Positions 1 to 64,000 of a DNA stretch of 64,000 nt are shown piece by piece. The number at the start of each line of letters is the position of its first letter. Positions within the stretch are counted from its first letter, which is position 1. Source of the DNA: Arenicola marina (taxonomy: Eukaryota; Annelida; Polychaeta; Arenicolidae); the NCBI GenBank assembly GCA_964019135.1, contig OZ025255.1, forward strand, positions 8,866,001 through 8,930,000, written 5' to 3'. The notes under the pieces are model-generated. The model saw only the letters and a list, made by a program, of their open reading frames with translations. It searched no databases and was not told where the DNA came from. The position numbers and the translations under genes are program-made.

Positions 1-325
1 GGCAGAGGGATGGCGTGGTAGCTGTATTATAAGACAGCGCAGTGCCTTACTGAGCAGAGAGATGACGTGGTAACTGTATTATAAGACAGTGCAGTGCCTT
101 ACTGAGCAGAGCGATGGCGTGGTAGCTGTATTATAAGACAGTGCAGTGCCTTAGTGGGCAGAGGGATGGCGTGGTAGCTGTATTATAAGATAGCGCAGTG
201 CCTTACTGAGCAGAGAGATGGCGTGGTAGCTGTATTATAAGACAATGCAGTGCTTTACTGAGAAGAGAGATGGCGTGGTAGGTGTATTATAAGACAGTGA
301 AGCAGCTTACTGAGCAGAGGAATGA
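1..325 (-). repeat. 52-bp minisatellite at nAChR splice donor
   Basis: Six copies or more of a 52-bp unit are seen, and the array continues past the window start. Read on the minus strand, each unit contains CTCTGCTCA followed by GTAAG. That is the last bases of the neighbouring receptor exon plus its splice donor. About 14 exonic bases match the real exon end at 12 positions. The intron side (CTGTCTTATAATACA) also repeats. The array therefore began by tandem duplication across the exon-intron border. Confidence 0.9.
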
Positions 326-665
326 ACTCCGAGGTCTCGGGCAGGTCCTCCCCCATACGCAGCAGGAAGACGGAGAAGGCGAGCAGCACGGTGATGCCCA
401 TGGTGATCTTCTCGCCGCTGTCCGGCGGCAGACAGAATACCAGCAGCGTCAGCGTCGACATCATTACGCAGGGGAAGATGACGTTGTACAGGTAGTAGAT
501 GGTGCGTCGCCGGATGTGGACCGTGAACGTCACATCCGGAAAGGGCTCGCGGCAGCAGGCGTAGTACACGACGTTACGCTCGATGCGAATCTCCACCAGT
601 TCCCACTCGCCGTTCTCGACGTAGTTGCTGAGGTCCACCTCCACCGTCCGGTTGGTCATGTCCAC
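311..665 (-). CDS. nAChR alpha-type subunit, exon with loop C, TM1 and TM2
   Basis: This internal exon belongs to a nicotinic acetylcholine receptor subunit, a Cys-loop ligand-gated cation channel of the plasma membrane. It starts at VDMTNRT after a TTCCTCCAG acceptor (phase 0) and ends after IPLL plus one base at a GTAAGC donor (phase 1). It encodes the last strands of the ligand-binding domain. Loop C is YYACC: the adjacent cysteines mark an alpha-type, agonist-binding subunit. TM1 follows (TIYYLYNVIFPCVMMS). Then comes GEK at the inner mouth and TM2 (MGITVLLAFSVFLL). The GEK glutamate is typical of cation-selective members. The segment after TM2 (ETSEFIPLL) matches the family. TM3, the intracellular loop and TM4 must lie to the left of the window. 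The donor is the seed of the 52-bp array. The family call is very sure; the subtype is open. Confidence 0.95.
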
Positions 666-691
666 CTGGAGGAAGAGGGTGAGGGTGATGA

Positions 692-1025
692 TGATGGATC
701 GGTTGTTTATTCAGGACGCTTCTGGTCATACGCCTCATTGGGAGAAGGATGCGAAGAGTGGAGCCATGTCCCCGGGTAACCCTCTACACTTTGCGTGATG
801 ATGTTGGATTACTGTTTCAGGCCAAATTTGTGCACACATGTGGTAAGATGTAAGACCTCAAGGCTAACGCTGGTCGATCCAAGGGGGTGGATCGTCAATT
901 TTGTACATTTCATACGCGAAATGAAAGGTAATGACATAAAATTTGGCGTCAGGTCGCCTTTTTATGCACATGGAGGCTTCGAACCCACGACCTGTTGATC
1001 TGCAGCTTAGTCTGCTGATACCAAT
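692..1025 (-). mobile_element. tRNA-derived SINE in the 733-bp intron
   Basis: On the minus strand a tRNA-like head carries a B box (GGTTCGAAGCC at about 974-984). A body follows, then a tail shared with two other copies here (tail near 690-770: GGCGTATGACCAGAAGCGTCC). The copies at 28.0 and 36.8 kb share this tail but have different heads. The body motif TGTGCACAAATTTGGCCT also resembles the element at 36.5 kb. It sits in the short intron 666-1398, which has nothing else recognisable. The copy is old and diverged; its exact ends are uncertain. Confidence 0.55.
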
Positions 1026-1398
1026 TGATGAAAACTTCACAATTTATTATTACTTTGTGATGTCTCTCTCCCCTCCTGGCTTGTAATGTGGGACACCCCA
1101 TATCTTCTTAGATCTCACCCTTCACCAAGCTGGAGTCCATGCCCGTGAAAGTCCTGAATTACGCCCATGGGAAATAAAGTGAGACAATGAAAGAGTAATT
1201 TGGTTAATATTATGTTAATAGCAATGATATTCCATTTTGACAACCGCATGTCTAACACAGTATTAAATCACCATAGACGGAAGCGGGGTGGGACAAAGGG
1301 AGGGCATAACTTGGGGTGGAGCGACTCCAATCCACCGTTTTATTACTACTAATTTACTCGTCAAAGCGGGGTGACAAAAGTCAGCATGTCTGCCTTAC
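1026..1398. other. Rest of the intron between the Cys-loop and loop-C exons
   Basis: This AT-rich intron sequence has no ORF or repeat of note. The donor of the Cys-loop exon (CAG then GTAAGG, read on the minus strand, at 1393-1398) is not repeated, unlike four other junctions of this gene. Confidence 0.7.
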
Positions 1399-1579
1399 CT
1401 GGAAGCCATCGTAGGTCCAGGATCCGAACTTGAGTTTGCAGAACTGCTCGTCGAAGGGGAAGTAGGTGACATCGACCTTGCAGGTGGAGAGGAGCTTGGT
1501 GGGGACGGGCCAGAAGACCTCGCCCTCGTGGGTGATCATGGCATTGGCCGGCATCATGCCGTCAGTGTACTCAGCCGCA
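1399..1579 (-). CDS. nAChR subunit, exon with Cys-loop and loop B
   Basis: This 181-bp exon begins with one base that completes the Asn codon split by the previous exon (AA then T), so the joined protein reads [13 protein letters not shown]. It contains the family-defining Cys-loop, two cysteines 13 residues apart around [12 protein letters not shown]. The agonist-binding loop B follows (GSWTYDGFQ). It ends at phase 0 with a CAG/GTAAGG donor, and joins to VDMTNRT in the next exon as the family requires. The acceptor is TTTCTGTCCCCAG. A 27-bp array repeats outward from exactly that acceptor. The family call is secure. Confidence 0.95.
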
Positions 1580-2530
1580 CTGGGGACAGAAACCATGGAT
1601 ACGGTACTGGGGACAGAAACCATGGATACGGTATTGGGGCAGAAACTAGGGATACGGTACTGGGGACAGAAACCATGGATACGGTACTGGGGACAGAAAC
1701 CATGGATACGGTATTGGGGCAGAAACTAGGGATACGGTACTGGGGACAGAAACCATGGATACGGTACTGGGGACAGAAACCATGGATACGGTACTGGGGA
1801 CAGAAACCAGGGATACGGCATTAGGGACAGAAACCATGGATACGGTATTAGGGCAGAAACTAGGGATACGGTACTGGGGACAGAAACCAGGGATACGGTA
1901 CTGGGGCAGAAATCATGGATACGGTACTGGTGACAGGAACCATGGATACGGTACTGGGACAGTCACCATGGATACGGTACTGGGGATAGAAACCAGGGAT
2001 ACGGTACTGGGACAGAAACCAGGGATACGGTACTGGTGACAGGAACCATGGATACGGTACTGGGACAGTCACCATGGATACGGTACTGGGGACAGAAACC
2101 AGGGATACGGTACTGGGACAGAAACCAGGGATACGGTACTGGTGACAGGAACCATGAATACGGTACTGGGGACAGAAACCAGGGATACGGTACTGGGGAC
2201 AGAAACCAGGGATACCGTACTGGGACAGAAACCATGGATACGGTATTGGGGACAGAAACCATGGATACTGTACTGGGGAAAGAAACCATGGGTACGGTAC
2301 AGGGGACAGAAACCATGGAAACGATACTGGGGAACTTTGGTTACGATACTGGGGACAGAAACCATGGGTACGGTACTGGGGAAAGAAACCAGGGATACGG
2401 TACTAGTACAGAAACCAGGGATACGGTACTGGGGCAGGAATCATGGGTACGGTACTGGGGACAGAAACCATGGATACGGTACAGGGGACAGAAACCATGG
2501 GTACTGTACTGGGGAAAGAAACCAGGGATA
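1580..2530 (-). repeat. 27-bp minisatellite carrying a splice acceptor in every unit
   Basis: About 35 copies of a 26-27-bp unit start directly at the acceptor of the Cys-loop exon. On the minus strand each unit reads through TTTCTGTCCCCAG then T, a pyrimidine tract plus AG identical to the working acceptor. Units vary at a few positions (GGGGACAG or GGGGCAG on the plus strand) and decay toward 2530. Because 27 is divisible by three, extra units would add nine residues in frame (TVSMVSVPS) if an upstream copy were used. Confidence 0.9.
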
Positions 2531-3595
2531 ATACAAGCAGTGGATAATGTATCGGGGATTGAGACAATGGACACTAAAGCGACAAGAGACGGTAAAATTA
2601 CCTGCACCGGGCAGGACGGAAACAGCCTTATCTCCTTCCATTGAACCTCCAATTGTCTCAGTTCGGAAAAGCAGTTTATCAAAGACAAGTATAAGGCAAG
2701 GGCTGCCAAAGATCCTATGATTATAGAAAGCCGGCCTTCCAAAGCCCCTTTTGATGAAGTGCGCCTTGACTGTTTTTCATTTTTCGTCATAAATATATCG
2801 TTGCCATGCCATGGGGGAGGACTTAGTCATTGTGATATAATCCTGGGTAGATTACCATTTGGCATGACGAGGGTGACAAATCCTCATGGGAGGAAACTAC
2901 GAAGGGGTGAGATGAGAGAAAATGAACTCAATCAGGTACTTTAGAATATAATGTGGAGATCCCAGATGTGGGTCCTGGCGAGGGAGGGGGTGGAGTGGAC
3001 TACTTGTGTAGCGGTAGGCCTCTCGGGTTACTAGCGGTCAGCCCGCCCCATAGAGCACGTGCGGCAGGAACGCGACAATAAGTTTTAAGTGTAAAGATGA
3101 GTGGGCAGAGTAGGACTATTTGCCCTAGGGTTATATTTTTTAAATCTAAGATGGCGCTCAAGAGAATATATGGCTAACATATAGATAGGCATGAATGCAA
3201 TGACATAAAGTCATCAAAAAATAAACATATATTCACTATAGTTGTCTTAAAATTGTTTTTTTACTTGGTGTATATTTCCCATTTGGTTCACAATTGACTC
3301 ACATTAACAATAATATGACACATTTTACTCTATGAACAAAAACAATGTAACAATTTAGAGCCATCATGGTGAGTGTAGTTTTTGAAGGGGTGTATATATG
3401 CAATATTATAGCCATATATATATATATACATCCATTAACTTCACTCAGTGAGGAAAGGGTTCCCTGAAGACATCAGTAGTCTGGATCACAAAATCGTTAT
3501 TCGACCAGTGGAGTGCAAGTTGCAACAGGCGCTCGATTGTACCCCGATTACCCTCAATATTGCTGAGATGACCTTGACGAAGGAGGATCAAGGAC
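2531..3595. other. Intron sequence without recognised features
   Basis: This is part of the 20.3-kb receptor intron. It has mixed composition, becoming AT-rich from about 3100, with a short TA microsatellite near 3413-3430. I see no gene. Confidence 0.6.
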
Positions 3596-4020
3596 ATGCG
3601 GCGCACTGATGTGGGGTGAAGGGTGGGGTTGTGGTGGGGGGTTAGAGATGAGGATGGCGGTGTGGGGGGAAGGGTGGGGTGGCGGTGTGGGGGTGAAGGG
3701 TGGGAGTGTGGTGGGGAGTTCGAGGTGGGGGGGGATGGTAGAGGGTGAAGGCTGGGGGTGGTGAGGGTGAAGGGTGGGGGTGGCGGAGTGGGGGTGAAGG
3801 GTGGGGTGGCGGTGTGGGGGTGAAGGGTGGGAGTGTGGTGGGGGGTTCGAGGTGGGGGGGGGAGTGGTAGAGGGTGAAGGCTGGGGGTGGTGAGAGTGAA
3901 GGGTGGGGGTGGCGGAGTGGGGGTGAAGGGTGGGGTGGCGGTGTGGGGGTGAAGGGTGGGGTTGTGGTGGAGTGAAAGGCGTGGGGTGAGTCGGAGGTTG
4001 GGGGATGGGGGTGAAAGCGG
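3596..4020. repeat. G-rich minisatellite with a ~127-bp higher-order period
   Basis: Short GGGTGAAGGGTGGGG-like units recur. A longer block holding GTTCGAGGTGG is repeated about 127 bp apart (near 3720 and 3846). The strand asymmetry is strong (G-rich plus strand). No splice junction is involved. Confidence 0.75.
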
Positions 4021-4805
4021 AGCAGGCTGAGTAGAGGTTAGGAGAAGGGGGTGAGGGGTGGCTGCAGAGGATTGGTGTTCAGGACAGGATGGGGCCGGTG
4101 AATTATCTCGGTCGAATGGACTAATCCAACAAGGGACACTTAATCCCCCCCCCCCGTGGCCTTTGCATGGGTGAAGCGGGGCCCCGGCGCCTGTGCCGGT
4201 GTCTGTGCCTGTGCCGGCGCGGTCTGCGGTACTCAAGCGACCATAAGGCCTGGGGAATGGCCCTCCTGGACGGCCGCTCGAGTCAATCGTTTCCGACAAG
4301 GAGTGCCGAGGTCGGGACGCCACCAGGGGTCGCTGTTCCCGGGTCGGGCACCCCGCAGCGACACCTTAAGGGAGACATAGATGGCGGGGTTCGCCGCCAA
4401 ATGGCCCTCTCCCCGAGGGGTGATGCGTAGCGCTTCCCCCGCTCGCTTCCCCCGAGTTCGGGAAGGGTGGAGCGGGGGTTTTTACCGTGCCGTCATAAAT
4501 CAAACAAAGTGGGGCATCTGCGGCGGGGGAGCGCTGATGGTATGTATACGAGAGCCGGCGGACGGTCGGAGAATAAGCGCAAGATGGGCGATGTTCATGC
4601 AAGAGTCAGGCTATACTTGGGAGGAACAACGAAGGCGGGTGGAACGGGAGGCAGACAGCGAGAGAGACGGCGTTGTTAACGACCCCCCCCCCACCCACCC
4701 ACCCCAACCCCCCTTCTCACTTCCCCTACACCCACCCTGCCCCATATAATAGAGGCGAGTGAACCAGACAGCGAGATACACGAAAGAATGAAGTGAAAGA
4801 TATAG
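4021..4805. other. GC-rich intron sequence
   Basis: GC-rich DNA with long C runs (4146-4156, 4682-4712). The open frames here lack any recognisable domain and fit chance in GC-rich DNA. Confidence 0.5.
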
Positions 4806-5740
4806 GTTTGTGGGTTGGAGGTGACTGTGGGGTGGAAGCCTCTGTGGGGTGGAGTGACTGTGGGGTGGAAGCCTCTGTGGGGTGGAGTGTCTGTGGGGTG
4901 GAAGCCTCTGTGGGTTGGAGTGTCTGTGGGGTGGAAGCCTCTGTGGGGTGGAGGTGTCTGTGGGGTGGAAGCCTCTGTGGGTTGGAGGTGTCTGTGGGGT
5001 GGAAGCCTCTGTGGGGTGGAGGTGTCTGTGGGGTGGAAGCCTCTGTGGGGTGGAGGTGTCTGTGGGGTGGAATCCTCTGTGGGGTGGAGGTGTCTGTGGG
5101 GTGGAAGCCTCTGTGGGGTGGAGGTGTCTGTGGGGTGGAAGCCTCTGTGGGGTGGAGGCCTCTGTGGGGTGGAGGTGTCTGTGGGGTGGAGGTGTCTGTG
5201 GGGTGGAAGCCTCTGTGGGGTAGAGGTGTCTGTGGGGTGGAATCCTCTGTGGGGTGGAGGTTTCTGTGGGGTGGAGGTGTCTGTGGGGTGGAAGCCTCTG
5301 TGGGGTGGAGGTGTCTGTGGGGTGGAAGCCTCTGTGGGGTGGAGGTGTCTGTGGGGTGGAATCCTCTGTGGGGTGGAGGTGTCTGTGGGGTGGAGGTGTC
5401 TGTGGGGTGGAAGCCTCTGTGGGTTAGAGGTGTCTGTGGGGTGGAAGCCTCTGTGGGGTGGAAGCCTCTGTGGGGTGGAGGTGTCTGTGGGGTGGAAGGC
5501 TATGTGGGGTGGAGTGTCTGTGGGGTGGAAGGCTCTGTGGGGTGGAGGTGTCTGTGGGGTGGAATGCTCTGTGGGGTGGAGTGTCTGGGGTGGAAGCTTC
5601 TTTGGGATGGCGGTGTCTGTAGGGTGGAAGCCTCTGTGGGGTGGAGGTGTCTGTGGGGTGGAAGCCTCTGTGGGGTGGAAGGCTCTGTGAGGGGGAAGCC
5701 TCTGTGGGGTGGAATTCTATGAGGTGGAGGTTCCTCTGTA
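4806..5740. repeat. 17/34-bp minisatellite in the receptor intron
   Basis: A 17-bp core ending CTGTGGGGTGGA alternates between two forms (GCCT and GTGT before CTGTGG), giving a 34-bp dimer repeated for about 0.93 kb. The edges decay at both ends. The long frames rich in CGVEASVGW are a by-product of the repeat. Confidence 0.9.
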
Positions 5741-6092
5741 CTGTGGAGGATTTTAATGAAGCAGAGTGACATATGGTCGCGAGATACGGGCAATGGGATC
5801 GGGTACCTTGACTCCCAATAACACTGCTTACAATTGCTGGACGACGCGTTATGGCCATGTAATGCCCCCCTCGAGGGGCAGTTACCCTTCCCCCCCATGG
5901 TCCAGTATCTCATCCCCATGCGAGGTAGCCTATCACAATGTGCTGCCTCCAGCAGCACACTGACAGGCCGCCATGGGGGTATATTTGTCTCCTATATTGC
6001 AACTAAATATACAGATTAAGAGTCAGGGTAATGAAAACGACGACTCGGTTGTCGAGGTCAAGGCCGTAGGTGTTAAGGTCAAGGATGTTAGC
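5741..6092. other. Left flank of the TIR element
   Basis: Mostly unremarkable intron. The last ~55 bases (about 6038-6092) contain two or three diverged copies of a GTCGAGGTCAAGG unit. This unit also lies on the far side of the TIR element, so the element probably landed inside that small array. Confidence 0.6.
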
Positions 6093-6556
6093 GGAGCAGA
6101 TAAGTGAAAAAAATCGTTCAATTTGTGAGACAAGCACCAAATTTGGCATGGACGTTCCCCTGGGTCTAGTTTTAAAAAAAAGCCCGTTAGCCACTTAAAA
6201 ATTCAAAATGGCGGCCATTTTTCAAGATGGCCGCCATTTTCGCCATAAAAATACGGTTTTCGCCGTTAAAATTGACTGAGTAGTCCGACTTTAATGATTT
6301 TGATGTCCATTTATATGTTTTAGACCACGCCAAAACCGAACTTGCAGATCTTAAGATCAAAATGGCTGCCATTTTTCAAGATGGCCGCCATTTTCACCAT
6401 AAAAATACGGTTTTTGCCGTTAAAGTTGACTGAGTAGTCCGACTTTAATGATTTTGATGTCGATTTATATATTTTAGACCACACCAAAACCGAATTTGCA
6501 GATCTTAAAATCAAAATGGCTGCCATTTTTCAAGATGGCCACCAATTTCAGTATAA
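6093..6556 (+). repeat. Left terminal inverted repeat
   Basis: Three successive 154-bp subrepeats start at about 6205, 6359 and 6513. Each has AAAATGG(C/T)(G/T)GCC followed by its own near-palindrome (GATGGCCGCCATTTT). The arm matches the right end in inverse orientation over its whole length. Confidence 0.85.
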
Positions 6557-6559
6557 CAA

Positions 6560-7198
6560 ATGATTTTTGACGTTAAAGTATATTCTGCCAAGTACAAATG
6601 GACAGATGTTGTGTTTCATCTCTACCGGTCATCCCGTCTGAAGGCTGACACAAGGGCAAATCGGAGTGTGGGTGCCAGACGCAGGGTGACAGACAAAAGA
6701 AAACTTCCCCCAAACTGGCGAATCTTCTTGAGTGACAACAACAAGACCGAGATCTTCAACTTCCTGGCGGACAAAATTGTTAAGATGTGCACTCTTAACA
6801 CAGTGATCGTCACCAAGGAAGAAACCGATGTGAGCAATCAAACAGTCAGTCTGGCTGGCATGAGTCCTTGTAACCACGAAGAAGCGGATACGCGGATCTT
6901 TGTGCATGCCAAACACGCTGCATCAGAGGGTAACAACGTTATCACGATCAAAGCAAATGACACAGATGTTCTAGTCATAGCAGTCAGTGTCCTGTCAGCC
7001 TTGCAGGACATTACTCTGGAGAAGCTGTGGATTGCGTTTGGTCAAGGAGAGAACCTGCGGTGGATTCCCATTCATGATCTCACTCCCTCCGTTAGACCAG
7101 AGAAGACCAAGGGCATTCTCTTCTTTCATGCCTTCACTGGTTGTGATGTTGTGTCGGTCTTTCGTGGAAAAGGGAAGAAGACTGCATGGCAAACCTGA
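6560..7198 (+). pseudogene. Broken PIN/FEN-like nuclease-type ORF of a mobile element
   Basis: This 212-residue frame resembles a protein family that I recall (from memory) being common in cnidarian, lancelet and other invertebrate predictions. An N-terminal part has RRRVTDKRKLPPNW. EEADTRIFVHAKHAASEG then DTDVLVIAV resemble the acidic XPG-I motif of flap endonucleases. GCDVVSVFRGKGKKTAW resembles the FEN-type helix-hairpin segment. Downstream to about 7660 the family's C-terminal part, including a Cys-rich cluster, is still recognisable but in other frames. At least three breaks are present, so it is not expressed as an intact protein. The enzymatic role is inferred from motif likeness only. 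Confidence 0.65.
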
Positions 7199-7856
7199 GA
7201 TGTATACCATGAAGCTTCTGAGGTCTTCAGAAAACTTCAAAAAGACCTGAAGGTTCTCGAGAAGTTTGTAATCACACTGTATGACAGGTCCAGTGCAGCT
7301 ACAGGAGTTGATGAGTTGATGAAGACTTGACATGTTTGCGCGAAAGCAGAGACCTTACGACGCCATTCCGCCAAATCGAGCAGCCCTCTTTGAGCAAGCC
7401 AAGCGGTCCGCCTACCAGGCAGGGTGCATATGGGGCCAGGCAACAGCGTGCGAGATTGATACACGAAGTCCTGCTGACTAGGGATGGACGAAACGAGGTG
7501 GAACGTGGCAGATGTTCTGGACGACGCTTCCACCAATTGCACAGAGTTGCCAACAGCTGACAAAGTGTGGTTGCAAAACAGAATGCTGTAGCAGGTGCAA
7601 GTGCTATCGTTTTGGTTTGCCCTGCACAGCTTTGTGCAGTTGCAGATGTGAGAACTAGCCTGCATTTTGGCATTCTGTTAGCGCGAAAACATGGACACGG
7701 TTTTTGTGCAAATCAAGGGCACTTTATTCTGCAAATTGTGCAGGACATTATTTTTGTACACTTTGGTTGAAACTGGTATTCATCTTGTAATATTGTATGA
7801 CTCTATATATGTACTTTTTGGAAATAAACGATATTGAAATGGTGTAACAGTTCTCT

Positions 7857-8288
7857 GATGATTTTAAGATCTGCTAATTCGGTTTTGGCGTGGTCTAAAA
7901 CATATAAATTGACATCAAAATAATTCAAGTCGGACTACTCAGTCAACTTTAATGGCGAACATCGTATTTTTATGGTGAAATTGGCGGCCATCTTGAAAAA
8001 TGGTAGCCATTTTGATTTTATGATCTGTAAATTAGGTTTTAGCGTGGTCTTAAACATAAAAATGTACATCAAAATCATTAAAGTCGGAATACTCGGTCAA
8101 CTTTAACGGCGAAAATCGTATTTTTATGATGAAAATGGCGGCCATCTTGAAAAATGGCCGCCATTTTGGATTTTTAAGTGGCTAACGGGCTTTTTTGGAA
8201 AACTAGTCCCAGGGGAACGTCTATGCCAAATTTGATGCTTGTCTCACAATGTGAACGATTCCGCTAAAAAAACACCCTTATCTGCTCC
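7857..8288 (-). repeat. Right terminal inverted repeat
   Basis: This is the inverse counterpart of 6093-6556, with the same AAAATGGC-type subrepeats in reverse orientation and the same outer segment (GGAACGTCTATGCCAAATTT here, its near-complement at about 6131-6152). The arms differ by scattered substitutions, so insertion is not recent. Confidence 0.85.
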
Positions 8289-8359
8289 ACTATGTATAGA
8301 TTTCATGATGAAGGCTGTTAACGTCGAGATGTAAGTTGCATGTTGTGGAAGCCGAGGCT

Positions 8360-8486
8360 CAGGCTGTCGAGGTCAAGGTTGTTGATGTCGAGGTCAAGGT
8401 TGTAGATGTCGAAGTCAAGGTTGTAGATGTCGAGGTCAAGGCTTCAGATGTCGATGTCAAGGTTGTAGATGTCGAGGTCAAGGTGA
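8360..8486. repeat. 21-bp minisatellite interrupted by the TIR element
   Basis: Six or so units of GTTGTAGATGTCGAGGTCAAG, including a few diverged ones. Related units occur just left of the TIR element (about 6038-6092), so the element probably split an older array. Confidence 0.8.
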
Positions 8487-9746
8487 AAATTCGCGGTTAA
8501 GACAGAATGCCAAAGGTTAGCAAAGATAATGGAATAAATGACTGAACAGATTTAAATGTAGTCCATATCAGACTTAATTGCAATCTTTGGCTCATCTTTG
8601 GTTTAATTGACCCGATAGGGCATATTCTGGATCCCCAGCAGACAATGTCCCAGGTTCCTTGGTCCATTCTAGCCCTTGTGTGCGCAAATGCGGCATAAAA
8701 CGCCAACTCATTTCGTTCCATTCCTTCCTGACCCCAGGACCCAATAGCTCCAATGTCGTGTTCCTTTCTGCTGGCAAAGGTGACATGTAAAGAGAGACGT
8801 CTTCACGCGTCCGGGGTGGCCACGGTCGTCAAGTGGCGAGGTATCACATTGAGGCCCGTATGTTATATTACAGGGCCTCCAATGGCCAGGTGTGGGTGTA
8901 GGGGTGTGTGGGCGGATGTGGGTGTGTGTGGTGTAGTGGAGCGGATAGGGATCAGGGGTGTGTGCGTGGCGGGGGGAGGGAGGGCATTTTACCGATTCCC
9001 CGCGAAATTTTTCCTCAATAACGAAACATAAAAGAGTCTCCGCTATGATGATTACGGACGTTTTTTTCAGCTGAGGATGTCTACAAAGAGAAGAAATTAC
9101 TCAGTGGGCAAGGCGGGTGTCAGCCCCATCAAACGACAGTGATGTATGGCCGGGCCGGGTATAATGCCCCCTGGCCCCGCAACGCCCACCAGCGCCATCA
9201 CCCCTCTCCCCTCACCCCACAGGAACCCCGCCGCCCCGTGGATAGGACGTCCCGGCGCACTCTTCTTGCCCAAATCCCCCTCCTTCAAACCCAGCGCCCC
9301 CCCCCCCCCCGTCATCCCCCAGGCGGCGCTGCGGGAGATAATCCGAAGAAAAACGCGCTGTCATATGCTGTCATCGTGTCGACAGCGATCATGCGTTAGG
9401 AGTCGTCTTGCCGGTGCGTGTGAGTGGTCAGGCTTTGAGTGGGTGTCGGTGGAGGGGAGGGGGGGGGGGGGTGTGGGAGGGAGTGGGGGGCGGGCGGAGC
9501 TGGCTATCCATCATTTTGACAGGTGTGGCTCTGTGGCGAGAAGGGCGGGTTGCGGGGGTGGGAGTGCATGGGGTAGGGAGATTGAGGTCGGGTAAGGAGG
9601 GGTGGGGGTGAGAGGGAGAAGGGGGGGCTGGAGGAGGGGAAGACCCAGGGGAAGGATGGGGAGACCCAGCGGGAGGATGGGGGAGAGCGGTTATATAGGT
9701 AGAAACTATGAGTGGATGGAGAAGACAGGTATTACGATTTAAAATG
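8487..9746. other. Intron sequence, partly low complexity
   Basis: No gene was recognised. 8885-8970 is GT-rich, 9160-9320 is C-rich, and 9430-9690 is a G-rich purine tract with long G runs. Confidence 0.6.
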
Positions 9747-12700
9747 GACCCACTTATTGTAAAGGACGATGTCCGGTAGCCATATCTTGTAGCAGGGCGG
9801 TGTACATGGGACGTAGACTCACATATTGTAGAGGACGATGTCCGGTAGCCATATCTTGTAGCAGGGCGGTGTACATGGCACGTATACTCACTTATTGTAG
9901 AGGACGATGTCCGGTAGCCATATCTTGTAGCAGGGCGGTGTACATGGGACGTATACTCACTTATTGTAGAGGACGATGTCCGGTAGCCATATCTTGTAGC
10001 AGGGCGGTGTACATGGGACGTAGACTCACTTATTGTAGAGGACGATGTCCGGCAGCCATATCTTGTAGCAGGTCGGTGTACATGGGACGTATACTCACTT
10101 ATTGTAGAGGACGATGTCCGGTAGCCATATCTTGTAGCAGGGCGGTGTACATGGGACGTAGACTCACTTATTGTAGAGGACGATGTCCGGTAGCCATATC
10201 TTGTAGCAGGGCGGTGTACATGGGACGTAGACTCACATATTGTAGAGGACGATGTCCGGTAGCCATATCTTGTAGCAGGGCGGTGTACATGGGACGTAGA
10301 CTCACTTATTGTAGAGGACGATGTCCGGCAGCCATATCTTGTAGCAGAGCTGTGTACATGGGACGTAGACTCACTTATTGTAGAGGACGATGTCCGGTAG
10401 CCATATCTTGTAGCAGGACTGTGTACATGGGACGTAGACTCACATATTGTAGAGGACGATGTCCGGTAGCCATATCTTGTAGCAGGGCGGTGTACATGGC
10501 ACGTAGACTCACATATTGTAGAGGACGATGTCCGGTAGCCATATCTTGTAGCAGGGCGGTGTACATGGCACGTAGACTCACTTATTGTAGAGGACGATGT
10601 CCGGTAGCCATATCTTGTAGCAGGGCGGTGTACATGGCACGTAGACTCACTTATTGTAGAGGACGATGTCCGGTAGCCATACCTTGTAGCAGGGCGGTGT
10701 ACATGGGACGTATACCCACTTATTGTAGAGGACGATGTCCGGTAGCCATATCTTGTAGCAGGGCTGTGTACATGGGACGTAGACTCACTTATTGTAGAGG
10801 ACGATGTCCGGTAGCCATATCTTGTAGCAGGGCGGTGTACATGGGACGTAGACTCACTTATTGTAGAGGACGATGTCCGGTAGCCTTATCTTGTAGCAGG
10901 GCGGTGTACATGGGACGTAGACTCACTTATTGTAGAGGACGATGTCCGGTAGCCATATCTTGTAGCAGGGCGGTGTACATGGGACGTAGACTCACTTATT
11001 GTAAAGGACGATGTCCGGCAGCCATATCTTGTAGCAGGGCGGTGTACATGGGTCGTATACTCACTTATTGTAAAGGACGATGTCCGGCAGCCATATCTTG
11101 TAGCAGGGCGGTGTACATGGGACGTATACTCACTTATTGTAGAGGACGATGTCCGGTAGCCATATCTTGTAGCAGGTCGGTGTACATGGGACGTATACTC
11201 ACTTATTGTAGAGGACGATGTCCGGTAGCCATATCTTGTAGCAGGGCGGTGTACATGGGACGTATACTCACTTATTGTAGAGGACGATGTCCGGTAGCCA
11301 TATCTTGTAGCAGGGCGGTGTACATGGGACGTAGACTCACTTATTGTAGAGGACAAAGTCCGGTAGCCATATCTTGTAGCAGGGCGGTGTACATGGGACG
11401 TATACTCACTTATTGTAGAGGACGATGTCCGGTAGCCATATCTTGTAGCAGGTCGGTGTACATGGGACGTATACTCACTTATTGTAGAGGACGATGTCCG
11501 GTAGCCATATCTTGTAGCAGGGCGGTGTACATGGGACGTATACTCACTTATTGTAGAGGACGATGTCCGGTAGCCATATCTTGTAGCAGGGCGGTGTACA
11601 TGGGACGTAGACTCACTTATTGTAGAGGACAAAGTCCGGTAGCCATATCTTGTAGCAGGGCGGTGTACAACGGGACGTAGACTCACTTATTGTACAGGAC
11701 GATGTCTGGTAGCCATATCTTGTAGCAGGGCAGTGTACATGGGACGTAGACTCACTTATTGCAGAGGACGATGTCCGGTAGCCATATCTTGTAGCAGGGC
11801 TGTGTACATGGGACGTAGACTCATTTATTGTAGAGGACGATGTCCGGTAGCCATATCTTGTAGCAGGGCGGTGTACATGGGACGTATACTCACTTATTGT
11901 AGAGGACGATGTGCGGCAGCCATATCTTGTAGCAGGGCGGTGTACATGAAACGTATACTCACTTATTGTAGAGGACGATGTCCGGCAGCCATATCTTGTA
12001 GCAGGGCGGTGTACATGGGACGTAGACTCACTTATTGTAGAGGACGATGTCCGGTAGCCATATCTTGTAGCAGGGCTGTGTACATGGGACGTAGACTCCC
12101 TTATTGTAGAGGACGATGTCCGGTAGCCATATCTTGTAGCAGGGCTGTGTACATGGCACGTAGACTCACTTATTGCAGAGGACGATGTCCGGTAGCCATA
12201 TCTTGTAGCAGGGCTGTGTACATGGGACGTACACCCATTTATTGTAGAGGACGATGTCCGGTAGCCATATCTTGTAGCAGGGCGGTGTACATGGGACGTA
12301 TACTCACTTATTGTAGAGGACGATGTGCGGCAGCCATATCTTGTAGCAGGGCGGTGTACATGGGACGTATACCCACTTATTGTAGAGGACGATGTCCGGT
12401 AGCCATATCTTGTAGCAGGTCGGTGTACATGGGACGTATACTCACTTATTGTAGAGGACGATGTCCGGTAGCCATATCTTGTAGCAGGGCTGTGTACATG
12501 GGACGTATACTCACTTATTGTAGAGGACGATGTCCGGCAGCCATATCTTGTAGCAGGGCGGTGTACATGGGACGTATACTCACTTATTGTAGAGGACGAT
12601 GTAGGGTAGCCATATCTTGTAGCAGGTCGGTGTACATGGGACGTATACTCACTTATTGTAGAGGACGATGTCCGGCAGCCATATCTTGTAGCAGGTCGGT

Positions 12701-15700
12701 GTACATGGGACGTAGACTCACTTATTGTACAGGACGATGTCCGGTAGCCATATCTTGTAGCAGGGCGGTGTACATGGGACGTAGACTCACTTATTGTAGA
12801 GGACGATGTCCGGTAGCCATATCTTGTAGCAGGGCGGTGTACATGGGACGTATACTCACTTATTGTAGAGGACGATGTGCGGCAGCCATATCTTGTAGCA
12901 GGGCTGTGTACATGGGACGTAGACTCACTTATTGTAGAGGACGATGTCCGGTAGCCATATCTTGTAGCAGGGCGGTGTACATGGGACGTAGACTCACTTA
13001 TTGTAGAGGACGATGTCCGGTAGCCATATCTTGTAGCAGGGCTGTGTACATGGGACGTAGACTCACTTATTGTAGAGGACGATGTCCGGTAGCCATATCT
13101 TGTAGCAGGGCTGTGTACATGGGACGTAGACTCCCTTATTGTAGAGGACGATGTCCGGTAGCCATATCTTGTAGCAGGGCTGTGTACATGGGACGTAGAC
13201 TCACTTATTGTAGAGGACGATGTCCGGTAGCCATATCTTGCAGCAGGGCTGTGTACATGGGACGTATACCCACTTATTGTAGAGGACGATGTCCGGTAGC
13301 CATATCTTGCAGCAGGGCTGTGTACATGGGACGTAGACTCACTTATTGTAGAGGACGATGTCCGGCAGCCATATCTTGTAGCAGGGCGGTGTACATGGGA
13401 CGTAGACTCACTTATTGTAGAGGACGATGTCCGGTAGCCATATCTTGTAGCAGGGCTGTGTACATGGGACGTAGACTTCCTTATTGTAGAGGACGATGTC
13501 CGGTAGCCATATCTTGTAGCAGGGCGGTGTACATGGGACGTAGACTCACTTATTGTAGAGGACGATGTCCGGTAGCCATATCTTGCAGCAGGGCTGTGTA
13601 CATGGGACGTATACCCACTTATTGTAGAGGACGATGTCCGGTAGCCATATCTTGTAGCAGGGCTGTGTACATGGGACGCATACTCACTTATTGTAGAGGA
13701 CGATGTCCGGTAGCCATACCTTGTAGCAGGGCTGTGTACATGGGACGTATACTCACTTATTGTAGAGGACGATGTCCGGTAGCCATACCTTGTAGCAGGG
13801 CTGTGTACATGGGACGTATACTCACTTATTGTAGAGGACGATGTCCGGTAGCCACATCTTGTAGCAGGGCGGTGTACATGGGACGTATACTCACTTATTG
13901 TAGAGGACGATGTCCGGCAGCCATATCTTGTAGCAGGGCGGTGTACATGGGACGTAGACTCACTTATTGTAGAGGACGATGTCCGGTAGCCATATCTTGT
14001 TGCAGGTCGGTGTACATGGGACGTATACTCACCTATTGTAGAGGACGATGTCCGGTAGCCATATCTTGTAGCAGGGCTGTGTACATGGGACGTATACTCA
14101 CTTATTGTAGAGGACGATGTCCGGTAGCCATACCTTGTAGCAGGGCGGTGTACATGGGACGTATACTCACTTATTGTACAGGACGATGTCGGGTAGCCAT
14201 ACCTTATAGCAGGGCTGTGTACATGGGACGTATACTCACTTATTGTAGAGGACGATGTCCGGCAGCCATATCTTGTAGCAGGGCGGTGTACATGGGACGT
14301 AGACTCACTTATTGTAGAGGACGATGTCCGGTAGCCATAGCGTGTAGCAGGGCGGTGTACATGGGACGTAGACTCACTTATTGTAGAGGACGATGTCCGG
14401 TAGCCATACCTTGTAGCAGGGCGGTGTACATGGGACGTATAGTCACTTATTGTAGTGGACGATGTCCGGTAGCCATATCTTGTAGCAGGGCGGTGTACAT
14501 GGGACGTAGACTCACTTATTGTAGAGGACGATGTCCGGTAGCCATACCTTGTAGCAGGGCTGTGTACATGGGACGTATAATCACTTATTGTAGAGGACGA
14601 GGTCCGGCAGCCATACCTTGTAGTAGGGCGGTGTACATGGGACGTAGACTCACTTATTGTAGAGGACGATGTCCGGTAGCCATACCTTGTAGCAGGGCGG
14701 TGTACATGGGACGTATAGTCACTTATTGCAGAGGACGATGTCCGGTAGCCATATCTTGTTGCAGGGCGGTGTACATAGGACGTATACTCACTTATTGTAG
14801 AGGACGATGTCCGGTAGCCATACCTTGTAGCAGAGCGGTGTACATGGGACGTATACTCACTTATTGTAGAGGACGATGTCCGGTAGCCATATCTTGTAGC
14901 AGGGCGGTGTACATAGGACGTAGACTCACTTATTATAGAGGACGATGTCCGGTAGCCATATCTTGTAGCAGGGCTGTGTACATGGGACGTAGACTCACTT
15001 ATTGTAGAGGACGATGTCCGGTAGCCATACCTTGTAGCAGGGCGGTGTACATGGGACGTATAGTCACTTATTGTAGAGGACGATGTCCGGTAGCCATATC
15101 TTGTAGCAGGGCGGTGTACATAGGACGTATACTCACTTATTGTAGAGGACGATGTCCGGTAGCCATACCTTGTAGCAGAGCGGTGTACATGGGACGTATA
15201 CTCACTTATTGTAGAGGACGATGTCCGGTAGCCATATCTTGTAGCAGGACGGTGTACATAGGACGTAGACTCACTTATTGTAGAGGACGATGTCCGGTAG
15301 CCATATCTTGTAGCAGGGCGGTGTACATGGGACGTATACTCACTTATTGTAGAGGACGATGTCCGGTAGCCATATCTTGTAGCAGGGCGGTGTACATGGG
15401 ACGTAGACTCACTTATTGTAGAGGACGATGTCCGGTAGCCATATCTTGTAGCGGGGCGGTGTACATGGGACGTAGACTCACTTATTGTAGAGGACGATGT
15501 CCGGTAGCCATACCTTGTAGCAGGGCTGTGTACATGGGACGTAGACTCACTTATTGTAGAGGACGATGTCCGGTAGCCATATCTTGTAGCAGGGCGGTGT
15601 ACATGGGACGTATACTCACTTATTGTAGAGGACGATGTCCGGCAGCCATACCTTGTAGCAAGGCGGTGTACATGGGACGTAGACTCACTTATTGTAGAGG

Positions 15701-18700
15701 ACGATGTCCGGTAGCCATATCTTGTAGCAGGTCGGTGTACATAGGACGTATACTCACTTATTGTAGAGGACGATGTCCGGTAGCCATATCTTGTAGCAGG
15801 GCGGTGTACATGGGACGTATACTCACTTATTGTAGAGGACGATGTCCGGTAGCCATATCTTGTAGCAGGGCGGTGTACATGGGACGTAGACTCACTTATT
15901 GTAGAGGACGATGTCCGGTAGCCATATCTTGTAGCAGGTCGGTGTACATGGGACGTATACTCACTTATTGTAGAGGACGATGCCCGGTAGCCATATCTTG
16001 TAGCAGGGCGGTGTACATGGGACGTATACTCACTTATTGTAGAGGACGATGTCCGGTAGCCATATCTTGTAGCAGGTCGGTGTACATGGGACGTAGACTC
16101 ACTTATTGTAGAGGACGATGTCCGGTAGCCATATCTTGTAGCAGGGCGGTGTACATGGGACGTATACTCACTTATTGTAGAGGACGATGTCCGGTAGCCA
16201 TATCTTGTAGCAGGTCGATGTACATGGGACGTAGACTCACTTATTGTAGAGGACGATGTCCGGTAGCCATATCTTGTAGCAGGGCGGTGTACATGGGACG
16301 TATACTCACTTATTTTAGAGGACGATGTCCGGTAGCCATATCTTGTAGCAGGTCGGTGTACATGGGACGTATACTCACTTATTGTAGAGGATGATGTCCG
16401 GTAGCCATATCTTGTAGCAGGTCGGTGTACATGGGACGTAGACTCATTTATTGTAGAGGACGATGTCCGGTAGCCATACCTTGTAGCAGGGCGGTGTACA
16501 TGGGACGTATACTCACTTATTGTAGAGGACGATGTCCGGTAGCCATATCTTGTAGCAGGTCGCTGTACATGGGACGTAGACTCACTTATTGTAGAGGACG
16601 ATGTCCGGTAGCCATACCTTGTAGCAGGGCTGTGTACATGGGACGTAGACTCACTTATTGAAGAGGACGATGTCCGGTAGCCATATCTTGTAGCAGGGCG
16701 GTGTACATGGGACGTATACTCACTTATTGAAGAGGACGATGTCCGGTAGCCATATCTTGTAGCAGGTCGGTGTACATGGGACGTAGACTCATTTATTGTA
16801 GAGGACGATGTCCGGTAGCCATATCTTGTAGCAGGGCGGTGTACATGGGACGTATACTCACTTATTGTAGAGGACGATGTCCGGTAGCCATATCTTGTAG
16901 CAGGGCTGTGTACATCGGACGTAGACTCACTTATTGTAGAGGACGATGTCCGGTAGCCATATCTTGTAGCAGGGCGGTGTACATGGGACGTATACTCACT
17001 TATTGAAGAGGACGATGTCCGGTAGCCATATCTTGTAGCAGGGCGGTGTACATGGGACGTATACTCACTTATTGTAGAGGACGATGTCCGGCAGCCATAC
17101 CTTGTAGCAGGGCTGTGTACATGGGACGTAGACTCACTTATTGCAGAGGACGATGTCCGGTAGCCATATCTTGTAGCAGGGCTGTGTACATGGGACGTAG
17201 ACTCATTTATTGTAGAGGACGATGTCCGGTAGCCATATCTTGTAGCAGGGCGGTGTACATGGGACGTATACTCACTTATTGTAGAGGACGATGTGCGGCA
17301 GCCATATCTTGTAGCAGGGCGGTGTACATGGAACGTATACTCACTTATTGTAGAGGACGATGTCCGGTAGCCATATCTTGCAGCAGGGCTGTGTACATGG
17401 GACGTATACCCACTTATTGTAGAGGACGATGTCCGGTAGCCACGATGTCCGGTAGCCATATCTTGTAGCAGGGCTGTGTACATCGGACGTAGACTCACTT
17501 ATTGTAGAGGACGATGTCCGGTAGCCATATCTTGTAGCAGGGCGGTGTACATGGGACGTATACTCACTTATTGAAGAGGACGATGTCCGGTAGCCATATC
17601 TTGTAGCAGGGCGGTGTACATGGGACGTATACTCACTTATTGTAGAGGACGATGTCCGGCAGCCATACCTTGTAGCAGGGCTGTGTACATGGGACGTAGA
17701 CTCACTTATTGCAGAGGACGATGTCCGGTAGCCATATCTTGTAGCAGGGCTGTGTACATGGGACGTAGACTCATTTATTGTAGAGGACGATGTCCGGTAG
17801 CCATATCTTGTAGCAGGGCGGTGTACATGGGACGTATACTCACTTATTGTAGAGGACGATGTGCGGCAGCCATATCTTGTAGCAGGGCGGTGTACATGGA
17901 ACGTATACTCACTTATTGTAGAGGACGATGTCCGGTAGCCATATCTTGCAGCAGGGCTGTGTACATGGGACGTATACCCACTTATTGTAGAGGACGATGT
18001 CCGGTAGCCATATCTTGTAGCAGGGCGGTGTACATGGGACGTAGACTCACTTATTGTAGAGGACGATGTCCGGTAGCCATATCTTGTAGCAGGGCTGTGT
18101 ACATGGGACGTATACTCACTTATTGTAGAGGACGATGTCCGGTAGCCATATCTTGTAGCAGGGCGGTGTACATGGGACGTATACTCACTTATTGTAGATG
18201 ACGATGTCCGGTAGCCATATCTTGTAGCAGGGCGGTGTACATGGGACGTATACTCACTTATTGTAGAGGACGATGTCCGGTAGCCATATCTTGTAGCAGG
18301 TCGGTGTACATGGGACGTATACTCACTTATTGTAGAGGACGATGTCCGGTAGCCATATCTTGTAGCAGGGCGGTGTACATGGGACGTAGACTCACTTATT
18401 GTAGAGGACGATGTCCGGCAGCCATATCTTGTAGCAGGTCGGTGTACATGGGACGTAGACTCACTTATTGTAGAGGACGATGTCCGGTAGCCATATCTTG
18501 TAGCAGGGCTGTGTACATGGGACGTAGACTCACTTATTGTAGAGGACGATGTCCGGCAGCCATATCTTGTAGCAGGTCGGTGTACATGGGACGTAGACTC
18601 ACTTATTGTACAGGACGATGTCCGGTAGCCATATCTTGTAGCAGGGCGGTGTACATGGGACGTAGACTCACTTATTGTAGAGGACGATGTCCGGTAGCCA

Positions 18701-21700
18701 TATCTTGTAGCAGGGCGGTGTACATGGGACGTATACTCACTAATTGTAGAGGACGATGTGCGGCAGCCATATCTTGTAGCAGGGCGGTGTACATGGAACG
18801 TATACTCACTTATTGTAGAGGACGATGTCCGGCAGCCATAACTTGTAGCAGGGCGGTGTACATAGGACGTATACTCACTTATTGTAGAGGACGATGTCCG
18901 GCAGCCATATCTTGTAGCAGGGCGGTGTACATGGGACGTAGACTCACTTATTGTAGAGGACGATGTCCGGTAGCCATATCTTGTAGCAGGGCGGTGTACA
19001 TGGGACGTAGACTCACTTATTGTAGAGGACGAAGTCCGGTAGCCATATCTTGTAGCAGGGCGGTGTACAACGGGACGTATACTCACTTATTGTAGAGGAC
19101 GATGTCTGGTAGCCATATCTTGTAGCAGGGCGGTGTACAACGGGACGTATACTCACTTATTGTAGAGGACGATGTCTGGTAGCCATATCTTGTAGCAGGT
19201 CGGTCTACATGGGACGTATACTCACCTATTGTAGAGGACGATGTCCGGTAGCCATATCTTGTAGCAGGGCTGTGTACATGGGACGTATACTCACCTATTG
19301 TAGAGGACGATGTCCGGTAGCCATATCTTGTAGCAGGGCGGTGTACATGGGACGTATACTCACTTATTGTAGAGGACGATGTCCGGTAGCCATACCTTGT
19401 AGCAGGGCTGTGTACATGGGACGTATACTCACTTATTGTAGAGGACGATGTCCGGTAGCCATACCTTGTAGCAGGGCCGTGTACATGGGACGTATACTCA
19501 CTTATTGTACAGGACGATGTCCGGTAGCCATACCTTATAGCAGGGCTGTGTACATGGGACGTATACTCACTTATTGTAGAGGACGATGTCCGGCAGCCAT
19601 ATCTTGTAGCAGGGCGGTGTACATGGGACGTATACTCACTTATTGTAGAGGACGATGTCCGGTAGCCATAACTTGTAGCAGGGCTGTGTACATTGGACGT
19701 ATACTCACTTATTGTAGAGGACGATGTCCGGTAGCCATACCTTGTAGCAGGGCGGTGTACATGGGACGTATAGTCACTTATTGTAGAGGACGATGTCCGG
19801 TAGCCATATCTTGTAGCAGGGCGGTGTACATAGGACGTATACTCACTTATTGTAGAGGACGATGTCCGGTAGCCATATCTTGTAGCAGGACGGTGTACAT
19901 GGGACGTATACTCACTTATTGTAGATGACGATGTCCGGTAGCCATATCTTGTAGCAGGGCGGTGCACATGGGACGTATACTCACTTATTGTAGAGGACGA
20001 TGTCCGGTAGCCATATCTTGTAGCAGGGCGGTGTACATGGGACGTAGACTCACTTATTGTAGAGGACGATGTCCGGTAGCCATAGCTTGTAGCTTGGCGG
20101 TGTACATGGGACGTAGACTCACTTATTGTAGAGGACGATGTCCGGTAGCCATACCTTGTAGCAGGGCTGTGTACATGGGACGTAGACTCACTTATTGTAG
20201 AGGACGATGTCCGGTAGCCATATCTTGTAGCAGGTCGGTGGACATGGGACGTATAGTCACTTATTGTAGAGGACGATGTCCGGTAGCCATATCTTGTAGC
20301 AGGGCGGTGTACATGGGACGTATACTCACTTATTGTAGAGGACGATGTCCGGTAGCCATATCTTGTAGCAAGGCGGTGTACATGGGACGTAGACTCACTT
20401 ATTGTAGAGGACGATGTCCGGTAGCCATATCTTGTAGCAGGTCGGTGTACATGGGACGTATACTCACTTATTGTAGAGGACGATGTCCGGTAGCCATATC
20501 TTGTAGCAGGGCGGTGTACATGGGACGTATACTCACTTATTGTAGAGGACGATGTCCAGTAGCCATATCTTGTAGCAGGTCGGTGTACATGGGACGTAGA
20601 CTCACTTATTGTAGAGGACGATGTCCGGTAGCCATATCTTGTAGCAGGGCGGTGTACATGGGACGTATACTCACTTATTGTAGAGGACGATGTCCTGTAG
20701 CCATATCTTGTAGCAGGTCGGTGTACATGGGACGTAGACTCACTTATTGTAGAGGACGATGTCCGGTAGCCATATCTTGTAGCAGGGCGGTGTACATGGG
20801 ACGTATACTCACTTATTGTAGAGGACGATGTCCGGTAGCCATATCTTGTAGCAGGTCGGTCTACATGGGACGTATACTCGCTTATTGAAGAGGACGATGT
20901 CCGGTAGCCATATCTTGTAGCAGGGCGGTGTACATGGGACGTATACTCACTTATTGTAGAGGATGATGTCCGGTAGGCATATCTTGTAGCAGGACGGTGT
21001 ACATGGGACGTAGACTCACTTATTGTAGAGGACGATGTCCTGTAGCCATATCTTGTAGCATTTCGGTGTACATGGGACGTAGACTCACTTATTGTAGAGG
21101 ACGATGTCCGGTAGCCATATCTTGTAGCAGGGCGGTGTACATGGGACGTATACTCGCTTATTGAAGAGGACGATGTCCGGTAGCCATATCTTGTAGCAGG
21201 GCGGTGTACATGGGACGTATACTCACTTATTGTAGAGGATGATGTCCGGTAGCCATATCTTGTAGCAGGTCGGTGTACATGGGACGTAGACTCACTTATT
21301 GTAGAGGACGATGTCCGGTAGCCATACCTTGTAGCAGGGCTGTGTACATGGGACGTATACTCACTTATTGAAGAGGACGATGTCCGGTAGCCATATCTTG
21401 TAGCAGGTCGGTGTACATGGGACGTAGACTCACTTATTGTAGAGGACGATGTCCGGTAGCCATACCTTGTAGCAGGGCTGTGTACATGGGACGTATACTC
21501 ACTTATTGAAGAGGACGATGTCCGGTAGCCATATCTTGTAGCAGGGCGGTGTACATGGGACGTATACTCACTTATTGAAGAGGACGATGTCCGGTAGACA
21601 TATCTTGTAGCAGGTCGGTGTACATGGGACGTAGACTCATTTATTGTAGAGGACGATGTCCGGTAGCCATATCTTGTAGCAGGGCGGTGTACATGGGACG

Positions 21701-21891
21701 TATACTCACTTATTGTAGAGGACGATGTCCGGCAGCCATACCTTGTAGCAGGGCTGTGTACATCGGACGTAGACTCACTTATTGTAGAGGACGATGTCCG
21801 GTAGCCATATCTTGTAGCAGGTCGGTGTACATGGGACGTATACTCACTTATTGTAGAGGACGATGTCCGGTAGCCATATCTTGTAGCAGGG
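9747..21891 (-). repeat. 69-bp exon-intron border minisatellite, about 176 copies
   Basis: A 12.1-kb array with a 69-bp period. On the minus strand each unit carries 44 bases identical or nearly so to the 3' end of the loop-A exon (coding PCYKIWLPDIVLYN), then the donor GTGAGT and about 19 more intron bases. The array grows out of the exon at 21848-21957, whose own last 44 bases are the first unit. Two main unit types alternate (GTGAGTATACG and GTGAGTCTACG). Most copies keep the GTGAGT donor; others have GTGGGT, GGGAGT, GCGAGT or GTGACT. In the receptor's frame GTGAGT creates a TGA in each unit. Confidence 0.97.
16907..18010. repeat. 568-bp segmental duplication inside the 69-bp array
   Basis: Marker variants recur in the same order 568 bp apart: a unit with TACATCGGACGTAG at 16911 and 17479, then a TTGAAGAGG unit, then a CGGCAGCCATACC unit. 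568 equals eight units plus 16 bases. The extra 16 bases form a local duplication at about 17436-17460 (GGTAGCCACGATGTCC), which marks the join. Confidence 0.8.
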
Positions 21892-21957
21892 TAGTCTCAG
21901 GACGCGCAGACCACCGAACTCTTCGGGATCCCACCGCAGGAACATGTCGTCCCATTC
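21848..21957 (-). CDS. nAChR subunit, 110-bp exon with loop A
   Basis: The exon encodes EWDDMFLRWDP, then EEFGGLRVLRLP, then CYKIWLPDIVLYN. These are the WxDxxLxW strand and the agonist-site loop A (WLPDIVLYN) of the receptor's extracellular domain. The acceptor is CCGTATAG at 21958-21960, phase 0. The exon ends with AA before GTGAGT (phase 2), and the split Asn codon is completed by the T that begins the exon at 1579. As I recall, 110 bp is the usual length of this exon across animal nAChR genes, which supports using the first donor. The next exon lies 20.3 kb away. Confidence 0.95.
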
Positions 21958-22259
21958 CTATACGGGATCCGGCATAAGATAACATTGGGGTTATAAAATA
22001 AAGAGGAGGGTCTGAAGCACAATCCAGAGATTACGTCTTGGCGATACCTGTCTGATACTATGTCTGATACTGGGTCCCTTCACGGCATTGGTAACTTTGC
22101 TCCATAATTTAAATTGGCATTACGTAAAATATGCCTCCTTCCACAATGCATTACATAAAAGACCCATCCATGAACATCGCATTACGTCATGCAATCCTTC
22201 CTTAACGAGCTATAAGAGTAGTAGAATAATTGCGTTAGTTAAAACGATACATCTGTTAC

Positions 22260-22820
22260 GTCACATGTACGTGATCCAGTCATACGCGACGTCATACAAA
22301 TGATTCAGTCATACATGACGTCATAAACATGATCTAGTCATAGGCGACGTCATAAACATGATCCAGTCATATGCGACGTCATACACATGAACCAGTCGTA
22401 CATATGGTATGGTCATAGGCGACGTCATACACATGAACCAGTCGTACTTATGGTATGGTCATAGGCGACGTCATACACATGAACCAGTCGTACTTATGGT
22501 ATGGTCATAGGCGACGTCATACACATGATCCAGTCATACGTGACGTCATAAACATGATCCAGTCATATGTGACGTCATACACATGAACCAGTCGTACATA
22601 TGGTATGGTCATACGTGACGTCATACAAATGATTCAGTCATACGAGGCGTCATAAACATGATCCAGGCAGAGGTGACTTCATGCACATGGTCCAGTCATA
22701 CGTGCCGCAATAAACATGATCCAGTCATACGTGACGTCATACACTTGATGCGGTCAGACGTGACGTCACATATTTATAAAGTCAGACGTGACGTTATGCA
22801 TACCTGATCGAGCCATACGT
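22260..22820 (-). repeat. 29-bp minisatellite at the donor of the 45-bp exon
   Basis: About 16 diverged units of 29 bp (or 46 bp in longer variants). On the minus strand a typical unit reads CGTATGACTGGATCATG then TGTATGACGTCA. The real exon end and donor read CGTATGGCTCGATCAG then GTATGCATAACGTCA. The likeness across the junction shows that the array arose from it. Many units carry the palindrome TGACGTCA or CGACGTCA. It is older and more decayed than the 69-bp array. It fills most of the 846-bp intron 21958-22803. Confidence 0.8.
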
Positions 22821-22848
22821 TGGTCACCAGCACCTGATTTTTTTCATC
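22804..22848 (-). CDS. nAChR subunit, 45-bp exon with loop D
   Basis: A 15-codon exon, DEKNQVLVTNVWLDQ, lies between a CCCCTCCAG acceptor and a CAG/GTATGC donor, both phase 0. It is too short to appear as an open frame of note. It matches the conserved nAChR segment that precedes the WxDxxLxW strand and holds the loop-D tryptophan (NVW). 45 bp is, as I recall, the standard size of this exon in the family. The joined reading FDM-DEKNQV and LDQ-EWDD is exactly what the family predicts. Confidence 0.93.
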
Positions 22849-23995
22849 CTGGAGGGGCAAAAAATGTTGATAAGAAGAGGTGAACCAAAGAACTGCAGAG
22901 CGGGCATGATATTGCGGGCCGACAGTCAACATGTAAACCAGGTTCTAAAATCTGAATTGATCTATAGTTTTTCGATTTTAATTCAGTAATGCCGCATATT
23001 ACAGAATAATGCGCTTGCCACAATGATATATGGATAGATATGTGTTTTATGTAGATATTATTGCCCCCGAGAGTATCTCCGCCACGGATAATCTCATGAT
23101 TTAGCTCATGGCGAGCGCAAGCATCAAACCCGGGCTACGGCGCTAGCTACTGAACTGTGGAGCGTCAGACGGACAGAATAAGGAAGCTGTACAGCAATCA
23201 ACATGCGGTTTACGTAATAAACACATATTTAAGTACGACTGCTAATGGTCATGGCCATTGACACATGAGCGCCGGGTTCCACGTCCGCTAGCCCTGTCTT
23301 ATGATAAGTATGATAAGATTCTTTATTGTCTTATATTTACACCTCCCACTGTGTCTATATTATGCCTTCCTTGTTCAAGCACGTGAACTGTACCAGTTCA
23401 TTGTGATGTATACCATAGCCTTACTATACTCTATGGTATTTTTTTCCAGCTCAATAAATTAACACACACTTCCAACGAAGTCTTTCAGTTTGTACGTATT
23501 ATCGCTCTAACTCAATAACCACGATAAAACATCAACAATGATATTCGACGTTGACCTTAGTGGAAGTCAGTGTAAAGAAGTTCAAGCATACCGGGATAAA
23601 ATCAAACCCATCGATTCCATGGTGATCTACTTTCGAAATGAAAGTTACCAAGCTTAGTGTGAACAGATGACGTGTAGCATTGGTTCTTGCATTCGTACTG
23701 AAACATCGAAGCATGGAATGTCCTCTTCACATGACGATATTGCAACAAGCGATGTTTTCTCTCTGGTTGCCGCTCGTTGGCAATGGCGAAGCGGTTATCA
23801 TTACCGTTAGCGGCGCCGGTCTGCCTTATTTAAGGTCTGGGATAGCGATATATTGAGTCCAGATTAATCAGTTTCCACGTCTGTGGGGTGTATAGCTCGC
23901 TACCCCAGCAACCCTGGATGGTGGACAATAACGGAAGACGCATCTACATGAATCACATATCTGGGGTGTAGTTGGGGGTGGGGGGGGGGGGGCTT
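22849..23995. other. Start of the 12.9-kb receptor intron
   Basis: AT-rich intron without a gene. The acceptor side of the 45-bp exon is not repeated. A possible tRNA-like element is listed separately near 23.1 kb. Confidence 0.6.
23088..23165 (-). mobile_element. Possible tRNA-like SINE head
   Basis: On the minus strand CAGTTCAGTAGCTAGCGC resembles a pol III A box, and GGTTTGATGC, about 25 bases on, resembles a B box. No tail or second copy was found, so this is tentative. Confidence 0.25.
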
Positions 23996-24420
23996 CACGC
24001 CAAAAATCCCCCCCCTTGTGTACCCCCCTCCCCCATGCCATCCCACCCAAATCGAGATCCGAGGCACCCAAACTGCCCCCCGCCCCTTCCCCCCCCCCCC
24101 TTCGCACCCCCCGCCCGCAAAAAAACACCGCCCCTGGGAAAATTCATGCGCAATACCTACCCCACACACAGGGAGATCGGAGCCGCCCCCCACTCCCTCC
24201 CCTCCCCTCCCCGGCCCCAGGACCCCACAACCTTTGTAGGACGTCCAAGCCGCCGGGACGGTGCCTACCCCCTCCCCATCTCCCTCCTCGGCCCCATGGT
24301 CCCAGGCCTTTTGTGGGACGTCCCCGTCACCCCCCCCCCCCCCGCCTTTCCATCTCATCTGGGTGGGAGGGGTCGGGGGTGAGGGGAGGGGCGGGGCGGG
24401 GTGCTAGAGGACCACCAGAG
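23970..24420. other. C-rich pyrimidine tract
   Basis: Long stretches of C and CT on the plus strand, with several runs of nine or more C. The proline-rich open frames here are composition artefacts. Confidence 0.7.
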
Positions 24421-24599
24421 AGCGGATCCTGCCGCCGGCCCCCTTCAACTCTAACGAACCCTGACCATAACCCATCGCTCGATTTACAGCCACCCTCATC
24501 AGGAAATGATGATTCCTGGACTTTGGTGGGTACCGGTAGTCGGACTTCATTTACCGATGTAAAAACAAAACCCGTAGGGCCACGCCAGGGCCTATGTGC

Positions 24600-24870
24600 C
24601 TCCGATGTACTTCACTTTGTGTTATATTCGCGTATATCTTGAACGTGTTTCATGTGTGTTCTTTGTGTGTGCCATGTGTTTTCTTTGTGTGTGTCATGTT
24701 TATTTCATTTGTGTTCTATGTACGGTCTATTTATGTTTTATTTGTTTTGTGCCTCTTCTATACGTGTTTATTATATCGTGAACGTGTGTTCCATAAATGA
24801 TCAGAGATTTATTCATTATGTGTTCTACATGTGTTTTTTTTCTCGCACATGTGTTTAAGGTTTGCGTCCT
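24600..24870. repeat. GT-rich simple sequence
   Basis: Irregular repeats of GTGTTCTTTGTGTG-type sequence on the plus strand. They are diverged, without a fixed period. Confidence 0.5.
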
Positions 24871-25204
24871 CCGCTCTCGTGATTACTGCGTTCTATCAAA
24901 TACAATGCGCAAGAAAAACAAGAGCATAAACAGGAAGCACGAGTGCAAGTGATGGTCCGAACCAAAAAAGGAACCCGCTAAAACTGGAACGACATGTGTT
25001 AAATCGATTTGCTCGAGCCGCGCCACATGGAATGGCGTGAGCAAAAAGGGAAAAACCCTGATGAAGTGAGGATCATTGCCGTCCATTTTTGCATGTTTTA
25101 CGGTCATTTCGACAAACGACCGTCCGAGAAAGGGAAGCAAGCCGGGCAGAGGTACTGTTTAATCTCAGTAGCGATAACTAACCGTGGAGGGCGGCGGAAG
25201 ACGG

Positions 25205-25462
25205 TCCCGAACGGGGACAGGGACATGTTCTCGGTTAGCCCATAAGGATATATCCTACAATAGGTTACAGGACGTTTTGTCGAACAACTCAAAAGGACAT
25301 GTACTCGGACAGATAAAAAAGACATATTCTGGAACAGATCAAAGACATCTTCTCAAACAGATCACAAGGCATTTTCTCGAACAGATCACACAGACATATT
25401 GTGGAACAGATTACAAAGATGTTACCGGACAATCCACGGGGACATGTTCCGGAGCATATTTT
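25205..25462. repeat. Decayed ~29-bp minisatellite
   Basis: Eight or so diverged units containing GGACATGTTCTCGGACAGAT and variants (GACATATTCTGGAACAGAT and so on). The spacing is irregular at about 27-31 bp. Confidence 0.6.
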
Positions 25463-26118
25463 TTGATAATTCGCCAAAGGATGCATTTTCTTGACGCACC
25501 CTCGGGTGGATCTATTCAATCTGGCCCTCCTGCTCCGCCTCGCCCAGCCGTCCCGTCCTGCCCCTCCCACCTTCCCTCGCACGGCCCCGCCCCGCAGCCC
25601 CCCATCCCCCACCCCATCCCCCACTCCACCTGTCGCAGTTGGTCGGTGAACGGTCGGTGTGAAATCAATGTCATTTGTCGGTATTGTTGCCGCTGGGCTG
25701 TCGCTGGGAGAGCGGCAATCATGGGTGGTTTGCGCGGTGAGCTAGGGTGGCACAGCGGGTCAGCTCTACGGGAATGGCGCAAGGGACCGCGTGGGGGAGG
25801 CGGGGTAGTGTGGCACAGACATGTAGCGCTGTGCTCATTGGTCCGGGGTGGTGTATGAGGGAGGGCGGAAGCGGAGATCGGGGAGGGGGTGCAAACAAAA
25901 ATGGGGGAGCGTCAGATAGAAGGAAAGAAGGCCAGGGATAATGGTGAATTGAGGGGGCGGGGTGGAGTGCCTCGAGGCTGAAGGACATGGGGGGTGGGGG
26001 CGGTATGGGAGAGATTGGGGAGGCGGAAGGAAGGATGCCAGGGGGAGACTGGCGTGGGGCGGGAGAGAGGGTGGAGATGTGGAGGGGGGGGGGGGTCAGA
26101 TGGAAGGCAAGGAGGTCA
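25463..26118. other. Intron sequence, purine-rich at its end
   Basis: No gene was recognised. 25850-26110 is a G-rich purine tract. Confidence 0.5.
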
Positions 26119-26787
26119 GGGATGGGGATGGGATGAGGCTGGGATGGAGCTGGGATGAGGCTGGGATGAAGCTGGGATGAGGCTGGGATGGAGCTGGGAT
26201 GAGGCTGGGATGGGGCTGGGATGAGGCTGGGATGGAGCTGGGATGAGGCTGGGATGGAGCTGGGATGAGGCTGGGATGAGGCTGGGATGAGGCTGGGATG
26301 GAGCTGGGATGACGCTGCGATGGAGCTGGGATGAGGCTGGGATGCAGCTGGGATGAGGCTGGGATGGGGCTGGGATGAGGCTGGGATGGAGCTGGGATGG
26401 AGCTGGGATGAGGCTGGGATGAGGCTGGGATGAGGCTGGGATGGAGCTGGGATGACGCTGGGATGACGCTGCGATGGAGCTGGGATGAGGCTGGGATGGG
26501 GCTGGGATGAGGCTGGGATGAGGCTGGGATGGAGCTGGGATGAGGCTGGGATGGGGCTGGGATGAGGCTGGGATGGAGCTGGGATGAGGCTGGGATGAGG
26601 CTGGGATGAGGCTGGGATGGAGCTGGGATGACGCTGCGATGGAGCTGGGATGAGGCTGGGATGGGGCTGGGATGAGGCTGGGATGAGGCTGGGATGGAGC
26701 TGGGATGAGGCTGGGATGAGGCTGGGATGAGGCTGGGATGAGGCTGGGATGAGGCTGGGATGGAGCTGGGATGAGGCTGGGATGAGC
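26119..26787. repeat. 11-bp minisatellite
   Basis: About 60 units of GGGATGAGGCT with GGGATGGAGCT and GGGATGACGCT variants. A block with GACGCTGCGATGG recurs near 26310, 26465 and 26630, giving a higher-order period. The edges are sharp, especially the right one. Confidence 0.92.
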
Positions 26788-27194
26788 CACCTCGCGACGG
26801 AACGGATACGTCTGTCGGACGTTGTGACATAGAGAGTTCCACTTGAGCCACGAGCGGCACGTGGCTAGGAGTGTTAGTACCGTGTCTGACCACTAGTGCA
26901 TTAAGCTGTGCATTAAGACATTCTTTATAGCCCTAGCCCAGCCATGCTACTGTATAGCCCCCACTCCTATGTTAATTTAAATACGTACCGGTATATATTT
27001 AAATATATGTAACTATTTTTTTTGGGTGGGGGGGGGGGGGAGGGTTACTCAATCGAAGTTAAAACCATTATATTTTCCGTACTCAGCCCAAACGAGCACA
27101 ACATTTTCCCAATTGAGATACAATTTTAACCATCTGCCCTTTAATTCCTATGCACTATGGCATCATCATATACCCCCACGACTATCTGTCCCGG

Positions 27195-27422
27195 GCCCTT
27201 CTGTCTGGCCCTGTCTAGCCCTGTCTGGCCCTGTCTAGCCCTGTCTGGCCCTGTCTAGCCCTGTCTAGCTTCTGTCTGGCCCTGTCTAGCCCTGTCTGGC
27301 CGTGTCTATCCCTGTCCAGCCCTGTCTAGCCCTGTCTAGCCCTGTCTAACCCTGTCTGGCCCTGTCTAGCCCTGCTGGCCCTGTCTAGCCCTGTCTGGCC
27401 CTGTCTAGTCCTGTCTAGCCTC
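27195..27422. repeat. 10-bp minisatellite
   Basis: About 22 units of CCCTGTCTAG or CCCTGTCTGG, with a few indels. Confidence 0.9.
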
Positions 27423-27967
27423 GTAGCCCTTGGCCGCGGTATCTATGACAAATATGGCGTGGTGAGCGGTATGCGTGGTCACTCGCGGCGCCGGTCTCCT
27501 CGATTACCGCTGGTACGCCGCGCACGGGGCCCGGGATTCCTACCCTCCCCCCCCCACCCCCCAGCACCCCCCTGCCAAGGTCATTAATGCTGGAGGCGGG
27601 CAAAGATGACGAGAGGAAGGGGAGGGGGTGGTGATGGCGGTGGCGGTCGGAACGGGGTTATGAAGTCAGAATGGTGTCTAACCCTTGGAGATGTGGAGAC
27701 GGGAGGTGGGGGTGGGGGGGGGGGGGGCTGATGGTGATGGTGGTGGGGTAGCGGCGCTTGGAGGTGGTAAGGAGGAGAGACTTCCTGGGGCTAGAACTAA
27801 GCCCCTCTGGTTGCTTCCCTAATGCCCAGCACCACCCCCAACTCTCTCCGCAAACGAGACAAAAAGAAATGGGTAGGTCGTTACCAGTCCGGCCACAAAG
27901 GACGCAATCACTTTAATGACGTCATCATGACATTGCCAGATGGAGTTTGTTAATGAATAGGACAGAC
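27423..27967. other. Intron sequence without recognised features
   Basis: G-rich in part (27600-27770). No gene was recognised. Confidence 0.5.
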
Positions 27968-28740
27968 ATTACCTCGGTGAGGTGAGCACCCCCTACCAGG
28001 CGGACATTGCCATAGTGAAGTGATTGGTTGGTTGGTTGGTTCTTCAGGACGCTTTAACCACTTTTGGTCATATCGCGTCAATGGGAGAAGGAAGGGAGAG
28101 TAGAACCCTGTGTCCGAGGGTAACCTTCTACTGGGATCTTTATCCTGCGACCACACAGTCATGGCCACAGCAGGGCTCAAACCATCCATCCACGCGCCGT
28201 TAGGCTCTCAGGTGACCAGAGCACTCAATGCGAGCGCCCCCTACCGGAGGGCATTATCTCAATGAGGTGAGCGCCCCCTACCAAGCGGAGATTGCTTCAG
28301 TGAGGTGAGCGACCCCCGACAGGTGGAGATTGTCACTGTGAATTGAGCGCCCCCTACAATGCGTAGATTACCTCAGTGAGATGAGCGCCCCCTGCCAAGT
28401 GGAGATTGCTTCAGTGAGGTGAGCGCCCCCTACCAGGCGGAGATTGCCTCAGTGAGGTGAGCGCCCCCTACCAGGCGGAGATTGCTTCAGTGAGGTGAGC
28501 GCTCCCTACCGAGCGGAGATTGCTTCAGTGAGGTGAGCGCCGCCTACCGAGTGGAGATTGCTTCAGTGAGGTGAGCGCCTCCACCCGGGCGGAGATTGCC
28601 TCAGTGAGGTGAGCGCCCCCTACCAGGCAGAGATTGCCTCAGTGAAGTGAGCGCCCCCTGCCGAGCGGAGATTGCTTCAGTGAGGGGAGCGCCCCCTACC
28701 GGGCGGAGATTGCTTCAGTGAGGTGAGCGCCCCCTACTGT
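27968..28740. repeat. 38-bp minisatellite split by a SINE
   Basis: About 14 units of a 38-bp motif with GTGAGGTGAGCGCCCCCTAC and GGCGGAGATTGC. One unit lies left of the SINE at 28021-28228 and the rest to its right, so the SINE inserted into an existing array. On the plus strand GTGAGGTGAGC resembles a splice donor, but I see no exon beside it. Confidence 0.88.
28021..28228 (-). mobile_element. tRNA-derived SINE with an (AACC)n tail
   Basis: On the minus strand the head has CTCTGGTCACCTGAGAGC (A-box like) and GGTTTGAGCCC (B box). The body ends in GACGCGATATGACCAAAAG and GCGTCCTGAAG, then four AACC units. The tail is shared with the elements at 0.7-1.0 and 36.8-37.0 kb. It is nested in the 38-bp array. 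Confidence 0.7.
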
Positions 28741-29184
28741 GCTGATACCACTGCGGTCACTTAATCTCTCCCGCATTTGCAGCCCACCATTTTGAAAGTA
28801 ATTTCGGGGCAGAGACCTCAATTGGTATTCTATTATGGCGAGGAAGTGCTTTGCTCTCAGTGATCCTCTATTACTCCTTCTCATCCATCGCCTCTACCCC
28901 TCCTTCTGCCTGTCCCCTTACCCCTCTCTCTCCTCTTCCCCCTTCCGCTCCCCCTCCCCCTCCTCATCCCCCTCATCCTCCCCCGTCGGCTCTCCCAGCA
29001 ACCGCGCCGAGATTAAATCGTACGTTGTTCACAGACACATCTTTTGTTGACGCCAATATCGAGCGTGAGTTGTCAGGGCGAACCATGAAATCTGTTCCGA
29101 GACTCTCCTTGTGTGATGTACTTCCCTTGCCCCGGAAATTCAAAATGAATAAGATGCGAATATAGATATGGATAGCGATAAAAT
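28741..29184. other. Intron sequence without recognised features
   Basis: CT-rich at 28860-29000. No gene was recognised. Confidence 0.5.
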
Positions 29185-29875
29185 GCCACCCATGGCACCA
29201 GTCGATGACGACACAGGGCACCAGTCGGTGACGACACAGGGCACCAGTCGATGACGATACAGGGCACCGGCCCATGGGGCTACATGGCACCAGCCTGCGG
29301 CGACACAGGGCACCAGTCGATGACGATACAGGGCACCGGCCCATGGGGCTACATGGCACCAGCCTGCGGCGACACAGGGCACCAGTCGATGACGATACAG
29401 GGCACCGGCCCATGGGGCTACATGGCACCAGCCTGCGGCTACACAGGGCACCAGTCGATGACGATACAGGGCACCAGCAAATGGCGTTACAGGGCACCTG
29501 TCGATGACGATACAGGGCACCAGCACATGACGACACAGGGCACCAGTCGATGACGATAAATGGCACCAGCCCATGAAGACAGAGGGCACCAACCCGCGGC
29601 GATACAGGGCACCAGCCCGCGGCGATACAAGGCACCAGCCCGCGGCGATACAGGGCACCAGCCCGCGGCGATACAAGGCACCAGCCCGCGGCGATACAGG
29701 GCACCAGCCCGCGGCGATACATGGCACCAGCCCATGAAGATGCAGGGCACCAGCCCATGGCGACACATGGCACCTGCCCGCAGACATACAGGGCACCAGC
29801 CCATGGCGACACATGGCACCCGCCCGCAGATATACCGGGCACCAGCCCATTGGTATACAGGGCACCAGCCTGCAA
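29185..29875. repeat. 23-bp minisatellite
   Basis: About 30 units built on ACAGGGCACCAGCCCGCGGC or ACAGGGCACCAGTCGATGAC. A three-unit (69-bp) super-period is clear at 29230-29460. There is no sequence likeness to the 69-bp receptor array. Confidence 0.92.
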
Positions 29876-30082
29876 ATCGAGCTATCACCTTGCTGCACTG
29901 TACAGCTATAGGGCTACCATCTCATTTCCGCAGCGTGACTCTAATGCTGTCAGATTTATCACAAAAATCCCCCTCCCTGTGCCCGAAACGTTCGTCTTGT
30001 TTTTGCCGGTGTTTTTTCGTCAGTACGTTTTGTCTCTGAGGAAACAGCTACTGCCGTCTCCCTCGGGTGCCAGCCGTCTCTC

Positions 30083-30324
30083 GTTGTCCATCACCGGCCT
30101 CGGGGATGTCCCAAGGGGGATTCCGCACGTGGGTGGCCTGTCTGCGCATGCGCAATGTGTCACGAGGGAGCCCTGCTCCAAGGTGGCACGCGCTGCTGGC
30201 AGACCGGATATCCGGTGTGGTGACGTGTCTCAGTAATTGGCGGCCGAAGACTTTTCTTTCCGTGGCAGTTAATATTTCACGGCAACAAAAACTAAACCAC
30301 TTGTGCTCGAGCCGTGCCTGTTGG
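30083..30324 (+). repeat. Left member of an inverted ~242-bp repeat pair
   Basis: This is closely matched in reverse by 32219-32460. Shared landmarks are GTTGTCCATCACCGG at the outer end, GCGCATGCGCA, CAGACCGGATATCCGGT and TAATATTTCACGGCAAC toward the inner end. The two copies may be the ends of one 2.4-kb element or two separate insertions of a short element. Confidence 0.85.
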
Positions 30325-30738
30325 GGTGGAATTGGGCGCCAACACGCAAATCGGGCGAAATGGGAGCACCGAGGGACAGAAAGTATGGGCAGATCACGTT
30401 GTGCAAGAGACAGACAGGCAGAAGAAAGAACAGACAAACAGAAAGATGAAGCGAAAGAAATAAATCCATTGGCATTTACTTGCCCGAGGGGCTAATATAA
30501 ATGAGTGTCTCGCATGTTTACAGCTTGTAAGTCCCATGTAATCAGTGTAACAGTTCTGGCGGTCGTGCCGGCAAACCTGTACGGTCTCGCGTGCCTTGAC
30601 TGGAAGCAACACACAACCACATTCAACCACACCAATCGAATAACACCGTTTTTTCATGCATAGTATAATGTTTATATTTAGTGATAATACATTTTTTTAT
30701 ATAATATAATGTTGGTATTGTTATGACAAGACAGTCCT

Positions 30739-31155
30739 CAGGGGCGGATCTAGGAATTTGAAACTATTGTGACGTAGAGAGGGGGAGGGGGGGTCTGCTC
30801 TATAAAACTTTAGACGGGGGGGGGGGGGTGATAATGACCGCGGGCACGCCAAAGTTATTTGTCGATCGTAATTTTTTTACAAACGGGTTGGGAGGGGGTC
30901 TCAGATGGCCATGATTTTGCGGTGAAAATGGTAATTGAAATGTCGACTTCAACAGTCCTTAACATCCCATTAAACATTAAACCATGGATTGAACACCCCA
31001 ACCCACTACCTTAGATACGCATCTGGATTGCATTTGGCATCTACAAAATAACACTTTAGGATGCACTTCGTTAAACAGTCCAATTTTACAGTGTATGCTA
31101 AAGTTCTCAAGGGAGAGTTGTAACCCACTTAACCCGCACCCTAGATCCGCCCCTG
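30739..31155. mobile_element. Short non-autonomous hAT-type element
   Basis: The terminal inverted repeats are CAGGGGCGGATCTAGG at the left and CCTAGATCCGCCCCTG at the right, typical of hAT-type elements. GTCCT flanks both ends (30734-30738 and 31156-31160), a likely partial trace of the 8-bp duplication usual for hAT. 417 bp, no coding capacity. Confidence 0.85.
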
Positions 31156-31181
31156 GTCCTAAGGAATAACTGTAGCGACAT

Positions 31182-31360
31182 CAGATTGAAAACATCCGCC
31201 AGAGTAAATCCGGAGCATGTGGGAGGCCCGTCGGGATCGGATCCTTTGATTCGGATTGCCCAGAAGTATGACTAGCTTCTGGGGAATCTGGATCATGGGA
31301 TCAGATCCCGATGAGCCTCCCACATGCTCCTGATTTACTCTGGCGGATGTTTTCAATCTG
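31182..31360. mobile_element. 179-bp hairpin (foldback/MITE-like) element
   Basis: Nearly the whole segment is an inverted repeat. The left arm starts CAGATTGAAAACATCCGCC and the right arm ends with its complement. The pairing continues through GGAGCATGTGGGAGGC to an inner CAGAAG/CTTCTG stem around a 9-base loop at 31267-31275. The stem is about 85 bp with scattered mismatches. Confidence 0.8.
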
Positions 31361-31549
31361 CTGTGACAGTCGCTAAATTTTTTATGAATCTTACACATCC
31401 ATTATTTTCCTCCTCGCCATTATCATTATTCTCTATATCTCTCATCTTTTGATCTCATCTAGAACATTAGTAATATACCGTAATCACGAGACATTACATG
31501 ATGCACATATGTCATACATATAACGAGATACATGTTGGGAAGACAATAA

Positions 31550-32055
31550 TATATATGTCTTAAACACGAGATAGACGTCTTACACACAAGATATATGTCC
31601 TACACACGAGATATATATCATACACACGAGATATATGTCCAACACACGAGGTATATGTCTTAAACACGAGATAGACGTCTTACACACAAGACATATGTCC
31701 TACACACGAGATATATATCATACACAAAAGATATATGTTCTACACACGAGATATATATCATACACACGAGATATATGTCCTACACACGAGGTATATGTCT
31801 TAAACACGAGATAGACGTCTTACACACAAGACATATGCCCTACACACGAGATATACGTCTTGCACACGAGAAATGTGTCCTACACACGAGATATATGTCC
31901 TACATACGAGATATATGTCCTATACACGAGATTTATGTCATACACACGAGATATATGTCATACACACGAGATATGTCTTAAACACGAGATAGACGTCTTA
32001 CGCACGAGATATATGCCTCAAGCACGAGATATTTTTTTACACACGAGATATCAGT
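31550..32055. repeat. 20-bp minisatellite
   Basis: About 25 units of TACACACGAGATATATGTCC with AT-rich variants. A roughly 120-bp super-period is suggested by the repeated TTAAACACGAGATAGACGTC block (near 31560, 31660, 31800, 31980). Confidence 0.9.
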
Positions 32056-32218
32056 TGCACAAAATAGGAAATTCGAGACGATAATAGGGTAAATACAAAT
32101 GCAGACATTATTGTCCTCAACGCGCGTCCAGAGACACTCTGTGGACCTTCTTCTCTGCCAGCTTCATGTTTTTCCTGCTTGCGCTGCCAGTCTTGCACAG
32201 CCTGACCGTTCCACACCA

Positions 32219-32460
32219 CCAACAGCCACGGCTCGAGCAGAAGTGGTTTAGTTGTGTTGCCGTGAAATATTAACGGCCTCCGTGAGAAAAGTCTTCGGCC
32301 GCCAATTATTGAGACACGTCACCACACCGGATATCCGGTCTGCCAGCAGCGCGTGCCCCCTTCGAGCAGGGCTCCCTCGTGAGACAGTGCGCATGCGCAG
32401 GCAGGTTCCCCCGCGCACGGAATCCCCCTTGAGACATCCCCGGGACCGGTGATGGACAAC
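32219..32460 (-). repeat. Right member of the inverted ~242-bp repeat pair
   Basis: This is the inverse copy of 30083-30324 with perhaps a tenth of positions changed. Both copies keep GCGCATGCGCA and the palindromic GGATATCC. The pair encloses the hAT-type element, the hairpin element and the 20-bp array. Confidence 0.85.
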
Positions 32461-32734
32461 CAGCCTCGGTCGGTACCACAAGAAGACTCTAAACTACGGC
32501 AGTGTTCAGAGACAGAAAGGCACTGACAAAACGACAGAAAACCAAACTAGTATCCCAGACGCATCAGACGTGGGGAATGGTCTTATTTTGTAAACCTGGC
32601 ATGAAAATCACGATACAGAGTGAAGGAGGGCAGACGCGCCATAGATACATATTACGTCATGGCAGCTGGCAGGTCAGGGGCGCTGACACCGCCGCCTGGT
32701 GGCATTTCTACCCCAACTGACATGGACAGAATCT

Positions 32735-33125
32735 GATGGAAGATTGAACCCCATCTGATGGAAGATTGAACCCCATCTGATGGAAGATTGAACCCCATCT
32801 GATGGAAGATTGAACCCCATCTGATGGAAGATTGAACCCCATCTGATGGAAGATTGAACCCCATCTGATGGAAGATTGAACCCCATCTGATGGAAGATTG
32901 GACCCCATCTGATGGAAGATTGAACCCCATCTGATGGAAGATTGGACCCCATCTGATGGAAGATTGAACCCTATCTGATGGAAGATTGGACCCCATCTGA
33001 TGGAAGATTGGGCTCATCTGATAGAAGATTTGACGCCATCGGATGGAAGATCAGATCCAGCTATTGGAAGATTGGACCCCATCTGATGGAAGATTGGACC
33101 CCATCTGATGGCAGATTGACTCCAT
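32735..33125. repeat. 22-bp minisatellite
   Basis: About 16 units of CTGATGGAAGATTGAACCCC plus two bases. They are very regular from 32735 to about 33010 and increasingly diverged to 33240. Confidence 0.92.
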
Positions 33126-35788
33126 CGGATGGAAAATGAACCCATGTGATGGCGGGGGGACCCCATCTGAAGATTAATCCCGCTTTATGGCAAATTAGCC
33201 ACATCAGGCCACATCTGGCGGAAGATGAAAAGTCGACTATAAGGAGATGTTGGCGAGACCTATCTGATGAAAGAGTCAACGATCGGAGTGTAACCGGTTA
33301 GGGGATGGGGGACAAAAGGTCAAAAGTCACGTGCCTACATGTAGGTTATTTTCAACGCTATCCAAATATGCTTCATCACAGTTAATGTTTTTTTAGGGCG
33401 ACGCTCAATCAAATCCTTAATTGTGACGATGTCAAGTCCTTCTCGGTCGGAGTGCATATTCACTCACGGCCTACAGGGCCTTGCCTTTTACAAGAGCAAT
33501 GCGCCAGAACTCGGAATGCAGAACTCGGAATTCAGAACTCGAACGTGTCACTGGCGGGCCCGGGCGCGAGGTCTACCTCATTTCCTGACTCCTCGCAGCC
33601 TCCGTACCGCTGTCAGGCCGGCCAGGAAATGAACAGTTTTAACCCCCGGGCCTCCGCCATGCTTTGTGTTCTTTGCTTTGGCTGCTCCCACCAGGCTTCG
33701 CCCCTCCCCGCCCCCCTCCCTTACCCCCTCACCTCTCGCCCGCCTCGGCACCTTTGCTTCCATTGGTATGACTACTAATAGTGAGATATAATGGGCAGCG
33801 GCAGAACCGGGTCACGGGGAGGTGTGGGCGGAGCGGGGGGGGGGGGGGGTGGAGGAGGGGAGTGAGTGAGTGGAAGGCCGGTAATGACCTTTAAGGGTAA
33901 ACTCTCCTCCCGACAGAGGGAGTGCTGTCAAAAGGAAATCACCCTCCATATTCTTTATATCATGCAGGGTCACGACTGCTCTGACGGGAGCTGGGAGCTG
34001 GGAGCCCGGCATACAAACACCAAGCGGTTATATTCTTAACATTTAGCATGAAATATGTACTTTGTGAAAAAATGAATGTTTCACCTTCTATAGTTACATA
34101 GGACTGGATATCGGAACCTGGAGCCTCGTGATTCGGGATTTATGCTAGATCACGCTGGCTAACCTGACATCAAAGGCCGCCTCAGATACAGCCCAGGCCC
34201 TCAGGGGAGGAGGGGAGGGGGTATTCTGGCGCTCGTCATTTTTCATTCTGGCAGTTTAATCCGATCTATGATAGTTACTTTGGATCTAGTTTTGTGCCTC
34301 TTTCTACGTGATGGGAAGGTGTTTTTTTCCCCGACAGGGTGGGCTGTCAAGTCGCTTGTAAGGGTGTGCGGGTGGGGGGGGGGGGCTGACTGTGGGGACA
34401 GAGAGATGGGTGGGGGGGGGGGTCAAAAAGAATTTAGCAACGCAACCTGCCAAAGTATCCACCCTGCGATAGGTTGATATCAGCTGTCAAGTCGGGATTC
34501 CACGGGTTCCATTGAAATGGGAGGCCAGGAACGGGACAAGTTGGGGTACCGACCAGGGCCAAGGCAGGGGGGAGGAGGGGGGGGGGCGAGAGGGGAGGGG
34601 AGCGGACCTGGGTAGAGACCTGGCTTCCCGATATAGGGTGGGGGCCAGGGTCCGAAGCATGGGTGGCGGATGACGGCTGATGTAAAGTTGAGAGATCTGT
34701 CGGACCAAGTGTGTTGGAAGGTGGGATTAGATGCTTAAATGCAGTCAATGGGACTACTTCAAGAAGACGAATGGTTATCGAGGGCCAGTTTTATATTGGC
34801 ATTGCCCCCGGCCGGGGGACACCAAACAGACCTGTGTGTCTACAAGAGGACGGCCAAGGCAGACTGGCGGCAGGCTAGCGATCAGTGGCCGCTAACACTG
34901 TGGAGCTTTATAGAGTCATTGAACGGCAGAACCTCAGCCATTGAATGGTCATGGTGCTGCCGAAATGGACATAGGAAATCTGTAGCGCCACCTTACGGAG
35001 AATCTAAGGTGCTAATTGAGGTGAAGAGTTTTGACCTTTTTGGATCAGGGGATAAGACGTCTCTTCCACGCCCCATATCGCATTTACCTTATACGACTGG
35101 TCTGGGACCAGAGACAAGCACAGGCGAGTCACGGGCGGGTGTGAGAAGAGAGGCGGGGCAGAGAGACAAGGAGTGAGAAGGGGGGGGGGGGGGAGGGGGG
35201 GAGATGGGGAGAGCGTGAGAGGGGGAGAGAGAAAAAAAAGCGAAAGGCGCAGGGGAGAGACAGAAAAAGAAGGGGGAGACACACACAAAGAGAAAGAGAA
35301 TGAGAGAGAGAATCAGGGGACACTAAAACGACAGTTGGGAAGTGAGGTACACGATAGGGAAAGAAGGAATAAAACAGAACAAAGAAAGAAACATGGAGGA
35401 AAATGGTAGTAACATGGGGAACAAATAATTATGCCACACACAGGTTACACCAGGGACGGGTTTATTTGTGAGTCTATATAGACGACGACAGAAAAGCAAG
35501 AAATGATTCAAAGAGGGGTCGTAAAGTGGTCACGGTGTACAAACAACGAAAACAAATAAACCAACCGAGGAGGATACATCATAGGGCAACGTATAACTAA
35601 CCGAACCTGACCGACATGCGCAGTGTCAGGTTATCCTTGGAGGTTTCTCTTCTTTTCTTGACACAAAAGTGGCATACAACACCAATTCACTGATATGGAG
35701 AAGCGCGACAGGTTAATTTGTATTAGGGGTGGGTCTGCGATGAAGATCTTATAGTTACATAAGTTGTATAAGTAGCGGGAGCGCCTAC
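33126..35788. other. Receptor intron up to the N-terminal exon
   Basis: No gene was recognised. 33497-33545 has three copies of an AACTCGGAATGCAG-like motif. Long G runs lie at 33830-33860, 34370-34425 and 34560-34600. 35140-35410 is a purine-rich GAGA tract on the plus strand. The longer open frames have no family likeness. Confidence 0.5.
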
Positions 35789-36357
35789 CATGTCGAAGAT
35801 CTGCGTCAGGGTGAGCCCCATGCGGACCAGGACGGTGCCGCTAGCGTTGAGGACTGGTCGGACGGCACGTTCATAGTACTGGTCGTAAAGCAGCCGGTTC
35901 ATCAGCTGCTGCTCCATCGGAAGCTCCACATCTTCCTCATCCTCCTCATCCTCTTCCTCCCCCAGCAGGTCCATGCCACCCTCCCCCGGCCGGTCCCGGT
36001 CCAGGAACGACGAGTAGCCCATGTATTTCCTCCGATTGTTGGACGCCAGACCCTGGGGTTTGTCCAACAGAGGGGGGGCTTCTTCCTCGATGGGTGGTCC
36101 CAGCCCATCCACTTCCTCTAGCCCCCCCTCCCCCGCCCCCGTTCCCGGGCTGGTTTGGTCCACCCCTACAAAAAGGGGTTCTCTGCCCGCCTGGAGGGTG
36201 GGAGGGTCATCGCCGCGTCCTCGGCCTTGGAATAACCGACGGTAATGGTAGAGCTCGTCTGACGTCATCCATGATGACGTATTCCCAGAAGTGTCGTTGA
36301 GTAGCGCTTCCGGTTCCACTCCGTCCGGGAATGACGCGCGGCGCGACACGCAGCCTA
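35789..36357 (-). CDS. nAChR subunit, N-terminal exon with acidic extension
   Basis: The last ~50 codons are the start of the nAChR ligand-binding domain: helix 1 (EQQLMNRLLYDQYYERAVRP), an N-glycosylation site (NAS) and GLTLTQIFDM. The exon ends at phase 0 before GTAGGC and joins to DEKNQV. Ahead of this lie about 140 unusual residues, rich in Pro, Gly and Asp/Glu, with a strongly acidic run (GEEEDEEDEEDVELP) and two more possible glycosylation sites (NDTS, NTSS). I place the exon start at 36357, after a TTTTCTCCCCCAG acceptor, giving 569 bp. An internal acceptor (GACAAACCCCAG) would shorten the extension. The upstream exon with the signal peptide was not found. The receptor part is sure, the extension less so. 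Confidence 0.85.
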
Positions 36358-36469
36358 CTGGGGGAGAAAACAGAAGGAAGGTGAGCACGTGACATAATCT
36401 TACAGTAGGGGGCGCTATATGTGGCAGAGCAGCAGGGGAATGAACGTATAGAGCAATGAAGTAAATCTT

Positions 36470-36668
36470 GAAATGAAATGAAATGAAATGTTGGTGTTTT
36501 AGGCCACTTTTGTGCACATACAGGCTAAATTGGGCCAAGGAAGCTCCCGGGACGATGTAGGATGAAGGAATGAAACATGCCCCAGATTAGGTGCCCGAGC
36601 CCGGATTCGAACCCAGGACCTATTGATCTGCGGTCTAGTGCGCTAACCACTACACCAGGGAGGCCCCC
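36470..36668 (-). mobile_element. tRNA-derived SINE with an (ATTTC)n tail
   Basis: On the minus strand the head reads TGGTGTAGTGGTTAGCGCA (A box) and GGTTCGAATCC (B box), and the tail is four or five ATTTC units at 36471-36490. The acceptor arms do not pair well, so this is a SINE head, not a tRNA gene. Parts (TGTGCACAAAAGTGGCCT, AGATCAATAGGTC) recur in the element at 692-1025. Confidence 0.75.
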
Positions 36669-36813
36669 CTAGTAAATCTTGATGAAGATGCAATGATTTG
36701 AAATATAAACAACTATTAGGAGGAATTTCGCTAGCTATAATACATTTGCAATAGCTATACCGCAGTTGGCTCTGTATTTCCAGGTTGCAGCGCCCCCTAG
36801 CGAATGAAAGAAG

Positions 36814-37033
36814 GGTTGTTTTAGGGACACTTCAAGTTATCATGGTCATATCGCGTCCGTGGGGAAATACCAACAGAACAGCAAAGCCATGCTGGTTGTT
36901 TTCTTTTTTTATCATTAACATAGATATTTGCAGTGGGCGCGACCCGCTATAAGGGCGCGAACCTCCGGCACAGCACGACGGCAGAGCGCACTGGACAAAA
37001 CCGAGCGCGCTAACCACCAGACCATTCGGGCGC
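36814..37033 (-). mobile_element. tRNA-derived SINE sharing the common tail
   Basis: The minus-strand head has ATGGTCTGGTGGTTAGCGCG (A box) and GGTTCGCGCCC (B box). The tail has GACGCGATATGACCATG and AAAACAACCC, like the copies at 0.7 and 28.0 kb. A 15-bp piece of its head end (ATTCGGGCGCAGG) is repeated about 40 bp further right. Confidence 0.7.
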
Positions 37034-37039
37034 AGGAAA

Positions 37040-38784
37040 CAAGACATGGCTTACACACGACCATTCGGGCGCAGGCAATAAAACTGGCTGAATCAAATTG
37101 TGTCCTCCAAAAGGAGACAACATGTGGATGCAACTGCTCAGAGCCATTAAGACTTAATACCGTGACGACGTGACGATTGCAACGTGTCATCGCGAAGTCC
37201 CGCGGTTCCGAGCGATGCACTGACGATGAAGCGATATCCTAAATCACCCGGGGGTTACCATGGCTATTATGGGTATACCTTGGAGACCCATGGCGTTGGT
37301 AGACGCTTGGGTCGTTCCAATCGGTTTTGCCGATTTTAATGATGCAGTTTAATGATGCGGCATCACCACAAGGCACAGCAAAAAAACCAGACATCTCGTT
37401 AGGAAATTTGCAAAACGAGTCACTGCTATGATAACACGACTTGGGTGCGGCCGCCACATCCGTGGACGGTGTGGCGTTGGTGGGAGGGCCGGCCACCGTG
37501 TCCATTTTCTGGTTTGACATTCTGCATGTCTTTACACGTCTTATTTACAAGCGTAATAGGATATTTCTAATGAGCGCTTGTTGGTTGAAGAAAGTTGAAG
37601 TTGCACAGGAACTTATTTTGCAGACTTTTCTTTTTATTTTTGCAATGTCGAGTGTGAATTGGCAATCCGATTTTGCTTTCTTGATTTAAATAAAGTAAAA
37701 CTAAAGCACAATAATAATATTTGTATACAGCCCAAAAGATGCTATTCGCCGCGGAAGTGACGTCACGCCGGAGTGAGTGATCTGATTGGACGTTTTTATA
37801 CCTGAATTCTTAAATAAGTGTTTTTATGCGGATGTTTCTCACCCCAACTGTCATGTTGTTTTTCAGACATTATAGACATCGGCTAATCGGCGATCAATAC
37901 GAGTAACGTGGCTGTTAAGGGGGGTTGGGGGGGGGGGCGGTGTCAGCTACCCAGCACCATGTTTTTCCGTTTCCCTTTTCCTGGAAAAACGCAATATGGC
38001 AAAGTGTTTAATTCGAAAGCTTGGTGCGGAAAATTTCATCAGCGGGCTATTAGCTTCCGGTCTCGAGCAACTCACGGCTCACGTGCTCCACGCACCCTTC
38101 TCCCGAGATTGCAGACGGCAACGCCCCTATTGGACTGAGCCAATGGCAGCGCAATGATGTTTACACGGGCAGGCAGGGATTGATCTCCGTAAGGCTGGGG
38201 TAACCATGCGATGGTGCGGACTTACAAGAATTCGGTCTTTTCGCCTTGATAAGACGTAGAAACAAGCCCACTGGAGAGATGGCAAACGGTTCTGGCTTGC
38301 ATCTCCTCGTCGCCAAGACAGGTCGTGCTTAAGCAGTCGGACGTAAAGTGATTGAAGGCGAGATTGCACTGGCCAAATAAGATGATTTGGGGGTAATAAC
38401 TTGTCGGCCTCATCAAGTGCGAGTCGAGATAAATCTTGGCAGGCAACCAGTGAAGTATACAAATGAACACGTCTGCCCCCCTGGGGGGGGGGGGGGGGAG
38501 GCGAGAGTGGGGGGAGGGGATTGACATTTGCCTCCTATCGGCAAAACGCAGCGACACAGCAGATATCTATCGCCGATATTATGGAATGGGGAGGGGGGCG
38601 GGGGGTGGTGGTGCGATGGTGGGGGTGGCGGGGATAGACTGGGGCTGGTGGCCGATTCAATGTAGTACATAGTTTATGTCGAACTGTAATTTTTTGCGGT
38701 GCCACACTTTTTTTACGGACCAAACCAACATTGCCTTGCCAAGGAAAAGCCTGATGCTGGACCTCTTAGACACCCACTTACCAG
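37040..38784. other. Intergenic or upstream intron sequence
   Basis: No gene was recognised. There are G runs at 37925-37940 and 38480-38500 and a G-rich stretch at 38590-38650. The missing 5' exon of the receptor would lie here or further right. Confidence 0.5.
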
Positions 38785-41700
38785 GCTGAAACCAGACAGT
38801 CCATCTAGATACCCAGTTACCAGGCTGAAACCAGACAGTCCATCTAGATACCCAGCCACAAGACAGAAGCCAGACAGTCCATCTAGATACCCAGTTACCA
38901 GGCTGAAACCAGACAGTCCATCTAGATACCCAGCCACAAGACAGAAGCCAGACAGTCCATCGAGATACCCAGTTACCAGGCTGAGGCCAGACAGTCCATC
39001 TAGATACCCAGTTACCAGGCTGAAACCAGACAGTCCATCTAGATACCTAGCCACACGACAGAAGCCAGACAGTCCATCTAGATACCCAGTTACCAGGCTG
39101 AAGCCAGACAGTCCATCTAGATACCCAGTTACCAGGAGACAGTCCATCTAGATACCCAGCCACAAGACAGAAGCCAGACAGTCCATCTAGATACCCAGTT
39201 ACCAGGCTGAAACCAGACAGTCCATCTAGATACCCAGCCACAAGACAGAAGCCAGACAGTCCATCGAGATACCCAGTTACCAGGCTGAGGCCAGACAGTC
39301 CATCTAGATACCCAGTTACCAGGCTGAAACCAGACAGTCCATCTAGATACCTAGCCACACGACAGAAGCCAGACAGTCCATCTAGATACCCAGTTACCAG
39401 GCTGAAGCCAGACAGTCCATCTAGATACCCAGTTACCAGGAGACAGTCCATATAGATACCCAGCCACAAGACAGAAGCCAGACAGTCCATCTAGATACCC
39501 AGTTACCAGGCTGAAACCAGACAGTCCATCTAGATACCCATCCACAAGACAGAAGCCAGACAGTCCATCTAGATACCCAGTTACCAGGCTGAGGCCAGAC
39601 AGTCCATCTAGATAACCAGCAACCAGGCTGAAACCAGACAGTCCATCTAGATACCTAGCCACAAGACAGAAGCCAGACAGTCCATCTAGATACCCAATTA
39701 GCAGGCTGAAGCCAGACAGTCCATCTAGATACCCAGTTACCAGGAGACAGTCCATATAGATACCCAGCCACAAGACAGAAGCCAGACAGTCCATCTAGAT
39801 ACCCAGTTACCAGGCTGAAACCAGACAGTCCATCTAGATACCTAGCCACAAGACAGAAGCCAGACAGTCCATCTAGATACCCAGTTGCCAGGCTGAGGCC
39901 AGACAGTCCATCTAGATACCCAGTTACCAGGCTGAGGCCAGACAGTCCATCTAGATACCCAGTTACCAGGCTGAGGCCAGACAGTCCATCTAGATACCCA
40001 GTTACCAGGAGACAGTCCATCTAGATACCCAGCTATCAGACAGAAGCCAGACAGTCCATCTAGATACCCAGTTACCAGGCTGAGGCCAGACAGTCCATCT
40101 AGATACCCAGTTACCATGCTGAAACCAGACAGTCCATCTAGATACCCAGCCACAAGACTGAAGCCAGGCAGTCCATCTAGATACCCAGTTACCAGGCTAA
40201 AGCCAGACAGTCCATCTAGATACCCAGTTACCAGGCTGAAACCAGACAGTCCATCTAGATACCCAGCCACAAGACAGAAGCCAGACAGTCCATCTAGATA
40301 CTCAGTTACCAGGCTGAGGCCAGACAGTCCATCTAGATACCAAGTTACCAGGCTGAAACCAGACAGTCCATCTAGATACCCAGCCACAAGACAGAAGCCA
40401 GACAGTCCATCTAGATACCCAGTTACCAGGCTGAAGCCAGACAGTCCATCTAGATACCCAGTTACCAGGCTGAAACCAGACAGTCCATCTAGATATCCAG
40501 CCACAAGACAGAAGCCAGACAGTCCATCTAGATACCCAGTTACCAGGCTGAAACCAGACAGTCCATCTAGATACCCAGCCACAAGACAGAAGCCAGACAG
40601 TCCATCTAGATACCCAGTTACCAGGCTGAAACCAGACAGTCCATCTAGATACCCAGCCACAAGACAGAAGCCAGACAGTCCATCTAGATACCCAGTTACC
40701 AGGCTGAAACCAGACAGTCCATTTATATACCCAGCCACAAGACAGAAGCCAGACAGTCCATCTAGATATCCAGTTACCAGGCTGAGGCCAGACAGTCCAT
40801 CTAGATACCCAGTTACCAGGCTGAAGCCAGACAGTCCATCTAGATACCCAGCTATAAGACTGAAGCCAGACAGTCCATCTAGATACCCAGTTACCAGGCT
40901 GAAACCAGACAGTCCATCTAGATACCCAGTTACCAGGCTGAGGCCAGACAGTCCATCTAGATACCCAGTTACCAGGCTGAAACCAGACAGTCCATCTAGA
41001 TACCTAGCCACAAGACAGAAGCCAGACAGTCCATCTAGATACCCAGTTACCAGGCTGAGGCCAGACAGTCCATCTAGATACCCAGTTACCAGGCTGAAAC
41101 CAGACAGTCCATCTAGATACCTAACCACAAGACAGAAGCCAGACAGTCCATCTAGATACCCAGTTACCAGGCTGAGGCCAGACAGTCCATCTAGATACCC
41201 AGTTACCAGGCTGAAGCCAGACAGTCCATCTAGATACCTAGCCACAAGACAGAAGCCAGACAGTCCATCTAGATACCCAGTTACCAGGCTGAGGCCAGAC
41301 AGTCCATCTAGATACCCAGTTACCAGGCTGAAGCCAGACAGTCCATCTAGATACCTAGCCACAAGACAGAAGCCAGACAGTCCATCTAGATACCCAGTTA
41401 CCAGGCGGAGGCTAGACAGTCCATCTAGATACCCAGTTACCAGGCTGAAGCGAGGCAGTCCACTTATATACCCAACTACAAGACTGAAGCCAGACAGTCC
41501 ATCTAGATACCCAGCTATAAGACTGAAGCGAGGCAGTCCATTTATATACCCAACTACAAGACTGAAGCCAGGCAGTCCATCTAGATACCAAGTTACCAGG
41601 CTAAAGCCAGACAGTCCATCTAGATACCCAGTTACCAGGCTGAAACCAGACAGTCCATCTAGATACCCAGCCACAAGACAGAAGCCAGACAGTCCATCTA

Positions 41701-44700
41701 GATACTCAGTTACCAGGCTGAGGCCAGACAGTCCATCTAGATACCAAGTTACCAGGCTGAAACCAGACAGTCCATCTAGATACCCAGCCACAAGACAGAA
41801 GCCAGACAGTCCATCTAGATACCCAGTTACCAGGCTGAAGCCAGACAGTCCATCTAGATACCCAGTTACCAGGCTGAAACCAGACAGTCCATCTAGATAT
41901 CCAGCCACAAGACAGAAGCCAGACAGTCCATCTAGATACCCAGTTACCAGGCTGAAACCAGACAGTCCATCTAGATACCCAGCCACAAGACAGAAGCCAG
42001 ACAGTCCATCTAGATACCCAGTTACCAGGCTGAAACCAGACAGTCCATCTAGATACCCAGCCACAAGACAGAAGCCAGACAGTCCATCTAGATACCCAGT
42101 TACCAGGCTGAAACCAGACAGTCCATTTATATACCCAGCCACAAGACAGAAGCCAGACAGTCCATCTAGATATCCAGTTACCAGGCTGAGGCCAGACAGT
42201 CCATCTAGATACCCAGTTACCAGGCTGAAGCCAGACAGTCCATCTAGATACCCAGCTATAAGACTGAAGCCAGACAGTCCATCTAGATACCCAGTTACCA
42301 GGCTGAAACCAGACAGTCCATCTAGATACCCAGTTACCAGGCTGAGGCCAGACAGTCCATCTAGATACCCAGTTACCAGGAGACAGTCCATCTAGATACC
42401 CAGCTATCAGACAGAAGCCAGACAGTCCATCTAGATACCCAGTTACCAGGCTGAGGCCAGACAGTCCATCTAGATACCCAGTTACCATGCTGAAACCAGA
42501 CAGTCCATCTAGATACCCAGCCACAAGACTGAAGCCAGGCAGTCCATCTAGATACCCAGTTACCAGGCTAAAGCCAGACAGTCCATCTAGATACCCAGTT
42601 ACCAGGCTGAAACCAGACAGTCCATCTAGATACCCAGCCACAAGACAGAAGCCAGACAGTCCATCTAGATACTCAGTTACCAGGCTGAGGCCAGACAGTC
42701 CATCTAGATACCAAGTTACCAGGCTGAAACCAGACAGTCCATCTAGATACCCAGCCACAAGACAGAAGCCAGACAGTCCATCTAGATACCCAGTTACCAG
42801 GCTGAAGCCAGACAGTCCATCTAGATACCCAGTTACCAGGCTGAAACCAGACAGTCCATCTAGATATCCAGCCACAAGACAGAAGCCAGACAGTCCATCT
42901 AGATACCCAGTTACCAGGCTGAAACCAGACAGTCCATCTAGATACCCAGCCACAAGACAGAAGCCAGACAGTCCATCTAGATACCCAGTTACCAGGCTGA
43001 AACCAGACAGTCCATCTAGATACCCAGCCACAAGACAGAAGCCAGACAGTCCATCTAGATACCCAGTTACCAGGCTGAAACCAGACAGTCCATTTATATA
43101 CCCAGCCACAAGACAGAAGCCAGACAGTCCATCTAGATATCCAGTTACCAGGCTGAGGCCAGACAGTCCATCTAGATACCCAGTTACCAGGCTGAAGCCA
43201 GACAGTCCATCTAGATACCCAGCTATAAGACTGAAGCCAGACAGTCCATCTAGATACCCAGTTACCAGGCTGAAACCAGACAGTCCATCTAGATACCCAG
43301 TTACCAGGCTGAGGCCAGACAGTCCATCTAGATACCCAGTTACCAGGCTGAAACCAGACAGTCCATCTAGATACCTAGCCACAAGACAGAAGCCAGACAG
43401 TCCATCTAGATACCCAGTTACCAGGCTGAGGCCAGACAGTCCATCTAGATACCCAGTTACCAGGCTGAAACCAGACAGTCCATCTAGATACCTAGCCACA
43501 AGACAGAAGCCAGACAGTCCATCTAGATACCCAGTTACCAGGCTGAGGCCAGACAGTCCATCTAGATACCCAGTTACCAGGCTGAAGCCAGACAGTCCAT
43601 CTAGATACCTAGCCACAAGACAGAAGCCAGACAGTCCATCTAGATACCCAGTTACCAGGCTGAGGCCAGACAGTCCATCTAGATACCCAGTTACCAGGCT
43701 GAAGCCAGACAGTCCATCTAGATACCTAGCCACAAGACAGAAGCCAGACAGTCCATCTAGATACCCAGTTACCAGGCGGAGGCTAGACAGTCCATCTAGA
43801 TACCCAGTTACCAGGCTGAAGCGAGGCAGTCCACTTATATACCCAACTACAAGACTGAAGCCAGACAGTCCATCTAGATACCCAGCTATAAGACTGAAGC
43901 GAGGCAGTCCATTTATATACCCAACTACAAGACTGAAGCCGGACAGTCCATCTAGATACCCAGCTATAAGACTGAAGCGAGGCAGTCCATTTATATACCC
44001 AACTACAAGACTGAAGCCAGACAGTCCATCTAGATACCCAGCTATAAGACTGAAGCGAGGCAGTCCATTTATATACCCAACTACAAGACTGAAGCCAGAC
44101 AGTCCATCTAGATACCCAGCTATAAGACTGAAGCGAGGCAGTCCATTTATATACCCAACTACAAGACTGAAGCCGGACAGTCCATCTAGATACCCAGCTA
44201 TAAGACTGAAGCGAGGCAGTCCATCTAGATACCCAGTTACCAGGCTGAGGCCAGACAGTCCATCTAGATACCCAGTTACCAGGCTGAGGCCAGACAGTCC
44301 ATCTAGATACCCAACTACAAGACTGAAGCGAGGCAGTCCATTTATATACCCAGCTATAAGACTGAAGCGAGGCAGTCCATTTATATACCCAACTACAAGA
44401 CTAAAGCCGGACAGTCCATCTAGATACCCAGCTATAAGACTGAAGCGAGGCAGTCCATCTAGATACCCAGTTACCAGGCTGAGGCCAGACAGTCCATCTA
44501 GATACCCAGTTACCAGGCTGAGGCCAGACAGTCCATCTAGATACCCAGCTATAAGACTGAAGCGAGGCAGTCCATCTAGATACCCAGTTACCAGGCTGAG
44601 GCCAGACAGTCCATCTAGATACCCAGTTACCAGGTTGAAGCCAGACAGTCCATCTAGATACCCAGCTATAAGACTGAAGCCAGACAGTCCATCTAGATAC

Positions 44701-45830
44701 CCAGCTATAAGACTGAGGCCAGACAGTCCATCTAGATACCCAGTTACCAGACTGAAGCCGGACAGTCCATCTAGATACCCAGCTACAAGGCTGAAGCCAG
44801 ACAGTCCATCTAGATACCCAGCTACAAGACTGAAGCCAGACAGTCCATCTAGATACCCAGCTACAAGACTGAAGCCAGACAGTCCATCTAGATACCCAGC
44901 TACAAGACTGAAGCCGGACAGTCCATCTAGATACCCAGCTATAAGACTGAAGCCGGACAGTCCATCTAGATACCCAGTTACCAGGCTGAAGCCAGACAGT
45001 CCATCTAGATACCCAGCTACAAGACTGAAGCCGGACAGTCCATCTAGATACCCAGCTATAAGACTGAAGCCGGACAGTCCATCTAGATACCCAGCTACAA
45101 GGCTGAAGCCGGACAGTCCATCTGGATACCCAGCTATAAGACTGAAGCCGGACACTCCATCTAGATACCCAGCTATAAGACTGAAGCCGGACAGTCCATC
45201 TAGATACCCAGCTACAAGGCTGAAGCCAGACAGTCCATCTAGATACCCAGCTATAAGACTGAAGCCGGACAGTCCATCTAGATACCCAGCTATAAGACTG
45301 AAGCCGGACAGTCCATCTAGATACCCAGCTATAAGACTGAAGCCAGACAGTCCATCTAGATACCCAGCTATAAGACTGAAGCCGGACAGTCCATCTAGAT
45401 ACCCAGCTATAAGACTGAAGCCGGACAGTCCATCTAGATACCCAGCTATAAGACTGAAGCCAGACAGTCCATCTAACTGAAGCCGGACAGTCCATCTAGA
45501 TACCCAGCTATAAGACTGAAGCGAGGCAGTCCATCTAGATACCCAGTTACGAGGCTGAAGCCGGACAGTCCATCTAGATACCCAGCTATAAGACTGAAGC
45601 CGGACAGTCCATCTAGATACCCAGCTATAAGACTGAAGCCGGACAGTCCATCTAGATACCCAGCTATAAGACTGAAGCCAGACAGTCCATCTAACTGAAG
45701 CCGGACAGTCCATCTAGATACCCAGCTATAAGACTGAAGCGAGGCAGTCCATCTAGATACCCAGTTACCAGGCTGAAGCCGGACAGTCCATCTAGATACC
45801 CAGCTATAAGACTGAAGCCGGACAGCTCTT
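38785..45830. repeat. 39-bp minisatellite, about 180 copies
   Basis: A 7.0-kb array of a 39-bp unit (plus strand AGTCCATCTAGATACCCAG, then a variable TTACCAGG/CCACAAGA/CTATAAGA block, then CTGAAGCCAGAC). Variant types are arranged in higher-order blocks: a 304-bp block at 39.1-39.8 kb, a 2371-bp block duplicated from about 40.0-41.4 to 42.37-43.8 kb, and a 78-bp dimer near 43.85-44.45 kb. Some units lack eight bases (ACCAGGAGACAG), which shifts any reading frame, so the very long open frames on both strands are not genes. The right edge merges with a candidate minus-strand exon. Confidence 0.95.
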
Positions 45831-45922
45831 CTTCACGGCCACCAATATCGGGGAGCTTAGTAAACTGATCCCAAGTTATATGGTTTGGGGACATGTTTGT
45901 GGGCTGTTTATAATTCAGCTCA
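45800..45922 (-). CDS. Candidate exon at the edge of the 39-bp array
   Basis: On the minus strand a good acceptor (CCGAATTACTTTCAG) is followed by 41 open codons (ELNYKQPTNMSPNHITWDQF, then TKLPDIGGREEE, then LSGFSLIAG) and a moderate donor, GG/GTATCT. The exon would be symmetric (phase 2 at both ends). Its last ~27 bases and the donor are what the 39-bp array repeats, the same arrangement as the proven receptor arrays. I do not recognise the protein. The outgoing phase does not fit the receptor's next visible exon (which needs phase 1), so it would belong to another gene or not be real. A plus-strand reading is also open. Confidence 0.25.
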
Positions 45923-47235
45923 CTGAAAGTAATTCGGAAGCCCAAAAACTTTCTGCATTGAAGTAATTGCAGTTTACTCACTGGTTATGTAGCCCTAGTA
46001 GTGTTCTCTACTGTAGTTCCTAAAATAATGTGATTTTATTTATTTTTTATTAATCAATGCCGAATTGCCTACGGCTGATCTCATTCCGTTCCTTGGATTA
46101 GCGATGCTTACAGCCAGCAAGTTTCTCTGATGAAGTTTCATTATATTGACTTCTGTCGTCAATATATTTAGGTCCTCTCTGTTTCGTGAGACCTAGCGTC
46201 GATTTATTGGAGCATTCAAGCGCACAATCCAAACCCGTCTTAATTTTGCTCGTCTCTTCGTAGCGTAGTCTTTAGGGACGGAATTTAATTAGAAGAGGCA
46301 TAACCGCCCCAATCTACGATTTGTGGTGTGTGTCTGCAAGGAAGGAAAAATACAGGGCCGCCAAAAAATTTGCACGCAAAATTGACATTTAATTTAGGCG
46401 AGCAATAAATTGTTGCACCACGAGGCTCATATCTGCGCCTTGATGAGATTGGACGATATATAACCCCCAGCAGGCAGGATTGGTTGGTGTATGGCGCGGC
46501 GGGGGTCAGCCGCGGCCGAACCGGAAGTAGGTTCTAGGCTTGGTGGGGCGTCTCTGCGGCCACGTGGCTGCGCGGGCGGTTATAAACCGGCGGGGGGTGG
46601 GGGGGGGGGGGGCGCAGAGGGAGGCTCACTCTGACTGGATCGCAATTGTTCTGGCGCTAAGCAGTAATCATCCATTGTCCCGCTGCGACATCGAAGCAAC
46701 CCTCCGCCGACCCTCACCTTATTAACTTCCTTTATCCGCTGCCCTCTTTATCAACCTTCCTATATCGCCTCCCCCCTCACCATTACCCGTTAAATTCTGT
46801 CCCCATTCCTCACCACCACCCGTCCATATCTGCCCCTCCCTCACCACCGCAATCTATATCTGCTCCCCCACCTCAAAAGCACCTTCCACATCCGCTCCCC
46901 ACTCCCCAGCCCGTTAATATATGGTGGTTTCTCACCGATGACGCCAGTCGTTGTTTTCACTATAACTCACGTATTGGTCACACCAATTCTTGAATTTGTA
47001 TAACATGGTAAACCGGACAGCCCCACCCCGCTCCGCTCTCCCCCACCTTCAGCCACTCCATTTCCGGTTTCATCACATTACACTTTTCCTTCTCAGAGGA
47101 CTGTCCGTAACGGACGTCTCCCTACTCTTGGCATGCATAGAGACTGGAGGATAGAGGCTGAACAACCTGCGTGTACTGGTCAGTGGCCGAGTTGACAGGC
47201 GTGGGAGGGCCACGAGAGGGTGTGCGAGGGTGGGC
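45923..47235. other. Sequence without recognised features
   Basis: AT-rich to about 46.5 kb, then GC-rich with CT-rich stretches. No gene was recognised. Confidence 0.5.
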
Positions 47236-47505
47236 TGGTCAGTCAGAGTGAGGGAAGGGTGTCGGGACGGAGGGGAAGGGTGTACGGATGGAGGGGGAAG
47301 GGTGTACGGATGGAGGGGGGAGGGTGTACGGATGGAGGGGGAAGGGTGTACGGATGGAGGGGGGAGGGTGTACGGATGGAGGGGGAAGGGTGTACGGATG
47401 GAGGGGGGAGGGTGTACGCAGGGAGGGGGGAAGGGTATACGGAGGGAGGGGGGAGGGTGTACGAATGGAGGGGGAAGGGTGTACGGATGGAGGGGGGCTG
47501 CGCGG
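47236..47505. repeat. 22-bp minisatellite
   Basis: About 12 units of GTGTACGGATGGAGGGGGAA plus two bases, G-rich on the plus strand. Confidence 0.9.
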
Positions 47506-47569
47506 GTTGCGTGAGGAGCTCATTGTCCAGGTCTTCTAGGACCAGATGGACGGAGACAGATGGGAAAGT

Positions 47570-47760
47570 GTGTTGGGGGGGGGGGGGGGGAGAGCGAGGG
47601 AGCGAGGAATACAGCGACAGGGGCAGAAAGGATGAGGATGAGAACCAGCGAGAAAGAACGAAAGAGAATCGTAGGGAGGGGGAGGAGGAGGCAGAGCAAG
47701 ACAGAGAAAGACAAAGAAACCAGAGGGAGGCTGCGAGACACAGTCGGGCACCCAGCAATG
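47570..47760. other. Purine-rich tract
   Basis: A nearly pure A/G stretch on the plus strand starting with a long G run. It has no fixed period. Confidence 0.6.
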
Positions 47761-49040
47761 GGTAGCCAAGGAACCCTACCATCACCCTCCAACCACCACC
47801 CCCCACCTCCCACCGCCACCCCCATCCCCTCACCTACACTCGACCTGACGCCAGGACGCTAATGCGCATGCGCATTTCGATCACGTTTGTCACGTCAAGA
47901 GAACATTTGTCAAGTGACGGGGAAGCAAGTGAAAGCCCCTCTGCGTCCCTTACCCAGTCCTAACGGATGACGTAAATAATCACATCAACCAGACCCAGGG
48001 CCCTTGGTCCGGAGGAGAAGAAAACGGCGTCCAGAAGAGCGGGAAGTGCTTGGCTTTGCTCACATTTATCTGCATTTATTCCCCGTCCGAAAGCATTGAA
48101 TACATCCATCGCACGTTCAGCACATATAGTATAAATATGATAATAGTAACCACGTGGACCACGTGTGGGCGACAATAGGGTGGCGTGGCGGTGGTCGGGA
48201 AGCATGATATGAGGACCCAACCCACACCAGACCATGCGTGAAATTCCCTTTCAGACACACTATAAAGAGGAATTGTGAATTCAACGTATGGTTGGGGCGG
48301 GCGTGAGGCTCCGGCTCGGGCTCGGGCTCAGGCCAGGGACTAGGACTCGGACTGGACCATGAAAGACGAAGACGGAAAAATCCAGCGTCGGACAATATGT
48401 CTGGTGTCTGAATGCTACAGGTGTCTGAACTACGGCCACTTAACTGTTCATTGATCTTGCCGCTAGCACGGTAAGCAACTTGCCTATATCAGCCTCCGCT
48501 GGCCGTTTATTTCGCGGCGTGGTATCTGCAGAGGCTTAGTCCTGCATTGGCTCACAGACAGGAGATTTACATAGAGATGCATGATTTGCATAATAACAGA
48601 TTGGTGATATAGGGTTCGCCGTAAAGCCACCGACCGAGATATGGTCTAGGAGATAGTAACAGTGTTGGCGCAATTTTACAGTCAGTAAAAAATCCAGGGT
48701 AAAATGTGGCTTCCACACATGGAAAAGTGAGTGGAGGAGGGAGAGTGTCAAAGAAAATATAAAAAAGTGAGACGAAACTACTAAAGATACATCAATGGCA
48801 AAAGGTGGCCGTAAAAAAAAATTGGAAATGGAAATGTGTGTTATGTAAAAAAAAAATGTTGACATTGGGAAGGGACGAGCGAGTTCGTGCCAGAACTAGA
48901 TATATATACATAGGTTAACCAATATTTGTACATGGTGAGTATGTTAAGCTATCACGTATTGTAAGGGAGTCTATGTGAGAACATGTTGGCATACTTCATA
49001 GATAGACGGAAGCGGAAACGTAAACCAGGTCAGCGACGGT
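47761..49040. other. Sequence without recognised features
   Basis: No gene or clear repeat was recognised. Confidence 0.5.
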
Positions 49041-49044
49041 GTCA

Positions 49045-49390
49045 GATAGTCAGATGACATTTAAGATGACGTGTGAGATGACGCAACTGATGACGCGTTA
49101 GCTGACATCTAATGTGACGTATCAGATGATGTGTTACACAACGCATTAGATGACGTATCATACGACGTATCTGATGACGTGTCCGATGAGTATCCGATGA
49201 CGTATCTGATGACGTATCGATTGACGTGTTAGATGACGTATCCGATGACGTCTCTGATGACGTATCAGATGACGTGTTAGATGACGTATCCGATGACGTA
49301 TCCGATGACGTATCCGATGACGTATCCGATGACGTGTTAGATGACGTATTCGATGACGTGTTCGATGACGTGTCAGATTACAGGCGAAAG
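49045..49390. repeat. 12-bp minisatellite rich in TGACGT
   Basis: Units of GATGACGTATCC and variants, diverged before about 49190 and regular from 49220 to 49380. Each unit holds a TGACG half-site like that of CREB/ATF factors. Confidence 0.85.
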
Positions 49391-51084
49391 GACATGAAAT
49401 TCCCTATTGCATACCCGCCGTGCTGACAACCCTCCCGTCGCCATGACTACGGGACCCAGTTCATGAAGCATTCAGAGCCCTGACACTGGGGCTCCATTAG
49501 GACATATTGTCTTGAAAAAAGGACACCTCCTCCCCAAGGATTTTCTACCACGACACCAGAATCGCATGATGACGTCACAGTCGCCATTTCTCCCCGTAAA
49601 CACAAGCCCACAAAACGCTACTCTTTAATAACTCTGGCTGGGTCGTTCTATTGAGGATAATACCCGTCTAACACAGGCGGCTCGGGGATTTCCAACGGCA
49701 CCCAGGGTTATATTTTGAGATTGATTTATCTGTGGTGGCCTTTGAGAGCTGTCGGTTAGCGTGGCAAGTCCAAAATGCAATGAAAAACGGTCTCTTGTGT
49801 CGAGAAAGCAAAAAGCCAGAAGCGATGTAAAGCCAGTGTAACACGCACATCGTGCAAGAACACATTTCGATGGAAAATTAAAAGAAGAAGGTGGTAACAG
49901 CTTTGGAAGAGACAGTGACTTGCCAGGGCAAATCGCGAGAAAACGGCTTTGAGATCCTTTTGGTTGGGAACGTTATTGAAACAGGTTTAGTTAAGCACAT
50001 CAAACGATGTGTTGGTTATCCAATGTTCCAGACGTATTTTATTTAACGTGTCGTGTGATGTTAGAGATAACTATTAGGTAAAGATAAAAAACATGCAGTT
50101 TTTACCGTATTGTCAAACTACATCAGTGAATGCCAGTGACACCGACTGTTCCAAGATGGATCCACCTTAGAACATTGATCCAGCTTCGAAAAATGGTCGC
50201 AAGATTAGCGTCTGGTTAACTATTCTAAAAGTATTACATCTAACTGTTGCATTCAAGAATTACATTCAAGAGTTACAAATATTGCACACAACATTATATC
50301 CGAGTATGGCATCCGTCCTAGGTTATAGCGGCTACAACAGCAGGACCTACACGCCGCCAAACCCTGGGCATGGTTACTGAAATATTTAACTCTGTACCAA
50401 GGGACCACGCGACACGGGACAGACGACATATCATGGGGCAGCTTTAGGGTGTCGTCCACCCAAAGTACTCATTTATCGCTCACCCCCGTTAACCACCGTG
50501 GCGGGAGGTGGGATTTGCTTTCCACTTTGGTCGGAGTAATTCTGTAGTGTTTTTTCAACCATGGGGGGGGGAAGGGGGCGGAGCAATGGGGTGAGGGAGG
50601 GGAGTGGTAGGGGAACGGAGGGAGGGGAGTGGTAGGGGAGCGGAGGGAGCGGTGGCCTGGACAAAAGGTCGGCCGTTAAAGGTAAGTATGCCATCAGCAC
50701 TCTCTGGCTCAGTGCGGCGGCCGCGCACTTGGTGTGTCTTCAAGGATCGCTCTCATGGCTGTCCGGAACGGTTTATAATGAGTCCCGACGAGAGATGAGC
50801 GACCGTCTGTCGCTGTATATGTCTGCCCCCGCCCCATTGTCAACCCCTCCCCTTGTCAACCCCTCCCCTCCAACCACTCACCGTATATGTATGCAGACCG
50901 CTTACCCAGGCTTGCCCTCCATCTGCAACCCCTCCCTTCCGCGCCCCCATGCACTACTCCCCTCCCCTTCCAACGGCTCCCTTCCCCTCCCCTCCCTCCC
51001 CTTCTAATCCCTCACTTCCCGCCACTGACCGTATGGTGTTTATGGACCGCTTTCCCCAGTCTCCCCTCCCTTCCCCTCCCATCC
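49391..51084. other. Sequence without recognised genes
   Basis: Mixed composition. From about 50820 a CT-rich stretch contains decayed relatives of the next array (for example GTATGCAGACCGCTTACCC and ATGGACCGCTTTCCCC). GTAAGTATG at 50681 looks like a donor, but no exon could be assigned to it. Confidence 0.5.
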
Positions 51085-54000
51085 CATTATTCCACATAAG
51101 TATGTATGTAAGGCGCTTCCCCGAACTCCCCTCCCCTCCCATCCCATTATTCCACACAAGTATGTATGTAAGGCGCTTCCCCCGAACTGCCCTCCCCTCC
51201 CATCCCATTATTCCACATAAGTATGTATGTAAGGCGCTTCCCCGAACTCCCCTCCCCTCCCATCCCATTATTTCACATAAGTATGTATGTAAGGCGCTTC
51301 CCCCGAACTCCTCTCCCATCCCATCCCATTATTCCACATAATTATGTATGTAAGGCGCTTCCCCGAACTCCCCTCCCCTCCCATCCCATTATTCCACACA
51401 AGTATGTATGTAAGGCGCTTCCCCCGAACTCCCCTCCCCTCCCATCCCATTATTCCACACAAGTATGTATGTAAGGCGCTTCCCCCGAACTCCCCTCCCC
51501 TCCCATCCCATTATTCCACACAAGTATGTATGTAAGGCGCTTCCCCCGAACTCCCCTCCCCTCCCATCCCATTATTCCACATAAGTATGTATGTAAGGCG
51601 CTTCCCCCGAACTCCCCTCCCCTCCCATCCCATTATTCCACATAAGTATGTATGTAAGGCGCTTCCCCGAACTACCCTCCCCTCCCATCCCATTATTCCA
51701 CACAAGTATGTATGTAAGGCGCTTCCCCCGAACTCCCCTCCCCTCCCATCCCATTATTCCACATAAGTATGTATGTAAGGCGCTTCCCCCGAACTCCCCT
51801 CCCCTCCCATCCCATTATTCCACATAAGTATGTATGTAAGGCGCTTCCCCCGAACTCCCCTCCCCTCCCATCCCATTATTCCACATAAGTATGTATGTAA
51901 GGCGCTTCCCCGAACTCCCCTCCCCTCCCATCCCATTATTCCACACAAGTATGTATGTAAGGCGCTTCCCCCGAACTCCCCTCCCCTCCCATCCCATTAT
52001 TCCACATAAGTATGTATGTAAGCCGCTTCCCCCGAACTTCCCTCCCCTCCCATCCCATTATTCCACATAAGTATGTATGTAAGGCGCTTCCCCGAACTCC
52101 CCTCAACTCCCATCCCATTATTTTACATAAGTATGTATGTAAGGCGCTTCCCCCGAACTCCTCTCCCATCCCATCCTATTATTCCACATAAGTATGTATG
52201 CAAGGCGCTTCCCCCGAACTCCCCTCCCCTCCCATCCCATTATTCCACATAAGTATGTATGTAAGGCGCTTCCCCGAACTCCCCTCCCCTCCCATCCCAT
52301 TATTCCACACAAGTATGTATGTAAGGCGCTTCCCCCGAACTCCCCTCCCCTCCCATCCCATTATTCCACATAAGTATGTATTTAAGGCGCTTCCCCGAAC
52401 TCCCCTCCCCTCCCATCCCATTATTCCACACAAGTATGTATGTAAGGTGCTTCCCCCGAACTCCCCTCCCCTCCCATCCCATTATTCCACATAAGTATGT
52501 ATGTAAGGCGCTTCCCCGAACTCCCCTCCCCTCCCATCCCATTATTCCACACAAGTTTGCATGTAAAGCGCTTCTCCCGAACTCCCCTCCCCTCCCATCC
52601 CATTATTCCACATAAGTATGTATGTAAGGCGCTTCCCCGAACTCCCCTCCCCTCCCATCCCATTATTCCACATAAGTATGTATGTAAGCCGCTTCCCCCG
52701 AACTCCCCTCCCCTCCCATCCCATTATTCCACATAAGTATGTATGTAAGGCGCTTCCCCCGAACTCCTCTCCCATCCCATCCTATTATTCCACACAAGTA
52801 TGTATGTAAGGCGCTTCCCCCGAACTCCCCTCCCCTCCCATCCCATTATTCCACATAAGTAGGTATGTAAGGCGCTTCCCCCGAACTCCCCTCCCCTCCC
52901 ATCCCATTATTCCACATAAGTATGTATGTAAGGCGCTTCCCCCGAACTCCCCTCCCCTCCCATCCCATTATTCCACACAAGTTTGTATGTAAAGCGCTTC
53001 TCCCGAACTCCCCTCCCCTCCCATCCCATTATTCCACATAAGTATGTATGTAAGGCGCTTCCCCCGAACTCCCCTCCCCTCCCATCCCATTATTCCACAT
53101 AAGTATGTATGTAAGGCGCTTCCCCCGAACTCCCCTCCCCTCCCATCCCATTATTCCACATAAGTATGTATGTAAGGCGCTTCCCCGAACTCCCCTCCCC
53201 TCCCATCCCATTATTCCACATAAGTATGTATGTAAGGCGCTTCCCCCGAACTCCCCTCCCCTCCCATCCCATTATTCCACATAAGTATGTATGTAAGGCG
53301 CTTCCCCCGAACTCCCCTCCCCTCCCATCCCATTATTCCACACAAGTTTGTATGTAAAGCGCTTCTCCCGAACTCCCCTCCCCTCCCATCCCATTATTCC
53401 ACATAAGTATGTATGTAAGGCGCTTCCCCCGAACTCCTCTCCCATCCCATCCTATTATTCCACACAAGTTTGTATGTAAAGCGCTTCTCCCGAACTCCCC
53501 TCCCCTCCCATCCCATTATTCCACATAAGTATGTATGTAAGCCGCTTCCCCCGAACTCCCCTCCCCTCCCATCCCATTATTCCACATAAGTATGTATGTA
53601 AGGCGCTTCCCCGAACTCCCGTCCCCTCCCATCCCATTATTCCACACAAGTTTGTATGTAAAGCGCTTCTCCCGAACTCCCCTCCCCTCCCATCCCATTA
53701 TTCCACATAAGTATCTATGTAAGACGCTTCCCCCGAACTCCCCTCCCCTCCCATCCCATTATTCCACATAAGTATGTATGTAAGGCGCTTCCCCCGAACT
53801 CCTCTCCCATCCCATCCTATTATTCCACATAAGTATGTATGTAAGGCGCTTCCCCCGAACTCCCCTCCCCTCCCATCCCATTATTCCACATAAGTATGTA
53901 TGTAAGGCGCTTCCCCGAACTCCTCTCCCATCTCATCCTATTATTAAACACAAGTATGCATGTAAGGCGCTTCCCCCAAACTCCCCTCCCCTCCCATCCC

Positions 54001-57000
54001 ATTATTCCACATAAGTATGTATGTAAGGCGCTTCCCCGAACTCCCCTCCCCTCCCATCCCATTATTCCACACAAGTATGTATGTAAGGCGCTTCCCCCGA
54101 ACTCCCCTCCCCTCCCATCCCATTATTCCACATAAGTATGTATGTAAGGCGCTTCCCCGAACTCCCCTCCCCTCCCATCCCATTATTCCACACAAGTATG
54201 TATTTAAGGCGCTTCCCCGAACTCCCCTCCCCTCCCATCCCATTATTCCACATAAGTATGTATGTAAGGCGCTTCCCCGAACTCCCCTCCCCTCCCATCC
54301 CATTATTCCACACAAGTATGTATGTAAGGCGCTTTCCCCGAACTCCCCTCCCCTCCCATCCCATTATTCCACATAAGTATGTATGTAAGCCGCTTCCCCG
54401 AACTCCCCTCCCCTCCCATCCCATTATTCCACATAAGTATGTATGTAAGGCGCTTCCCCCGAACTCCTCTCCCATCCCATCCTATTATTCCACACAAGTA
54501 TGTATGTAAGCCGCTTCCCCCGAACTCCCCTCCCCTCCCATCCCATTATTCCACATAAGTATGTATGTAAGCCGCTTCCCCCGAACTCCCCTCCCCTCCC
54601 ATCCCATTATTCCACATAAGTATGTATGTAAGCCGCTTCTCCCGAACTCCCCTCCCCTCCCATCCCATTATTCCACATAAGTATGTATGTAAGCCGCTTC
54701 CCCGAACTCCCCTCCCCTCCCATCCCATTATTCCACATAAGTATGTATGTAAGCCGCTTCCCCCGAACTCCCCTCCCCTCCCATCCCATTATTCCACATA
54801 AGTATGTATGTAAGCCGCTTCCCCGAACTCCCCTCCCCTCCCATCCCATTATTCCACATAAGTATGTATGTAAGCCGCTTCCCCCGAACTCCCCTCCCCT
54901 CCCATCCCATTATTCCACATAAGTATGTATGTAAGCCGCTTCCCCCGAACTCCCCTCCCCTCCCATCCCATTATTCCACACAAGTATGTATGTAAGGCGC
55001 TTTCCCCGAACTCCCCTCCCCTCCCATCCCATTATTCCACATAAGTATGTATGTAAGCCGCTTCCCCGAACTCCCCTCCCCTCCCATCCCATTATTCCAC
55101 ATAAGTATGTATGTAAGGCGCTTCCCCCGAACTCCTCTCCCATCCCATCCTATTATTCCACACAAGTATGTATGTAAGCCGCTTCCCCCGAACTCCCCTC
55201 CCCTCCCATCCCATTATTCCACATAAGTATGTATGTAAGCCGCTTCCCCCGAACTCCCCTCCCCTCCCATCCCATTATTCCACATAAGTATGTATGTAAG
55301 GCGCTTCCCCCGAACTCCCCTCCCCTCCCATCCTATTATTCCACATAAGTATGTATGTAAGCCGCTTCTCCCGAACTCCCCTCCCCTCCCATCCCATTAT
55401 TCCACATAAGTATGTATGTAAGCCGCTTCCCCGAACTCCCCTCCCCTCCCATCCCATTATTCCACATAAGTATGTATGTAAGCCGCTTCCCCCGAACTCC
55501 CCTCCCCTCCCATCCCATTATTCCACATAAGTATGTATGTAAGCCGCTTCCCCCGAACTCCCCTCCCCTCCCATCCCATTATTCCACATAAGTATGTATG
55601 TAAGCCGCTTCTCCCGAACTCCCCTCCCCTCCCATCCCATTATTCCACATAAGTATGTATGTAAGCCGCTTCCCCGAACTCCCCTCCCCTCCCATCCCAT
55701 TATTCCACATAAGTATGTATGTAAGCCGCTTCCCCCGAACTCCCCTCCCCTCCCATCCCATTATTCCACATAAGTATGTATGTAAGCCGCTTCCCCGAAC
55801 TCCCCTCCCCTCCCATCCCATTATTCCACATAAGTATGTATGTAAGGCGCTTCCCCCGAACTCCTCTCCCATCCCATCCTATTATTCCACACAAGTATGT
55901 ATGTAAGCCGCTTCCCCCGAACTCCCCTCCCCTCCCATCCCATTATTCCACATAAGTATGTATGTAAGCCGCTTCCCCCGAACTCCCCTCCCCTCCCATC
56001 CCATTATTCCACATAAGTATGTATGTAAGGCGCTTCCCCCGAACTCCCCTCCCCTCCCATCCTATTATTCCACATAAGTATGTATGTAAGCCGCTTCTCC
56101 CGAACTCCCCTCCCCTCCCATCCCATTATTCCACATAAGTATGTATGTAAGCCGCTTCCCCGAACTCCCCTCCCCTCCCATCCCATTATTCCACATAAGT
56201 ATGTATGTAAGCCGCTTCCCCCGAACTCCCCTCCCCTCCCATCCCATTATTCCACATAAGTATGTATGTAAGCCGCTTCCCCCGAACTCCCCTCCCCTCC
56301 CATCCCATTATTCCACATAAGTATGTATGTAAGCCGCTTCTCCCGAACTCCCCTCCCCTCCCATCCCATTATTCCACATAAGTATGTATGTAAGCCGCTT
56401 CCCCGAACTCCCCTCCCCTCCCATCCCATTATTCCACATAAGTATGTATGTAAGCCGCTTCCCCCGAACTCCCCTCCCCTCCCATCCCATTATTCCACAT
56501 AAGTATGTATGTAAGCCGCTTCCCCGAACTCCCCTCCCCTCCCATCCCATTATTCCACATAAGTATGTATGTAAGCCGCTTCCCCCGAACTCCCCTCCCC
56601 TCCCATCCTATTATTCCACATAAGTATGTATGTAAGGCGCTTCCCCCGAACTCCCCTCCCCTCCCATCCCATTATTCCACATAAGTATGTATGTAAGGCG
56701 CTTCCCCCGAACTCCCCTCCCCTCCCATCCCATTATTCCACATAAGTATGTATGTAAGCCGCTTCCCCCGAACTCCCCTCCCCTCCCATCCCATTATTCC
56801 ACATAAGTATGTATGTAAGGCGCTTCCCCGAACTCCCCTCCCCTCCCATCCCATTATTCCACATAAGTATGTATGTAAGCCGCTTCCCCCGAACTCCCCT
56901 CCCCTCCCATCCCATTATTCCACATAAGTATGTATGTAAGCCGCTTCCCCCGAACTCCCCTCCCCTCCCATCCCATTATTCCACATAAGTATGTATGTAA

Positions 57001-59040
57001 GGCGCTTCCCCCGAACTCCCCTCCCCTCCCATCCCATTATTCCACATAAGTATGTATGTAAGGCGCTTCCCCCGAACTCCCCTCCCCTCCCATCCCATTA
57101 TTCCACATAAGTATGTATGTAAGGCGCTTCCCCCGAACTCCCCTCGCCTCCCATCCCATTATTCCACATAAGTATGTATGTAAGGCGCTTCCCCCGAACT
57201 CCCCTCCCCTCCCATCCCATTATTCCACATAAGTATGTTTGCAAGGCGCTTCCCCCGAACTCCCCTCCCCTCCCATTCCATTATTCCACATAAGTATGTA
57301 TGTAAGGCGCTTCCCCCGAACTCCCCTCCCCTCCCATCCCATTATTCCACATAAGTATGTATGTAAGGCGCTTCCCCCGAACTCCTCTCCCCTCCCCTCC
57401 CATCCCATTATTCCACATAAGTATGTATGTAAGGCGCTTCCCCCGAACTCCTCTCCCCTCCCATCCCATTATTCCACATAAGTATGTATGTAAGGCGCTT
57501 CCCCGAACTCCCCTCCCCTCCCATCCCATTATTCCACATAAGTATGTATGTAAGGCGCTTCCCCCGAACTCCCCTCCCCTCCCATCCCATTATTCCACAT
57601 AAGTATGTATGTAAGGCGCTTCCCCCGAACTCCCCTCCCCTCCCATCCCATTATTCCACATAAGTATGTATGTAAGGCGCTTCCCCCGAACTCCCCTCCC
57701 CTCCCATCCCATTATTCCACATAAGTATGTATGTAAGGCGCTTCCCCCGAACTCCCCTCCCCTCCCATCCCATTATTCCACATAAGTATGTATGTAAGGC
57801 GCTTCCCCCGAACTCCTCTCCCCTCCCCTCCCATCCCATTATTCCACATAAGTATGTATGTAAGGCGCTTCCCCCGAACTCCTCTCCCCTCCCATCCCAT
57901 TATTCCACACAAGTATGTATGTAAGGCGCTTCCCCCGAACTCCCCTCCCCTCCCATCCCATTATTCCACATAAGTATGTATGTAAGGCGCTTCCCCCGAA
58001 CTCCCCTCCCCTCCCCTCCCATTATTCCACATAAGTATGTATGTAAGGCGCTTCCCCCGAACTCCCCTCCCCTCCCATCCCATTATTCCACATAAGTATG
58101 TATGTAAGGCGCTTCCCCCGAACTCCCCTCCCCTCCCATCCCATTATTCCACATAAGTATGTATGTAAGGCGCTTCCCCCGAACTCCCCTCCCCTCCCAT
58201 CCCATTATTCCACATAAGTATGTATGTAAGGCGCTTCCCCCGAACTCCCCTCCCCTCCCATCCCATTATTCCACATAAGTATGTATGTAAGGCGCTTCCC
58301 CCGAACTCCCCTCCCCTCCCATCCCATTATTCCACATAAGTATGTATGTAAGGCGCTTCCCCCGAACTCCTCTCCCCTCCTATCCCATTATTCCACACAA
58401 GTATGTATGTAAGGCGCTTCCCCCGAACTCCCCTCCCCTCCCATCCCATTATTCCACATAAGTATGTATGTAAGGCGCTTCCCCCGAACTCCCCTCCCCT
58501 CCCATCCCATTATTCCACATAAGTATGTATGTAAGGCGCTTCCCCCGAACTCCCCTCCCCTCCCATCCCATTATTCCACATAAGTATGTATGTAAGGCGC
58601 TTCCCCCGAACTCCCCTCCCCTCCCATCCCATTATTCCACATAAGTATGTATGTAAGGCGCTTCCCCCGAACTCCCCTCCCCTCCCATCCCATTATTCCA
58701 CATAAGTATGTATGTAAGGCGCTTCCCCCGAACTCCCCTCCCCTCCCATCCCATTATTCCACATAAGTATGTATGTAAGGCGCTTCCCCCGAACTCCCCT
58801 CCCCTCCCATCCCATTATTCCACATAAGTATGTATGTAAGGCGCTTCCCCCGAACTCCCCTCCCCTCCCATCCCATTATTCCACATAAGTATGTATGTAA
58901 GGCGCTTCCCCCGAACTCCCCTCCCCTCCCATCCCATTATTCCACATAAGTATGTATGTAAGGCGCTTCCCCCGAACTCCTCTCCCCTCCTATCCCATTA
59001 TTCCACACAAGTATGTATGTAAGGCGCTTCCCCCGACCTC
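51085..59040. repeat. 61-bp minisatellite, about 130 copies
   Basis: An 8.0-kb array of a 60-61-bp unit: CCATTATTCCACATAAGTAT, GTATGTAAGGCGCTTCCCCC, then GAACTCCCCTCCCCTCCCAT. Variants include ACACAAG for ACATAAG, AAGCCGC for AAGGCGC and a four-C form. A 12-unit block of 729 bp is repeated between about 54.9 and 56.6 kb. Units are nearly identical from 57.0 to 59.0 kb. Pyrimidine-rich on the plus strand. Confidence 0.95.
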
Positions 59041-60785
59041 CCCTCCCCTCTCTTCCCAGCACTCACCATGTGTATAATATATCGACCCCCCCCCTCCCGC
59101 TGCCATCTCCCTTCCTGTGCTAAGCAGCTCAGGTGGCACTTTAATGGCAACTTTAGTGTCCTCCTGACAAACAGCATCACGTGGGGTGGCCAGTGTGGTC
59201 ACGAGAGGCGCTGCGATCGCTGCCCTGCACTAAGGGCACTACGGCCGCCAGAGGCGCTGCGGTTGTTTTTCTGAATGGCGGTTTACGCCCCGACAAGCGA
59301 TTGAACTTGGACGTCATCAGTGACGTCTGTCGCACTAGACATAGGAACACATATGTATATGTCATCGAGAGACAACCTGCGCCATGTTAACAACCGAACG
59401 TTGTCGGTTGGTTATTCTAACGTTTAACTGGCAAACATGTCAAACGTGAGATCAAAATCACCATTGTACACATGACACATTGTAATTTACTTCAGAGTGA
59501 CCTCCGCTATTTGATCAGTTTGAGTTCTTCAAGAATGATTTTTGAAGCCTTTAGAAAGGAACGCATTTGACTCTAAAGAATAGCTACTAATGTAATAAAC
59601 ATCATTTCATCAATGTTGTCAATGCGTGTTTGTTTATATAAAATATTTATATAATGTTTGTATTGCAATGCTAATAAAGATAAACTTGTACAGTTTAAAT
59701 GCTTTTGCCTTACAATAACCATCAAGTGAAATATATGTCAAAAGCATGTTTACAAATTATATAATATGAAGGTTCGTCTCACAACACATATCAAAGATTG
59801 TCAGACCCAAAGATTGTCAGAACACAAATGAACAAGGAATGTTAGCCTTAAGAATGCTGAAAATACGATAAAGGCGGGGTGCTATGAGGATCCAACCCCT
59901 CCATTATCAGCGCACAGGGGGGCGTATTAAGTATGAAGCCACCCCCCCCCCCACCCCCGCTCTCCCCCGTCTCACACTCTCGCATTTTATTGTGGACACC
60001 ACTTCATGGGGTGGGTTCCGGAAATTTCGAGGAAGAGAAGACCCTATAGCTACCCACCAGCCTTCGCAAGGCCTCACTCCAACCAAAATTGAACCCCAAG
60101 ATCCCTTGCTTTTTATAAAACCTGAATCCCACTGGACCTATATAACGTTATAGCCTACCTGAGAGCAGCCACGTGACTTGTAACAAGGCGGCAGCAACGC
60201 TTGTCAGGGATGATGTCATCGTGATGGTATCCGTCACGTGACCACAGAGGGACACGGGTTATTCCAGCGCCACCTTTGCCGTGGCCAGTGTACACGTGGC
60301 GCCCCCTCGTTGGAGACAAATATCCACGGGGCCAGAACTATAGCGTGGTCACTTAAATACGGGCAACTCACCAAGCCCAGCGCATGCGCGTAGCGACCTG
60401 GTCCTTTCATCCGGATCAACAGAACTGATCGACGTCTGATCTCTAGCACCTGGCTTTTCATAGGCTACAGTCGAGTGTAATCTGCAAGTAAATAGACACG
60501 ATATGTTTGATATCTATGTGAAATAACATATATAGCCTTCGATTGTCCCTACTACTAATAATAGAGTATATTGTCCACAAGATCTGTATCTCCTGTAAAT
60601 AAACGAGCATGTACAATATAGATAACTATATACTAACAGAAAGTGTAATATCACACAAACTAAGGAACGGAAAAATACCCGCATCGACGCCCCCCCCCCC
60701 CCCACTGTGTGTCGATCTAAGCTAACATCATAACTTGAAGGAGGTACGGCGGTTCATGAGGGACACGAGGTGGGGGTGACACGAA
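59041..60785. other. Sequence without recognised genes
   Basis: AT-rich at 59.4-59.9 and 60.45-60.7 kb. On the minus strand ACACATG/GTGAGTG at about 59064-59073 is a strong donor match next to the array, with a possible acceptor upstream (TGCTGTTTGTCAG near 59166-59178). The 30-odd residues between are not recognisable. I do not call a gene. Confidence 0.4.
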
Positions 60786-60789
60786 AGGG

Positions 60790-61590
60790 CGGACCATGCC
60801 TACAGTGCCTCCTACACCTGTCGTCATAGAGACGGATCATGCCTACAGTGCCTCCTACACCTGTCGTCATAGAGACGGATCATGCCTACAGTGCCTCCTA
60901 CACCTGTCGTCATAGAGACGGGCCATGCCTACAGTGCCTCCTACACCTGTCGTCATAGAGACGGGCCATGCCTACAGTGCCTCCTACACCTGTCGTCATA
61001 GAGACGGGCCATGCCTACAGTGCCTCCTACACCTGTCGTCATAGAGACGGACCATGCCTACAGTGCCTCCTACACCTGCCGCCATAGAGACGAGCCGTGC
61101 CTACAGTGCCTCCTACACCTGTCGTCATAGAGACGGATCATGCCTACAGTGCCTCCTACACCTGCCGCCATAGAGACGAGCCGTGCCTACAGTGCCTCCT
61201 ACACCTGCCGCCATAGAGACGAGCCGTGCCTACAGTGCCTCCTACACCTGTCGTCATAGAGACGGACCATGCCTACAGTGCCTCCTACACCTGCCGCCAT
61301 AGAGACGAGCCGTGCCTACAGTGCCTCCTACACCTGTCGTCATAGAGACGGACCATGCCTACAGTGCCTCCTACACCTGCCGCCATAGAGACGAGCCGTG
61401 CCTACAGTGCCTCCTACAACTGTCGTCATAGAGACAGACAATGCCTACAGTGCCTCCTACACCTGTCGTCATGGAGACGGAACATGCCTACAGTGCCTCC
61501 TGTATCTGTCGTCATGTCGGACCATGCCTACAGTACCTCCTGTATCTGTCGTCATGTCGGACCATGCCTGCAGTACCTCCACCGGTCATC
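60790..61590. repeat. 43-bp minisatellite
   Basis: About 18 units of CATGCCTACAGTGCCTCCTA then CACCTGTCGTCATAGAGACGG. Two unit types alternate (GTCGTCATAGAGACGGAC and GCCGCCATAGAGACGAGC). The right end is decayed. Confidence 0.93.
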
Positions 61591-61679
61591 ATTGAGACGA
61601 GCCATTCCATTTCATTAATGCTGACATTCTGGCCAGCCGTATATTTATCAATTGCTGTTCTTGGATAAAGTGGTTGCAC

Positions 61680-61905
61680 CGTATGGCTGCCAATAGAGCG
61701 ATCCAGGCTGCCAATATACCGATCCAGGCTGCCAATAGACCGATCCAGGCTGCCAATAGACCGATCCAGCCTGCCAATAGACCGATCCAGCCTGCCAATA
61801 GATCGATCCAGCCTGCCAATAGACCGATCCAGCGTGCCAATAGACCGATCCAGGCTGCCAATAGACCGATCCAGGCTGCCAATAGACCGATCCAGGCTGT
61901 CAATT
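61680..61905. repeat. 21-bp minisatellite
   Basis: About 10 units of CCAATAGACCGATCCAGGCTG, with single-base variants. Confidence 0.92.
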
Positions 61906-62178
61906 ATTCCCTGACGTCAATGTTGCTTTTATCCAATCATGTTGTGCACAAAAGGTCTTCCACGTGCGTTAGGTCGGACAAACAATTCGGACAAACAAAG
62001 TAGCATGTCACTTTCTTGTCAGTTTTAGAGATGAGTACTTCTCACGTGTACCCACCATCAGCTATGATTGTCAATTTCATACTCACGATTAAGGAAAAAG
62101 GACTCGAGTGCGGGCGGGGCTTAGGGTCGGAGTGTGGATCGGTTTATTGGCGCATCAGCGTCGATGGCAAAGTGCCAT

Positions 62179-62203
62179 ATTATATATATATATATATATA
62201 TAT
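62179..62203. repeat. (TA)n microsatellite
   Basis: An uninterrupted run of about 12 TA units. Confidence 0.9.
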
Positions 62204-62760
62204 GGACAGATAGAGCAAGAGAGCGAAAGTTGGTGAGGGAGGGAGAGAGAGAGAAGAATGAGAAACAGGAACAGACACAGAATCAGCGACTTGCTTCCGT
62301 AAGGAAATCGACATCTGGAGAGCGATGGGGCTACTGGGAAGTAAAGGACCATGAAGGATTAGGAGTGGTACAGGGGTCTGGGAGAGCGGTGGGGAGAGGG
62401 GGGGGGGTGAAGGACGCAGGGGGGTGGGGGTCAGTGGCTGAGGACCGCTGTTCACTGATTCGTTTTACCAATTTGACGGCCCATCTGGCGTATTGGCGCA
62501 GCTCAGCGCTGCAGACACGAGTCCACTCTTGATGCTCCACCGCCCCCCTTCCTCCCCCCCCCTCGCCTCCTCTCACCCCAATTTGAATGTAGCCCTAGGG
62601 TTATAGCAGGGGTCCTCTCCAGGTTCCCGTCTTAATGCGCAATGATTAGGTTCCAGGTTCGGTTTTGATTCACTTTTAAACGGCGAGAGATCTGGAGAGA
62701 GGTATAAACTACCGTAGAATGACCTCAAGTGGGGTCACACGGTGTGACGGGGGGAGGAAA
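62204..62760. other. Sequence without recognised genes
   Basis: A purine-rich GAGA stretch at 62205-62270 and a G run near 62400. Nothing else was recognised. Confidence 0.5.
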
Positions 62761-62764
62761 AGAG

Positions 62765-64000
62765 GGTGGGGGTGTCGGGGTGGATAGGTTAGGGTGAGGG
62801 GTGGATAGGTTAGGTTGGGGGTGGATAGGTTAGGGTGGGGGTAGATAGGTTAGGTGGGGGTGGATAGGTTAGGTGGGGGTGGATAGGTTAGGGTGGGTGT
62901 AGATAGGTTAGGGTGGGGGTAGATAGGTTAGGGTGGGGGTAGATAGGTTAGGGTGGGGTGGATAGGTTAGGGTAGGGGTGGATAGGTTAGGGTGAGGGTA
63001 GATAGGTTAGGGTGGGGGTGGATAGGTTAGGGTGGGTGATGGATAGGTTAGGGTGGGGGTGGATAGGTTAGGGTGGGGGTGGATAGGTTAGGGTGGGTGA
63101 TGGATAAGTTAGGGTGGGGGTAGATAGGTTAGGTGGGGGTGGATAGGTTAGGGTGGGGGTGGATAGGTTAGGGTGGGTGTAGATAGGTTAGGGTGGGGGT
63201 GGATAGGTTAGGTTGGGGGTGGATAGGTTAAGGTGGGGGTAGATAGGTTAGGGTGGGGGTGGATAGGTTAGGGTGGGGGTAGATAGGTTAGGGTGGGGTG
63301 GATAGGTTAGGGTAGGGGTGGATAGGTTAGGGTGGGGGTGGGTAGGTTAGGGTGGGGGTGGATAGGTTAGGGTGGGGGTGGATAGGTTAGGGTGGGGGTG
63401 GATAGGTTAGGGTGGGTGATGGATAGGTTAGGGCGGGGGTAGATAGGTTAGGGTGGGGGTGGATAGGTTAAGGTGGGGGTGTATAGGTCAGGGTGGGGGT
63501 GGAGAGGTTAGGGTGGGGGTGGATAGGTTAGGGTGGGTGATGGATAGGTTAGGGCGGGGGTAGATAGGTTAGGGTGGGGGTGGATAGGTTAAGGTGGGGG
63601 TGTATAGGTCAGGGTGGGGGTGGAGAGGTTAGGGTGGGGGTAGATAGGTTAAGGTGGGGGTGGATAGGTTAAGGTGGGGGTGTATAGGTCAGGGTGGGGG
63701 TGGAGAGGTTAGGGTGGGGGTAGATAGGTTAAGGTGGGGGTGGATAGGTTAGGGTGGGGGTAGATAGGTTAAGGTGGGGGTGGATAGGTTAGGGTGGGGG
63801 TGGATAGGTTAGGGTGGGGGTGGATAGGTTAGGGTGGGGGTGGATAGGTTAGGGCGGGGGTAGATAGGTTAGGGTGGGGGTGGATAGGTTAAGGTGGGGG
63901 TGGATAGGTTAGGGTGGGTGTAGATAGGTTAGGGTGGGGGTGGATAGGTTAGGGTGGGGGTGGATAGGTTAGGGTGGGGGTAGATAGGTTAGGGTGGGGT
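62765..64000. repeat. 21-bp G-rich minisatellite running off the window
   Basis: About 59 units of GGGTGGGGGTGGATAGGTTA plus G. Each holds one TTAGGG, with short blocks repeated in higher order (for example the AAGGTGGGGGTGTATAGGTC block at about 63470, 63590 and 63670). The array continues beyond 64000. Interspersed GGTGGATAGG shows it is not telomeric repeat. Confidence 0.93.

Follow-up and report, generated by a model that had tools for sequence, protein, structure and literature searches.

This locus raises the question of why so many splice junctions of one gene should lie in tandem arrays, each array with a repeat unit of its own. The window, i.e. the whole stretch of 64,000 nucleotides that was analysed (contig C8, positions 8866001-8930000), belongs to an assembly of 867 Mb in 762 contigs and harbors a nicotinic acetylcholine receptor gene, alpha-10-like, on the minus strand. 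In the translations of the mitochondrial contig, all protein genes share one strand and follow the annelid order (ND4L, ND4, ND1, ND3, ND2, COX1, COX2, COX3, ND6, CYTB, ATP6, ND5); COX1, the gene compared by search, has its best match in the polychaete Pilargis wolfi (91%), with Saccocirridae and Phyllodocida next. The DNA is therefore that of an annelid, and an amphioxus origin was rejected. The exons of the receptor gene join in one open frame and are listed below in window coordinates.

35789..36357, minus strand: exon 2, acidic N-terminal stretch and start of the ligand-binding domain
22804..22848, minus strand: exon 3 (45 bp), DEKNQVLVTNVWLDQ
21848..21957, minus strand: exon 4 (110 bp); its donor lies at 21848, and no array touches its acceptor at 21957
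1399..1579, minus strand: exon 5 with the Cys-loop; its acceptor lies at 1579, and its donor at 1399 is free of arrays
311..665, minus strand: exon 6, which encodes the end of the ligand-binding domain and the first part of the transmembrane region; its donor at 311 falls in the last array unit
start at -4319 (locus L013, outside the window), minus strand: exon 7

The upstream end (acceptor) of exon 2 is uncertain; its donor carries no array. The spliced protein matches the families Neur_chan_LBD and Neur_chan_memb, the piece from exon 2 scoring 22.1 bits, below the 26-bit cut-off. With a query of 506 amino acids, the closest match was a protein of Capitella teleta (67%, 100% of the query); molluscan proteins named neuronal acetylcholine receptor alpha-10-like are also near, and alpha-7 chains are the best matches among solved structures. 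All five joins (E2/E3, E3/E4, E4/E5, E5/E6 and E6/E7) are gap-free in the proteins of Capitella, Sinanodonta, Tubulanus and Owenia, four of the five proteins tested, while the fifth, a shorter protein of Paralvinella, covers two joins, both gap-free. Since the ortholog alignments have no gaps at the joins, the predicted exon structure appears sound. Ten further open frames in the window were compared with Pfam, and none matched a family at E <= 0.01.

Arrays were called with Tandem Repeats Finder (TRF), and each junction region was locally aligned to its array, the score being compared with the maximum of 200 shuffles. Arrays lie on five of the ten secure junctions, on one of them weakly: the donors of exons 3, 4 and 6 and the acceptors of exons 5 and 7.

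about 9747..21891, minus strand: 69-bp array on the exon 4 donor, 175 units, 12 kb (TRF and junction match)
about -3216..324 (1..319 in the window, L013:6784-10000 outside it), minus strand: 52-bp array on the exon 6 donor, ~3.5 kb (TRF and junction match)
22272..22794, minus strand: worn 29-bp array near the exon 3 donor (TRF and a weak junction-bearing copy)
1579..2530, minus strand: 27-bp array on the exon 5 acceptor, ~36 copies (TRF and junction match)
L013:5659-5982 (outside the window): 56-bp array on the exon 7 acceptor (TRF and junction match)

The initial annotation had placed the donors at 311, 21848 and 22804 and the acceptor at 1579 within four arrays. The TRF positions agree with this, with a weak case at exon 3 and a single exonic nucleotide at exon 5. 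Its observation that five other visible junctions are free of arrays (the donors of exons 2 and 5 and the acceptors of exons 3, 4 and 6) was also borne out, the fifth array being found at the exon 7 acceptor outside the window.

The array on the exon 4 donor, whose 175 units extend to about 9794, is the clearest case. Its unit consists of 41 nt of exon 4 and 28 nt of the intron including the donor, and the array consensus equals exon 4 letter for letter over these 41 nt. The junction matches the array from -44 to +12 with 55 of 56 positions identical (score 107 vs a shuffle maximum of 24). The splice signal has been copied with the units: GT is kept in 162 of the 174 intronic units, and the core TAA/GTGAGT is common to 143 of all 175. 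Across all 175 units, identity to the exon copy shows no trend (bin means 0.94-0.98), ruling out that older units lie farther from the exon. Read beyond its donor, exon 4 runs immediately into an in-frame TGA (AAT AAG TGA), so translation would end there if a later donor were used. The same TGA rules out that the units are coding cassettes, and the divergence by codon position (0.022, 0.014 and 0.020) shows no sign of coding constraint on them.

A unit spanning the exon/intron border is likewise clear at the exon 6 donor (-14..+5, 19/19 identical, score 38 vs 26) and at the exon 7 acceptor (28/32, score 44 vs 25, 23 exonic nt). It is weak at the exon 3 donor (-17..+2, 16/19, score 23 vs 21), where the closest TRF row stops at 22794, ~10 nt into the intron, and rows scoring at least 200 end at 22768. 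At the exon 5 acceptor the match (13/13, score 26 vs 24) includes the AG and only one exonic nucleotide. A dispersed satellite was considered as a source of the 52-bp unit and rejected, as all 33 genome matches listed lie within the exon 6 array, although the search skips very common words and this is not proof.

The 40.7-kb gene span contains 16 arrays scoring at least 200, for which 0.23 junction hits are expected. Four hits (E4, E5, E6 and E7) were observed, with P 1e-4, and five if exon 3 is included, with P 5e-6; exon 3 is outside the count at this score, the array edge being more than 12 bp from the junction. The initial claim that the overlap is too frequent for chance is thus upheld in this gene by four to five hits. 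Its suggestion that the donor arrays belong to the class of 'mirages' agrees with units that span exon/intron borders, as in amphioxus.

Mirages are described in amphioxus as minisatellite-like tandem duplications over 5' and 3' exon/intron borders, in Adh3, TnC and the globins BflGb6 and BflGb9, with similar repeats in PGBD5 (PMC3087553, PMC3902484). According to the passages on Adh3 and the globins, many units contain the AG/GT signals, RT-PCR and Adh3 data were taken to suggest undisturbed splicing, the Adh3 mirage shows length instability, also somatic, and the units measure 10-72 bp in Adh3 and 150-160 bp in BflGb6, which has three or six of them (PMC3087553). The acceptor version, which the initial annotation had treated as an extension of the class, is therefore already in print for BflGb6 (PMC3087553). 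As mirages are published for amphioxus, the structure in the worm is of a known kind: its arrays span exon/intron borders and their units carry splice signals. The worm differs in being a polychaete annelid rather than a cephalochordate, in having up to 175 units and 12 kb, and in having five affected junctions in one gene and a donor bias measured in other genes. What the worm adds to the published cases is thus a host among the annelids, together with the array size, the frequency and the bias towards donors.

Three other systems are related. Earthworm metallothionein genes have intron-1 minisatellites of 10-19 kb, i.e. long tandem arrays within an annelid intron, but the passages describing them give no location at a splice junction (PMC12783039). 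In the RdRp gene of potato, an intron was reportedly gained by tandem duplication across an intron-exon boundary (PMC4974935). Both cases are tandem duplications over a junction; the potato one is single and made a new intron, while the worm has many copies that are apparently silent. For human duplicated genes, internal tandem repeats with a mean of 30 bp x 4 are described at exon-intron boundaries (PMC2812944); these are also minisatellites at such boundaries, but the human arrays are short and, by this account, can alter the transcript. Among the titles and abstract openings listed by searches of CC-licensed literature, none mentions junction minisatellites in annelids.

To what extent is this a property of one gene? 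An independent sample of 58 exons from ~30 gene loci was chosen by protein score regardless of arrays. It comprises chaperonins (PF00118, 30 loci of 49 matches), myosin heads (PF00063, best 20 of 77) and kinesins (PF00225, 8 of 133, best by E-value, four better rows on C390, C536 and C504 being skipped for in-frame stops). From 116 exon ends, 52 donors and 53 acceptors were called with a generic splice-site matrix, L036 being called at a copy inside its array. Six donors were dropped as apparently intronless, terminal or without usable GT (L025, L043, L047, L050, L038 and L040), and five acceptors (L025, L043, L053 and L072, as well as L075, where none was found); loci L001-L009, L021 and L022 are in no count. 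Long open frames around exons were set aside as a proxy for arrays, since they may also span GC-rich introns. Under the null model, the exon-facing edge of an array falls anywhere from one unit inside the exon to the end of the flank, and edges are assumed to be even along introns. Such a null is apt: where the exon itself is free of arrays, the junction next to it can fall only in the outermost unit of an array.

By this null, with donors and acceptors counted apart, only the donors of the sample are clearly enriched in arrays. Seven of the 52 donors are strictly crossed by arrays (L026, L027, L036, L045, L060, L067 and L078) vs 1.03 expected (P 2.4e-5), whereas one of the 53 acceptors is (L042) vs 0.99 expected (P 0.64), i.e. 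there is no enrichment. With array edges at most 5 bp from the junction, there are eight donors (L055 is added at +4), out of 23 arrays in all donor flanks, vs 1.19 expected (P 5.7e-6), or vs 0.94 when the TRF score is at least 200 (P 4.6e-7). The acceptors number two (L027 is added, its copy ending exactly at the AG), out of 28 arrays in all acceptor flanks, vs 1.17 (P 0.33). Within 50 bp, the counts are 11 donors vs 2.39 and five acceptors vs 2.53, and four acceptors vs 1.43 at a score of at least 200 (P 0.046). The direct comparison of donors with acceptors is borderline (8/52 vs 2/53, P 0.052; 7 vs 1, P 0.031). The seven crossing donor arrays come from six gene loci (C8 twice, C17, C11, C12, C7 and C14), and a test at the level of these six genes yields P 0.0014. 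Exon letters occur in the array units at seven of the eight edge-bearing donors (41-89 identical, scores 74-161 vs shuffle maxima of 21-33); the eighth is L055, whose array beginning at +4 holds none. In its simplest form, bare overlap compared with random intron positions, the test proposed by the initial annotation reveals no excess, since eight of the 52 donors (15%) are touched and 14.9% of intron bases are in arrays. The excess resides in array edges and not in coverage, and it emerges only when the null takes into account that contact between an array and a junction is possible at the array's edge alone.

We consider these arrays to be mirage-type minisatellites, formed by amplification of tolerated junction-spanning duplications with an additional bias towards donors, a reading to which we assign a probability of roughly two in three. 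Because exon letters occur in the units, a short tandem duplication would have spanned the splice junction, giving a unit with the end (or start) of an exon and the splice site. Unequal exchange or replication slippage would then have multiplied this unit and kept its copies alike, as the near-identical units suggest. Such a change would be tolerated since the copy adjoining the exon would remain the one used in splicing, with the others removed as part of the intron. In the receptor gene, the clean frame and the TGA past exon 4 point in this direction, and at the sequence level the reading frame and the orthologs agree with the exon-touching copy. Donors may be partly favoured because transcription reaches the correct copy of a duplicated donor before any other, whereas a duplicated acceptor would present its wrong copies ahead of the right one and in competition with it; the new intron of potato RdRp, made by a duplication across an acceptor border (PMC4974935), fits such an intolerance at acceptors. 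Tolerance accounts for the asymmetry between donors and acceptors but not for the excess of junctions over intron interiors. As arrays cross ~7-fold more donors than expected from how densely array edges occur in introns, duplications may have an extra tendency to start at exon ends and intron starts, and G/C runs just inside the intron are a candidate for its cause.

The initial annotation went further and suggested that a process linked to splicing, R-loops or intron ends may be creating the arrays. In this view a splicing- or transcription-linked process (R-loops, a paused polymerase or G-rich intron starts) would actively make tandem duplications at donors. We regard this as possible but rather doubtful. 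It is consistent with the donor excess that survives correction for GC (P 5e-4 by junction, 0.009 by gene) and with the G content, 0.31 in the first 25 intronic nt vs 0.24-0.25 deeper. G/C runs of at least 3 are also commoner in array-bearing donors, whether counted over the first 20 (P 0.01), 30 (P 0.001) or 45 (P 0.0008) intronic nt, and runs of at least 5 in the first 30 intronic nt are present in three of eight such donors vs three of 44 (P 0.04). However, these tests are post hoc with eight donors, the first 30 nt can hold repeat sequence, and only E4 of the three focal donors has such runs. Similarly tentative is a broader version, in which a donor-directed mutational process (transcription or G-rich intron starts) would keep seeding private minisatellites from exon ends in the annelid lineage; a sizeable share of donors (7/52 in the sample) would have decoy donors, and the spliceosome would have to single out the foremost of up to ~163 near-identical donors by where it lies and not by its sequence.

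Composition might suffice if GC-rich DNA is where arrays arise and if introns, AT-richer as a whole, are GC-rich at the exon edges. The GC content is indeed 0.576 in exons, 0.441 in array-free intron and 0.533 in arrays, and 79 interior array units are GC-richer than the background (0.511 vs 0.456). The resulting preference amounts, however, to a factor of 1.47 at donors (1.14 at acceptors), too weak for the ~7-fold excess seen at donors, and we think it improbable that composition is the only cause.

That the rows of donor copies are kept for a function, for example U1 snRNP binding in long introns, is very unlikely in our opinion. The retained GT in the 69-bp array would agree with it, but the donor positions are no better conserved (97.6%) than the exonic part (98.1%; the whole intronic part, 94.6%), and no trend is seen from one end of the array to the other. 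Chance contact in array-rich introns, even with 74,404 of the 154,000 bases (about half) of the 154-kb neighbourhood in tandem arrays and with equal coverage of donors and introns, is least credible of all and largely refuted by the excess in both the sample and the focal gene and by exon letters in the units, which random contact would not place there.

If tolerated duplications with a donor bias are the correct reading, mirages are not a peculiarity of amphioxus but a route by which minisatellites enter the introns of distant animals, and the bias provides a handle on where tandem duplications begin. The array on the exon 4 donor would then be a natural experiment, with ~160 donors spaced at 69 nt in near-identical surroundings. 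Since the frame stays open only after the first of them, the choice of one donor among equal competitors would become testable.

In a neighbouring second nicotinic acetylcholine receptor gene, the corresponding exon 4 donor also carries an array, with a unit of 68 bp. The unit boundaries differ from those of the 69-bp array, and the second array therefore either arose independently or goes back to an old event that was later reshaped.

Tandem arrays are dense around the focal nicotinic acetylcholine receptor (nAChR) gene: counted from Tandem Repeats Finder (TRF) rows scoring at least 100, they occupy 74,404 bases, about 48%, of the 154-kb stretch C8:8826001-8980000, which consists of the window and its flanking loci (L010-L013 and L014-L018). 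Four TRF features of the window and one array in flanking locus L018 are as follows.

window 6199-6579, first repeat with a 154-bp unit (TRF)
window 7859-8174, second repeat with a 154-bp unit (TRF)
window 38767-45825, very long array with a 39-bp unit (TRF)
window 51066-59058, very long array with a 61-bp unit (TRF)
L018:3717-4108, 68-bp array on the exon-4 donor of the neighbouring nAChR gene

The 39-bp and 61-bp arrays lie on none of the exons identified in the window. Both 154-bp-unit repeats contain a motif like AAATGGCCGCCATTT, and by eye the second approximates the reverse complement of the first, an arrangement as in a mobile element. The 68-bp array sits on the junction that corresponds to the one bearing the 69-bp array in the focal gene, the unit boundaries being different.

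Exon 2 of the focal gene (window 35789-36357) encodes a long acidic stretch N-terminal to the ligand-binding domain. Elsewhere in the assembly (C3:53.50-53.85 Mb, C11:5.11 Mb and C6:4.89 Mb), ligand-binding domains of Cys-loop receptors are contained entirely within single open frames of 318-644 aa, which are perhaps intronless copies.

In L042, a locus of the independent exon sample, part of the sequence of the 34-bp acceptor array was found by eye again approximately 36-52 nt into the exon, as if the initial duplication had spanned more of the exon and a portion had later been lost. Kinesin matches on the small contigs C390, C504 and C536 carry in-frame TAG/TAA, and these contigs perhaps come from a co-sequenced organism, for example, a ciliate.
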